NCBI GenBank assembly: GCA_910574455.1
Contig: CAJSYZ010000011.1
Span: 1,054,001 to 1,118,000 of the forward strand
From: Trichaptum fuscoviolaceum
Lineage: Eukaryota > Basidiomycota > Agaricomycetes > Hymenochaetales > Trichaptaceae
Length of the DNA: 64,000 bases
Direction: 5' to 3'
The notes beneath the pieces are model-generated. The model made no database searches, was not told where the DNA came from, and saw nothing but the letters and a program-made list of their open reading frames with translations. Shown piece after piece: positions 1 through 64,000 of the stretch (its first letter is position 1; every line of letters starts with the position of its first letter). The position numbers and the translations under genes are program-made.

Positions 1-928
1 TGCCGACGCTCATTGATCACATTCATACCGGTAAGTGAATCCCCAAGTGAAAACTCGATCTTTTTCTTACTCTTTAATACGCTAGTGCATATTGGCGTGA
101 ACAAGTCGACATACACCTGTGAATGGGCATCGTGTCCAAGGAGAGGACTCCAGCAAGCGTCGCGCTTTGCTCTCATTTCTCACATCCGAGCACATACGGG
201 CGAAAAGCCTTTTACATGTCCCCGACCAGGTATGGAATTATGTGATCGTATGTATGTTGTGATGACCTTACGTTTGTGTAGAGTGCGACAAATCCTTTAC
301 ACGTTCAGACGCAATGGCGAAGCACATGAGACTGCAACATAACATCGACCCACCTCTCCCAGGACGTGGAGGCAACCGGAAGCGGAAGCGTGACGAAGTC
401 GGGGAGACGGTTCCTCCGGACATCGCCAATCCAGCGGGATACTCTGCTTTCAAAGTCGAAGGGCGCACACCATCGGATGCGACTCATTCAGGCAGCCCAG
501 GTCTGTGGGAGCATGAGGAAGGATCGGGATATACACCGCCAATGGACGAACGAACCAACGGTGATTATTTTGTGCGCCGTACTCGAGGTGGCACAAGCGC
601 AGGGCCTGGCGCAATACAAGGGAGTGTGACTCCTGAAGACGCGCCTGTTGGTGCGCCAACAACTGTTACCATTGAGCTAGAGGATGGATTGACCCTGAGT
701 GGCCTCCCGGCACACTTGGTCGCGGTCATGGATCCCCAGACAGGGAAGATTCATGGTCGCTCTCCGACTATGGTAAAATACCTCGTCATGAAAGCGAAGC
801 ACCGTTATATTCTCGAACAACATGAGAACTTGCTAGAGGAGCTAAGGGTGATGCGGAACGAGGAACGTAGGGCTCGGGATCTCAAAGAAGAAGCCCTCGA
901 CCAGGTGTTGAGAACATGCTTGGGGTGA
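1..928 (+). CDS. C2H2 zinc-finger protein, INO80-subunit Iec1-like (5' truncated)
   Basis: Only the 3' part is present; the gene enters from the left edge. Two introns are visible, about 31-85 and 230-281. Splicing the second joins two C2H2 fingers: a first with CEWASC and HIRAH, a HTGEKPFTC linker, and a second with ECDKSFTRSDAMAKH. A basic GNRKRKR stretch, a Ser/Gly-rich linker and a C-terminal part follow, the latter with a MDPQTGKIHGRSP block and a charged helix ending near LDQVLRTCLG. Paired fingers followed by this C-terminal block resemble the fungal Iec1-type subunit of the INO80 chromatin-remodelling complex (family knowledge). That assignment is from recall of the pattern, not from a search. 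A nuclear DNA- or chromatin-binding role is the safe statement. The stop is at 926-928. Confidence 0.7.
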
Positions 929-1333
929 GAGGCCTTTTCAATGAATGAATTGATAGATCGCTTACATAGTGTTCCAGTCCCCAGGCAGAATTTCTCATAC
1001 AGCCACCCCAAATGCCCTCTCAAACCGATTCAATACATCAAGCACCAGTTGAAACCTATCCGCTGAATGTCGAGACTAATGGCAATGGTGTTGAGTCGCA
1101 TCCTTATTGATGTCTTGTGTCACGTTCTTTCTGTGCTATCTCTTTGCTGATCCATGTTTCTTAGTGTACTATTGCTTTTGTAAATTTCGCATTGCATTTG
1201 TTATTCATTGATTATATCATTGTTCAAATATTCATATGGACTTCTGTGCCGATAACTTTATGTCATAAACCCCATACAGAACGGTAAGCAAGCTTTACAG
1301 CCACTTTGTTGTGCTGATTGGGTAGTCAATAGG
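929..1333. other. Convergent 3' intergenic region
   Basis: This AT-rich gap separates the ends of the zinc-finger gene (+) and the dehydrogenase gene (-). It must hold both 3' UTRs and terminators. I see no convincing gene in it. Confidence 0.5.
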
Positions 1334-2520
1334 TCAGAAGGCGCCTGCCGTCATGCCTCCGTCGACAACGAGAATCTATGGACTTGCTTATTGAACCAGA
1401 TCAGAACCAAGAAAGATAAATGTTCACCTTGTTTGTCAGGTACGCATTCGATGCCAGCATGGAAACAACCGAAGCGATTTCCTCCGGTAGACCAAACCTT
1501 CCTACAGGAATCTTCGCCTAACAGAGCGATTTAGAGGCAGCCAATGGCTAATTCGTGAGTGCTTGCCTTCAAGTCGTCCGAGGGGTTACTGAACATCGAA
1601 GTTTCTAGTTGATCATCTCATGAGCAATCTTAAGTTATGGGCGATCAACCTTAAGCTGCACTCACCGACGATGAGAGCTGGAGCGACTGCATTGCAGGTC
1701 TGCAATTATAAGTTAAATTGGCAGACTCTTCAAGGACGGTCAATTGAGACGTACTATTCCCTCCTTCGCATAGCGCGTTGCGATCCAGTGCACGAGCCCG
1801 TGCATCGCTGATTTGGAGGATGCGTAGTGCGGTCCAATCACACCGCCTGTCCCTGCTGCGACGCTGCGAGGATTGAGCCAAGAAGCTGTGTATCCATAAC
1901 CAAAATTCGTCATACAGTACCTTGAGCAGAAGATTATACGCCCCCATCTCTGAGCTTCCATATGAGGAAGACAGAGCTGCGTGAGCTATTGTATATACGT
2001 CAGACTGACTTAGCAGAGAAGCTCCATGGCATAGTTGAATACCAGATAGTGAGTCCCAGTGTTTGTCCTCCAGGTAGCTTCAAATTCCTCGACAGACATA
2101 TCTTGAATGTTCCCGAACGTGCCAATCTTCGTGTATGTCGTTCCGGAGTTATTGAACAAGACGTCCGGGTGGCCCATTTCAGAAACGAGTTCAGCATGGA
2201 GCTTGCGGGCCCCGTCGTATGCCGATAAATCTGCTTGAAATGCCGCAGCTTTCACGCCGTAGGAAGCAATCTCGGTAACGAGTGACTGCGCTGTGCTTTC
2301 TGCAGAATTGTAATGTACGGCAATGTTACATCCCAACTTTGCTATGGATAAGGCTGTGGCCTTCCCTATCCCACCTCTACATGCGGCAGATAGACGATGC
2401 GTCAGTCTTTCTGTATGAACCTCTCTCGACCGCGTTATAATACAATGTTTCTTACGTGCACCCCGTAATCAAGGCCAGCTTTCCGGTGAGCATCGAATCT
2501 ATGGTTGCATGCGACGTCAT
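1334..2520 (-). CDS. Short-chain dehydrogenase/reductase (SDR)
   Basis: The spliced protein starts MTSHATIDSMLTGKLALITG and continues across an intron into GCTGGIGKATALSIAKLG, giving the TGxxxGIG dinucleotide-binding motif of classical SDRs. Next come an NNSG motif, the catalytic serine region (FCSSVAAG), and YASSK, which supplies the catalytic Tyr and Lys. The end reads GRFGLPEEIASVVSMLAS and then VVDGGMTAGAF before a TGA at 1334-1336. At least five short introns interrupt the gene, two of them near 2400-2455 and 1860-1917. The family oxidises or reduces alcohol, sugar or acyl substrates with NAD(P)H; the overall look is of the 3-oxoacyl-ACP-reductase-like group (FabG-like), but the substrate cannot be told. 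All key catalytic residues are visible. Confidence 0.85.
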
Positions 2521-2806
2521 TGTGATGGTTGTGATAGAATTTGCTTGGGAGGTGATCTCAACGAGGAGATGGTATCGCACAACCTAGAAGTTGGATGTCA
2601 GAGGCAAAGAAGTGATAAAACCTTCATCCGAACGGAAAGTGATGCTCTGTAAGGCGTGGAGCTTATGTATAAGATAATTCTGTATTCACATATATCGTTA
2701 TTTATATCTCTACAACATCATGGGAAATGACCTTCGCAAGACTACAAAAGAATAACCTCGATATGTACTTTGTAATCTGACTCGTTTAACGCTTATGAAG
2801 TGGTAC

Positions 2807-4612
2807 CTAGGGTAAGGATATCTTCGACTCTAGTACCATAGCTTGCAGGAATCTGTACCTTTTATCGGTGAACCTGATAAGCTCCTCTGCCATCTCCGCC
2901 ACAGGACCTGTCCGGTCACCCTCTACAGCAATGCCCATGAGGATATCTGTCCACCTCCGCATTGACGAAAGTAGCTTTCGCCCATGATCGATCTCCGACG
3001 CAGGCAAATACGAATTCCCATGATGATGATCATCGCCGGCTTGGCTCGGGAATCTGAAAAATCGACTCGCATTTCCAACAAAATCCCCCGGAGTATCTTC
3101 CGCTTTAACTGGATTAAAGCACGGGGCGTCCGCATAATGGGAAGGCGCCCGATCTGTAGCTGCATTTTCTGAGATTGGCGGATGGACGGTCTTATGTGAG
3201 AACGCTTCCGTGCGGTTTCTGTCAATATAGGCTTTGTCGTTTGGGTGCATGATAGAGCCGCTTGCATTGCTAGCACCTAATGCATGTTCATTTAGAAATC
3301 TGATACGTAGGAAAGAAAGAGCCCAAAGAGGAATTAAAGACATACCTGGATTCACCATCGAGTCGGCCGTAAAGCCTCTAGTTCTGGCCAACGAGCGCCC
3401 TCTTCCTCTCGAGAATCTACTTCCTTCACATTTGTTAGCATCTTTTGACAAACATATGCGGTGCAAAAGATTTATCAATTCACTGACCTGTGCTGAAGAA
3501 TGTGATATTACTCCTATTATCATTTGTTGACATGATGCTTCCACTTCGCCGAGGAGAAAATGGCCGCTTGAAGACTCTTTCTTCTGTAACCTTCGATACA
3601 TCTATCTTTAAACGAGATCGAAGATTAGGATAATAATTCGCTGTAGTTGACATATTTGTCAACGACAAACCGGCAGTGGCCTCTTTAAAGATGTGGCAGT
3701 GGTTGACTTGAGCTCATTTTCTGTTATTGACTTCTCTTCTAAATATTCTGGTTTCGCCCGAAATTCAGTCTGGTTCCAACGACAAGACTGGAGTGAGCAT
3801 GTACAAACTCACTTCGAGGTCGATAAAAGAACTCTGCAACTACAATTGGCGCTGGAGCGGCAGCATCAAATGGTACCGTAGTAAATTTGCTGGCTTGCAT
3901 ATGGTATGTTTGGTACTGAAGTTTGTCGCTCAGACTGTGTGAAATTGATATGTCGATATTGACGATCAAAGACAGACATGTTACGTACGTTACTCTGTGC
4001 CAACCCCCCTGCTCATCACTGAAAACTGCCTCTGGAAACTTCGGGAGCGGAGGTGGCGGATCATTTCAATTGGAGATTTCATGCAAAGCCACTTCCGATA
4101 TTTTGACGGTTATCGTTCCGTCCTCTGTCTCGGAGCCCTCACGGTCACTTCGTGTATCATGATCTGGGCACAGATAATTATTAGATATCCGTGCCATTTT
4201 CGGGGGATGAGTCATTCTGTACCTAATTTCGCAGCTCTCGTGAACATGAATGGCTTGAACGTAAATTTGTTCAACCATGACCCTAAGAAGTGACACGGAG
4301 TGTCGGGTTTGAGGATGGCCTTTCCGACTTTCTTACCGTCAGCGAAGAGTTCCACCATGGAAACCGCCGATGTTGCAGTTTGATGTTCTACCACTGTCAC
4401 AGAGAATTCCTAGTCAAAGCGTCCTTAGAAACCAAGAGAACTTCTCAGAATCTCTAAATGCCACTTACAGCTCCGTGCATACTTTCTATCCAGCAGCTGG
4501 ATATACGTCCATTTGTTCCTGCATCGTACTGGACTGCCTCTTTCCCGTTGACTTTAATCGTAATGCTGTGCCTACCCCGACGTGCGTCTCTGATAGGGGC
4601 TTTCAACGGCAT
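2807..4612 (-). CDS. DUF7918-like fungal protein
   Basis: The start at 4612 gives MPLKAPIRDARRGRHSITIK, then a CWIESMHGA|EFSVTVVEHQ junction across an intron. A strand-rich domain follows: ELFADGKKVGKAILKP, FKPFMFTRAAKLG, GTITVKISEVALHE and later a PIVVAEFFYRPR block. This series resembles the DUF7918 domain common in agaricomycetes (CWI..EFSV, C-G-VL, pF-F, FRYRP). The family has no known function. The rest is a polar tail, with an Arg-rich SRFSRGRGRSLAR stretch and a helical C-terminus ending LESKISLP at 2807. Introns between 3500 and 4070 are only roughly placed, so this is the least exact of the longer models. It is convergent with nothing obvious and ends about 290 bp from the SDR gene start. 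Confidence 0.55.
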
Positions 4613-5690
4613 GATAGTCACTGATGAAGGGGTTCTGCACGCGTAGCTATTGGCGAGTTCAGAAAAAAAATAGTTTCGTTGAGTTATAAATCCCTAGCTT
4701 ACCTCATAAGATGATCGCCTGACTTTCGCCTCATGAGAAGTGGAATCTGTAGGGAATCTGTAGGAAGCATTCCAGGATTTCAGTTCAGAAGATGTATTAG
4801 TGAGATTCTGGCCAAATATCCGGACTCTAGCAGTTCGAAAAACGTTCAAAGAACAAAGAGCCGATGAGATTCTGATGGAAATATACCTTCCGAAGAACAG
4901 TCACCTTTGTTTTGAATAGAAAGATAGTTTTCTCTTCTAAGTTCAGATGGATGGACATTTGAAGTCTTAGAAGGACAACATCTAAGGAGAGCTAAACCAC
5001 CGGAGACCTAGGGATATGCATTCTTCTCCCGTCATGGGTTACGACGGCGGGTTTTATTGTCTTGGTTTACTGTTCCCTTAATTAGACGAAATGATGGCCA
5101 AATCAAAGTCATAGGATGCTCGAAAACCCTTAACACATACGAAAGCATCAATCGAAGGAACAAGAAGCTGTACCACAGATATTATGTCCGAGTAAGAAGA
5201 TGGCGTGTGAGCGAGAAGAGGAGCATTCGGATTCCGGAGTAAATGGCTTTTCAGGCACTTTTATCCCCGACATGAAGATTTCTGTCGAGAACATGACAAT
5301 CTTGTTTGCTTTGCCATGGCTAGGTTGTATAGATATTAAGAGCTGTACCGCGTTCGGCGGCGATGGTGAACCGTGATGAGACAGAACATTTTCAGCGTAA
5401 TGTCAGATTCTGCGAAATAGACTAACTTCAGCATTGAGGTTACGGCTCTAACGTTTGATCGTTGATATTTAACTGACCATAACTGGGAAGGTAAGAAGGA
5501 AAGAAGACTGTCACTGAAGACACAGTCATGGTCTTGTGGCATGTTCAAGTTCAAGTTCGCCGCCGTTGAGCGGCCGTTCACATTGCCACCGGAGTTAGCC
5601 GATACACCACCGTGAAACTGTAGTCACAGTGCCAGCAGACGCGCGCGACGCACTCACTCACTGTTCAATGTTGACCACGACGACGACACA
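4613..5690. other. Intergenic, no convincing gene
   Basis: This stretch lies upstream of the DUF7918-like gene. The reading frames here are short, lack recognisable domains and do not chain through good splice sites. A short direct repeat (GGAATCTGTAG twice) is seen near 4740-4765. Confidence 0.4.
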
Positions 5691-6246
5691 ATGACCTCCA
5701 GTCAAGTGCAAACAAAACTATCAATGAAACGATCTACTGCATGTAATGTGTCTTCTTCTCTACACTGATTACATTGACCTCTTCGGCGTTCAGGCTGATC
5801 GCTTTGCGGACCCTCACCGGCAGTTGTATCTTGGCTGGATTTGCCGGTGACTGCAGTTCGCTAGGAAAGAATAATCAAATCTTCACAGTCTCTGTCCATA
5901 TCCAATCTCAGAGTTAATCACCATTTCCTTCCAACCTTTAAGGAGGCATGGGTAATGACATTATCCTTGGCTGCACCGTCTAACCCCTCTGGGTCCGTGT
6001 ACTTGATGCACGAGAAGGTCAGGTGCTTTTCTGTGCTGGTTGTGCCTCACTATCTCTCATTATGTGCCCTAGGATACTTATGATCCTGGCGCGCAAACAC
6101 TAGAGGGGCATACTATCTTTGCATCAAGTGCGGATGCAGACGGAGTTAGACGTGTAGGCTGGGATGGTGTGTATTGCTATTTAATGAGTTTGATTTTTCT
6201 TCTCTTCGTTTTGATAGTCTTCAAAAAAAATAAAGCGTTACAGTGA
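5691..6246 (+). CDS. Possible small multi-exon hypothetical gene
   Basis: Between about 5941 and 6246 three exon-like pieces join in frame. One is LAAPSNPSGSVYLMHEK, ending at a GTCAGG donor. The next is DTYDPGAQTLEGHTIFASS..., running to VGWD, after a CCTAG acceptor. The last is VFKKNKALQ, reached through an intron of about 50 nt, with a TGA at 6244. An upstream ATG at 5691 (MTSSQVQTKLSMKRSTA) can be linked through two introns, but that part is ambiguous because another frame is also open across 5795-5915. I recognise no family. Real coding sequence in the last two exons is plausible; the full model is weak. Confidence 0.27.
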
Positions 6247-6795
6247 CGGTTCCTAAATTCCTAACTGCTTTGCGCTGAAGAAGCCGATCAGCTTGCGAAC
6301 AGAACTTCGCTTTTTATCCTTTCGCATTAGCGCTAGCTCCGGTGCTTGCTTGTATTATCAGAAGCTTCTTCGAATTGATAACGGTATTCTTAAACTCACT
6401 TATCAAGAGGACTTTAAATCGTCAAAACATATCTATTGACCTCGAACGCCAGATGTACGTAGTTGACGTTCTCTGCAGCATAGGTTGATTTCTCAATCAC
6501 TATTAACGTAGTACAGTGTCAACGGCATACGAGAATCATGCTTCTCGGTCTTCAAGGCTGGTTCACAATAATAACAAGAATTATATGTCTTGGGTATGGG
6601 CACTGGCACTCACGCGTTTGTTGTGAGAGATTACGCGATTGGGTATTGTGCTTCGCCGGCCGAGCGGAAGGACTAATTATATCCTTTTCTTTGCTGCACC
6701 CTCGCGGCAAAAGAGAAATATGAGCTCGGCAACGCTGAGGATAAGGCGTGCCCTCTCACAATCGAGATTCTTGGGTCTCTACCTTCACCTCCTCG
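6247..6795. other. Intergenic, promoter side of the transporter gene
   Basis: I see no gene with domain or splice support. It should contain the promoter of the transporter gene that starts at 6796. Confidence 0.4.
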
Positions 6796-8951
6796 ATGAC
6801 CTCCAACGTACAGCTCGAACACTACCCGCGAGTTTCTCTCGATGATGACCTTACCGCTGTCGACGAAGAGCGCGTCACGTTCATTACCGGCTCGACAAAA
6901 CCGAGCACCGACGACTCTGGAATAACTGGTGAAGGGCCTGAGGTTGGTGCTCGTACACAGCTTGGCGGAGATAAGGACGGCGGTCGTTGGCAGAGGCTGG
7001 ACGTTGATAATTTACGAAATAACTCGGGGTTGGCGCGGTGGAAGCTGAGGTTGAGGGAGCTGTACCAAAACAACCAGGGGTTGCTGTTCATTATGCTTTC
7101 GCAGCTATGCGGCTCCTGCATGAATGTCTCCGTGAAATTGTTGAATGGCCTTGACCCTCCTGTCCCTCCTTTCGAGGTGAGTATGCATTTCATCGGTTAC
7201 CGTTACATTTGACTGATTCTTGCTCAGCTTGTATTCATTCGAATGGTATGCTTGGGTACTTTCCGGTCGAGCTGATTGTGCTAATCGAGTTTCAAGATCT
7301 TCACGTATGTATTCTCTATAGTATACATGTGCGTATTTCTCTGGAGCCAGGCGAAATCCTACTGATCGCTTTTAGGTTACACAAGGGTGTAGAGTACCCC
7401 TTCCTTGGGCCTCCTGGAGTTAGGAGGTTGCTCATCTTTCGCGGAGTATCTGGGTGAGATGTCTGCAATAGCTACTTGCTACCTAAAACTTACAGCTTAA
7501 TCCAGATTCTTTGGCCTCTTTGGAATGTACTATTCTCTGCAATACCTATCCCTATCGGACGCAGTCGTCCTCACTTTCCTCACTCCAACTGTGACCGCGA
7601 TCGTCGGTCACTTCGTTCTCAAGGAGGGCTTCACGCGTGGTCAGACTGTCGCCGGGGGTAAGTCATTAGCTAAAGCACGTCTTTCCTGTCGACTGACCAG
7701 TCTGTATCTAGTTTGCAGTCTATTTGGTGTGGTGCTCATCGCTCGCCCGGAATTCATCTTTGGCCCTCATTCGATTCCCGGCGCGCTTCCCGGAGGCGCC
7801 ATTGCTCCAGCGGAGCGCGGGACTCCTGCTCAGCGTCTGGGTGCCGTAGGGTCCGTACACTTGCTATGCTGGCAGTAGCCTTGCTAATGTCGCGATCGTT
7901 TCAGGGTTGCACTTCTAGGCGTCTTTGGTGCGACAGGAGCGGGTGAGTAAACCCCCGTTTGTTTAAAGCGCATTTAAGCTGATAGGTAATCACTTCGGAA
8001 GTTACGAGTCTGCGGGCGATTGGGAAGCGCGCACACACACTACATTCCTTGACGTACTTCTCCTCGTACTCCATTTTGGTCTCCATCTTAGGGTGAATGC
8101 CGTTGTCCCTTTGCTCTGCACTCGCATATTGATTTCGATTCAGTATGGTCATCTTCCGCATACCGATTGTGATACCAACGCAATGGAAGTGGGTTGCTCT
8201 CTTCTTTGTGATCGGATTCTTCGGATATGGTGCGCAGGTAGGACTCGGCCGTTCTCGCTCCGCGGAAGATATGATCTGACTGATATTGTCCTCTTGTATC
8301 GTCATGTTCTTTAGGTTACCCTTGTCTGGGGGCTCCAGCGGGAGACTGCATCCCGGGGAATGCTCGCTATGTATGTGCAAGTAAGTTCACACCCTCATCG
8401 GATAGTCGCTCGATGATTGTTGGCTACATCGTCCATATACTGACCACATACTGCAGATCATATTCGCTGCTATTCTTGAGCGGATTTTCTTCCATGTATA
8501 TCCATCATTGCTATCATTGCTCGGCACGAGCGTGATCCTAACATGTGCAATCTATGTTGCGGTACGTTGCGCGCCGTACACTGCCAACAGTCTGGACGCT
8601 GACTTATTTTTACTCCCGGATCGTACATACAAAATCGATCAATGATATCGACTATATTTGGCTTGCGTGTCCTTGATTCTTCGCCTTTTGTCTTTCCTTG
8701 AACAATACCCCTCGAAACTCCATCAGCTGAGCAAGAAGGCTCCGCAGCAGCCTACTAAAGTACGACTGGAGGATATCGAGGACAGCCCTGGGAGTGGGGA
8801 TACGACTCGAGCGTCGAGCGTTGACAGTGTGCGTACCCAGCTTAACAGGGGCTCGGCAGATTCTTCTGTAACAGTGTTTTCAATGGAAGACGTGGAGCTG
8901 CACGCGAGTGAAGAGAAACGACGGTTACACTTGGAGAAGACTGAGGTCTGA
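6796..8951 (+). CDS. EamA/DMT-superfamily transporter, SLC35G-like
   Basis: The first in-frame ATG that fits is at 6796 (MTSNVQLEHYPRVSLDDD). A polar cytosolic N-terminus of about 85 residues leads to repeated hydrophobic segments, among them QGLLFIMLSQLCGSCMNVSV and then the canonical EamA block MYYSLQYLSLSDAVVLTFL. That block is followed by TPTVTAIVGHFVLKEGF and CSLFGVVLIARPEFIFG. A second EamA half follows through short introns and ends in IYVA. The last intron, about 166 nt, joins this to a soluble acidic tail ending EKTEV. Two EamA halves and the LIARPEFIFG motif are typical of the SLC35G/POST-like group of drug/metabolite transporters. It is an integral membrane protein; the substrate is unknown. 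Confidence 0.8.
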
Positions 8952-9824
8952 ATACAGAGGTAGTCACGGATATTTCTTGCTTACAGTACCCTTTTACGTT
9001 TCTTACGGTCTCTCCCTTCACACTGCTCCTAAATGGATGACTTAATGAATCAAGATTTGGATCCATTGTAGCAGTTTTGTCTCCCCGCAGCTGAACTGTA
9101 CCCATACCTCCCAGCGGACCGCGGTGGGTATTTTGGTGTTCCGTGACTTGGCAGTGCGCCGCGGGTATTTACTTGCTGTTACAACGGCAAAACACGCATT
9201 ACTTTATTTCACATTGACTCGGCCTTGAAACGGTGACAACACGCATTTCACACATGTCAGCGCCCAAGGGTTACAGCCATACGATTACTCAAATTCAATG
9301 TTTCCGGTTGCTGAGAGTGTTTGTGTACAGTACTTTGCTTGAGTACAGTAAAAATGTGAGTCGATTTGGGGAAGACGAAGACTCTGAGTCTATGGGCATT
9401 GGCGCGTGTATAGCTGACCCGGCGAAGAATGGCACTGATCTGAAGATGGTGAGAGATTAGCGAGTTTTTGACCTGCAACTGGAGTGCACGCGGTCGTGGT
9501 GTGTTTTGAAGATGAAACATGAAAATATGTTTAACTTTGATCATATGTTTTTGCGAGAAATTCAATCCAGAAAATACTGTAGCTTGGACAAACGAAAAAT
9601 AAATATACTATGCTTTCGCCACTAGTCACTTGGAGGCGCATTAGCGCTTGTACGAGTCCGAGTCTGAGCGCCCGAGCCGGAGATACAAAATAAGCCGCTT
9701 TGCTTCCGGTGATCTCGGACAAATCTTGGATAGCCTTCCTGTGTTACACTAACCCAGATTTGGACTGTTTTCGCCACTGATCTTCTTCTCATCTGCGGCA
9801 CCTCGGCAGATACATAACTGGCGT
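8952..9824. other. Intergenic, no gene seen
   Basis: This holds the 3' end of the transporter gene and the promoter of the DUF3433 gene, which runs in the same direction. Short frames on both strands have no domain or splice support. Confidence 0.4.
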
Positions 9825-12800
9825 ATGGGCTGCCTTCCCTCCCTGTTGAGCCCTCATTGCAACGACGACATCAGCGAACCCTTTGACGCTGTCTACGATG
9901 ACCATGAACGATGGCGTGCGCTCTCCGCCACACTCAGCGACGACGAGGAACTTCAGAGAGTCAACGCACCTCATTCCAACTATCAAGCAGGAAGATCGAC
10001 CTCGGCCTTATGTGAGTTTCGTTGTCTAGACGTGGGCGTGAGTTTGGGATTGTTTGAGCTGATGTAGGTTACATTTTGCATGGAATGCTTTAGGAACCTC
10101 CGCAAATGCACCTTTATGTAGTCCTTCCTGCTTCGCTGTTCATGATTGCACTTGGTATTGCGCTGGAAATCGCATTGCATTTCTCTCAGAAGAACCAAGG
10201 TGAGTGCTTCGAAACTCTGTGCAACAACACATCACTCATTTGCATCTCTAGGATTTCACGTACATGAGCAGAATGTACTTTCCAGATTTGTGTCGGCTCA
10301 ATTCTTAACGGTGAGCATTCACCTTGTCGTTATGTCCGTCGGGAGAGGGTGGGATGAAGCAGGATATATTTACATTATGAATTCGTGGCGTACGGGTACT
10401 TGTGTTGGGAGTCATCTCCGTCCGGAGCTCAGCAGCATGCGGAATGGCCGGAATGCTCTCCATATTTTCCAGCTGCCTCGGGGACTCCGACTTTATGGAT
10501 ACACCATGGTTAAGATGAGCCTGAGGAACTAGCACCATATTTCAGGTTAACTTTCCCGAAGGTCTTGGCTAAGAGTCATTCCGCATGAGCTCGTGTTGAA
10601 AGGGCTGCCTTGAGGAATGGGAAATGCACCGGGTACCCCGGCCTAATGCGATTTGCATTCGTCGATGTAGACGGGTCTTCTTTACACACCTATGAGGAAA
10701 CTTGGCGCTTAGCTGAGTCCAGCAGGGATACTGAAAACGCTCCCAAATTATCACTGTGCATGGCTCGTGGTATTATATGTGACTAACTTTGTTCTTTATC
10801 AGTCATTCTTCCCCATTTTGCTTGTGGCACCTCTGGTGCTCCTCTGGGAGTCAAAGACTTGGTTGATAAAGCGGTATCAAGTGCGTATTGTCATTATGCT
10901 ATAACAAAAGTAAACTTCTGACTCGATTAAACAGCCTTACATTAATTTAGCACGGGGGGACGCAGTCGCCGAGGACTCATTATTGTTGGACTACGTACGC
11001 CTTCATTTTGGCCCATAGAGAATGTCATTGACCTCCCACTTAACAGATTTCAGTCAAGTAAATGTTACAAGCTGCTGTGTTTAAGACATTTCCACTCATA
11101 TCCTTCCAACAGCTCTCTATTCTGCATTTGGTTGGCGTTTACAAAGAAGCATTGGCTGGTGTTCACTGCGGCGCTTTGCGGACTCTCCACTCTTTTACTT
11201 CAACCATTGGCCGGGTCCATCTTCGAAATCCAACAAATACCCGAGTCAGCACGTATGCATGTTTACCAGTGTATGTGACGTTAGTTGTTCTAACTTTGTT
11301 CGGTTACAGCATTCCAAGCGACGAGCATTAGGCAACTGGGACTTGATCCCGATCGCTTTCAATTACAAGCTTTCTTGGCCGCTGCCGGGGTATGTCGATA
11401 TCTGCTTAAAATTGTTTGATATTGAGACGAGTTATCCACAGTACGTGCTCGCCGCGGTCAGTAATGGCTTGCCAGATCCGCCATTTATCAACAAGAATTG
11501 GGCCGCAGCAGACTTCAAAGTACACAATTTTTTTTCGTGGGTTGTTCTTATGCTAATATGCTAGCCTTGTAGTTCCCTACACAAAACTTGTTGAATGCTA
11601 GCGTAACTGTCAACACTACTGGTATCCGGACGAATGCCACTTGCTCTGCTCCTTCATCACTAAACCTTACGACCACCGGCAACCCGCTTCTCATTAGTAG
11701 TGTGTCTCAGGCAGGCTGCAGCATTTCCGTTCAAGTAAACGCAAGCAATTCAAACCAACAGTATGGCGTTACACCAGTCCAGGGATGTGGGGCTCACGCA
11801 AACCAAGGCAATGTTAGCGTGCTTCCCGTGTTCTTTTGGTTCTATCACGTCGACGCATCCTCTAATCAACAACAAGGCGCAGGCGTTTTCTGTAGTCCTA
11901 CGTTGGAAATTTTCCATATCGCTGCGAACGCTTCCCTAAACGACGGATCCCTTACCAATGTGACGAAATATGACCCAATTGACTCGACGAACTCGCATGA
12001 TAACGTGACAGGAGCTCCTCAGAATGGTGTGCCTTTCAATGGGTGAGTGCAGTACGAAAGTTGTTTGTGTCCGAAGCTGACATGTCGCAGAGTTGCATTT
12101 GACGCTGCCACGATACCGGATGAGTTTGCGCAGGCCAGATTAACAGCGATCCAGAGTGGCGTTCCAGGGGCTATCCTTCGCTTTGTGACGACGAATGCAA
12201 CTCTTGCGCCCACTGCGTTCACTACCCTAGATGGCTTTGTCAATACAACGTCTGATATATATGTACGTACCCCAGCTCCCATTTCGTTCAGCTCGCTGAT
12301 GTAACTACGTCTGTAGACGCAATTTTTGGCCCTTGTAGCGAAGAATACGTACTATTTGTCGGATAATTCGACACTTCCAGCAACTCTGACTTCTCTCAAG
12401 CCACGGCTGGTTATCGAGTAAGTATTTCTTTCTTATTCCTTCAGGTTCGTTACGTTAACATACTTGGCTTAGGCCGTTATCCGCTCATTTTCTTTCTGTT
12501 ATCCTCATTGTAATCGGCACGGCCATGCTTACCCTTGGTCTCGCGCACCGACATATCCGACGAGGCGTCTTCATCGCTTCGCCACCCGGTTCTATCGCCA
12601 GCGCAGTCGCGCTAACATCGCATTCTGGGTTTGGCATGTTCCTCGTACCATACGACACAGAGCTCAGTATTGCAACGAAGCTTGACTCTTTGCTCTTCAG
12701 GCTGGACAAGCGCACGGGCGCTATTGTCGCGTACGACAAGCCTGGCTATGAGTACAAGACCCGACAAGCTGGGGACCGTAGCGACAGCGAGGAGGGAGAC

Positions 12801-12941
12801 GTGACCGGGGAGAAGGTCGCAGAAACTCAACCTTTGCGCCGGAGTGGTAGTGTCGGTTCCCGATCGAATTCTTCGCCATTGCTACGCGAGAACTATCTGG
12901 TTGAGCCGTTTACACCACCGACTCATCCAGAATCACAATGA
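9825..12941 (+). CDS. DUF3433-domain integral membrane protein
   Basis: From ATG 9825 (MGCLPSLLSPHCNDD) the gene runs through about ten short introns and one long one (10311-10802). Transmembrane segments include VVLPASLFMIALGIALEIAL, then SFFPILLVAPLVLLWES after the long intron, and an SLLLDY block. A C-terminal membrane helix, HFLSVILIVIGTAMLTLGLA, follows. Between them lies a large, probably extracellular, Asn/Thr/Ser-rich region with many N-glycosylation sequons (NAS, NTT, NAT, NLT). The cytosolic tail is charged and ends FTPPTHPESQ. Paired N- and C-terminal helices around this ectodomain, with the ALxITLE-like first helix, match the fungal DUF3433 family. Its function is unknown; a plasma-membrane or secretory-route location is inferred. 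Confidence 0.75.
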
Positions 12942-13542
12942 ACCTAATGACTGTCATGAACCCCTTCTTTCCCTCCTTCACCCTGTTCCGTGTGCTGGGA
13001 TACCTTGTACTGCTCGCCTGTCTCTCATGTCCCATCGAGTCTGTAAATTATGCTTGGACTTTGATACCTCCTGTCTAAATAGTCTAATCTGTCACTTTCT
13101 GTTTTCTTCAGTTTAATTTGTGATACACTCCTTATAGGTCTCTGTTCTGTACTCTGTGGCTTGGGCTTTTCGGACCTAGTTTGCGTTTGGGTCGGGTACG
13201 AGTAACATGTCAAATGAAAATACTATTACAACATCCGATAAACAAAACAGATGGTATCATAGGTAACACAGGAAACCATGTCGAATGGCTCCAATAAATC
13301 AATTAGTTGGTTCAATACATTTATAAGAGTACAAAAAGTTCTGAGATCTGAGTTCCGACGATAAAAGACGTGCTGTAGAGCCTGTTTATCGATCATCGAT
13401 TCGTATCCTTGTGAAAGAGAGACAAAAGTGCACTTGGTACGTAAGTCACCGCGTTCCATGTCTTAGTTGTCCAAGGAAGATCAGCCCGAATGTAAGTTTG
13501 GACTGAAGATATTCTGGTGAGAATTTTATATCACGAGCGAGA
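12942..13542. other. Convergent 3' intergenic region
   Basis: This gap lies between the stops of the DUF3433 gene (+) and the F-box gene (-). It is AT-rich towards 13200-13350. No gene is seen. Confidence 0.45.
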
Positions 13543-14895
13543 CTAGTGATGCTCACATTTGAATGTAGACATTTCGAGGGTCACACCAGCCTCGGCGCAA
13601 GCATTTGATAGCGATGTCCTATAATGTCCCAATTCGTAGTCTGCACCCCGCATGCGAATCGTATGTAGATTGGGATTGCGAAAACGTACATCGACCAAGA
13701 AATTCGTCAGGCCTGCGACGTTGTCGAAGGATGGCAACGTTCCTTCCGTAAGCCTGGGTTTGAGCAGCTGCCAGATCGTCAGGCACCCGAGAGATTCGGG
13801 AAACCGGCCGCGTTGCGGCGTCTGTTGCTCAGCGTCTGCCTTGAATGCGTACGGGCCAATACAGAGCCCTCGCAGAGCTTGGAGGAAACCAAGGTCGTAG
13901 ATGAGCGTGGAGAAGTCGGGTCCGCCAACGTTGACGAGTGATAGATATTCAAGGGTGTTGCTTGACTGTCGGAGGAACGGCTTGAGTTCACCATCTGCAT
14001 AATGCACATCGATGAATTCAACTTTACGCAGGTTCTTGAACGGTTCGAGTGCGATTTCCCCGGATGAAGAAGGGTCTGTTGACGCCTCAAGTTCGACGTT
14101 AATGAGTCTCAGCACCTCGAGCTTCGGCGCAGTCGGCCATTTGCAACTATTCAAAGCCCGCAGATTCTGCAAGATGAGAGTGCGAAGATTTGGGAGGTCG
14201 TTCGGGAGGTTGGCTACTTCTTTAACCGTGGACGGATGGGCGATGTGCAAAGTGATAAGGTCAGCGGCGCGAAACCATGATTGTTTCATGAGATACATGA
14301 ACTGTGCGGGCGACGCCTTCAAACTCAACGCCGCAGTCTTGGGTATGAGCGATAATGCTTCACGCAGATCTTTGTTATCCTGGCGCCTCTCCTGCGGCCT
14401 AATCTTATTGGGAGAGCCATTTAGACTGTCCGCAAGTTCCATGAGCGGTGGAAAAAACGCGAAAGAACTGATGAAGCTGAGGGACGTTCCGCGCTTCTGT
14501 GCAGCTCTGAGCTCACGGATGTAAAACCTGAGCGCATCGTGTGAGCCGATCTGGCTACGCTTGAAGAGCATCCCACTCGCGATCGAGGACCATTTCTTGC
14601 ACACCAACGCAACACAGAGCAGGACACGAGTGAGGCTTGGAGGACCAAAGTGATTATTTTCCAATAGTAAGGCAGGTTCAGCCCTCCCGAGCATGGAGAA
14701 GATCGTGATTAGAATGTCATCGTTGAGCATGAAGATCGGCGTGTTCCTCGAGCTATTGACATCAGAGAGGTTGATGACAATGTGCCCGGGCACGGCAGTA
14801 CGAGCTGCTCTTTTTTGTAGGCAAGTAAGTCAGTCATTAGTCGCCCTCAAGAATACAAGCACGCACTTGAACTTCTCGAAGATGATTGTCGACAT
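13543..14895 (-). CDS. F-box-like protein with LRR-type C-terminus
   Basis: The true start is placed at ATG 14895: a short first exon (MSTIIFEKF) is joined through a 57-nt intron (14810-14866) to the main exon, giving KAARTAVPGHIVINLSDV. The F-box-like segment reads MLNDDILITIFSMLGR, then LCVALVCKKWSSIASGMLF. Leucine-rich segments follow (LPNLRTLILQNLRAL, PKLEVLRLINVEL, LRKVEFIDVHYAD, TLEYLSLVNVGG). The protein is about 448 residues. Such proteins usually serve as substrate adaptors of SCF ubiquitin ligases, and agaricomycetes carry many; the target is unknown. Confidence 0.75.
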
Positions 14896-16363
14896 GATCA
14901 GATATTCGAAGGTCGGCCTGCGTCCGAACTTCCTTCAACTTCTAAGCTAGTAAAGTGAAGAAAGAGGGCGATGTAAGAGTGCTGGCTTCAGCGTCATAAA
15001 TGCGATATCTTTCACCTGATGGATCGACACAGCACTCGACAATATTCATTCGGCTGTGCTTCTGATGCGCTTCGGAATTGCGGTAGTGATTGTCCCTGGA
15101 CACTGTAAAGCCCTCTACTTTCCGCTTTCCGAATTCAACCTCCCTACTTCCGTCACCGAGCTTATTCCTTCTATGCGTCAGTCGTTTTGAGTACGGTTTA
15201 TGTTGTGCACGAATAACATGCTTGCATCATGTATCCAGGAAGTGTTGTAGCTCGTCATGTTGGCAGAGGATACGCGAACTGTTTCCTCCAAAGGAAATTT
15301 GCGAACTATGGTGGCGGTGCCAGAATGCACGGCCTCGTACAGCATATGTCAGTGCACCGCCAACACCATCCTTTCGTATTTCACATCATGTTCAACCCTG
15401 GCTTTTACTTTGACATTCAGTGGTGGTAACGATGCACAAACCGACCCGTCGTACTGATCATCGCCACAACCATCGAAATGGTGCCATCATTCTCGGATCT
15501 TTTTGAACACCTGGCAGGTCCCGAGCTGGCATCGGCGATAGCAAATGAGTGGAATCGGCATAGCGGAATTCTCCAGGAATTTATAAACTTGAAGGCGACT
15601 GGCCGGTATCAAATATGTACAGGAGAAGGCGTATGATTCGGATGTTCGAAATTAAGCTATGATGAGTCTTGGAGTTAAAGGCACGGGGACTGGTGCAAAC
15701 GATGTTATGGTGGGCGAATTGACCATGAACTAAAGGGGAAAGGGGGTTGGTTCTTCATCAGCTGGTTCACGCTATGAGTTTATAGTAATTGTCTTTACTT
15801 ATGCGTGGAAAGCTTTTGCTAGGACTGACTTGTGGACGGTGTAAGTCACTATATCTTCAGACCGTATATAACCATCTTCTCATATGTTCTACTACAGCTA
15901 CTCATGCACACTGCTAGCGGTCTGGTCTGCTCTCATAGCTAGCACGGCAAGAATGATCTGTATGCCTGAATCTGACAAAACTTTAGGCCGTCTCTTTCTA
16001 TTATGCTACGTCAACTTCCAAATATTCACACTTCCATTTGAGATCTTTACGTGCTCTCGTCCCCTGAGGCACCTGTGTCGTCAACCAGCATGGTGTCGTT
16101 TAAGCCCATCTACTTAGCCGGACAAACGAAAACTCGCTTGCCTTCTGTGTCTCGTGCCTACGTCAAATAACTATAACCACAGTCGACTTCAAAACTCATA
16201 GACTGACGAGAGTGTTGGGTGAGATCAAAATATTGTTTCAGACTGGACATCTCATTATAACTACCTCGGCATTGTTCTCTGTGATGTCTACTCCTTTCTC
16301 TTCTTCCATATCTTCGAGAGCTGGCTCTACGAAAATTGTGACCAAAGCAGGCTTAACTCGGAC
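14896..16363. other. Intergenic between divergent genes
   Basis: This 1.5-kb gap separates the F-box gene start (-) from the lyase gene start (+), so it holds both promoters. A 66-codon frame at 15229-15429 (MYPGSVVARHVGRGYANC...) overlaps two other open frames. It has no recognisable family, so I do not call it a gene. Confidence 0.4.
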
Positions 16364-18703
16364 ATGAAACATTTATCGGTCATCGCTGCTTCCATCTCAG
16401 TGTTAGCACCGACTGTCATAGGTGAAGAAATACTTTTGCGCTTATAGATTCCTTCCTAACAAAGTGATAGCGGATGGGAATGACTGGGTCAACCCGTCCT
16501 TCGTACTACAAAAGACAGGTGGTCATCCTCAGTCTCAGCAAAGGATCACTTTCTTCGCCCAAAAGACTTTTGCCAATGGGCCTTGGGGTAATCAGCACTT
16601 TTTGGTCGTTGTATATGCTCTCACCGACAAAAACTTCAGATATAACGAATACAACTGTTGCTCCTCCAAACGGAAACAAACGCGATTACCTGAGTTGGGC
16701 GCCATAGTAAGTTGTGTAAACAACTTTCTGAGCCACGATTGACCTTTATGTCAGCCATTGGCCGAAATGCAATTGGTGTCCTAGCTCTAACAGACAACAT
16801 ATGGCTACTGGAGGAAACCGTACTAATACAACCACTGTCGGGTCTACTGGTGGAGACAGTGGAGACAGCTCTTCCTATGATGACGGCGGAGGTGGCGACA
16901 ACGTTGGTGATGGTGCTGACGGTGACGATGGCGGGGATGAAAGCGATTCCGCAGGCGACGATGTCGATGATATCTCCTCCTTACCGCTGTCAGTATCCAT
17001 CCCTATCTCCCACCGCAAGATGATGCGTCGCGTGCGTCGCTTCGGGCACTCTGCATATGCATTTAGCCCGCGAGAAGTCACTACTATAGAAGGCATTCCT
17101 TTACCGCTAGCTACTGGTGACTCGGGGGACGATGGCACTTCGTCAAGTTCGGACTTTGTCGCTGGTAGTCAGAATGGTGCTCAGAATGCTCGCAAGACAG
17201 GTGCGACGAAACCGGTCCCGAAGTCAACTCCTGTCCCGAAAAAGGATCCCCCGACCAAGACCACTTCACCGTCTGACTCGAAGTGTACGCCATCCCCTTC
17301 AAAGCCTCTGCCAGCTAGTGCCAGTAAGCTCTAAACCCCCCCCCCCCCCCCCATCCATTCTTACTGCGTAATTCTGATATATGGGTATAGCATGGACTCT
17401 ATGTACATATGTTGTCCGCGATGGTCAGCTCAACCCAGACGTACGAACCATCCCAGGGGTACAAGATGTTGTCGATGTTACGCAAACAATAGTGTATAAT
17501 GCACTGGCATGGGTATTCACAGGCACAGGTTCTTACGCCCAGAACGTAGCGGACGTCGCACGGGGCTTTTTCCTCGATACGCATCACGGCGTGAGCCCGA
17601 GCATTAACTATGGCCAGCTTATACGCGGTCCCGGAACACAAGTGGGGCAGTATCTCGGAGTCTTGGACTTCCGTGGCATGGTCAAAGTTGTGAATGGGAT
17701 CCAAGTCCTGCGTCTCGGGAAAGCACCGGCGTGGACTCCCGCACTCGAGAGCGCGATGGTCTCGTGGACAACTCAGTACGTGAATTGGCTGGAGACGAGT
17801 GCGTTGGGCCAGAAGGCTGCGTCTGCACCCAAGTGAGTCCCATGCACCTTCAAAGGAGGCTTACCTTTCTGACCAGCTTTACTCTTGCTTTAGCAACCAT
17901 GGCTCATTCTTTGTGAACCAAGCCGGTTCGCTGTATATGCTCCTTGATAATCCAACGAGTGCGAAGGCGGCTGTCAGTCATTATTTCAATAATCAGTTCC
18001 AGGACCAAATTGCAGCGTCCGGAGAGCAACCTTTCGAGGCCGTCCGAACTCGTCCATATCATTACCGATGCTTCAACCTCGAGGCCATGATCGTAAGTTA
18101 TACTTCATTGCTTCAATGCCCCAGTCAGCCTTACGCTACGAGAATTCATAGACAAATGCGAAGCTCGGCGATCAGCTAGGATTGAACTTTTGGACTGCGA
18201 AATCGAAGTACGGCGCGAACATACAGAATGCGATGGACTACATCCTGAAGATCGGGCCTGGAAAGGAGGACATCACGGACAGTTTCCCGCTCGTCGTAGC
18301 CGTTGCAGCAGCATATGGCGACCCATCGGGGAAGTATGGCGCGTATCTGAAGAAGAATGACAAACTATACATGGTGTCGCCGTACTACTACTACAGTCAG
18401 CCTGGAGCGCTCACGCAGGCGCCATCAGGAAAGGGGGGCAAGAGCTCTGGTAAGGACGAAGATACCAATGTCTCGAATGGTCCAGAGGACACGCTCGCAC
18501 CAACGCGTACGGCGAAGGACGCAGTGAATACATCTGCTGCTCCTGATGCAGATTCCGCTACTGAAACGCCGACTATTCCATTTCAATGTCCACCTGCGTT
18601 TGCGACGGCTTTCAGCGTCCAGTTGGATGACGGCGTATATGTGACCTGCGATCAACTGAAGCCCTTCTATGGTTATGTCGACGATGTACAAAACAGCACC
18701 TAG
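16364..18703 (+). CDS. Secreted alginate-lyase-like protein with acidic insertion
   Basis: ATG 16364 begins MKHLSVIAASISVLAPTVIA, a signal peptide, followed across an intron by DGNDWVNPSFVL. Further joins give FANGPWDITN, then RDYLSWAPYHWPKCNWC. After a long insertion the fold resumes with TWTLCTYVVRDGQLNPDVRT, DTHHGVSPSINYGQ, NNHGSFFVNQAGS and the diagnostic TRPYHYRCFNLEAMI. It ends in a Ser/Thr-rich tail. The motif series matches the fungal alginate-lyase (PF05426-type, chondroitin AC/alginate lyase superfamily) proteins, which act outside the cell on acidic polysaccharides; the true substrate here is unknown. The Gly/Asp/Ser-rich insertion of about 170 residues (16801-17320) is the odd feature. 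There are about seven exons, with introns at 17324-17390 and 18091-18151 among others. Confidence 0.8.
17336..17352. repeat. Poly-C tract in lyase intron
   Basis: A run of 17 C residues sits inside the 67-nt intron 17324-17390 of the lyase gene, just after its GTAAGC donor. Its length may vary between strains or be a sequencing artefact. Confidence 0.8.
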
Positions 18704-19382
18704 CCTGACTTGATAATTCGAACCCGGATACATGAACAGAACTTGAAATTCTACGTTTGTATTCTTTTGAATCAAAATGTGCCTGAATCCAATTCAAGAG
18801 CTCTACTTTGCGCACATACGCTGGCACGTTGCGGTTATTTCGAAGCTGACCACTGGCAGTGCGTTCTCCTTACAATACTTGTTGCGTGTACGCGCAAATG
18901 AGACCGCTGAGATCCCTGGGTGGACGCAATATATAAGACTTCGCTGCCTACATTTGGTCCTTATTTCTGTACATGCTTCGTGACCTTCTTCAGTCTCCGA
19001 GCCATCTAACTGCGCAAGAGCTAGAGAAGATGGACTGGGAATTTGGCGATAGTACAGCAGGATTAGAGTTTGTCCCCGAGGTGCTGCAATGAATAAAAAC
19101 TCATCAACATGTAAAACATGACCTGAATCCTGAGTGTTTTCTTTCCGAAGACATAACACCTTCGGGACGCTCTTTTTCTTCCCTGCTCCTATCACAATAT
19201 GGAGCTATTTAACACAAAATGAGATATATTCCAAAATCATTCAAATCCAAAAATACGTACCAGTTATAGTGACGTCACGACTCCCTCGTCGTCTCGTATA
19301 TGTACATAGCCAGGCCTCCTGAGTTCCGGTAATCGTAAGGACGCATTAGTTCTTCACCACCACCAGAGCGACAGAATCGATT
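18704..19382. other. Intergenic, no convincing gene
   Basis: This lies between the lyase stop and the microprotein start. A minus-strand frame of 130 codons (18803-19195) has low-complexity-free but unrecognisable sequence and no splice partners. I treat it as chance. Confidence 0.35.
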
Positions 19383-19739
19383 ATGGGGTATGTCTAACCG
19401 TTGTATTCCAATTGGGATTAGTACCTGATTGTTAATTGTCAATTGCACCCAATAGGATAATAGTGTCATGCATTGTCGGTATGTCGAGATCCTTGACCAA
19501 TAGCTAATTCACATACTAATGCACATTTGTCACTCTTTTCCGAAGGCATCTTCGAATGCATAGCTGACCTGGTAATGGACATCGTCGGCTGTATAGCAGG
19601 ATGCCTGGAATGTATCGTCGGAGGTAAGAACGATTAATATTTTCATGAATTAAAGTTAACTTACTGTAATTGTACAGCTATCACAGGATGTATTACAGGG
19701 ATAGTCGATTGCATCACCGGATGTCTTTGCTGCGGGTAA
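19383..19739 (+). CDS. 55-residue Cys-rich hydrophobic microprotein
   Basis: Four tiny exons (19383-19387, 19456-19478, 19546-19623, 19678-19739) join perfectly in frame through GTATGT/TAG, GTATGT/AAG and GTAAGA/CAG introns. The protein begins MGIIVSCIVGIFECIADLVM and ends CITGCLCCG. It is almost wholly hydrophobic, with a Cys every five to eight residues and only a few acidic residues. MGxxxSC at the N-terminus fits the N-myristoylation consensus, with an adjacent Cys suited to palmitoylation, so a peripheral membrane anchor is inferred. Similar small MG...C-rich proteins occur in agaricomycetes, but I know of no function. It is easily missed by gene callers because exon 1 holds only five coding bases. 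Confidence 0.72.
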
Positions 19740-20466
19740 GCATTCCACTGAACCCATCTAAAAGATGTCACCCGGGCCAAAACTCAGACTTCCTGTAGAA
19801 GAGCATAGACGAGGGCTCCAGGAGATGATTAAATTCATACCCAATCCTGGAGCCCTATTTACCAGAATCCTACTATATAGCATTGCGATATTTAAGAATC
19901 TTTGAGCAACTTGTCTCACTTAACTATGTATTATCTTGTCCCGACTCAGAGTTTCTCCTTCTACACCGTGACTTTGTAAGGGTCAAGAACAGTTGTTTCC
20001 AACTTCATCTTTTCATGTCACTCGTTCATCAAGGCCTTTAAAAGCTTGATATCAGACGATCATCGAGTAAGAAATTTGAATAACGTAAGCTACAGAGAGT
20101 TCAAGACACTGAGGTGGTTTCACTTCAAGTTGGTTTTAACAGGCTACCAGTTGCACTCAACATTGAAAATAATTCCCACGGATTATATTGTATCTTATAC
20201 AAAACTTATATTTAAATTCGTCGAGGTAGCAGATTCATACATGCTCATAGTGTAGAATACACATCTTAAAGGCCGAAAAGTATTCCCCCGTTGTTGTATT
20301 TTCTTTCATATAGTTTGTGTAACTGATCCAATTCGTGTACCGTGAGAAAATATGGGGCGCCCTGTCTCTGATTAATCAGGCCTCGTCGTTGACGCCGACT
20401 TTTGTCCAACGCGCCTTCGACGATTAATCCGATTAATCACGCATTTTGGCCAACATACAGCCCGCG
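19740..20466. other. Intergenic, promoter of the second F-box gene
   Basis: No gene seen. The end of this stretch (20365-20440) has several ATTAAT-containing near-palindromes upstream of the next start. Confidence 0.4.
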
Positions 20467-21946
20467 ATGTGTGCGATGAGCTCGAAGACTCTCCTCGTAC
20501 CTTTCGTAACATCGGTAGCACCAAAAGTCGCGTCACCTGTTGTGGATTTGCCGTCGTACAACGCGCATCCATCTGCAAAGTTGCCAACAGAGATATGGAG
20601 AGAGATCTTCGTATATGCGACGCGAGTTCCAGGAGGATACGATAGTACATTTATGTAAGTGAATCGTATATACATATAGAATAAAGTCACTGAACATCTT
20701 CTTCCTTTATAGATCACCGTTTGAATTCTCAGACATTACAGACGGCTATATCGCATTCTTAAAGCGGCTCTCCGTCAATCATAAAACAAAACAGACTCTA
20801 TGTCTTGTGTCAAAACGATGGAGAGCAATTGTTTACGAACTTATCTTCGAGTACCTCTTCCTTCAAGACAGCTTTGACTGGGACAAGCTAGCGAGCGGAC
20901 TCGAAGCTAGTGAAAGTGACGGCGCTGCTCGCGGTGGCCATGGCGCGGGCTGGTACGTGAGACGCCTCGAAATACTCACGCTCGCATGGACACCTGAACG
21001 TGGCGCGGCTGCCGCACGCGTTATACGTTGTTGTCCGAATCTGCGGATACTGACTGTCGGCGCCATCGAGGAGGCCTGTGGTATTCCCCCCGAGATACTG
21101 GACGCGGTATTCGAAGCCTGCCCTCGCGGCCTTCGTTCACTGGATTGGACCTGCGACATCGGAGCAGGGCAGACTGAAAGGATGCTTCGGCTTCTACCCA
21201 GAGCGAAGGGGCTTCGATCCCTGTTTATGTGTGTCCAGCGCCCTTTGGACCCCAAAGAGGACCTGGAGGTATTGAAGAATGTCGAACTACAGCAATTACA
21301 CACAGTTGAGCTTGTCTCGGCTGATCACGATCCGTCCGATATGTTAGACTTGATGTCGCACTGGTCGCTTCCTGGGCTACGCCAGGTTGTCCTTTGTGGA
21401 CAGACAGGTCTTCGAGAAGGCACAGAGTTTTTCACCGCACACGGGCCTCGAATACACACCCTAGAGTTCGACCAGATCGGCGCGAAGTGCGGCGAGGTCC
21501 TCACCTTGTGCCCCGAGCTTCGCGAACTGGTCGTGAACATGGCCCACGCGCACTCACAAGTAGACAGGGGCCACCCGAAGGTGCAGCGTGTTGGACTCCG
21601 CGGATTAAATGTGGTTGAGCGCGGCTTCCAGGAACAGACATTCGTTATCAATGCACTGAAGCAGACTTTTCCGTTGTTCCTTGACCGCAAGCGCTTCCCG
21701 GCCGTCAAACTTGTCCGCCTCCTTGACTTCGATGGCTCGAAATTCAAGTCGATCAAATGGCGCGCGACCGACATTGCCTTCTGGGCGTTCTGGACCAAGC
21801 GCTTTGAGCGCATGGCCGTTCGTCTCGAGGACCACGAAGGGAAACTCATCACCATCAAGTTCAGCGAAGTGAACATCCTCTTACCGGAAGACCTCATGGT
21901 CAATGGAACTTACATGCGGGGTGGCGCAAGATGGCGAATTCAATGA
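20467..21946 (+). CDS. F-box/LRR-like protein
   Basis: The first ATG in the open frame is at 20467 (MCAMSSKTLLVPFVTS), with another at 20476. The F-box-like part is LPTEIWREIFVYATRVPGGY, followed across the single intron (20655-20712) by KQTLCLVSKRWRAIVYELIF. The C-terminal 300 residues contain leucine-rich strands such as RRLEILTLAW, CPNLRILTVGAI, GLRSLDWTCD, HTVELVSADH and PGLRQVVLCGQ. These are typical of agaricomycete F-box proteins that probably act as SCF ubiquitin-ligase adaptors. It shows no close similarity to the F-box gene at 13.5-14.9 kb beyond the architecture. The protein is about 470 residues and ends GGARWRIQ. Confidence 0.78.
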
Positions 21947-22921
21947 TCTAACTCAACGCCGAGAGCATCAACTATTTTAATACTGCTCACGATTGCTACG
22001 ACCTAAACCCTTGAGATTCCAAGGCAGCATGAATCTCGCTTTAACCATCATCGTAAACGAGTCTTTATTTCTCTTCTTCAAATCTTGTGCGTAGTTGTTT
22101 TCGTATATTAGCTGCGTTTATTCTCTGTGTGCTATAGGTCATTTCTCTTTCTTGTCCTATAAGCGGCTTTCCCAAAAGTCCGATTATAGCCAAGTAACCA
22201 AGTTACATACATGCATAACCTTCTTTTTTTTTGCTGCGGCTTTAGAATATTTTCACGTACTCGATAGTGCCCTTTCCGTTTGTATGGGCATTTTGTGCGT
22301 TGAATTACAATTTGTGTTATTGCATGTCACGGCTTGGCGGTCAAATGACGACTATGCAACTACCAAGTTGTACAAGGCGGCTTCTAATGCAAGATTTCCT
22401 AAGACAAACTCTTTACCAGAGGGCTGCTTGCGTATGTCTTCTCCTGTATATTTGACATCACCTCGATCACTCAGACTTTGCTCCCCCCCCCCTTTCCACC
22501 CGTTCGCTACCTCTGATTACGAGTAGCCCGAGCCATTCAAGCATTATCCCGCATAGAACAGAAGATTCACGCCGAAGATCAAAGGGTCCGAAGAGATAGA
22601 CAATAGGCTTGTTTCCAATCGTCGGACCTCTGAAGGAGAATATGCCTAGCAGCGAGGAAATCGGAACGGAGACTTTGAAGTTGGTATGCGATGAGCAAAA
22701 TTAACGTGAGCAAGAGTAAGTAGTAGTATTAAAGTGTGTATACTCTAACGGCCATCAGGAGTTCGTAAATGAGCCATATAAAAAATGAAAGCCTCTAGGA
22801 CTTCGAAGTCACCGTACCCTTCTTGTTCTCCCTATGCTTGTCGACCTTTTTCATGATCAGGGCGCTTTCGTTCAAATCCGAATGACTCAGTGGGTGTTGG
22901 AAAGGTAGACGAAAGAGGGGC
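21947..22921. other. Convergent intergenic region with poly-C run
   Basis: This gap lies between the stops of the F-box gene (+) and a membrane-protein gene (-). A run of 10 to 11 C residues is near 22482-22492. A plus-strand frame at 22095-22526 has no domain and starts within likely 3' UTR. Confidence 0.4.
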
Positions 22922-23609
22922 TCACCACAGCCCATAGATCGCCATCGCGGGAATGGCGACGCAAAGGAACATGACTACAAGGACTTGCTGTATTATACCC
23001 AGCGGAGCGAGAACAGCCAGCAGTGGAATTGCTTTAAAGGCTGAATTAGTCGATGTTTCATGAAAGGTAGATGCTATCTTTTCGTCTTACCGAGGACAGT
23101 CAGTAGCATGAGGACGCCGACGACTGCTATTATCTCCCCAAAGCCAATCTCGAGTGCTTCTGCTTCCCCATCTGCAAATTGTGAGCCCATGCAATATTAG
23201 TCGCGAGTTGAATGATTAAACGCGTACCTTTTGATTTACCCTGACTGTCTTTCTGCGGTTGTAGGATAGCTGATACAAGTCCACTGCATTGCCGACGCTT
23301 GTGAAAAGGAGGATGCAAACGAGAGATAGTGAATACGCACCCCATGTCCTTCGTGTCCCTCTGAGTCTGATGATTACCTGATGAACTGGAAGACACTAAC
23401 TTATAGAAAAGTAAAGGTTGCTCGGGCCCTCGGCAATAAACAAGACTTCGGGACTTAACAAGAGTGCGCTAGTTTGGCCACCTAATCAACAGGCCCACGA
23501 ATGCGCCGCCATAGGCAGCACAACAAACAGATACAATACCGATGGCTACGAACCAACGCCCCTTCGTTCTCACTTTTGGTGGCGAGCTCGTCGCAAAGCC
23601 CGATTTCAT
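22922..23609 (-). CDS. Small hypothetical multi-pass membrane protein
   Basis: From ATG 23609 (MKSGFATSSPPKVRTKGRWF) the frame gives a first membrane helix, VAIGIVSVCCAAYGGAFVGL. A polar loop with a Ser run and a helix-forming EAEALEIGFGEII segment follow. Then come two more hydrophobic stretches: AVVGVLMLLTVLAF, and PLLAVLAPLGIIQQVLVVMF running on through CVAIPAMAIYGLW to a TGA at 22922. Junctions use GTGCGT/AAG, GTAAAT/CAG and GTAAGA/CAG introns; a first 36-nt intron is short but restores the frame. I recognise no family. It follows another small membrane-protein gene in the same direction. Confidence 0.5.
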
Positions 23610-23724
23610 TGAAGCGCACGACGACAAAAAGACTGATATCTTTCCATAGGGACGGGGAGAGAGGAAACGAGCATGAGCCACTTAAACCTTACAAACATGC
23701 CCGTATTTAGCTTTAAAAAACGAT

Positions 23725-24084
23725 CTATCTGCAGATCATCTTCACTGCAAGGATAACCATCAGGATAGGTGACATCGCGAGGCAGAGTGGAATGCAGCAA
23801 ATTCCGATTGCAACCGTAAAGGGAGCCCGACTACGGCATTGCTTCGTATCAGATTTAAAGCCCGTGTCCAAAAAGCGGTGCTGACTCACTCGTAAGAGGT
23901 AGGATTAACTTAATCGTGATGTTTCTTATGATCTCCATGACCCACAAACTTCCTGAGACTGAGAGCGAGGTTGTCAATAGAGGTAAAGGAGAAGAAGAAA
24001 AACATGGTACTCACAAACGACAATATCTGTAAGTAGGCCGTTTGCACGGTGGTTTGTGCTTCGATCAAGCAATATATTGCCCAT
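23725..24084 (-). CDS. Small hypothetical membrane protein, about 81 residues
   Basis: ATG 24084 gives MGNILLDRSTNHRANGLLTD, then two hydrophobic parts joined through introns of about 56 and 60 nt. They read IVVFSGSLWVMEIIRN and APFTVAIGICCIPLCLAMSP, the second continuing ILMVILAVKMICR to a TAG at 23725. The frame stays open only when both introns are removed, which supports the model. Its neighbour 115 bp downstream is also a small membrane protein. No family is recognised. Confidence 0.45.
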
Positions 24085-24426
24085 GTTTGAGAAAATTGCT
24101 CTGTGTAATCGGTCAACGAAGAACAAACACGAAGAGACACAATCAGCACATACCCCATTCTTCGTTAAGCCCTGACTGTACTAGTGGTGGCAAGAAGAAT
24201 GATCACGAACTCAACAAACAAGACTGTGATGCATTACCGAGCCGCTTCCTGAAGGGTGGCTCGATATACCGTACGTCACTTCAGACGGCACACAACAAAA
24301 GATCACAGAAACAGTATCAAAACTGAATAACTGTCTATATTACATTACATTTATACCAAGATAACATACTTTACTTTTAGTCTTTTATCTTCTTCTTTGA
24401 CTCTAAATCGCTTCTATATCCAAAGT
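24085..24426. other. Short intergenic region
   Basis: This separates the small membrane-protein gene start from the end of the pyrimidine gene; both lie on the minus strand. No gene is seen. Confidence 0.5.
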
Positions 24427-27400
24427 CTATGCCATGACGCTTGCCAGGAGTGCCATGCGAACCTAATCTCTCAGTAAATAACCAGTTCCATGACAAAGCT
24501 AAGTGCGATAACTTACGAATAATCCATAACGCATCTGCCGGAAGTATACTGCTCTCCGCGAATCAAAATCAACTTCGGGATCGATTTCTGACGTGGGACG
24601 TGAGTAGGATTGTTGTGAGAATGAAGAACTGTTCTTTTACGAACCATTTACTCGCGGTAGGGGATGCATGACGATCATGTCTTCCTTTGCTCGGGAAAGA
24701 ACCGAGTGATCGATCCTATAAGCATCCTTCACCCGTATCCACTCCTCTTCACTCGTAAACCGTTCCTTCTGAACTCTAGTGACATATAGTACGTCCGTTT
24801 CAGCCAGTACTTCCTCGAGTGACTCGCATTGCCTAACAAATGCGCCTGCCTTGCGCGCTGCAGAGACCACACTCTGTGGCATGGCAAGAGATGAGGGGGC
24901 AACGAAATTGAGGCGCACTGAATATAGACAAAGCAGTGTAACCAGACTGTGAACGGTACGACCGTTCTTAAGATCGCCTAATAGAGTGATCGTGCGTCCA
25001 TTTACGGTTCCAAGTTCTGAGCGAATTGTATAGATGTCAAGGAGTGCCTAATAGCTCATGTAAGTCAACCAGTTCTCTTAATCCGTCATTAAGAAGGATG
25101 CCTTACCTGTGTGGGGTGCTCTCCTATTCCATCACCAGCGTTAATGATTGGAACAGGAGAGAATTTCGCTGCTGTCTGGGAGCTTCCAACGTCTGGATGT
25201 CTGATCACGATTGCATCCGCATAACAGCTGAGAGTTCGAATGGTGTCGGCGAGAGTTTCACCCTTCAAAACAGATGACCTATCCGCCGAGACTTGAACAA
25301 CTTCTCCACCGCAACGCTTCATTGCAGCATCGAAGGAAGAGCTAGTGCGTGTAGAAGGTTCATAGAACAAGGTACATAGCACTTTCCCCTTCAATATATC
25401 AAGAGTCCCGCTTCGCTCAACTTGTAAGCGCATTTCATGCGCCAAAGCGAATAGGTCGTGAATGTCTTGGTGGGTAAATTGCTTTACCGACAAGATATTT
25501 TTACGATGGAATGCAGGGTGAGGGGTTAGCTGAGAGAATACTCTGGGACTAGAAGCAATCGCGAGAGCATTGGGACTAACAACAGCTCCACCCGAAAGTT
25601 GAGAACCTGCCAAGGACAGAGGACCCTGTTGCATGGGTGTCAAGCCATCTACAGTTCTCGGTAGTATGTTCAGGGCACTTGGTTGTTCAGCCACGTTAGT
25701 TGGCCTTGGGCCACTCATCGACAACCGAGCGCCTCTATCTCCCAGAGGCCGCGTGATTGTCGCGCTCGATATATCACGTCCAAGAGGGGTAGCTGATGTT
25801 AGGGCACCATCCAGATAAACGGTCTGCCCATGGATAACAACGCGATCCACAGCACCAGTGAGCTTCACCCTGTCTACTGGAGACCATGATGTTGACTTCC
25901 TAAGAGCAAATATAGCTTTGCGATTCACTACAACCTCCACCTGTGTGTGGGATTGTTCTGGAAGACCAAAGATACGGATTGGATTGTCATGCAGACGCTC
26001 CTGTATAGCTTCGAGAGTCAACTTTCCTTCGGCGACGGCGGTCAAAAGGAGGGGCAGAGTGTCCTCGATACCAACCGTCGGCGACGCTTCTTGACCAAGT
26101 TCAGAAGCCAATTCATAGGGTAGGGTGCCAATCGAGAATGCATCTATGACCTCCAGACAATTCCATAACTCTTGCTGATCTTCCTTGGAGGGGAGGCATT
26201 GAACGTCGGTATAATCTTCTCTGTTGAAAAATAGTGCGAAAACTGAGACATCACAGGTTACCTTCAGCTGTTTGGACTTGCTGAGGGAAATCAGTAAGAG
26301 GTCCTCCTTAGCACGAACGTCTGTAACATGTACACTCCTGTTGTGAAGGCTGGCCAGAAGGAGCACGGAAGCCAGATCGGACCCCTTTGCGTCCGTGATG
26401 ATGGCTTTATCGGTTGGCCATGCTGCAAAATGGGCTGCGACTGTCGCGATTTGCTGAGACATCGGAGACCGGGAGAAAGTCTTGTTGAAGGGAACAAAGA
26501 TTGATTTAACTTCTGATTCAAATTCTGAGTCGAGTGATTGGACATTCAAAGTTGTTGCAACGACACTCAGCGTATAATTGCAGTGAGCAGCCCCGGACGC
26601 AGTAGAGTGAGCTACCGCAAGAGAAGCGATGTCAACAATCTGAGATCCCGTACCGAAGGGCAACACCAAAGCAGTTGTGAATCCACTACTAAGAGCGCCT
26701 TTCGTAACCTCCGCGAAGTCCTTACTTGCTGGTGAGTTAAGGCCAGGAACGAAGGTCGACAACGCTACGAGACCGGGGAACGTGTGTGTAGCATGAGACG
26801 TCTTGTAATCGACGCTCGATACATCTAGTGGCAGTCTTCGAACAAGAGCTTCTACGAGCAACTTAGCACACTTGACGTTTGTGATAAGTGGAACTGCGAA
26901 ATCCACAGCCATGCGGCGTGTTCGGTAACCTTTGCTAGTGTATGTCGCGGGTCGACGGTAGTGATTCTTTGAAGGCAGATTGATATACATGTCGATGAGA
27001 TTGTTCGCCAGATGTTGCGTTAGAGAGTATTCGTTCTTTCCTTTGTGCTCCGATTCGTCACCAAGAGCCTCCAAATACTGGGAAATAATGTCAACGAAAG
27101 TGCAAAGGAAAGTGCAATTTTAGAATACCTTGCATGGAACGTTATGCTCGCTGAGGAAGTCCGCTGTTCCTGATGTCGCAAATATGTTAAACCCAGCAGC
27201 TGATAGTTTCTGGACAGAAGGAAGGATCTCCATCTTCTCCTTGAAGCTACCAACCGAGAATAGAATGTTCTTCTTTGGGGGGACAATACCTGTGGAGATC
27301 AACGCCTTCAAATATGCCTCGTACTTGTCCCTGCCAAAGCAAGCTACCTCTCCTGTTGAAGCCATCTCCACGCCCAAGACAGGGTCTGCACCAGAAAGGC

Positions 27401-30400
27401 GACTGAAGCTGAATTGAGGAACTTTAACACCGACATAGTCGGGAGGAAGGCTAAGCTCTGGATAAGGCTCGAAGGGAAGACCGAGCATGACCTTCGTGGC
27501 CATTTCAATTGCGTCCACGCCAGTAACTTTAGACACGAAGGGGAATGAACGCGCGGCACGAAGGTTGCATTCGATGACTTTGATATCGTTGTTTTTCGCA
27601 ATGAACTGAATGTTAAACGGCCCGGTCACATTAAGCGCATTCGCGATCTTCGCTGTTGCCTCTTCAATTCGGCGAACCGTCTCCAGATCAAGATCTTGGG
27701 GAGGCAATATCAAAGTAGCGTCGCCGGAGTGTACACCTGCATTCTCTACATGTTCTGAGATGTAATGCATGACGAGCTTGCCGTTCATCGCAACAGCATC
27801 CATCTCGATTTCCTTGGCCTGCTCAATGTACTTGCTAATCACCACGGGATGATCCCTCGATACAGCTGTTGCCTGCGTGAGGTAGTTCGAGAGATCACCC
27901 GCTGAAGAAACAACGTTCATCGCTGCACCTGAAAGGACGTATGATGGTCGGACAAGGACGGGATATTGCACTTTCTCGCAGAATTCATGCGCTGCGTCAA
28001 AGCTTGTCAGCTCTTTCCAAAGAGGTTGGTCAACGCCAATATTATCCAAAAGACGGGAGAACTTGTATCTATTCTCCGCAGTGTCGATCATTTCTGGAGA
28101 GGTGCCGTAGATATGGACATTTTCACGATGCAGAGGTAATGCGATGTTGTTAGGAGTCTGACCACCCATGGAGATGATAACACCACGAGACTGCTCAGCA
28201 TCATAAATATCGAGTATAGTCTCCAAACTGATTGTCTCGAAATAGAGGCGATCCGCCTCGTCATAGTCGGTACTGACTGTTTCCGGGTTGTAGTTCACCA
28301 TGACAGTCTTCAAACCCTGATCTCGGAGTGTTCTAATGGCCCTCACGGCACACCAATCGAATTCAACAGATGAGCCGATGCGATATACACCCGAGCCGAG
28401 GACCATGATACCGTGATCTTCAAACGAAACGTCGTGTTCAACGGCATTATATGTCGTATACAGATAATTGGTGAAGGCTGGGAATTCAGCAGCGACTGTG
28501 TCGATTTGCTTCACGAAAGGTGAAACACCAAATTCTTGTCTTAGACGTCGTACGGCCAATTCGGTAGACTTGAAGCAGTTGGCCAGCTGACGATCAGAGA
28601 AACCCATCTGTTTCGCTTGCCTGAGGGTGTCACTCGTCAATGTCGCAACAGTGAAGTCCCTGGCAAATACTTAGTATGAGATCACTATCAATGCAAAGAA
28701 AGCTCGGAGGGAAACTTACGAGAGGTACTGCTCCATTCTCCATATATGTTGCAGGCGCGTCAAAAACCACTTGTCGATGCTGGTCATCTGCCAGATCTTC
28801 TCTACACTGTAGCCACGCGAGAATGCGGTATGGATGGCAAAAATGCGCTTGTCCGTGGGGTTGACGAGTTCCTCGTCAATGTCCTCGACGATATCAGCCT
28901 TTAAGGACAGCGATCAGATCAGGGAAGAGCTAAGAAAGTCAAAAGCTAAACACTAACCTTGGAGAAACCGGGGAATTGATCGTCGATGGCCCTAATCGCC
29001 TTCTGCACAGTCTCCTCGAACGTCCGTCCGATGGCCATAACTTCTCCAACACTCTTCATGCTACTGCTCAGCAACTTGCTCACACGACTGAACTTCTTAA
29101 GATCCCAACGAGGAATTTTCACGACAACATAGTCCAGACTCGGCTCAAAGCACGCACTCGTCACTTTCGTGACAGTGTTCCTGATTTCATTCAAAGGAAT
29201 GCCAAGTCCCAGCTTAGCTGCGATGAAAGCGAGTGGATAACCTGTCGCTTTCGATGCCAGAGCAGAAGACCGAGATAGACGCGCGTTCACCTTCGCGAAC
29301 GATCTGTTCAGCGGACTCTGTTTGAACAATGCTTTAAGAAACTCACCTCGATAATACAGTATTCCTTTGAGTTCGGATTCAGCGCATACTGAATGTTGCA
29401 TTCACCAACGACACCGAGGTGACGAATAACATTGACAGCAGTCGTCCGGAGCATATTGTAATCCGCATCGGATAGGGTCTGTGAGGGAGCCACAACAATA
29501 GAATCGCCTGTGTGAATACCGAGAGGATCGAAGTTCTTTCGTCGGCGGGATTATGTCAATGAAATGAATTTTAGGATGGTAAGAAGGTTTTGTACCTCCA
29601 TATTGCAAACAGTGATACAGTTATCCCTGCAATCACGGACAACCTCGTACTCAATTTCCTTCCAGCCTTTCATGCTCTTCTCCACCAAGACCTGCGGGCT
29701 AGTTGCGAATGCTTTCCCGCATAACGCTCGAAGCTGCGCCTCGTCCTGAGCGAAACCGGAGCCCAGTCCCCCCAGTGCATAAGCGGCACGAACGATGACG
29801 GGAAACCCAATGTCTTTCGCCGCAGCGATTGCCTCGTCAACCGTAGTCGCGGTCGCGCTCTGAGCGCAGCGCTCACCAATCTCAGCCATCGCGTCAGCAA
29901 ACCGTTGTCGGTCTTCTGTCGTAATAATCGTCTCAATCTTCGTCCCGAGTACCTGTACGCCCAGTCCCTCAAACTCATCCTTGAGCGCAATACCAACGTT
30001 CAGAGCGGTTTGGCCACCAAATGTCACGTAGATACCATCTGGCTTCTCATACCGTATGATCTTGCGTACGAACTCCGGCGTGACAGGTAGGAAGTATACT
30101 TTATCGGCCAGACCCTTCGAAGTAGCGATCGTAGCAATGTTGGGGTTAACGAGAACGGTATAGATCCCTTCTTCCTTCAATGCTTTGATGGCTTGCGATC
30201 CAGAGTAATCAAATTCACCGGCCTGACCGATTGACAACCCCCCTGATCCCAGAATTAGGACCTTCTGCACCTTAGCACGAGGAGTACGCTTTTCGTTTTC
30301 CTCCCTCGTACCGCCAGGCATGCTGATCGGGACCAAAGTTCCCGTAGCTGCGAAGTCCACGACATTCTTGAGGAAGACATCGAACAGGAACTCAGTATCA

Positions 30401-32001
30401 CGAGGTCCTGGAGTTGACTCCGGATGGAATTGCACGGAGAAGTATGGTTTGTCCTCGCAGTAGATACCTTCGTTACTGTCATCGTTCGCATTTCGGAAGA
30501 GCTCCTTCCAGCCCTCAGGCAGTGTCTGGGTGTCCACTTGGTAACCGTGGTTTTGGCTGGTAATGTAGCAGCGACCGCTCATCGCGTCTGTGCACGGGAT
30601 ATTGTGACCGCGGTTACCGTACTTCATCTTCGACGTTGTCGCCCCTGCAGCAAGCGCAAGTAACTGGTGGCCCAAGCAGATACCGAATATAGGCCGCGAA
30701 CCATCTTCCATAGCTTTTCTTAATCTCGAAATCGTACCCGCAACCATGGTTGGGTCGCCGGGTCCGTTTGACACGAATAGCCCATCAAAGGGCTCCTCGG
30801 ACGCAGCCAAGAAGTCATAGTCCCATGGAACAACCTTCAATTCGACGCCCCGGTGCGTAAAGCAGCGTATCTGATTATACTTCATACCAACGTCGATAGC
30901 CAAGACCCGGATAGGCCGGCCAGACGGGTGTAATAGAGGATTGGAGGTCGGCCTGTAGAGTTTAGGCTCACGGATCGAGACAGCCGCAACGAGATTCTCT
31001 TGATTTGGATCCTTGAATTCAATGTATTGGAAGTCTTCTCTCCAGCTCTGAGAATCGTTAGATTGTGCTCTGGAGACCGGCTGAGAATCCGGAACAAGCG
31101 CCCTGAAGCGGTCCGGGCCAGTGCTTTTCTTCATCATCAGAACCTTTCCAAGCATCGAACCTTTCTCTCTGATCTTTTTTGTCAATGCGCGAGTATCCAC
31201 GCCGTAAATCGCGGGAATGCCGTTCGCTTTTAACCAGTCCCCCAGGGACGATTTTGCGAGGAAGTGGCTGAACTCCTCGGAATAATAACCAACGACGAGA
31301 GCCGCGACGTGTATGCGCGAAGACTCGAAGTCGGCAGGTAGGTCCTCTACAGAAGGAGAGTGGCTATCTGGCACACCATAGTTCCCGACTAGCGGGTACG
31401 TCAAAATGAGAATTTGCCCTTCGTATGATGGATCCGTCAAAGATTCCGTGTAGCCGACCATACCTGCCAGATAAAATATCAGCACCGCATATAGCTAGAG
31501 AACGACATATATGCAGTAAATAGATATTTCGCAAGGTAAAAGTAATGTCTCGATCCTCTTCTTGAGCCAGGTAGTAATGACCAAGACATGAACAAGAATC
31601 AAAAAGAGCTCCCGAAGGTGAACTAGAATTCACTCGGGGAACATGATTTAGACATAAATTTGCTGAGCATGTTCGAAGAGGATCACACAACTTGCACAAC
31701 GCATTGATGCGCAATTCCAACACAAAAACGAGTCCAGGGCATCGAGTGATCACTCACCCGTCTGGAACACGCATTCGCCTGCTACGCTTCTGTCGGTAGC
31801 ACCAAAGCTAATGCCCTGGAAGGCGCTCCCATCGCTAAGCTCCAGCACTGTATTGCCAGCTCTCGATGGCGCGTCACGACCATTTGGAAGTGCCCAGCTG
31901 GCAGGTGCTGCAGGAAAGCCATTCGCCAGGCCATTGATGGTTGAAGGAGTACGAGAGAGTACAGGTCGCGCTGGAGGGCCGGGTTTTATGGGGAAAGACA
32001 T
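24427..32001 (-). CDS. URA2: CAD-type multifunctional protein (GATase-CPSase-pseudoDHOase-ATCase)
   Basis: This protein catalyses the first two steps of de novo pyrimidine synthesis in the cytosol. From ATG 32001 the order is as follows. The small CPSase domain has [19 protein letters not shown] across a 294-nt first intron (31464-31757). The class-I amidotransferase has the nucleophile Cys in [14 protein letters not shown] and a later VQFHPE. Two ATP-grasp CPSase halves follow ([34 protein letters not shown]), then the regulatory MGS-like domain. A dihydroorotase-like domain comes next; it has [13 protein letters not shown] where active enzymes have the HVH zinc ligands, so it looks inactive, as is known for fungal Ura2. 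The ATCase has [22 protein letters not shown] and HPLPRVN. The protein ends MALLASVMA at 24427. About ten short introns; length about 2,240 residues, as expected for the family. Confidence 0.95.
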
Positions 32002-32960
32002 AGTAGTTGTTATTGATGACGGGTGGTAGCTACGAAATCTTCCTCTTCACCCGCTCCTCTGTGGTTCGAGTGAAGAGGAAGAGAGAAAAGAATTTTTTCA
32101 AATCGAGCAGCATGAAATGACGCATATTTATGCTTGTTTGGCCTCAAACTGAAATTTCGGACCGTGTTCATCATGATTGTAGAAATTGCTTCCTTCTGTG
32201 TCTTCCATGTTATAGTCCAGGAGAATGCTTTGTACTGCGATAACATCGCAGATGGTGATAGTAGGAGTTTCAAAAGATGGGTTCATATGAAAAAGTGAAC
32301 TAGATGACCACTACTTATTTGCAGACATAGCTCACGATCAATCTGAGATTAAGTTTAAAATGCCTATGAGTGATCATATTAGACTGAGATAACTGCTGAC
32401 GAGCAATGCCAGTTCAAGTTAATGTCGATGATTCTATGTCAAGAAAAGTTCATAAGAGCCATACTTGTTGACAATCCTGTCAATCCATCTCCTATCAGAT
32501 ATCGATTTCAGTCAACTTTTACCCCCGCATGGCCACAAGGCGCACGACTTCTCAGATCCATGTAGTCTCATCATTGAATTCCAAAAGCTCACACATCGCA
32601 CATACCGCATGACTTCCGTCAACCCGACACCAGATTCCCAATGATATTATCAACATTTTTCATTCATTAATCCGCAGATGTGTATCAAAGAAGAGCAGAT
32701 CGATAATCGGTATCATCATGCGATTGCAAAAGAAGAGAAATTCATTCAGTGCTTCAAGTTATAAAATGGTAGCAGTAAAACGTGATGGGGCGAAGAAAGA
32801 GGGCGTGACCACCAGCGAAGGTATCGTAGAGACGTTATAGGTAACATTGAAGTGAGAGAAAGGATGGACAGCGACGAGGACAGGTAACCACAAGTAAGGG
32901 GAGAGATGGGAGTATAGGGTAAGACACATTTTGGGGAAATGAGAATCATCATGAAGACTT
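32002..32960. other. Intergenic between pyrimidine gene start and tubulin end
   Basis: This holds the promoter and 5' leader of the CAD gene (pyrimidine-rich towards 32040-32090 on the coding strand) and the 3' UTR of beta-tubulin. No other gene seen. Confidence 0.5.
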
Positions 32961-34783
<1,823 letters not shown>

Positions 34784-35411
34784 ACTAGAGACGAAGGCGT
34801 GTCAGCGCGATGTTGCGACGCGATACGCGTGGAACAAAAGGGTTTGAAGTTGAAAGGAAGGAGATATTATACACGCGTTTCGCGCGCTCCGGAGTTCTAT
34901 TTCTTATCAAAATCCCAAATGACGCGAAGCACTGACCTTGGAAATGAGAATAGAGAAGGGATGAGAGTGGAGGGTGGAGGGCAGATGAGTGCAAAAAACG
35001 AAAGAACGTTGGTCGCGAGGTTCAGGGTAGTTAGTGATTAAAGCGCCGCCCGGAATTGGCCGTGCTTACAGTGGCCTGACTTTATACGTGTATGTAGTAC
35101 GTCTTTCAACATTCAGCTTCTCAAAGCACCTTGGAAACGACATTGTGGCCGATGGACGTAGTAGGAGCTGTGTCTTTGAGAGAAGATATGTGTCTTCGAA
35201 GCGACAAGCAGAGGTTCCGGTGTCTTGGATATATGGTGACCATTTGGTTGCATAGCATACAGACAGGTCATAAGCCGTGACCGCGCAGCCAGATTCTTCA
35301 AACGTCACAAATCGAAAGCTCGATATATCAAATCTCAAAATCACTAGGTCAGATTATTAAAACGCAGGATAATTTATTACGGATTTCCGCCCTTCCTACG
35401 CTGGCTAGAAG
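34784..35411. other. Intergenic, tubulin promoter
   Basis: This is the upstream region of beta-tubulin and the 3' flank of kinase-dsRBD gene A. No gene is seen. Confidence 0.5.
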
Positions 35412-37773
35412 CTACAGCGACCCGTCTCGCCAAGCAGAGGCAAAGACCCGGGCGGCGTGTTCCCGTGCGTCCGCTTTGTTCAAACCGTATCCTTCGCAAA
35501 GTTTGGCTTCTTCGTCTGTATAAGAGCAGAGGAAAGTATCATGTTAGCACACGTACATCTATTGGAGGCAAGTTCAGCAACTGACATCTGATTTCGCAAG
35601 TGAATGTGCGGTCGTGCTCGGGGCCATTTGGCGGACAGTCTACGAACCGCACTTGCTCAAGTAGCCCATGCTGGGCAAGATGGCTGCGCAGGATCGGAAG
35701 GTACTGCACGCACTGGGTAAGTAGTGCATAATCTACGCTTCTCGTTTCTAAGCATGGCTGTCAGGCCTACAAATGGAATAATGGTGACTTAGTTGACGCA
35801 CTCAATATCTGCACTGCGTCTCTCGCAGCCTGCTCTTCCGCTATTTTCTTTTGCCGGGACGAGGCCGATCCCAAATACTCTCCGCCCACTTTATCATTGT
35901 AAGTAAACTGTGACTTATACATTTGAAAACGTACCACTGCACGTAACTCTCCAGGCAAGTGGATTGATCGCATCGGGGCCGTCTGGGCTACAGCTGTAGC
36001 TAACCAATACCGGTTTCTTCGACTGATACACATTTAATAAACTTTTGTAGCCTAAAACGTCAAGATTGCAGGAGGAGTAAGAGAATGAGAGGACATGTGT
36101 TAAAGTATCTCTAGGTTAGTTCGCTTACCAGTACTGGCTTCCTGAAGCATCTGATCAACCATTGCAGATGGTGGTTTCGGTATATTAGGCCATAGCGAAG
36201 GAGCATGTGCCGGTGACTCAAAAGAGTGTGGAGACGAAAGGCTGCTTGATGAACTTAATTGACTTGTTAAAGAAGGATGCGGTGATATGACATCGTCTGA
36301 GAGCTCTGAAGTCGAAGCACCAGAATTCTCTGTGTACCATCCACTATCAACTCTGATTTAAGACCTATCAATGATTCACATACCTTCACTCAGAGTCACG
36401 AAGGACCGAGGTAGATCCGCGATTGACAGATTGGCCAGGTTTTCTGAAAGGTCTATACCGCTACCGTCGGGATGCTCAAGCTTATCAGCAGCCTTCTGTC
36501 TGTATATTGAAGGCAACCCGAGTTTACATGCTTAGCATGCATGATAGAGGGAGGATATAGGCAACTTACCGTATCAACGCTGCAATGGTATCCATCGTTG
36601 GTCTGACTGACGGATCTATGGTCCAGCAAAGGGCGCAAATCGAAAGTACTCGCTCCTTGTATGCATCGAAGTCCGGTCGATTTGCAGTCATAGAGGCAAC
36701 ATCTGGCAACTCGCAGTTGAGGAGCATCCTGATGACATCTACTTCACGCCTGCCAGTGTTTGAGTACGGTATTTGACCGGACCATAATTCCTTCATTTAC
36801 GATCCAGGTAAGCAGGAATTAGGATGAAAAGAGATCATTTAAAGACAACTACTCACAAGGAACGTCATTCCGAACGTCCAGACATCCCCTGGCAGCGTTG
36901 GCTTTTCTGGACCTTTAGAAGCGAAGAACTCGGGGGCTCTGTATTTGGTAGCACCACGGCCAACTATGCTCGACGCTGTTTGTCCTGGCGCCAAATTTTC
37001 AATTATCTTCGACAGCCCAAGGTCGCAGATCTTTGCTTGGCCAGAAGCGGAGACCAATATATTATCCTATTTATGATTAGCAACCAGAACGGGTCAGGGG
37101 AGAATGGACAGGAGCCTACTCCGCGGAGATCCCCATGCGCCGTGTTTTTCTGATGCATAAACAGCAGGCCATCTGCAATTCCAGAAACCTACATATCGAG
37201 ATTTCGTTCCGCCTCTTGTCAGAATACCAAAAGTAGAATACACAACTGAACAAAAGCTAACATGAGACACTCACAAACTTCAGTAATTCAACGTCTTTCG
37301 TGAATTTAAGATAGTGTCTGGCGGTGCCATTTTGCATCCATGGCGATACCAAGCACGGAAACTCGCGTTCAGATCGGTACAAAACACCTTCCAGTCGTAA
37401 AATATTAGGATGTCTAAGGTTTCTCCAAGAGTCAACCTCCCTCTTGATATACTGAATATCATTATATTTAGCTCTTAAGGAATTTATACGGTATACAATG
37501 GATCACCTTTTCTGCTTTTTGTTTGTCAATATCGTTGTAGCAGTTATACCTAAAGGCCTTGATCGCATAGAACACCGGAGGATCGGCACGCCGATCCCTG
37601 TACTTGTAGACGTCTGAAAACGAGCCGCCCGCTTGCGCCTTGGGGCTTGTCTCCTCCAATTCGTCGGAAAGGTCGGGGCAGAAGTAAGTAGCATCAATGG
37701 ACGGGCGAGAAGATACCCTAGAGCGAGTCTGTGCTTCAATCCGAGTGGGTTTCAAGGTCTGCGATTGAGACAT
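35412..37773 (-). CDS. Kinase-dsRBD fusion, gene A
   Basis: The kinase domain fills about residues 45-316. The glycine loop is AGGSFSDVYKY, the ATP-binding Lys lies in YAIKAF (about residue 72), and the helix-C Glu in IKREVDSWRNLRHPNIL. The catalytic loop is HGDLRGDNIL, the metal motif is DLG rather than DFG, and YRAPEF, GDVWTFGM and PTM follow. A Ser-rich linker ending NIPKPPSAMVDQML precedes two dsRBDs. The first has LLNVYQSKKP, WRVTCSVGGEYLGSASS and QKKIAEEQAARDAVQIL. The second has FTCEIRC, KADAREHAARVFASAW and the end WRDGSL. A 47-nt intron with an unusual AAAG acceptor must be removed in dsRBD1; B and C support the same junction. A promoter element lies 98 bp upstream of the start. The combination implies dsRNA-regulated protein phosphorylation (inference). 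Confidence 0.8.
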
Positions 37774-37871
37774 AGCGGGGATTGGACAGCATTGCTTCAC
37801 TACCTGGTATTTGTAGACTCCAGTCGCTAGGTATTCCTCACGGCAGACATGCGTACGGTCCGAGGTTCATG

Positions 37872-37886
37872 CACTGCAAGTGCGTG
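37872..37886. promoter_or_regulatory. Shared promoter element, gene A copy
   Basis: CACTGCAAGTGCGTG, 98 bp upstream of the gene A start. It differs at one base from the 15-bp element upstream of B and D. The core GCAAGTGC is near-palindromic, which suits a protein-binding site (inference). Confidence 0.45.
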
Positions 37887-38510
37887 TCAATCCGAATACG
37901 AGATTGAAACCTAAACAGGGTGGACTTCTGTTCTTCGGCGTGGAAATGAAAGCAGCCAATTCCTATGCCCACACCTTGAGATTACGGGCAAAAGAAAAGT
38001 AATAAATAGAAGGTTTTGTGACATTTTCTAATTTTTGAGTGCATCTAGGGAGAAGACAGATAGTAAACAGTGGTAGCAAGGGATGACTCGGAACTATGAA
38101 ATCGAACCCCTTGTGTTTTGAAAAAGAATTCGAGCTCCGCGGCAACTTGAACTTGAATTATTGAATTCCCACATCCTCAGGCTATGGAATCAACCTCCCG
38201 CTGATCGATTCGCAAACTACACAGCTCATAACATCGAGCAGTATAATCTAACACATTCATTTGTGAGGATTGTTCAAGGAACAGCGCTCAATGAGCATCA
38301 TCTCATATCTCTTTGCTGGTTAAGCGGAAACCTTATATGCACTGCCCATGTTCTCCACTTCTCCGATCACAGACTTGCTCCGATACTCACGCAATACATA
38401 TTACACACTGGCAGGATTCTGAAATGAATTCCCTCTTCCTATTCCTGTGTACCATCCAGTGAATCCTGGAACAAGCAGGATCACGATCGATGATCAGTTC
38501 TGTAATATTA

Positions 38511-39036
38511 GAGCCCGTTCGGCTGCATTTTCGCGCGGGGAAATTTCCGCGGGTTGCCGCGATCTGTGCATGCACAGATTGCGACAAAGTTTCCGGGACT
38601 TTATTCCCACGATGGATGTCTTGTGCGGCCGAACATGGCATGAAATTTTTCCTTCCAACAAGAGATGAGGTGGGTGCAACACCACCCATATTTCTCTAAT
38701 ATGCATGCATTTTGCTGCTTAATTTGATTGTTTTTGAAGTCTTTATGTCAATGGAAGTGCTTAGAATAAAAATTTATGGTACCAGAAAAATGTTGTGGAA
38801 GGCCATTTTAAGTCAAATGTGTCAATGTGCCCGCGGTCAGATTTCTCACTTTGAGAAACAGGTCTGAGCTGTTTCTCTTTTTATCATGGTTTTCGCAATC
38901 TCGTTTGGAAATTTTCGCGAGAAAATGTGCAACCGAACGCACCTGTTTCCGCGCGTTTCCAATTTTTGACACGCGTGATCATGATCTCAAATTTTGGCGG
39001 GGATTTCCGCGCGCGGTCATGCAACCGAACGGGCTC
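38511..39036. mobile_element. PIF/Harbinger-like MITE, 526 bp
   Basis: The left end reads GAGCCCGTTCGGCTGCAT and the right end, reversed, GAGCCCGTTCGGTTGCAT: 17 of 18 bases match as terminal inverted repeats. The element is flanked on both sides by TTA (38508-38510 and 39037-39039), a 3-bp target-site duplication as in PIF/Harbinger elements. The interior is rich in CGCG and has no transposase frame, so it is non-autonomous. A further copy of the TIR core (TGCAACCGAACG, 38928-38941 region) sits inside, hinting at nested or repeated ends. Confidence 0.75.
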
Positions 39037-39313
39037 TTAGTTCCTTTTCGGGAATATAGTAGAGTCCTGATTAAGATTTTGGGCTTTCTTGTGGCAGTTA
39101 ATCATCCACTAAATACGAATAATGAGAGTTTGAAAAGTCCTAAATTCCCGAGCTTTGTTTGGTGAACATTTGCAGAAGAGACATCGTAATGTTCGTTCTA
39201 TAAAATGAAAGCGGGGGAGTGCCAATACCATGCATAGAAGGTAAGAAAGGCATTCTATGTGCGACACGCGAGAGAGTAGTATACGAAACGGAAATAGAGA
39301 ACGATTTACATAC

Positions 39314-41651
39314 TTATAGTGAGCCGTCTCGCCAAGCAGTAGCGAAATTCTTCGCAGCTTGCTCCTGCGCGTCGCCCTTGTTCGCACCTTGGCCTTCACA
39401 GACTTGAATGCCGTCTTCTGAACGAAAACCAAAAGTCAAATACACCTATAACATAATTGACAGATGCAGTAACTTACTTATAACCTCACAGGTGAAGATA
39501 GGGCTATGGGCCAGGCCAGATGGCGGACGATCCTCGAAACGCACTTGATCAACCAGTCCAAACTGCATAAGATGTGCGCGCAAGATCGGAAGATATGGCA
39601 GACGCTGAGAAAAAGTATCTGGGTCTCTTTCCACTAAAAGTGCCTGTTAGACTCGATGGTGGACAGTACATATCAAATGGATATACCTAGTCTCTGCAAT
39701 GCCATTTTTGCGGACTGCTCTTCAGCGTCTTTTTTCTGCATGGACAAAGCCGAACCAAGCTCCTCTGAGCCGACTACATAGAAGTAAGCATCTGATGTAT
39801 GCGCATATGTTCATAGATTAATGTACAAAGACTCACTAGTACATGTTATTCTCCAAGTAGGGTTGTGTTCGAGACCTATTTTGGTATATTCGTACAAGAT
39901 GGGCTCCCGAAACTTTTGCTTATACAAATTCAACGCCTGCTTGAACACTGGTCGCACCGGGAGATACAAATGTGGCATGTAGAAAAGAAATAAGCTGATG
40001 GTCTCCAAATTTTCGGATATAGACATTCCTACCATTGCTTTCCATGTGAAGGAAATCATTGAATGACGGGGAGGGTGGTTTTGGGAGATCTAGCCAAGAC
40101 TCGAATGCTCCAGATGAGTTCCCAGGAGAAGGCAAAGAAGATTGCAGTGGCGCGGTGTCGACTAGTTGTCGGAAGTCATCGGTGAACCATCATTTCCTGT
40201 CAGTCTTCTTGGAACAGATGCATTTACTCAGTGATTTGCATACCTCCGTTCACGACAAACACAGGTGTTCTCTGAATAAGCACAGGTGAATCTGTTACTG
40301 AGAGATTGGCCAGATTCTCGGATATTTCTATGCCACTGTCGTGCTCTGACTGTTCACCCCTTTCGTATCTCGCTAGAGAGTCAACAATGCCCTTTTCGCT
40401 TGCCAGAGTACTTCAAAATAAATTACTGATTAAATGCAACGGACATATTCCGTCTATATAAACGCACCTCATTATAGCTTCGATTGTCCCCATCGAGGGC
40501 CTATTAACCGGATCCATAATCCAGCACAGGGAGCAAATGGAAAGCACTCTTTCCTTGAATACCATGAACTCAGGACGTTCCGCAGTCAAGCCACTATAGT
40601 CAAAAAGCTGTTGCTTAGAGAGCATGATGATGACTTCCGCATCTTTCTGCGATGAGAAAGGTATTTTGCCACACCATAATTCCTTTCCCATGTAATTTCC
40701 GGTAAGTATCGAAAGGAGTCTGAGAGGAAACGGAACGTGGTCACATACTAAGAAGGTCATCCCAAACATCCACACATCGCCTGCTGGTGTCGGCTTTCCA
40801 GAGCTATCCGAAGTGACGAATTCAGGTGCTCGATATCTCGCAGCGCAATAACCAAATACGCTTGAGACCGTTTGTCCTGCAGTCAGGTCCTCGATGATTT
40901 TGGAAAGTCCAAAGTCGCAGATCAAAGCTTGGCCAGAATTGGATACTAGGACATTGTCCTATCTTATATTTAGTATCAACGGGACCAAAAGCGTAGAAAT
41001 GATTGGAGACCTACCCCGCGAAGATCCCCATGAGCCACGGCCTTCTGGTGCATGAATGACAAGCCATTCGCAATGCCCGAGACCTTGCAGATAGGAGACT
41101 TGTCAACCGTCCCGAAATGGGACTGGAGAACGAAGTGGCAAATACATAAAGGCGAGGATGCACTCACAAATTTCAGCAAATCGACACCCTCTGTGGTCTT
41201 GATATACTGCCTCGCTGTCCCATTGTCCATCCACGGTGATACTAAGCATGGGAACCCACCCTCAAACCTGTATAGTATGCCTTCTAGCCGGAGGACGTTT
41301 GGATGCCGAAGGGTTCTCCAGGAATCAATTTCCCGCTTTATTCTCTAACAATTCTTAATTATTAGCACGGCAAGCAAGACAAGAGTGTTGCACTACCTTC
41401 TCAGCCTTCTCTTTGTTTAGTTCATTGCAATAATAATTTCTAAAAGACTTTATCGCATAGAACACGGGAGGGTTTGCGTGACGATCCTTATACTTGTATA
41501 CGTCCGAGAAAGCGCCGCAGCCTTGGATAACGGGGCTCGCCTCCTCTAAGTCGGTCGTTAGGTCCATACAGAAGTATGAGTTATCCATAGACGAGCGAGT
41601 AAACGCTCTCGGACGTATCTGTGTTGTACTAGGTGAGCGGCTGGAGGACAT
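39314..41651 (-). CDS. Kinase-dsRBD fusion, gene B
   Basis: ATG 41651 starts MSSSRSPSTTQIRPRAFTRS. The kinase has GCGAFSDVYKY, YAIKSF, an HGDLRG catalytic loop continuing to DNVLVS, DFGLSK, YRAPEF and GDVWMFGM, so all key residues are present. A Ser/Pro linker with LDLPKPPSPSFNDF precedes dsRBD1 (VFKQALNLYKQK, WRITCTIGSEELGSA, QKKDAEEQSAKMALQRL). The second dsRBD contains QRLPYLPILRAHLMQFGLVD, FTCEV, KGDAQEQAAKNFATAW and ends WRDGSL, like A and C. An 85-nt intron separates linker and dsRBD1. The gene is a close paralogue of A and C and the nearest gene downstream of C. Confidence 0.82.
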
Positions 41652-42843
41652 GATGGCTTATTGGACGCGTGCTGAAGAGGCGTAGATCTTTAAGAGCAGA
41701 AGTCGCTCCCTCACAGCTCCATACACGTTCCAAGGTTCTACACCGCAAGTGCGTGCACTTCTAGTCTTCTAGAGGAGATTTTAAACCTATGCACAGCGGG
41801 CTTCTGTCCCTCGTGATCGAAGAAGTCGGAACCAGACAATGTAGACGCCCATACTTTAGTAACCACAGGTACGATATATCGCAGGTGCTGTGCTGTGCCT
41901 TCATCATCCAGTAGTAGACGAAATGTCAGCAGTCGCTTATATGCGTGTCAAGCGATGGAAGTTGATGGTGACGAAGTTGCGCATATGGGTGCCAGTGTGT
42001 TGTAGTACGAATCTCACTCTCACGGCGGCACAGCCTGCCAGCGCCGCAGGGCAAGCGCCGAAATCAAATACAAGCTCCGCGCGAACTTTATTGTGAGACT
42101 TCTCCAACGAATTCGGAATTTCGACTGAAGTCCAATTATTTGAATATTTCCTCCAATATAGGCACAGATCGAAAAAGTGAGCAATGCAATGTTGTATTAC
42201 AGCAAAAACGCATTGTACATAGAGGGAGTGCTGCAATAATCATAATGCCACATGATCACCCTTATCAAAGTCCCGCAACTCTACACAGCCCGTTCCCCTG
42301 CTTCTCATTTCACTAACTCCGTTTGTGCCTGCAATCGGACGCGTGTATGAGCTCGCAAGATCTGAGCATTCTATATGGGATGTGCTCTTATAAGCATTCG
42401 ATCGCCGTCTGCCGCACGAAAAGATATCTCCAAATTTAGAGATTGAAGTCCTGTGTCTCAATATGACAGAGCAGTTGTCACAATCACAGTAGTAAGAAAC
42501 CCCGGGGACACTGGCAGTTAATGCATGACGTCAACTACAAAGTAATCCCTGCTTTAAATGAATTGCGAGCACTACCTGCCTTGTTCAAGAAATCTCCGAG
42601 CTCACGGTTCATGCGGGTCGTTATGGTATGATGAACAGTATACATAATTATGTCCTAGGCCGTACTGAATGTACATTATAAAATTGACTTCTAGAGGCTA
42701 AACTGGATCGTCTGTCAAAAGAGAATTAATATCACGATTACATTCGCACTTCGCAAATGCCAAAAGAAAACCAGAAACAAACATCGGGTATTTTGATGCG
42801 CAAATGTGCGACTGCTAAAAAGCACCAGGATGACTAGAAAACA
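41652..42843. other. Intergenic between genes C and B
   Basis: The first 200 bp hold the gene B promoter (shared element at 41741-41755, then a CTTCTGTCCCTCGTGATC stretch related to the other family promoters). The rest, including the 3' flank of C, shows no gene. Confidence 0.5.
41741..41755. promoter_or_regulatory. Shared promoter element, gene B copy
   Basis: CACCGCAAGTGCGTG, 89 bp upstream of the gene B start and identical over 15 bp to the gene D copy. Confidence 0.5.
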
Positions 42844-45800
42844 TTACAGTGAACCTTCGCGCCAAGCAACGGCGAAATTTCTCGCTGCTTGCTCCTGCGC
42901 GTCTCCTTTAGTTGATGCGATGCCTTCACAGACCTTGACACCATCTTCTATAAAAACGTTAAGCACATTTTCGACGCGCGTAAGTGACTGTTCAGCTTAC
43001 TTCTGACTTCACATGTGAAGGAGCGATTGTGGGGTGGACCACTTGGCGGGCAATCAATGAATTGCACTCGGTCAAGTAGCCCATGCTGCGTGAGATGGTT
43101 GCGCATAACCGGAAGAAACTGTAAGCACTGAGCGATCATAGTGAAATCCCTCGACTCTAAAATTGTTTATCAGGACAATTCTAAAGTGTGTGTTTATGAA
43201 AGACAGACTTAGTTTCTGTACTGCGTCCCTCGCAGACTGCTCTTCCGCAATTTTTTTCTGGTGAGAAGAGCCTGTGCCAAGTTCCTCCGGTCCAACTTAA
43301 CTGTGGTAAGTCACCTGTAGGACTAAGAGATCAAGAGGCTCACTCGTGCATGTTACCTTCCAGATAGTAGAGTTATCGGGACCGACTTGGCTAGCGTTAT
43401 ACTTGACTACCGCCGGTTTCTTGGTCTTGTAAACATTCAGCACGCCCTTGAAGACTGAATAAGTTAGTGGGATGAGGAAGGTGCAACCAAACGTGAATAA
43501 GCTGTTGAGGTGTATTATGCAGTTTCCTATTTCAGCTCATGTTTATGTAATCGTTTTGTATCAGACTGTTTCTCGCCCTTTTATTCGTCTCGAAACATGT
43601 CTGCCACCTCAGTTCTTTCTTACACGAACTGAGGTGAGTACCATTATTGTTCACATATCATTCTCTTATTGATTGTAGAGTAGCTTGATATTTTAGGTAC
43701 ATACTCTACAATACGAGTTCTTTCTTACACGAACTGAGCTTGATATTTTAGAACTCAGCAGGTTATGAGCCTTGCGGTCGCATAGCTCCCTGCCACTCTA
43801 GAAATTAAACCGTAATTAAGAATTCATGTCGCAAACCCCTCATCAAAACCAGTCGGTGCCACGTCCGATTGGAGACCCATTTCACACCGCAGACACGCAC
43901 GGTGACTTATTTGGAGCGTCTCCTTTGACAGCACTCTCTGATCTTCGTGCCACCGGACTTGCCACCCCTCCTCGACCAGCCACTCCTGCCAACCACTTGT
44001 CACCATTTGCAAGCTCGCCTAGGAATCCTTTTAGACCTATGGCACTCTTCCAGGAACCTTACGAGCCACGGGAGAAAATGCAAAGCCCGGTTGAACTCCA
44101 GATGCTCGAGGAGGATGGCTCTAATTTTATCAACTGGTTGTCGACTCTCCAAGTCTTTATGGAGTTTCAGCATGTCTTTGGCGTTGCTTCTGGTGCTGAA
44201 CCTATTCCGGAGGACCCAACTGCTAGAGCTAAATGGATAAATAAAGATCTTCTGGCTCGTGCTCAGTTCGCTCGCAATATTCCGATCTCTCTGTTCGGCC
44301 AACTCGATAAAACGAGCTCAGCTTCCATCTTAGCAGAATTAAAGTCACGGTTCTCCCAGCAACAAGACATGCGATATGCTATCACATGCAAACAATTGCG
44401 TGATAAACGCATCGGACCTACTGAGCGCATGAGTGCGCATATAGCAGAAATGCGCAAACTGCGCTCCGCATTCCTCAATTCAGGAGGCACACTAAGTCCC
44501 ATGGAGTGGCGCATGATTCTTGTCATGTCTCTAGCTCACGAATGGTCGCCCTATAAAGCTCAATTCGTCAACGTTCAAGATCCTGAACAGATTATCACCA
44601 CTCTGATTCTCGAGGAACTACGCATAGATGATGAACGCGGCATCAAGACTATTGCTGAAGTAAAAGAGACGGCACTTAAGTCGCAAGCCACAAGCTCCTC
44701 AAACTCCCGTTCCAGCTCTCGTTCCCGCTTTCGTTGCGAAAATTGCAACGTCCAAGGTCATACGAAAGATCGCTGTTATTATCCGGGAGGAGGAGGGACG
44801 CCACCAGCCACTTGGAAGCCACGTCAAGAGATTTTTGACAAGCTACAACGAGCGCAAGCACAAGTTCAAGCTCAACCGTCGGCTTCCATCACCAATACGA
44901 CTGCGCATACAGCCAGCGTCGCATCCCAGATTTACACGAGCGCATCAATATCAGAAGCATTCAAAGGCTCTACTCACTATGCCTTCGTTTCGACCGCCTC
45001 ATATTCTCCTTCGGAGGATATTTTCATTGTGGATTCTGGGGCGAGTTCCCATATGGTGTACGATGCATCAATCTTGCACGACTATATGCAGTTTCAAGCT
45101 CCGCAGCATATATCCACGGCAAAGGTCGGCGAGCCTATCTTGGCAATTGGACACGGATCCATCCGTGCTAAATTTGAATACCAAGGAGCAAATACTTCCG
45201 TCACCCTGATTAACGTGTTGCTCGTCCCTGATCTGGACGTCAATCTGCTATCTGTCAGTAAGCTCGTTGACGCGGGGATAAAGCTTAATTTCTCCACCGA
45301 TCACTGCACATTTACAGCAGGCGATCATACGTTCGCTTCCGCGCAAAAGGACGGCTCGCTTTACAAGGCAACGTTATTCGTATACGATCACGATCATTCG
45401 AGTCTAGTCAGCTCATCAATAACCGACATCACTCAAGATCTTACGCTGTGGCATAGACGTCTCGCCCATATCTCTGAGCGTCGTATCAAGTCGTTGGTTG
45501 ATAATGAAGCTGCCACTGGGATTCGGTTGAAAGGTCACAAGTCTGTCGGACTATGCGAACCATGCATTATGGGAAAACAACATGCGACACCCTCCCCATC
45601 AAGCAACTCATTTGCTAATGCTGCCTTCGACATCATTCACTCGGATATTCAATATTTCATCTCTGAGTCGTTCAGCCATGCCAAATATGCTCTGACTCTT
45701 GTCGATGAACATACTCGTTACACTTGGCTCTTCCCCATCAAGGAGAAGACTGGCGCTGCTGTTCTCGACATTTTTTCGACGTTTGACACAATGATTGAAA

Positions 45801-48800
45801 CTCAACACTCTAGCCGAATCAAGGCGCTTCACTCTGACAATGGGGGTGAATACACCAATTTGGCCTTAACTGAATATCTGAAGTCGCGTGGCATCGAGCA
45901 GAGGCTTATTGCTCCACACCGACATGAAATGAACGGTCTGGCCGAACGCATGAATCGTTCGATAGCTGATGGAGTACGGTCCATGCTTCAAGACGCGCAA
46001 CTTCCTCCTGTTTATTGGGCTCACGCTGCCACCTACTTCGTCGACATTAACAATCTAATGCCAAACGCTTCGTCCCCACCCGGCTCCACCCCTCACCAAA
46101 TGTTACACGGTCACAAACCGGACGTATCTCATCTGCGTGTGTTTGGGTGCCCGGCATACGTTCGAGTGCCACCGGATTTTCGTAAGAAGCTTGATCCCAA
46201 ATCACGGAAAGGGATTTTTGTCGGCATTTACAATGATGCCGCATACAAGATCATTATGCCCTCGCGCGAGATTATCAAATCCAAGGATGTCATATTCAAT
46301 GAACTACGCAGCTCTCAACCGCTCCCACCGACTATCGAACAACCTACCGAAGTCGTGCCACCCGCTGGTCTCGAACCTGTTTCAAACGAATCACTTGCTC
46401 AGCGCCGCCCTCGACGAGCAGATCACACCTCTTCCGACCGACGTGAGAGCATCCGTCAAGAGTCAGCCTACGAGTATATGGACAACCCCATGAGGGGGAG
46501 CGTTGCCAATGCTCGGCGCATAGTGTCTGGGCACATCGTGCCACTCACGATGACCGAGGCACTCAAAGGCCCAGACGCCGCTAAGTGGCAAGAAGCCGGC
46601 CTCTATGAGCTTGGCATGCTGAAGAAGCATGACGTATGGGACGAGGTTCCTCGTCCGATTGACACTCATGTCATTAAGGGCAAATGGGTTTTCAACATAA
46701 AGCAAGACGGCGACTCACTTGTGTTCCGCGCTTGATGGGTTGCTCGAGGAGACTCTCAATTGCCTGATGAGTTCGGTGAACTCCACGCGAACACTGGTGA
46801 TTTCAACATTGCACGCACTTTCTTCGCAATATGCGCAGCCGAAGGAGCTCAGCTATGTACCATTGATATCAAATCAGCGTACTTACATAGTCCTCTAGAC
46901 CTCAGCAAGCCCATCTATGTCGAATACCCGACAGGGTTCTCTCCCTCGACTCCAGAGGCCGTCTGCGAGCTCAAGAAGGCGCTTTACGGTCTTAGACAAG
47001 GTGCTCGAGCCTGGCAAGATGAGTTCTCGTCGACTCTTGGCCAAGCCGGCTACAAGCCACTCGTATCTGCGCCATCTGCATACAGACAGGCAGACGCTCT
47101 TGGTGAATGCCTGATTCACACACATGTTGATGATTGTAATGCCATCTGCTTCACTCCATCTAGCGCGTCAATCTCCCAAGTACAACGTTTCCAATCGGAC
47201 ATTGGGAAACACTATGATTTCTCCAAGAAGGATCTGTCAACTACCGCTCGGGTTCTAGGCTGGGATCTTACTTTCGACCCTCTTACGAGCACAATTAAAA
47301 TCTCGGTGGCAACTAAGATCGAGAACATTGCTCTAAAGTATGGCCTGCAAGATTCTAACCCTATTCAAACTCCAATGGCTGAGAACGCTCTCGCGACCTT
47401 CCACGATGATGATTCCAAACCCTTTGACGATCCTCCCTTCCCCTATGCTCAAGCTGTTGGCGAACTTCTATGGCTTGCTATGAACGCTCGACCTGACATT
47501 GCTTTCGCGGTCATAAGTCTCACTCGATTCCTCAAAGCACCAAAATCCTCACACTGGTCTGCAGTCAAGCGCGTCATACGTTACCTTCTTGGTTCTAAGT
47601 CCCTTGCTCTCACTTATTCCAAGTCCGGCTCTTCGTCTACACGACCCGTGGGTTTCTGTGATTCCGATTGGGCCAGAGACCCACAAGATCGCAAGTCGAT
47701 CTCCGGTTTTGTCTTCATCTTTGCCGGAGCCGCTATCACTTGGAAAGTAAAACGGCAAACTGTTGTAGCTCTCTCAACTGCTGAAGCCGAATATCTGGCT
47801 GCGTCTCTTGCGACTCGAGAAGCAATATGGTTCCGTCAATTTTTTTCAGAAATTAATCGACCTTACGAACATCCTCTGCAATTATTTGGTGACAATCAAG
47901 CCGCGATTAAAATGAGCAGCAACCCTGTTTATCAAAACAAAACTAAACACATCGATATTGCTGCTCATCATCTTCGCGACGAATGCCACTCGAACCGCGT
48001 ATCCCTTACGCATATACCTGGCACTTCAAACCCGGCCGACATTTTTACTAAGCCTCTCCCTCCCTCCCTTCATTCCAAATGTGTTTCTTTTCTTGGTCTC
48101 ACTTGAATCATTTTTCCCCACATTTCCTATACATTACGGTCATTACATCTCACATTTTCTATTCTTTTCAAACTCTTCGAACACTCGCTGAGGGGGAGTG
48201 TTGAGGTGTATTATGCAGTTTCCTATTTCAGCTCATGTTTATGTAATCGTTTTGTATCAGACTGTTTCTCGCCCTTTTATTCGTCTCGAAACATGTCTGC
48301 CACCTCAGTTCTTTCTTACACGAACTGAGGTGAGTACCATTATTGTTCACATATCATTCTCTTATTGATTGTAGAGTAGCTTGATATTTTAGGTACATAC
48401 TCTACAATACGAGTTCTTTCTTACACGAACTGAGCTTGATATTTTAGAACTCAGCATAAGCTATAAAGGAGACAAGAAGTCTAATCGCATACCGGTACTG
48501 TCCTCTTGCAGCATTGCATTCACCGATGGGGATGGCGGTTTCGGAATATTTAGCCATGACAAGAGAGACTTTGGTCGAATCAAAGGTGAATTTAGTGTAG
48601 CTAGGCTGCTCGACGAATATGACGAGCCGAATGGCGAAGGCGAAGAAGGATGAGATGAGAGGGCGTCGTCCAGCTGAGTGGAAGTAGGAGAGCCGTTGTT
48701 ACCTTCGAACCATCATCATCTGTAACTGGGAGCACTCGCAGATATGTAAAAATTCACATACCTCCGTTCGCGACAAAAGTGGAGGTTCTTGGCATAAGCA

Positions 48801-50136
48801 GAGGTGAATCCGAGATCGATAGATTGCTTATACTATCTGGCTGCTCAAGTCCGCCATCGACAACTTGATCAGCCTCCGTGGGGCTGGACAGAGAGCCGTC
48901 CGCCCTCTCCTCACTTGCTAGAAGCCTTAGTACCATCGTGTTCATTATTAATGCTGGTTTGTGGAAGAACTGATTCAACTTACCTCATTAAAGCTGCAAT
49001 CGTAACCATCGAAGGTCTATTTGTTGGATCTATGACCCAACATAGTGTGCATACCGAATGCACCCTTTCTTTGCATGCCTTGAAATTAAGCCGTTTAGCA
49101 TCAATGTTGCTGAAGTCGGGCAATTCGCATTTGGACAGCATCATCATCACTTCTGGATCTCCCTTACCCAGGAAGGGAATTTGACCAGACCATAGTTCCT
49201 TTAGCATGTAATGTCAGCGGAAGGTGTTAAACAGGGTCACATAATAGACACATACCAGGAATGTCATTCCAAACATCCACACATCTCCTGGTAGCGTCGG
49301 TTTCTCCTGTACGTCGTCCAGAGCATAAAATTCTGGAGCCCGGTATCTGTAAGCAGTATGACCGACTGTACTTGACGCTACTTGTCCCGCAGTCAAGTTT
49401 TCTATGATTTTAGATAGACCAAAGTCGCAGATCAATGCTTGACCTGAGTCAGAGACGAGTATGTTATCCTATCGTGTGAATTAGGTAAAATAAGTGGAGC
49501 GTTGTAATCTTCATGGTGCTCACCCCACGAATATCCCCATGCGTTATGCCCTTTTGGTGCATATACGAAAGTCCATCCGATATACCCGAAACCTTCGGCG
49601 GGTTAGAGAATGATCAATGGACAGCAGATCTTTGACAATGGTACGAGCTTACGAAGTTAATAAGCTGGATTTCATTTGCGTCCTCGCAATGGCGTTTTGC
49701 GGTGCCCTTCTGCATCCAAAGAGAAACCAAGCATGGGAATTGGCTGTCTGGCCGGTACAATATGCCTTCTAGTCGCAGGACATTGGAATGCCTAAGGCTG
49801 GCCCAAGATCGAATTTCCCTTTTGATTCGCTGACAAAAAACACAATCAACATAGCTAGCAAAACAAATGTATATGGTGCGGTACCCTTTCAGTCTGTTTC
49901 TCGCTCAGTTTGAAGCTTGTGTGATACCTAAATTCCTTCACCGCATAGTAGACGGGAGGATCGGCGTGTTGATCCTTATATTTGTAAATGTTCGAGAAAG
50001 ATCCGCCACCTAGTGCGCTTGTTACAGCTTCCTCTAGCTCAGCAGTCAGGTCCACACAGGAGTATGAGAGATCTATAGATGAGCGAGAAATTGCCCCTGG
50101 GCGAGACTGTATAGGAGAGCCACTGATTTGCGACAT
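42844..50136 (-). CDS. Kinase-dsRBD fusion, gene C, with retrotransposon in an intron
   Basis: ATG 50136 starts MSQISGSPIQSRPG. The kinase has GGGSFSNIYKY, YAVKEF, HGDIRGDNILVS, DFGLSK, YRAPEF and GDVWMFGM. A linker ends LNIPKPPSPSVNAML. The two dsRBDs lie on the far side of the copia element: VFKGVLNVYKTKKP, WKVTCTIGPEELGTGSS, QKKIAEEQSARDAVQKL, and then FLPVMRNHLTQHGLLDRVQF, FTCEVRS, KGDAQEQAARNFAVAW, ending WREGSL. The intron between linker and dsRBD1 now spans 43455-48492; without the element it would be about 79 nt. Both exon flanks and splice sites look intact, so the gene could still work if the long intron is spliced. Whether it does is unknown. Confidence 0.72.
43503..43760 (+). repeat. 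Copia 5' LTR
   Basis: 258 bp, TGTTGAGG...ACTCAGCA. It contains two copies of an internal GTTCTTTCTTACACGAACTG stretch. Confidence 0.95.
43761..43771 (+). other. Primer-binding site, half initiator-tRNA type
   Basis: GGTTATGAGCC directly follows the 5' LTR. It is complementary to the anticodon stem-loop region of initiator tRNA-Met (GGCTCATAACC), the internal priming site used by copia-type elements with a half-tRNA primer (family knowledge). Confidence 0.7.
43826..48106 (+). pseudogene. Copia gag-pol polyprotein with one in-frame stop
   Basis: A single frame from ATG 43826 encodes a gag part with a CCHC knuckle (CENCNVQGHTKDRC, about residue 303). The protease follows with DSGASSH (about 403), then the integrase with an HHCC zinc motif (HRRLAH...CEPC) and LHSDNGGEY of the DDE core. 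The reverse transcriptase has TIDIKSAYLHSPL and HVDD in place of the usual YVDD, and the RNase H has STAEAEYLAA and GDNQAAIKM. A TGA at 46733-46735, in the reverse transcriptase just before WVARGD, is the only break; the frame continues unchanged to 48106. Stop readthrough is possible in principle, but a nonsense mutation is the simpler reading. Confidence 0.9.
48190..48198 (+). other. Polypurine tract
   Basis: GAGGGGGAG lies directly upstream of the 3' LTR, the expected place for second-strand priming. Confidence 0.8.
48199..48456 (+). repeat. Copia 3' LTR
   Basis: 258 bp, the same sequence as the 5' LTR by direct reading; followed by the TAAGC duplication. Confidence 0.95.
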
Positions 50137-51024
50137 GGCCACTGTAGATGATTTGCCGCAGTGATGTTAGTGCTCCGCTAAGTTGCAGTGGGTATTTAAG
50201 CTGAAGCCCGCAAGAACCTTTCCGGTGTACTCACAAGTTATGTGCACGTTCCGAGGTCAAGTTCCAAAAGAGCATGTAATCCAAAAGCAACATAGCATCT
50301 AAAGTAGGCTTCTATTCTTCGTGATTGAGGGACGCGAAGCCAAACAAATTAAACGCCCGTTCGACTGCCAGTGAGAATTTGTACCATTGCAGGTGAGTGT
50401 GATACCTTCTCGTACACAGCATCTGGTTGGGTGTTACCAAAGAAGCCAAAGGATGCAGTATTGGGACCGACGGCAGTTGGTGAACTTGATAAAACGATCG
50501 CCGCGGCGAGACTGCCACTGGCACGACGGTCTGATCATCATGATGCCAGTGTCGTTCAAGCTCCGCTTCAACTTTGACTACTTATATTACTTGAAATTTC
50601 TAACTCGCATCCAAGTCTACTTGAAGACAGTCTTCTTCCCCGCCGAGAGAAAAGCAATGCCAGAGGGAGCTCGCCATATACCTATCGCGCAGGCCATTAA
50701 TATAGCCAGTGCAGCGCATGTTTTGGGTGCGTCGATGAATGTACAAATGGCCCCTCATGATCTCTCAGACTTCAATCAGATAAGCCACCAAACTTTATGT
50801 ACACAGCCCGTTTTCCTCGCTTCTTCCGCTGCCAATGTCCGCTATTCACGACTTGCACAGGAATTCGTACTGGTAAGAAGTATGAATCTCTAAATGCTAG
50901 CCCTATGTATCTACGACTGCGCACTTTCTGAACAGCAATCTGATTTGAAGAGCCCTATGCTGACAAGTCATTTGTATGCGCTGCGGATAGTTAATAAAGA
51001 AAACTGCGCACCAATACCTATGCG
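50137..51024. other. Intergenic between genes D and C
   Basis: The gene C promoter side keeps an ACGTTCCGAGGT stretch (50246-50257) related to those upstream of A and B, and a GCCAAACAAATTAAACGCCC stretch matching the gene D promoter. A plus-strand frame of 168 codons across 50387-50893 has no domain and overlaps these promoter remains. Confidence 0.45.
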
Positions 51025-53498
51025 TTCATGACTGATGTCTTTGGGTGATGCCAATCCATAGAGAAGCCGCATTGCGAGCTGCGTTCTCCTTTGCGCGTTG
51101 CTTGCTATTGCCATTCCCCTGCGCGATAATCGTGCCGCCCACTGACGTCATTCCACGCATAAATAAGAGAAATTCACAAAAAGCAAACATACGAACAGAT
51201 GAAATTGCAAGTCCAGGCGTTTCCGGGTCCGTCTACTACTCTGTCGACCCATTGTATTCGATCCCAGAGATTGATCTTCTTCAGATGATTCTCAAATCGA
51301 GAGTAATAACTCAGGGCACTAGCTACCCCTTGTGGATCCTCAGAATCTGAAGGTGCAGCTGATTAGAAAATAAAGTTCCATCGTAATTTAACTCACAAAG
51401 TCGCATGACTGCTTGCTTGGCTGCATTCCATTCTGCATCCGCACAATTCTTTCCAGAGCCACGCCCATACTCAATTTCCCTGACTTGTCACAGCATTAGC
51501 AAATTGTTTTAGCTACTCGATCGGAAGAACAAGTATATATACCCCTGCAGATTGAGGTGAATGGTATGGCCTTGGAGGTTTCGAATTTCACCACGTTCTT
51601 ATCCCGACTGAAATAATTGAAAAGTATAGTTTTGTGTGCTTAAAGATTAAGTTAGTACAATATTTTTAGGTGGAATATAAAGCGTACCTGTAGATGTGTC
51701 ATCCAGCATTGACTCTGTAGTCGGAGGAAGAGGCGGTGGAGCAGTCAACAAGGAAGTAAGCCCCAATGCATCTGCATTCGACTCGCTTCCGAGTCCGTCA
51801 CTGCTTGTCCAGAGATTTTCGAAGGTAAGGGGAGCCAATTCTGTTTGTGGCGATGGATCGTGATTACTTCGTGAAGGAGTAATTGTCGGGGACGAGGTAT
51901 GGCAAGATATAGGTTCCACTTCTGAATCAGCTAGACTGGTGGTGGCTGGATTACGTCCGACATCTGAGTCTGGACTCAAGTGTATAGAATCTGCTTTGCC
52001 GAATCCCGTAGAACTTCCAGCCGGACTTTGACATTGGTATGTCGGGATATATCCCTCGTACACCGGGGATGAGCGTCCCTCTTCCACATCTCCACCAACT
52101 CTTCTTGAAGCATAAAGTCAGCCTGGAGAGTCTGCTAGTTGGTGGATACGTACTGATTACCAGTGGCGGTTGAGTTCTCTGGAATATTGTTGCTCACAGA
52201 CAGCGGCTGATTGACATACTCTTCTCCGGCAGTATCATAGGGTATGTTTTCCCCCATTAGAACTCTATAGTGTGTCGTTCTTTGTCAAGTAAAAGATGAG
52301 ATAACATATTCAAGAGCAAACACACCTCAACAAAGTTGCAATCGTTTCCATGGATGGTCTGATTATTGGATTGATAGTCCAACACAGAGAACAAATAGAA
52401 AGTACCCTTTCTTTTAACAACCTGAATTCAGAACGTTTGGCAGTTATTCCGTTGACATCCGGTAGCTTTTGGTTGAAAAGCATGAGGATCACTTCTGCCT
52501 CTGAGAATGATGAGAAGGGTATCAGACCAGACCATAACTCCTTCGGCAAGTGATTTTGGACAAGCATAATACATCGAAGAGGCAATCGAAAAGGACGGAC
52601 GTACAAGAAATGTCATCCCAAACATCCATACGTCGCCTGACGGTGTTGGTTTGTCAAGACTATGAGTGAAGAATTCGGGTGCACAATATCTAGCAGCCCC
52701 ATAACCAGTCACACTAGATGCTACTCGACCTGAGGTCAAGCTTTCAACGAGCTTTGAAATTCCGAAGTCACAGATCACCGCATTGCCAGAGTCGGTGACC
52801 AATATGTTATCCTATTTTAAAATCATCATTTTGAAACCGAAAACCTACACTTGATTAGTACCTACCCCTTTTATATCTCCGTGGGCTATGCCCTTCTGAT
52901 GCATGAAAAGCAAACCATCCGAAATGCCAGAGACCTTGATGAATTGTGTGATTCTCTGCTGCAACAAAAAGGATAAAAGGAAGAACGGCTCACGAATTTC
53001 AATAAGTTTACACCATTTACATTTGCACAGTACTTTACAGCCGTCCCATTATGCATCCACGGTGAAACCAAGCATGGAAAACGACTCGTATCAACCCCGG
53101 ACTGGTACAGAATCCCTTCTAGACGAAGGATGTTAGGATGCCTGAGGCTTCCCCAAGATTCAATCTCCCGTTTTATCCGCTAAGGAACACACGTTTTAGT
53201 AATAAATAAAAAAGCAAAAGCAACTGAGTGAAGTCACCTTTTCGGTCTTCTCTCTGTCAAGATTGTAGCAATGGTGATATCTGAAAGACTTTATTGCATA
53301 ATACACGCAAGGGTTGGCGTGTCGGTCCTGGTACTTGTACACGTCGGAAAATGCACCACCGCCTACAGCTGTGTGGCTTGTCTCCTCCAGCTCAGTCGTT
53401 AGATCCACGCAGGAGTATGCTGCGTCGATAGATGGACGTGAAGTTGCCTTAGTAGAGCGCATTTCAGACTGCGGAGAAGATCCATTTGACTGCGACAT
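51025..53498 (-). CDS. Kinase-dsRBD fusion, gene D (mosaic type)
   Basis: ATG 53498 begins MSQSNGSSPQSEMRSTKATS. The kinase closely follows A-C: GGGAFSDVYKY, YAIKSF, HGDIKGDNILVT, DFGISK, YCAPEF and GDVWMFGM. The long acidic linker instead ends TAPPPLPPTTESML, like gene E. The first dsRBD ends EYGRGSGKNCADAEWNAAKQ and the second has WTCNFI, then GGTIIAQGNGNSKQRAKENA and ARNAASLW; both resemble gene E and not A-C. The stop is TGA at 51025. I read this as a recombinant of the two subfamilies. Linker introns near 52100-52310 are roughly placed. Confidence 0.75.
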
Positions 53499-54253
53499 GG
53501 TGTTAGTTTGTTGGCAGACGTTCTCTGGCTCGTGCCAATGCAGCTCCTGGTGCTTGGCTGTGCGAAATCGTTACGACATCTTCACGCACCGCAAGTGCGT
53601 GTAAAGCCAGTCGCGATATGGAACTTCAAGTTGTGCCGATGAGAGCTTCTGTTCTTCGTGATCAAAAGATGCTAAGCCAAACAGTTTAAACGCCCGTGCC
53701 TCGGGAATACGATAGCCATTCGTAGTGTGAAGTTCCAAAAATATGTGCCATGCATCCTCATGGTATCCAAGTCGTATTCGAGGTATTCAGCAGGTCGTAC
53801 ATTGAGATCTTAGAGTTATTGGTGTAGTGGGTGAAGAGTCACTGAAGACAAGCGTATCCCTGCCAGAAAACTTGAAGTTAGAGCGCCGCGGCTTCAAATT
53901 ACGAATTCGTATACATATTCCCACGTTTACAGCAAGCCCCTAAGGTACAAGATACATGCATGTAGTTACTGTACAGATGTGCGTATCAATTTCCAGATAT
54001 CCTATGTTCATTTCCGAGAGCTGTGCATATAGGGTTCAATGGGATCCATACCCTCGCCTTCCGCGTTTATCCATACCACGAATAAAGTAGCAAACATTCC
54101 GGAAGGGTCGATCCTGTGCGTAGAGGAGCGTGTAATATGTATGCGGTCGAGCGGAAACAACGTGTCGATGCCGGCAAGCCCTGTCAAAAGGATATACTTT
54201 GCGCATGTAAGAATTCCACAGCGGAAGTACGAAAAGCTCCAAGTTAAGGGAAT
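53499..54253. other. Intergenic between genes E and D
   Basis: The gene D promoter occupies the first 220 bp, with the 15-bp element at 53587-53601 and the AAGCCAAACAGTTTAAACGC stretch. No gene is seen. Confidence 0.5.
53587..53601. promoter_or_regulatory. Shared promoter element, gene D copy
   Basis: CACCGCAAGTGCGTG, 88 bp upstream of the gene D start. Confidence 0.5.
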
Positions 54254-56496
54254 CTATTGCATAGCGTCAATCCAGAGCAAAGCAGCATTCCGAGAAGCGT
54301 GCTCCTTCGCATGCCGCTTATCAGGGCCTATTCCGTGCGCAAAAAGAGTTTCGTCCACTACCATACAGATGAGCATCTGACATGTATGAACTTTAAAGTA
54401 CATGTACGCACCGATGAACTTGCACGTCCAGACAGGGACGTGAGCTGATCCATTATCTTCATTGACCCACTTAACTCGATGGAAGAGGTGGTGGTTGGAC
54501 AGGTGGATTTCGAATCGAGGGTAATATTGCAAAACATCTTCAACACCGTCTGGGTCGTCGGCATCTGATTAACATGTCAGTCAGCATCTAACTTGAAATG
54601 CAGCTCAAAGGCTACTCACAAAGTCGTATCAATGTTTCCCTTGCAGCGTTCTCCTCTGCATCTCGCAGCTTCGACCCATAGCCTTTCCCGTACTCAACTC
54701 CCTCAACTATCGCACATTATCAGCCAATTTTTTCTGAAATATCTGATCAAGTCAAAAATGACCATACTTGTGCAACTCGTAGTAAAAGCATGTTGAAGAT
54801 TTCCGCTTAGTCGCACGAACTTTAGTGCGTTGAACTTCCCTTGACGACTGACATACGTGAGAAGGGAAGTCTTGTGCGCTTGGAGAATGGGATTAAAGCC
54901 CAGCCTTCTTGAATAAAAGACAACATACAAATGCTTTTATCTTTCAGCATTGCTTCCGTAGTCGGGGGTATAGGGGGCGGTGCTGCAAACAAGGGAATAA
55001 GACCTCGTACCGCGTCTTCTGCGTCTATGCTATTGGAATGACTCGTGCCGCTGCTTGACCCTTCTGAATCGATACTTAATTCTGGCATAGAATTCACCAA
55101 GTCTTCGGAAATGTCACTGGTGCACAAGGACGTTAGGGACTCCGTCTTCACTATAACTCGCCCGTTTTGATGAATGGTTTGGGGGGATGATGCAGAAGAG
55201 AATGGATTCAATGTGCCTTTTACACTCATCGGACTGGCACTGTTAGGAGCCGGGCTCTGCTCAGAACTCGCCGAGAAGGGTTCTTCGTCCGCTTCAATGT
55301 AGGCTCTACGTGTCAGAGGCATGTTAATGTAGCAAATAAGTGGACAGTGCGCGACTCACTCAATAACGGAACGTAGAATGTCTATCCCCGGCCTGGTACT
55401 TGGACCCTTAACCCACGCGAGAACGCACAACGTTTTTACACGCTCTTTCTCCTTCAAAAAATCCATTCGCTTCGGACATGGGAACCTCGGGAGCTTGCCC
55501 TTTGATATTACCACCGGCACTTGCTCCTTCCTGATGTCAAAGTATGGTGGTCGACCAGACCAGAGTTCCTGAAAGAAGCCAAGAGTGAATGCCTTGATCC
55601 TACAATATAGGTTATGACGCACCAGACAAGACATCCCAAAACTCCATACATCGCCGGCTTTCGTAGGAGAGCGTGGAATATGGTTACTACTTTCTTCATC
55701 ACCAAATTCCAGATACTCTATAGCTGTCCATCTACTAGGACCACCCCAATCGCTGGTGCCCGTTGTAATGTCGATTCCGTCTACCATCTTTGACAAACCG
55801 AAGTCTCCGATGCAAGCCTGCCCGTCGTCAGTGACGAAGATGTTATCCTAAAGAACGTCAGTCAGTACACATCAGATATGAGACAGAGCACGAACTCCAC
55901 GAATATCACCGTGAGCGATGTTGTTAGCATGCAGATGAGAGATCCCATTTGCAATTCCCAGAATCTGGAAAAATATCAGTTCGATTTAGCGGCGTGAAGA
56001 ATAGTAATGCTCTACTCACAAATGGCATTAGCCTTGTGTTTGAATCCCTCTTTAAGTAACTTGTTGCAGTCTTGTTTTTCATCCAAGGCGAAACCAAGCA
56101 TGGTAATGGCAGTCCGGGTCGGTTGAAAATGCCCAGGAGCTTCAAGATATTCGGATGATCCAGTCCAAGCCAAGCTCTTATTTCGCGTTTCATTTTCTAC
56201 AAGACGCGTTGGTTTAGACTGCCTCAACGAGAAGTCAGCCATCACCTTACCTTGACCGTTTCTTCAACAAGAACTTCAAATCCGTCATAGAAGCGGAGTG
56301 ATTTCACTGCGACAAGCATAGGTTCTGACTCGGGCTGGTCTCGGAAGCAATATTTGTAGATGTCCGAAAAACCGCCACACGCAGACGGATGAGAACCAAC
56401 TTCCTCCAATAATCCGGTAAGGTCTTCCACGCCATATTCCGAATCAGAAGAGGATTGAGACAATCTTCGCGCGGCGGGAATGCCAGAGACAGACAT
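54254..56496 (-). CDS. Kinase-dsRBD fusion, gene E
   Basis: ATG 56496 begins MSVSGIPAARRLSQSSSDSE. The kinase has ACGGFSDIYKY, VAVKSL, MKREIRAWLGLDHPNIL, HGDIRGDNIFVT, DFGLSK and GDVWSFGM. In place of APE it has AIE (SRWTAIEYLEF). A 57-nt intron joins the kinase end (LRSVIEA) to an acidic Ser-rich linker ending AAPPPIPPTTEAML. The dsRBDs carry VEGVEYGKGYGSKLRDAEEN, AARETLIRL, and later VWTCKFI, DETLFAHGIGPDKRHAKEHA and SRNAALLW. The stop is a TAG at 54254. It is more divergent from A-C in the kinase and shares its C-terminal half with D. Confidence 0.78.
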
Positions 56497-57378
56497 TGAG
56501 GAAGGAGCGAAAGGGTGGCGAAGTCAGAAGCAAGTCGGATGAGCGTGGCAGATATATGCAACATGATGTGAGAATTCTATACATATCCGAGTCTGCTTTG
56601 GGTCGCACTGCCAAAATGGTCACGGTGGCTTCGCATATCAACCCGATTTCTGGGCCATAGTTTACGAGAGAGCTACCCGGAGATGAATTTGGCGCGTCAC
56701 AGGAAGAAGGAAGCACTGCCTCATAAGTAAGCTTCAATGGGCATGTCAGCTGTAGAAAGAAGGAGCTCAACCGAACGTCCCTTCCGCGTTCCTATTGCAG
56801 TGCATCAGATGAGGATGGCGGTAGTTGCTTGGGACGTGAAAGGACAACTTCTCCTTGGTAGTTTAGCCAAGGATGAACTCTTTGACTGGGAAGGCAGACA
56901 CGAGTATCATGAGTAACTCTGACATTCAGGAGCTGGAGTAGGAGATAGAGGCGGAAGTGAGAGGCTCACTAGGACTCCGACTGTCCGACATGAACTTGAA
57001 GCGCGTGACAGCAGGTACATAGTACTTGAACTTCTATTAGTAGTAATTTCACGTGCCACTGTCACCCTCGTGGGCGTGACTTTGACCCTCAAGCTGAGGG
57101 ACCGCCATTCCGTTGATATGCATAGACTCGCAAGCCAGTCATTATTACTGTAGAGTTTGTGTAACACTATCAACTATAACGACTAATCTGAGGGTCTACC
57201 ATTGACAGTTCAAAGGAAATAAATTACTCATATTTGAACTCGAAATTCGAGATCTGTAAGGACATCCTATCATAAACGACATCTTTTGGTAGGCTTAAAT
57301 TAAAGCACAAGAGGTGGGTGATTGGCTAAGTAACGGGAGCGATAATAATCTACGTATACCGGATCATGCTTGTGAAGG
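56497..57378. other. Intergenic between genes F and E
   Basis: The gene E promoter side; the A/B/D promoter element is not found at the matching place. No gene is seen. Confidence 0.45.
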
Positions 57379-58279
57379 TCATGCCGGAAGCAATTTCAAT
57401 GCAGCATTGCGCGCAGCCTGTTCTTCTGATTCACTCTTAGAGCTTCCAGTTCCTTCCGCCAGATGCTTGCCATCACCTGAGGAAATTGTTAATAACGAGC
57501 TTCATAGAGATTGAATTACGAACAGAGGACTATGCAATTCCAAGTCAGATCGTGGCACGGACCCTCCTTGGAGAAGTTCCATTGAAAACGATGGGTTAAG
57601 CTATTGTTTTGCAGGTATGACTTGAACCGAGGTAGATATGCCAATGTTCTCATCATTGCATCAGGATCCTCTTTGACTAGTCGTTTCATGGAGCGTGTAT
57701 CATTGATTAGTATATGTCTCATTTTGAGGATTCAACGTGGTCTTGGCTCACAGAGTTTGTCTAGTGCTTGGGACGCCGCTTGTTCCTTTGCAACCTTGGT
57801 TTTTGCATTTATTCCCCTCCCATAGATCTTCCCAGAAACTTCGGATGCGACAGTATTAGTAACGTCCCTAACATCAGCTTGGTCGGGACTGAGAGCTGAC
57901 GTACTGATGCAGGTACATGTCCATGTAGTTAAATGTGGTTCACCAGCGCTCGCGGTCTGCATCTCCATTACCTCCAGCCTCTGAGTGCGTTGAAGGAAAT
58001 TTACCAACGTCGTCATCTTGGCTGAATACAAATCAGAATGAAGACACATGCTGCTTCATATAATTATGCATACTCACAGAGCTCGGGGTTCCAGGGAGTT
58101 TTGGGTGAAGGTGGCATTGGAAGCGAAGGTACAACAGCCTGTATTGGCTTGGGATCTTTCCGTGCCAGGGGACGCGCAGTTGTCTCCCGTCCAGTGATCG
58201 TAGGCGCGTAGGACCATTCGCTTACGGTATCAGTAGTACCATTGATAGTGCTCGCATCGTCGGTTACGTTCGAGGGCAT
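57379..58279 (-). CDS. Tandem dsRBD protein without kinase, gene F
   Basis: ATG 58279 (MPSNVTDDASTINGTTDTVS) starts a protein of roughly 250 residues. After a polar N-terminus and a SLPMPPSPKTPWNPEL linker, dsRBD1 has MTTLVNFLQRTQRLEVME, TWTCTCIS, SGKIYGRGINAKTKVAKEQA and SQALDKL. The second has PRFKSYLQNNSLTHRFQWNF, LTWNCIV, then GDGKHLAEGTGSSKSESEEQ and AARNAALKLLPA, with TGA at 57379. The Pro-rich linker just before dsRBD1 matches the place of the linker in the kinase-bearing members, so F may be a truncated relative that lost the kinase. A role as dsRNA-binding partner or competitor is inference. Confidence 0.72.
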
Positions 58280-58831
58280 GGTGGTTGTGAATGAGACTGC
58301 AGAAACTCGAGGATACCGTCTTTAGTTTGCCCTACGCAACTATATATTCCAGCCATGCGCTTCGGACTCAGCCTCCACATCAATCCGAGCTACTCGCTGC
58401 CGCTTTTTCAGGGTTCTGTACAGCAAGGTTAATGAGCGCAGCTTCAGGGACTCATCTCATCTTTTAAGATTGAGTCGAGGATAAGTCAGTCATATAGATG
58501 CTGTGCTGCACAGACTCAGGCAAGAAAGTATCCAGAGTTACCAAAACAACTTTCCGTAAATTGACTCGAACATGATGAGCTTTGACAGCAACGAAAAGCT
58601 GAGGTACAATGGGCATGAACGTAACAACGTTGAACAGAGCAGCTCAAGGGCAGCGTACAATCGAAGGACAACTGAAAACCCTGAGATACTAGTAATAGTA
58701 CCGTAAAAGGGAACTTGGGTGAACCTTATTCCCCTTCTTTCGTTTCACCATCACTATAAATTTCTCTTCACTTCACAGCTTCCTAAACTCCTATAATGTT
58801 TGTGACGAAGAAAGGCGATTATTCTCGTTGA
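58280..58831. other. Intergenic between genes G and F
   Basis: No gene or clear repeat seen; it holds the gene F promoter. Confidence 0.45.
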
Positions 58832-59899
58832 TCATCTACCCCAGTTCGCTGCCACGTTTCTTGCTGCAGATTCCTCAGAGGCCTTCCTAGTAGCCGCTTC
58901 TCCTACACCAAGGGCGATTCCGCCTCCTTCCAAACCAACACTGTGAGCAGGACGAAGAAATGGCAAAACAAGTGTCGAATGCTCACGGAACACGGTGCAC
59001 ACCCATGTCGGGTTGCAGTCTGGGCCTTTTTGGACGGAGGTCCATTCCAGTTGGTCGATCAGCCTTTCTTCGAACAAAAACTCTTTGAAAACAGACAAGT
59101 ACGAAAACGACTGCAGCATCACAGTAGGGTTCTCTTCAACTAGAAAATATCATAATGTTTGGAATTGAGGTTATGCTTGCTATGTAGGGTAAGCAACTCA
59201 CACAGTTTGTCTAGAGCTTGCAGTGCGGCGTCTTCGTGGACTTTCTTACGGTTAGTCCCTTGCACATTTCCGTATTCCTTCCCGTCAACTCGTTGCATGA
59301 CGATATAACATCAGCGTTCAGAACTATAAGAGGAATGCATCTACTCACTGACAAAAGTCATTGAGAAGATGTGCTGGCTCGCCAGCTCCGAGCTTGAGGA
59401 AGGTCGGAAGGTTGTCCGTACTTCGGCTGCCTTCTTCTGGCTAGCCAAAAAGTTATTCAGTGCTAATGCCTTCGCTACACAGAGCTGGTCATTTCAGTCT
59501 GCGGAGCTGCAGTGTAATGTACTCTTACATTTAGCATATGCCCATGGCCTATCTAATGAGGGCGGGGTGGGAAGGACCTTCGCTTCCGGTTGCATCATCT
59601 CCTTGTTGCGTTGCAAGAGATGTTTCGCCAAGTTCCATTGATTGATAATTTCAACGGCGCTGCTTTTCACAGGCGGGGCTATGCGTGAATAATCTGGGTT
59701 GTCTGTACTTCCGTGTTCCCGATGTTTAAAGTGAGCATTTCGCTCAGAATCGGTTGCAAATCCAGATTCTACCGCCCCAAAATACGCGCTGGAACCCTGT
59801 CAACAACCATTAGGTTATTTAAGACGGCAAAGTATCAAGAATTTGACTAACATAGCTGAGCGGTTCCCGTTGGCAAGAAATGAGATGATCATCGACCAT
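58832..59899 (-). CDS. Tandem dsRBD protein without kinase, gene G
   Basis: ATG 59899 (MVDDHLISCQREPLSY) is joined through a 55-nt intron to GSSAYFGAVESGFATDSERN. A linker with VLPTPPSLDRPWAYAK follows, in the same place as the PPSPKTPW of gene F. The first dsRBD has LNNFLASQKKAAEVRTTF, FSMTFVIDGKEYGNVQGTNR, KKVHEDAALQALDKL; the second has FKEFLFEERLIDQLEWTSVQ, TWVCTV, and GGIALGVGEAATRKASEESA with ARNVAANWGR before TGA 58832. No kinase is present. The N-terminal part is unlike the other members and unrecognised. Confidence 0.68.
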
Positions 59900-60638
59900 G
59901 TTTCACTTTTGTACTAGAGCTTCAAAGCCGTTGTCGCTTGGTAGGGCGAGTACAGACAAGTAGGGTGTACGGTAGTGAAGTATGAGGACGTTGTTCGTAT
60001 AAAGTTGGCTCTAAGTGTGTGTTAGTCGAGTCAGCTTCATTCACTAGAAGTTTGGAAAACCAGTGAAGGGAAAGAATAAGTTCCCGTTCTATCACTCTCG
60101 TCTTATGCTGTAATTTATACGCTTAGCTGCGTCGCACTGTGCCGCATCTCTGAGTTTTCTTTCAATTCGCAGTGATTGCATGCAAGCAGACGACCCAGCA
60201 ATGGCACGATATGGGTCTTTGGGTGCCAATGTCACGGTAGGGGAATGACTGTGCATATCTAGTGACTCCATCCAAACTGCGATCATGGTAGGACAAGTCT
60301 GCGGACCCTGCGAGTTGATAGGGGCAAAAGAGAAGCAGGTTATTCCGGGCCTAGTCCTGAAACCGGGTATAAGAGAAATGACTGGTGAAATCATTCCGCA
60401 GCGTGAAAACTCGTCGAACCCGCATACATGCATAGGGATGCTTTGACTGGAATCTTCCGAGACTTTGATGCGGGCACAGCATTCTGAGATGAGCAGATAA
60501 CCAAACGTTAAATATGAATATCTTGATAGAAAGAAAGCAATCGATATTGGGGTTGGGTTGGAGGAACGCGACAAAGTCTGGATATTCATGACCAATATTG
60601 CCGCACGGAACTTCCTCCAATGCGGAATAAAGGCATCA
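59900..60638. other. Intergenic with an unassigned open frame
   Basis: A minus-strand frame of about 165 codons from an ATG at 60589 to 60092 ends LRIERKLRDAAQCDAAKRIN and has no recognisable domain. It could be chance, or a decayed relative of the flanking dsRBD genes, since Ala-rich helical ends resemble dsRBD helix 2. I do not call it a gene. Confidence 0.3.
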
Positions 60639-62732
60639 CTAGAGCTTAGCTAGTGCAGCTTGACGAGCTTCTACTTTTGTTAGCGCACTGCCTTCAACAA
60701 CTCCTTCAGCACCTGTTCGTGGATCGACTGTGAATTCAAGTACAGAAAACGGCGATTCAAGAAACACTGACCTCTCGTAACATATGTCCATGTAGGTTGA
60801 TGATACGCTCCACTACTAATGAAATGCTCGTCGCGCTCAGCTAAACGCGATTCTGATATTAGGCGTACAAGGGTACTAGGCAACTGCTACTTACGGAATT
60901 CCTTAAGCGCTTGCTTCGCGGCTCTGTTCTCGGCATCGACCTTCTTCTTACCCATACCTTTCCCTATTTCTACCCCCTTAACTGGAAAAGACTGTGTCAG
61001 TCTGATGCATTTTGATTAGGGCATCTTGTACATACAGGTTATAGTGGTGTACCAAGTTGGAGCATGTGCTGGACCGTCTGACGTGTTTGTGATGTTGAGT
61101 AAGTGGAGTTTCGACTCTCTTGTGATATGGTTAAGGAGTTCAGTTTTGTCAGCTGCACGACGAAAAGCTCAATGATCAATCCGATGAGATTGCAGTATGA
61201 ATGCGTACATGAAGCGAACGAAGATGGAAACCTTGTTTCCACCGGGACTGACAACTCGTGTACAGCAGCAGAGTTTAACGATGTACGGAGCTGGGATGCA
61301 GTAGAAGTCAGACCAGCATATCTTGCACGATTGACTTCCATAGAAACTGGTGAATGTGCGAGCGAGATACCGCCAAGCACTGATGTATTTGATATCGAGG
61401 CTGAAGTCGGTATTGAAATCCTCATATCCGACACGGCCCGTGCTGTTTCTTCCTGCCCGTGTGCCTGCCTTTCAAACTCTTGTATCCTCTCGTGTTTTCT
61501 TGATGATTCCGCAACAACGTTTCCCCTCAGCGCTAGAATTGAGCTTTCTTGTAGGCATCTGTGGAAATTGAGGGTACATGAAATGCTTATGCAACTTGAT
61601 CAAGCGAGAAGCAGCCTTTACCTCAAGTCGATACACACTTTTTCTATGGGCGGTCTTTCTGTAGGTTGGATTTTCCAGCATCGGCGACAAAGCTCAAGCA
61701 GTCCTTCAGCATAATGCGACCACTGATAATGTAAAGGCTCTAACCCAGAGAACTGAGGAAGAACTCCCCTGCCGATTTTAATTATGACGTTCGGCTCCCA
61801 GTCATCTTCATCGTATGGTTGCTGCCCTGTAAAGAGTTCCTGGTTTGGAAACGTAAACAATGATGTTGTGCTTATTGGTGAACCAAAGTGAACAAACACG
61901 CACCATAATCGTCATTCCAAATGACCAGACATCCGATGCTGAGCTTCTGCGGGGACAAGCGCTACCGTTCCCGTTCTTGAGGAATTCATGTGCCGTCCAT
62001 CGGACATTCTCTCTCGCACTAGCCGACATCGTGACTCCGAGCTCTGTGTGATCATTTGCAGATACCGATAATCCAAAGTCGGCCAAAAGAGGCACTTTCT
62101 CGTTAGAAACCAGAATATTTTCCTGTAATTCTTAGAGTTCTCCCGAGCGGACTCATTATGGTTGACTCACAGCTCTTATATCCCCGTGAACGAACCCGTT
62201 ATTGTGTAGGTAGACAATGCCATCAGCAATACCCCGTAGCTAACATATACTGTCAGCTCGGGAATGAAATTTTATCTATATACTGTACCATCGATAGGAG
62301 GTTAGAGCTTGAACACTCAGGTTTACGAAGGTAGTCCAGTATTTTTCCGTTCTCCTGAAATGGGGAGACGAAACTTGGAACATCGTCGCTTAGATGGCAC
62401 ATTCCAACCAGACGGAGAATATTCCCGTGTTTCAGTTGACTCCATATAGCATACTCGTGAGCAACATCCTAACAGAAAGGAAAGTTCATGAGCGAATCTT
62501 TTTGAACAAGACATCACAGAACACGTTTAAATACCTGGAATGTTGTTTTTGATTTATGGCTCGTTTTGATTGCGACCTTGAGATTGCTTATGTGGGCGAG
62601 GAATACGGATGAGAACGTCCCTTCTGCTAAGGGTGTCTGGCTTACGTCCTGTATGTACGGTTTGAGGTCACACATAGGAAGAGATGGCTCTGTCTGTTTT
62701 TCTGATTCGACGTGGGCATTCATCCCCGCCAT
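60639..62732 (-). CDS. Kinase-dsRBD fusion, gene H (divergent)
   Basis: I prefer ATG 62732 (MAGMNAHVESEKQTEPSLPM); an in-frame ATG at 62798 is possible. The kinase has AEGTFSSVFLAH, VAIKTS, HEYAIWSQLKHGNILRL, VHGDIRAENILVS, DFGLSV, RWTAHEFL and SDVWSFGM. A helical linker (LQESSILALRGNVVAES...) replaces the Pro-rich linkers. The first dsRBD has LLNHITRESKLHLLNI, TWYTTIT, KGVEIGKGMGKKKVDAENRA and AKQALKEF; the second has TWTYVTRGAEGVVEGSALTK and VEARQAALAKL, with TAG at 60639. It is the most divergent member but keeps the same domain order, so the fusion predates the local A-D expansion (inference). Confidence 0.75.
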
Positions 62733-63285
62733 AATCACAGAAAGGAGACAGAACTTGAAGGTGGGACGAGGTACTTTCGCATGATAGATTCTTATCATGG
62801 AAGGAGGCCCTCGCCGAATGGAGACCTTCCCGCCCTCTTCGCCGACACAATGATCGTCGTCATTCTCATACGTTCATCACAAGTCTTAATTCGGGAAAAA
62901 AGATGGATGTTGCTCAGCTGAACGTAATGTCCTACTTGCAACCGAGGCGGATCCAACATCAATCCTCAATCCCTACTTATAGCTGCAGCAGAATGAAGCA
63001 AGATGTTGAAGAATGGAAATGAAGCAGAATCTGCGTTTCATGCCATGACTCGAGTGTTGAATTGTTGAAGATCGACAGACGGTGGGCCCGTAAATTTTGT
63101 AACAATTACGTATAAAGTACTATGTACTCGTATGCGGGATGCACACCTGCAAAGCGCGTCAGAAGTCTGGTATGAAACAGGTTTTGAAAGGAGTGTACCT
63201 TTGATATACTTAACACATATGCTAAGCGAATCAATTAGGAAGAAGGTGGTAATTGCTATTGCGACAACGTTACCAATGAACAATA
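62733..63285. other. Intergenic, gene H promoter
   Basis: This lies between the gene H start and the 3' end of the TPR gene, both on the minus strand. No gene is seen. Confidence 0.45.
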
Positions 63286-64000
63286 TTACAAGCACCAACC
63301 AATGGCGGTGCCGATATCGCGCACACCTCGAACCTCCGCTAGACTCAACGCGAATATCAAACAATCCCGTTCTCTATCCTTGCGTTCTTGCATGCTGTAC
63401 GATTTTGCCAAAAGATACCATGCCTCTGGAACATCCCAGCCTACTCCACGTGTCAACTCCTCGAGCATACCAGCAGCAAGGTCGACGGCGCCATAAGAGA
63501 TGGACCGAATAGTCGGCGAATTCGAAGTTAGGTATAGATGACATAAATGTATAGTCGCGGCGCAGTCGTCCTGTGAAACGAATAAAGCTTTATGGAAAGA
63601 CTCTATCGCCTTCCCCTCTTCTCCTCTAGAAGAGAAGTATAGCCCGAGCTTGCGGCACGACATGAGTTTTTAATCTTAGATCAAGATGCGCAAAATACTC
63701 ACTTGCACCCAAACACCGACATTCTCACCATCCAGGGTCTCCGCTTCCTGAATCGCCCCGCGAGCTTGGTCGAGCTTCTCTAGGCGTCTAAAGGTCGCCG
63801 CTGACATGAGCCATAAATCACTCAAGAGTTTCCGCTCCCGTGCATTTCGAATACTTCGACTATTACCGTTTTCTTGTGGCTGTGATGGTACGGGAGGTGG
63901 AGGAGGTGACGGAGCTAGAATGGAATTGGTATGTCCCCCCTTATGCGTACGTTGCGATCTCGAGCTAAACGACAAGCGTCTTCTGGAGTGAATAGATGAA
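63286..64000 (-). CDS. YPP1: TPR protein, TTC7/YPP1-like (C-terminal part)
   Basis: The gene enters from the right edge; only the C-terminal part is present. It reads LLSDLWLMSAATFRRLEKLD, QARGAIQEAETLDGENVGVW and, after an intron near 63661-63702, LGLYFSSRGEEGKAIESFHK, then AVDLAAGMLEELTRG, WDVPEAWYLLAKSY and DIGTAIGWCL with a TAA at 63286. Tetratricopeptide repeats with the LAAGMLxxLTRG and VPEAWYxLAK blocks are typical of fungal Ypp1/TTC7, the scaffold that brings phosphatidylinositol 4-kinase (Stt4) to the plasma membrane. A Pro-rich stretch (APSPPPPPVPSQPQ) near the left part of the fragment is probably a loop. Confidence 0.8.

Follow-up and report, generated by a model that had tools for sequence, protein, structure and literature searches.

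Discussion of how fungi defend themselves against dsRNA viruses centres on RNA silencing, and in PACT, TRBP, Loquacious and DGCR8 dsRNA-binding domains (dsRBDs) are used as adaptors. PKR (EIF2AK2) joins tandem dsRBDs and a kinase in one protein, as the gene cluster reported here does, and it is described as vertebrate-specific (PMC12394161). FslK is a fungi-specific kinase lineage near the tyrosine kinases that is expanded in Agaricomycetes; developmental roles have been suggested for it, and its criterion is a TK/TKL-like domain without AARN in the catalytic loop (PMC3937382). A first-pass annotation of the DNA studied here knew of no described fungal system joining kinase and dsRBDs, and our literature searches likewise found no description of one.

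A cluster of eight genes in Trichaptum fuscoviolaceum

The window, that is, the whole stretch of DNA analysed, is 64,000 nt of T. fuscoviolaceum (GCA_910574455.1, contig CAJSYZ010000011.1, 1,054,001-1,118,000, forward strand). It holds eight genes of one family, G1 to G8, with a beta-tubulin gene on one side and a TPR gene on the other, and the eight dsRBD neighbours that the annotation had placed on one strand are indeed all on the minus strand and all above the dsrm cut-off. The cluster end, put earlier at 62798, had to be revised and the span is now 35412 to 62732. Six of the eight genes consist of a kinase, a linker and C-terminal dsRBDs and two (G2 and G3) of a linker and dsRBDs without a kinase. 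The features, with positions in the window, are as follows.

60639..62732, minus strand: G1, kinase (most divergent), linker and dsRBD1; PK_Tyr_Ser-Thr 2.1e-46; dsrm 41.4 bits, one stretch
58832..59899, minus strand: G2, Pro-rich linker, dsRBD1 and dsRBD2, no kinase; dsrm 34.2 bits, one stretch
57379..58279, minus strand: G3, Pro-rich linker and two dsRBDs, no kinase; dsrm 70.6 bits, two stretches
54254..56496, minus strand: G4, kinase, linker and two dsRBDs, 585 aa; PK_Tyr_Ser-Thr 5.6e-33; dsrm 45.8 bits
51026..53498, minus strand: G5, kinase, linker and two dsRBDs, 638 aa model; kinase E 1e-33; dsrm 50.2 bits
48493..50136, minus strand: G6, 5' half, kinase and linker; Pkinase 9.1e-37
43503..48456, plus strand: Copia LTR retrotransposon, 4,954 bases, in the G6 intron before dsRBD1, antisense to G6
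42844..43454, minus strand: G6, 3' half, two dsRBDs beyond the element; dsrm 69.0 bits; exon start 43454 set by eye
39314..41651, minus strand: G7, kinase, linker and two dsRBDs, 571 aa; Pkinase 5.4e-37; dsrm 65.0 bits
35412..37773, minus strand: G8, kinase, linker and two dsRBDs, 576 aa; kinase E 8e-35; dsrm 53.0 bits

A gene finder whose training set was 20 x 10 kb of this genome gave the models, which were then improved by paralog hints and manual work. When called without hints, G8, G7 and G6 were partial and G5 was missed, and G4 was called whole as a single fused gene of 10 exons. In the refined set the models of seven genes, all but G6, are open from ATG to stop, and intron places and phases are mostly common to the copies. 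Intron 2 of the G5 model is some residues off the place common to the others, where the shared splice is open by eye, and the junction before dsRBD1 is uncertain in the G7 model. The G2 and G3 models each retained one in-frame intron, which was taken out by hand for the dsRBD peptides and, for G3, also before Pfam scoring. With the curated Pfam cut-off of 23 bits, the profile check proposed in the first-pass annotation placed all eight proteins above the limit for dsrm (34-71 bits) and matched a kinase in all six kinase genes. Tandem dsRBDs had been claimed for all eight; at the lenient limits used for counting stretches, E <= 1 or <= 0.1 (G2, G4), Pfam gave two stretches in six genes and one stretch in G1 and G2. 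In G2 dsRBD2 is visible by alignment only, and in G1 the second dsRBD is degenerate, with helix 1 absent from the model, and may be dead.

The link between the two halves is best seen in P0001, a protein of 350 aa encoded on a JGI contig of 1,140 bases; it is 73% identical to G8, the cluster copy nearest to it. Its frame is uninterrupted from the kinase C-lobe through both dsRBDs and is free of the seven introns located there, so that the contig is probably spliced cDNA. Kinase and dsRBDs are very probably on one transcript, and the fusion that had been proposed agrees with the gene models, Pfam and the P0001 frame. The proposed order, kinase then dsRBDs, is that of the Pfam coordinates in the five unbroken fused genes and of the gene order in G6. 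Since dsrm is above cut-off in all eight genes, intron phases are shared and a homolog that looks spliced comes from another source, the cluster is more than chance. When the C-terminal alignment was the query of a protein search, P0001 was the only return (8,000 candidates scored; remote relatives may be missed), and the dsRBD end of G4 as query gave none of 519 candidates at E <= 1e-3. P0001 is the one outside homolog found with kinase and dsRBDs, and no other protein with the kinase-then-dsRBD architecture was found in the protein searches.

Kinase and dsRNA-binding halves

All six kinases have the ATP Lys, the helix-C Glu, the HGD Asp, the Asn, the DFG Asp and the APE-type Glu, which bears out the earlier statement that their catalytic residues are intact. 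G8 has DLG in place of DFG, and the ATP Lys block of G1 is VAIK in the sequence, the MAFFT alignment having misplaced it. Each of the six matches PK_Tyr_Ser-Thr in Pfam, and their catalytic loops are HGD(L/I)(R/K)GDN or HGDIRAEN, without the TK-diagnostic AARN. Eph, EGFR, RIPK1, Src-family kinases, B-Raf, Mer and MAP3K5 were among the solved-structure relatives of G8 and G4 (best 60 each), and PKR, GCN2, PERK and HRI were not named among the best 60 of 2,396 matches for G8 or the best 60 of 213 for G4. Judged from this ranking of solved matches, which is not a tree, the cluster kinases are TK/TKL-like and outside the eIF2alpha-kinase family, as had been supposed from the bare sequence; on the ranking together with the catalytic loop we reject an eIF2alpha-kinase identity. 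Kinase dN/dS was 0.12 for G8 against G5 and 0.14 for G8 against G6, with synonymous sites near saturation; all the dN/dS values in this study are rough because dS was infinite in 8 of 18 comparisons and at least 1.26 in the others.

The RNA-contact motifs of dsrm are a GPxH loop and KKxAK at helix 2. When a profile of 15 cluster dsRBDs was compared with solved structures, its best match was the dsRBD pair of PKR (1qu6, E 7e-20), and TRBP, Loquacious and DGCR8 were also among the matches. For the contact residues the same number of dsRBDs was compared, that is, without dsRBD2 of G1. A GxxH loop is present in 8 of the 15 and in at least one dsRBD of six of the eight genes, neither dsRBD of G5 or G2 having it, and the strict GPxH is present in 4 of the 15. 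Helix 2 has three basic places in dsRBD1 of G3 and in dsRBD2 of G4 and G5 and fewer in most others, with Glu instead of the third in dsRBD1 of G8, G7 and G6. The rough dN/dS values for dsRBD1, 0.88 for G8 against G5 and 0.94 for G8 against G4, suggest that constraint on this domain may be relaxed. Between G8 and P0001, conservation is highest in dsRBD2 (70/80). The AlphaFold models of G4 dsRBD2 (mean pLDDT 62.5) and of P0001 (48.9) are both weak. That of G4 dsRBD2 has a helix at 14-23, strands at 30-35, 44-49 and 72-79 and a helix at 82-101; two extra strands fall in residues that come from an in-frame intron, which the contiguous query still contained.

Exchange, insertion and the rest of the genome

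G5 is a mosaic by trees and AU tests, its kinase being of the G6-G8 type and its dsRBDs of the G4 type. The AU p values, 0.037 and 0.0097, are optimistic because both clades were chosen with the first trees already in view; the dsRBD test was run without G2, which has a long branch, the kinase test used three of the six outgroup kinases, and in the kinase tree every branch fell short of the starred level of support. On these trees and tests, kinase and dsRBD halves were exchanged once between copies. Outside mosaic G5, the sensor halves are only somewhat more diverged than the kinases, the identities of sensor and kinase halves being 50% vs 65% for G8-G7 and 59% vs 61% for G8-G6.

For G6 the first-pass annotation needs a correction: the gene is cut in two by the Copia element. 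Its LTRs at 43503-43760 and 48199-48456 are identical (258/258), from which the insertion is judged to be recent, and the target duplication TAAGC is at 43498-43502 and 48457-48461. A hinted model at 42844-44006 was spurious, having fused the dsRBD exons of G6 with element sequence. The degenerate look of the second dsRBD in G1 and the transposon within G6 indicate that part of the array is decaying.

A search of the flanks (40 kb in all) and the rest of the window gave no further hit at E <= 1e-2, and dsrm was absent from the three outside kinase gene models examined, some of them cut by the locus end; a wider spread in the genome was set aside on these results and on the identities of the outside kinase pieces given below. 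Of the eight cluster genes, a six-frame dsrm search of the genome recovered G1 alone, as introns split the domains, and further dsRBD genes may be missed by it. The best-scoring outside kinase pieces were at C1:3317799 (39% identity) and C8:3117215 (31%), with short pieces up to 47%. The genome also has matches to Piwi at 5 loci, to RdRP at 6 and to paired RNase III domains at 2, so that dsRNA is a managed molecule in T. fuscoviolaceum and the suggestion of a role in RNA silencing has a setting.

Explanations and comparison with known systems

The explanation that we favour, with a probability of about 0.55, is that tandem duplication has produced here a family of kinases responsive to dsRNA, with an origin independent of PKR. 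What is observed is a TK/TKL-like kinase that looks active, joined in one frame by a linker rich in Ser and Pro to C-terminal dsRBDs, in an array of six kinase copies and two kinase-less copies. RNA binding, activation by dsRNA and any antiviral role are what we infer. In favour of this explanation are the dsrm scores, the PKR match of the dsRBD profile, the surviving GxxH loops, the intact catalytic residues, the low kinase dN/dS, the frame of P0001, the swapped sensor half of G5 and the silencing genes; the mixed contact residues, the high dsRBD1 dN/dS, the decay in part of the array, the small excess of sensor divergence, the weak AlphaFold models and the single outside homolog weigh against it. 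The dsRBDs would bind dsRNA so that a single RNA brings at least two kinase molecules together, the linker would give the kinase freedom to swing, and the kinases could activate each other in trans and phosphorylate some substrate, expected to be other than eIF2alpha. The likeliest role would be to raise an alarm when foreign or aberrant dsRNA is present, be it from a mycovirus, a transposon or silencing intermediates, and in this G2 and G3 may act as modulators by RNA competition or heterodimerisation. A further step, which we consider less probable than not, is that this is an innate dsRNA-sensing kinase array, convergent with PKR, which recombines kinase and sensor halves like immune receptor arrays and acts with its modulators against mycoviruses or transposon dsRNA beside silencing; that the excess of sensor over kinase divergence is small outside G5 counts slightly against it.

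An explanation that we consider rather unlikely is that the dsRBDs bring the kinase to an RNA-protein complex, of RNA silencing (Dicer, Argonaute, helicase) or of another kind, which it regulates without being switched on by dsRNA. The silencing genes of the genome and the adaptor use of dsRBDs in TRBP, Loquacious and DGCR8 are in line with this, but the swap of a sensor half within a tandem array is somewhat more to be expected of a sensor gene than of a regulator with housekeeping duties. It is improbable that the dsRBDs have lost RNA binding and now serve dimerisation or protein binding in ordinary lineage-specific FslK-type mushroom kinases. Some contact residues are gone, dsRBD1 dN/dS reaches 0.94 between some copies and FslK, expanded in Agaricomycetes, has suggested developmental roles (PMC3937382), yet six of the eight genes keep at least one GxxH dsRBD and dsRBD2 is the domain best conserved in P0001.

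That the array consists of decaying lineage-specific duplicates with no present function is very improbable: the recent transposon in G6, the degenerate dsRBD2 of G1 and the two kinase-less copies would fit it, whereas the other seven models are open, kinase dN/dS is low where estimable and the conserved P0001, from another source, looks like cDNA. The least probable explanation, to which we give almost no weight, is that kinases and dsRBDs are separate neighbouring genes fused by the modelling. The partial and missed unhinted calls could be read so, but G4 was fused ab initio, the linker exons are open and intron phases match across copies; we reject separate genes on these shared introns together with P0001, which joins both parts in a single uninterrupted frame.

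The best named fungal matches are from species that we take to be Agaricomycetes. Mushroom kinase-RasGEF and tandem-kinase proteins, the source of the best-scoring outside kinase pieces, have a RasGEF and a second kinase domain, unlike the cluster proteins. The cluster kinases are FslK-like in matching PK_Tyr_Ser-Thr without AARN, by the criterion of PMC3937382, and position 4 of the subdomain-X motif is by eye the FslK-like Pro in five of the six and Phe in G7. Only 16 of 241 published FslK members have any extra domain, and neither 'dsRNA' nor 'double-stranded' occurs in the main text (PMC3937382). G2 and G3 resemble PACT, TRBP and Loquacious in being dsRBD-only proteins beside dsRBD kinases; unlike these animal adaptors, they belong to the cluster family by intron phases and Pro-rich linker. 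If the favoured explanation is true, a dsRNA-to-phosphorylation switch evolved more than once, from different kinase stock, and the cluster offers a small protein family for asking if fungi have a kinase-based dsRNA alarm. In PKR the dsRBDs are N-terminal and the kinase is an eIF2alpha kinase, whereas the cluster proteins have C-terminal dsRBDs and a TK/TKL-like kinase whose loop is HGD; this PKR-like layout, apparently independent, suggests an unstudied fungal way of sensing dsRNA.

Gene models and domain content of the array

The genome comprises 59 Mb in 12 contigs, and the window is C11:1054001-1118000 on one of these. The eight minus-strand dsRBD-family genes are numbered in the direction of transcription, from G1 (62.7 kb) to G8 (35.4 kb). 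The features that flank or interrupt them are:

32961-34783, beta-tubulin gene as named from its sequence, flanking the array on one side
63286 onwards, TPR gene, flanking the array on the other side
43503-48456, antisense to G6, Copia LTR retrotransposon with identical 258-base LTRs and TG...CA ends

A further housekeeping neighbour at 24637-31461 is of the URA2 type, carbamoyl-phosphate synthase/aspartate carbamoyltransferase-like as judged from its sequence.

Introns are short (median 56 nt) with GTRNGT-like donors according to the gene finder, which was self-trained on 20 x 10 kb of the genome and which called G4, left unhinted, as a single ten-exon gene containing both kinase and dsRBDs. 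The other models were built with paralog hints and hand work, and two in-frame G7 introns were removed by hand. Models open from ATG to stop were obtained for seven genes and G6 is in two halves, with the Copia element in a 5 kb intron between the linker exon, which ends at 48493, and the first exon of dsRBD1, whose start at 43454 was placed by eye. Because its LTRs are identical and its 5-base target duplication, TAAGC, is present, this insertion is recent; its main frame is broken by a stop. In G7 and G4 there are also stop-free introns with lengths that are multiples of three (41084-41167, 40683-40748, 55569-55622 and 54358-54411), retention of which would preserve the frame and add residues to the kinase or dsRBD2.

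The first-pass annotation had described six of the eight neighbours as kinase-dsRBD fusions with tandem dsRBDs in all eight, and had proposed an HMM search of the spliced proteins. In that search the fusion held, with an N-terminal kinase in six genes (best Pfam E 1e-33 to 2e-46) followed by a Ser/Pro-rich linker and the dsRBDs, and with dsrm, the Pfam dsRBD family, above its cut-off in all eight; G2 and G3 consist of linker and dsRBDs without the kinase. The tandem arrangement stands for G3-G8, in which Pfam calls two dsrm stretches; in G1 and G2 it calls one each, the second dsRBD of G2 being seen by alignment. In G1 a stop, seen by eye, blocks in-frame inclusion of helix 1 of dsRBD2 and therefore G1 has one sound dsRBD.

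A homolog without introns and the range of the family

When a profile of the family was searched against databases it matched P0001 at E 1.5e-103. This protein of 350 residues comes from a JGI contig of 1,140 bases and is the only one with dsrm in its domain list among the 107 matches listed (two of the domain lists being cut short). The kinase relatives named among these matches belong to Mycena, Botryobasidium, Pleurotus, Piloderma and Exidia and, together with the short introns, indicate an agaricomycete. Over the stretch that begins in the final third of the kinase and runs to the WRDGSL with which both proteins end, P0001 is 73% identical to G8 (258/352 columns). Seven G8 introns fall within this stretch whereas P0001 is uninterrupted, and the alignment has no gaps at six of the seven junctions and a two-residue insertion beside the seventh. 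Because the introns are missing we infer that P0001 is a cDNA, which would place the kinase C-lobe through dsRBD2 in one transcript, in agreement with the fusion described in the first-pass annotation. The kinase part of P0001 is too short to give a Pfam match at E <= 0.01 and was recognised by its identity to G8 (64/80). Conservation between the two is highest in dsRBD2 (70/80), followed by the kinase C-lobe, dsRBD1 (49/70) and the linker (70/102).

A search of 5.8 billion proteins with the C-terminal profile found P0001 alone among the 8,000 candidates scored, and searches of 40 kb of flanking sequence and of the remainder of the window gave no further family member. The best-scoring kinase piece outside the array in this genome has 39% identity. 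None of the three outside kinase models examined has dsrm; what they hold besides a kinase is RasGEF, another kinase domain or no further domain. Elsewhere dsrm occurs in a DEAD/DEAH helicase gene (contig C2), a gene with a sub-cut-off RNase III match (contig C3) and two small C11 loci. The C2 gene (C2:2782634-2785828), which is DHX9/MLE-like, has two dsRBD stretches and then the helicase domain. The C11 loci, near 1.667 and 1.685 Mb, are short dsRBD exons that lie about 550-570 kb away from the cluster. Gene calling showed no kinase there and made no call at the 1.685 Mb locus. RNA-silencing genes are spread over several contigs, with Piwi matches at five loci, RdRP at six and paired RNase III domains at two. 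The first-pass annotation knew of no described fungal system of this kind, and likewise our literature search, which covered mainly non-subscription papers, found no account of a kinase-dsRBD protein in a fungus.

Origin of the array and the mosaic gene G5

Five kinase introns lie at the same places, in phases 0, 0, 0, 0 and 2, in the models of G1, G4, G6, G7 and G8, and G5 agrees in four of the places and in all five phases, the model putting its second intron slightly off. Ahead of dsRBD1 there is a phase-1 intron in G1, G2, G3, G4, G5 and G8 (phase 0 and shifted in G7), and in G1, G4, G5, G7 and G8 further phase-1 introns lie within dsRBD1, between the dsRBDs and within dsRBD2; the dsRBD half of G6 was left out of this count, and G2 and G3 have only part of the pattern because one in-frame intron is left in each model. 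Each dsRBD is therefore an exon pair with phase-1 flanks, a shape suited to exon shuffling. All eight aligned rows, those of G2 and G3 included, keep one and the same linker proline. We infer that the fusion arose once and that the fused gene was then duplicated in tandem; G2 and G3 would either have lost the kinase or descend from the dsRBD donor.

Kinase identity is 61-65% within G5-G8, 41-43% to G4 and 30-33% to G1, whereas in the dsRBD half G5 is 46% identical to G4 and 26-31% to G6-G8, which share 50-59% among themselves. A sliding comparison of G5 places the switch of type inside the linker. In trees, G5-G8 grouped for the kinase (94/96) and G4 with G5 for the dsRBDs (95/96). The AU test, run on groups chosen after the trees were seen, rejects G4+G5 for the kinase (p-AU 0.037) and, with G2 left out, G5+G6+G7+G8+P0001 for the dsRBDs (p-AU 0.0097). 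From these conflicting groupings, G5 (51026-53498) is a mosaic, its kinase being of the G6-G8 type and its dsRBDs of the type of G4 (54254-56496). In pairs other than the mosaic the sensor halves have diverged only somewhat more than the kinases (sensor versus kinase identity: G8-G7 50 vs 65%, G8-G6 59 vs 61%, G7-G6 53 vs 62%, G8-G4 29 vs 43%). Kinase dN/dS is 0.12 (G8-G5) and 0.14 (G8-G6) at high dS, and that of dsRBD1 is 0.34 (G8-G7), 0.88 (G8-G5) and 0.94 (G8-G4), with dS high in all; values at such dS fit relaxed and diversifying change of dsRBD1 alike and the two cannot be told apart.

Predicted dsRNA contact and likeness to known kinases

The GxxH loop is present in 8 of the 15 dsRBDs and strict GPxH in four, and all three basic helix-2 places are found in G3 dsRBD1, G4 dsRBD2 and G5 dsRBD2, with fewer in most others. 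With contact residues so mixed, the copies are predicted to differ in their affinity for dsRNA, and binding may be absent from some domains. AlphaFold gave the expected order of elements for G4 dsRBD2 at moderate confidence (62.5) and a weak model for P0001. What can be seen in the array of the proposed mechanism is the fusion, the intact catalytic residues, the recognisable dsRBDs and one module exchange. The dsRBDs would then bind dsRNA, kinase molecules would pair on the RNA, the paired kinases would trans-activate, and a defence output would come from the activated kinase.

The kinases of G8 and G4 best match the solved structures of Eph, EGFR, RIPK1, Src-family, B-Raf, Mer and MAP3K5, and no eIF2alpha kinase is named in the best 60 of 2,396 (G8) or the best 60 of 213 (G4) solved matches, in agreement with the earlier reading of a kinase that resembles the TKL type and not the eIF2alpha kinases. 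In the six kinases of the array the catalytic loop is HGD(L/I)(R/K)(G/A)(D/E)N, the catalytic residues are all kept, and the motifs fit the description of FslK, a fungi-specific kinase lineage near tyrosine kinases, in PMC3937382, where 16 of 241 members have any additional domain. Laccaria bicolor is reported to have many TKL kinases (PMC2838846), and the main text of that paper contains neither 'dsRNA' nor 'dsrm'. The best solved match of the profile of 15 dsRBDs is the dsRBD pair of PKR, the vertebrate dsRNA-activated kinase (E 7e-20), followed by ADAR, TRBP and Staufen. The array proteins would be expected to work most like PKR without belonging to the PKR family.
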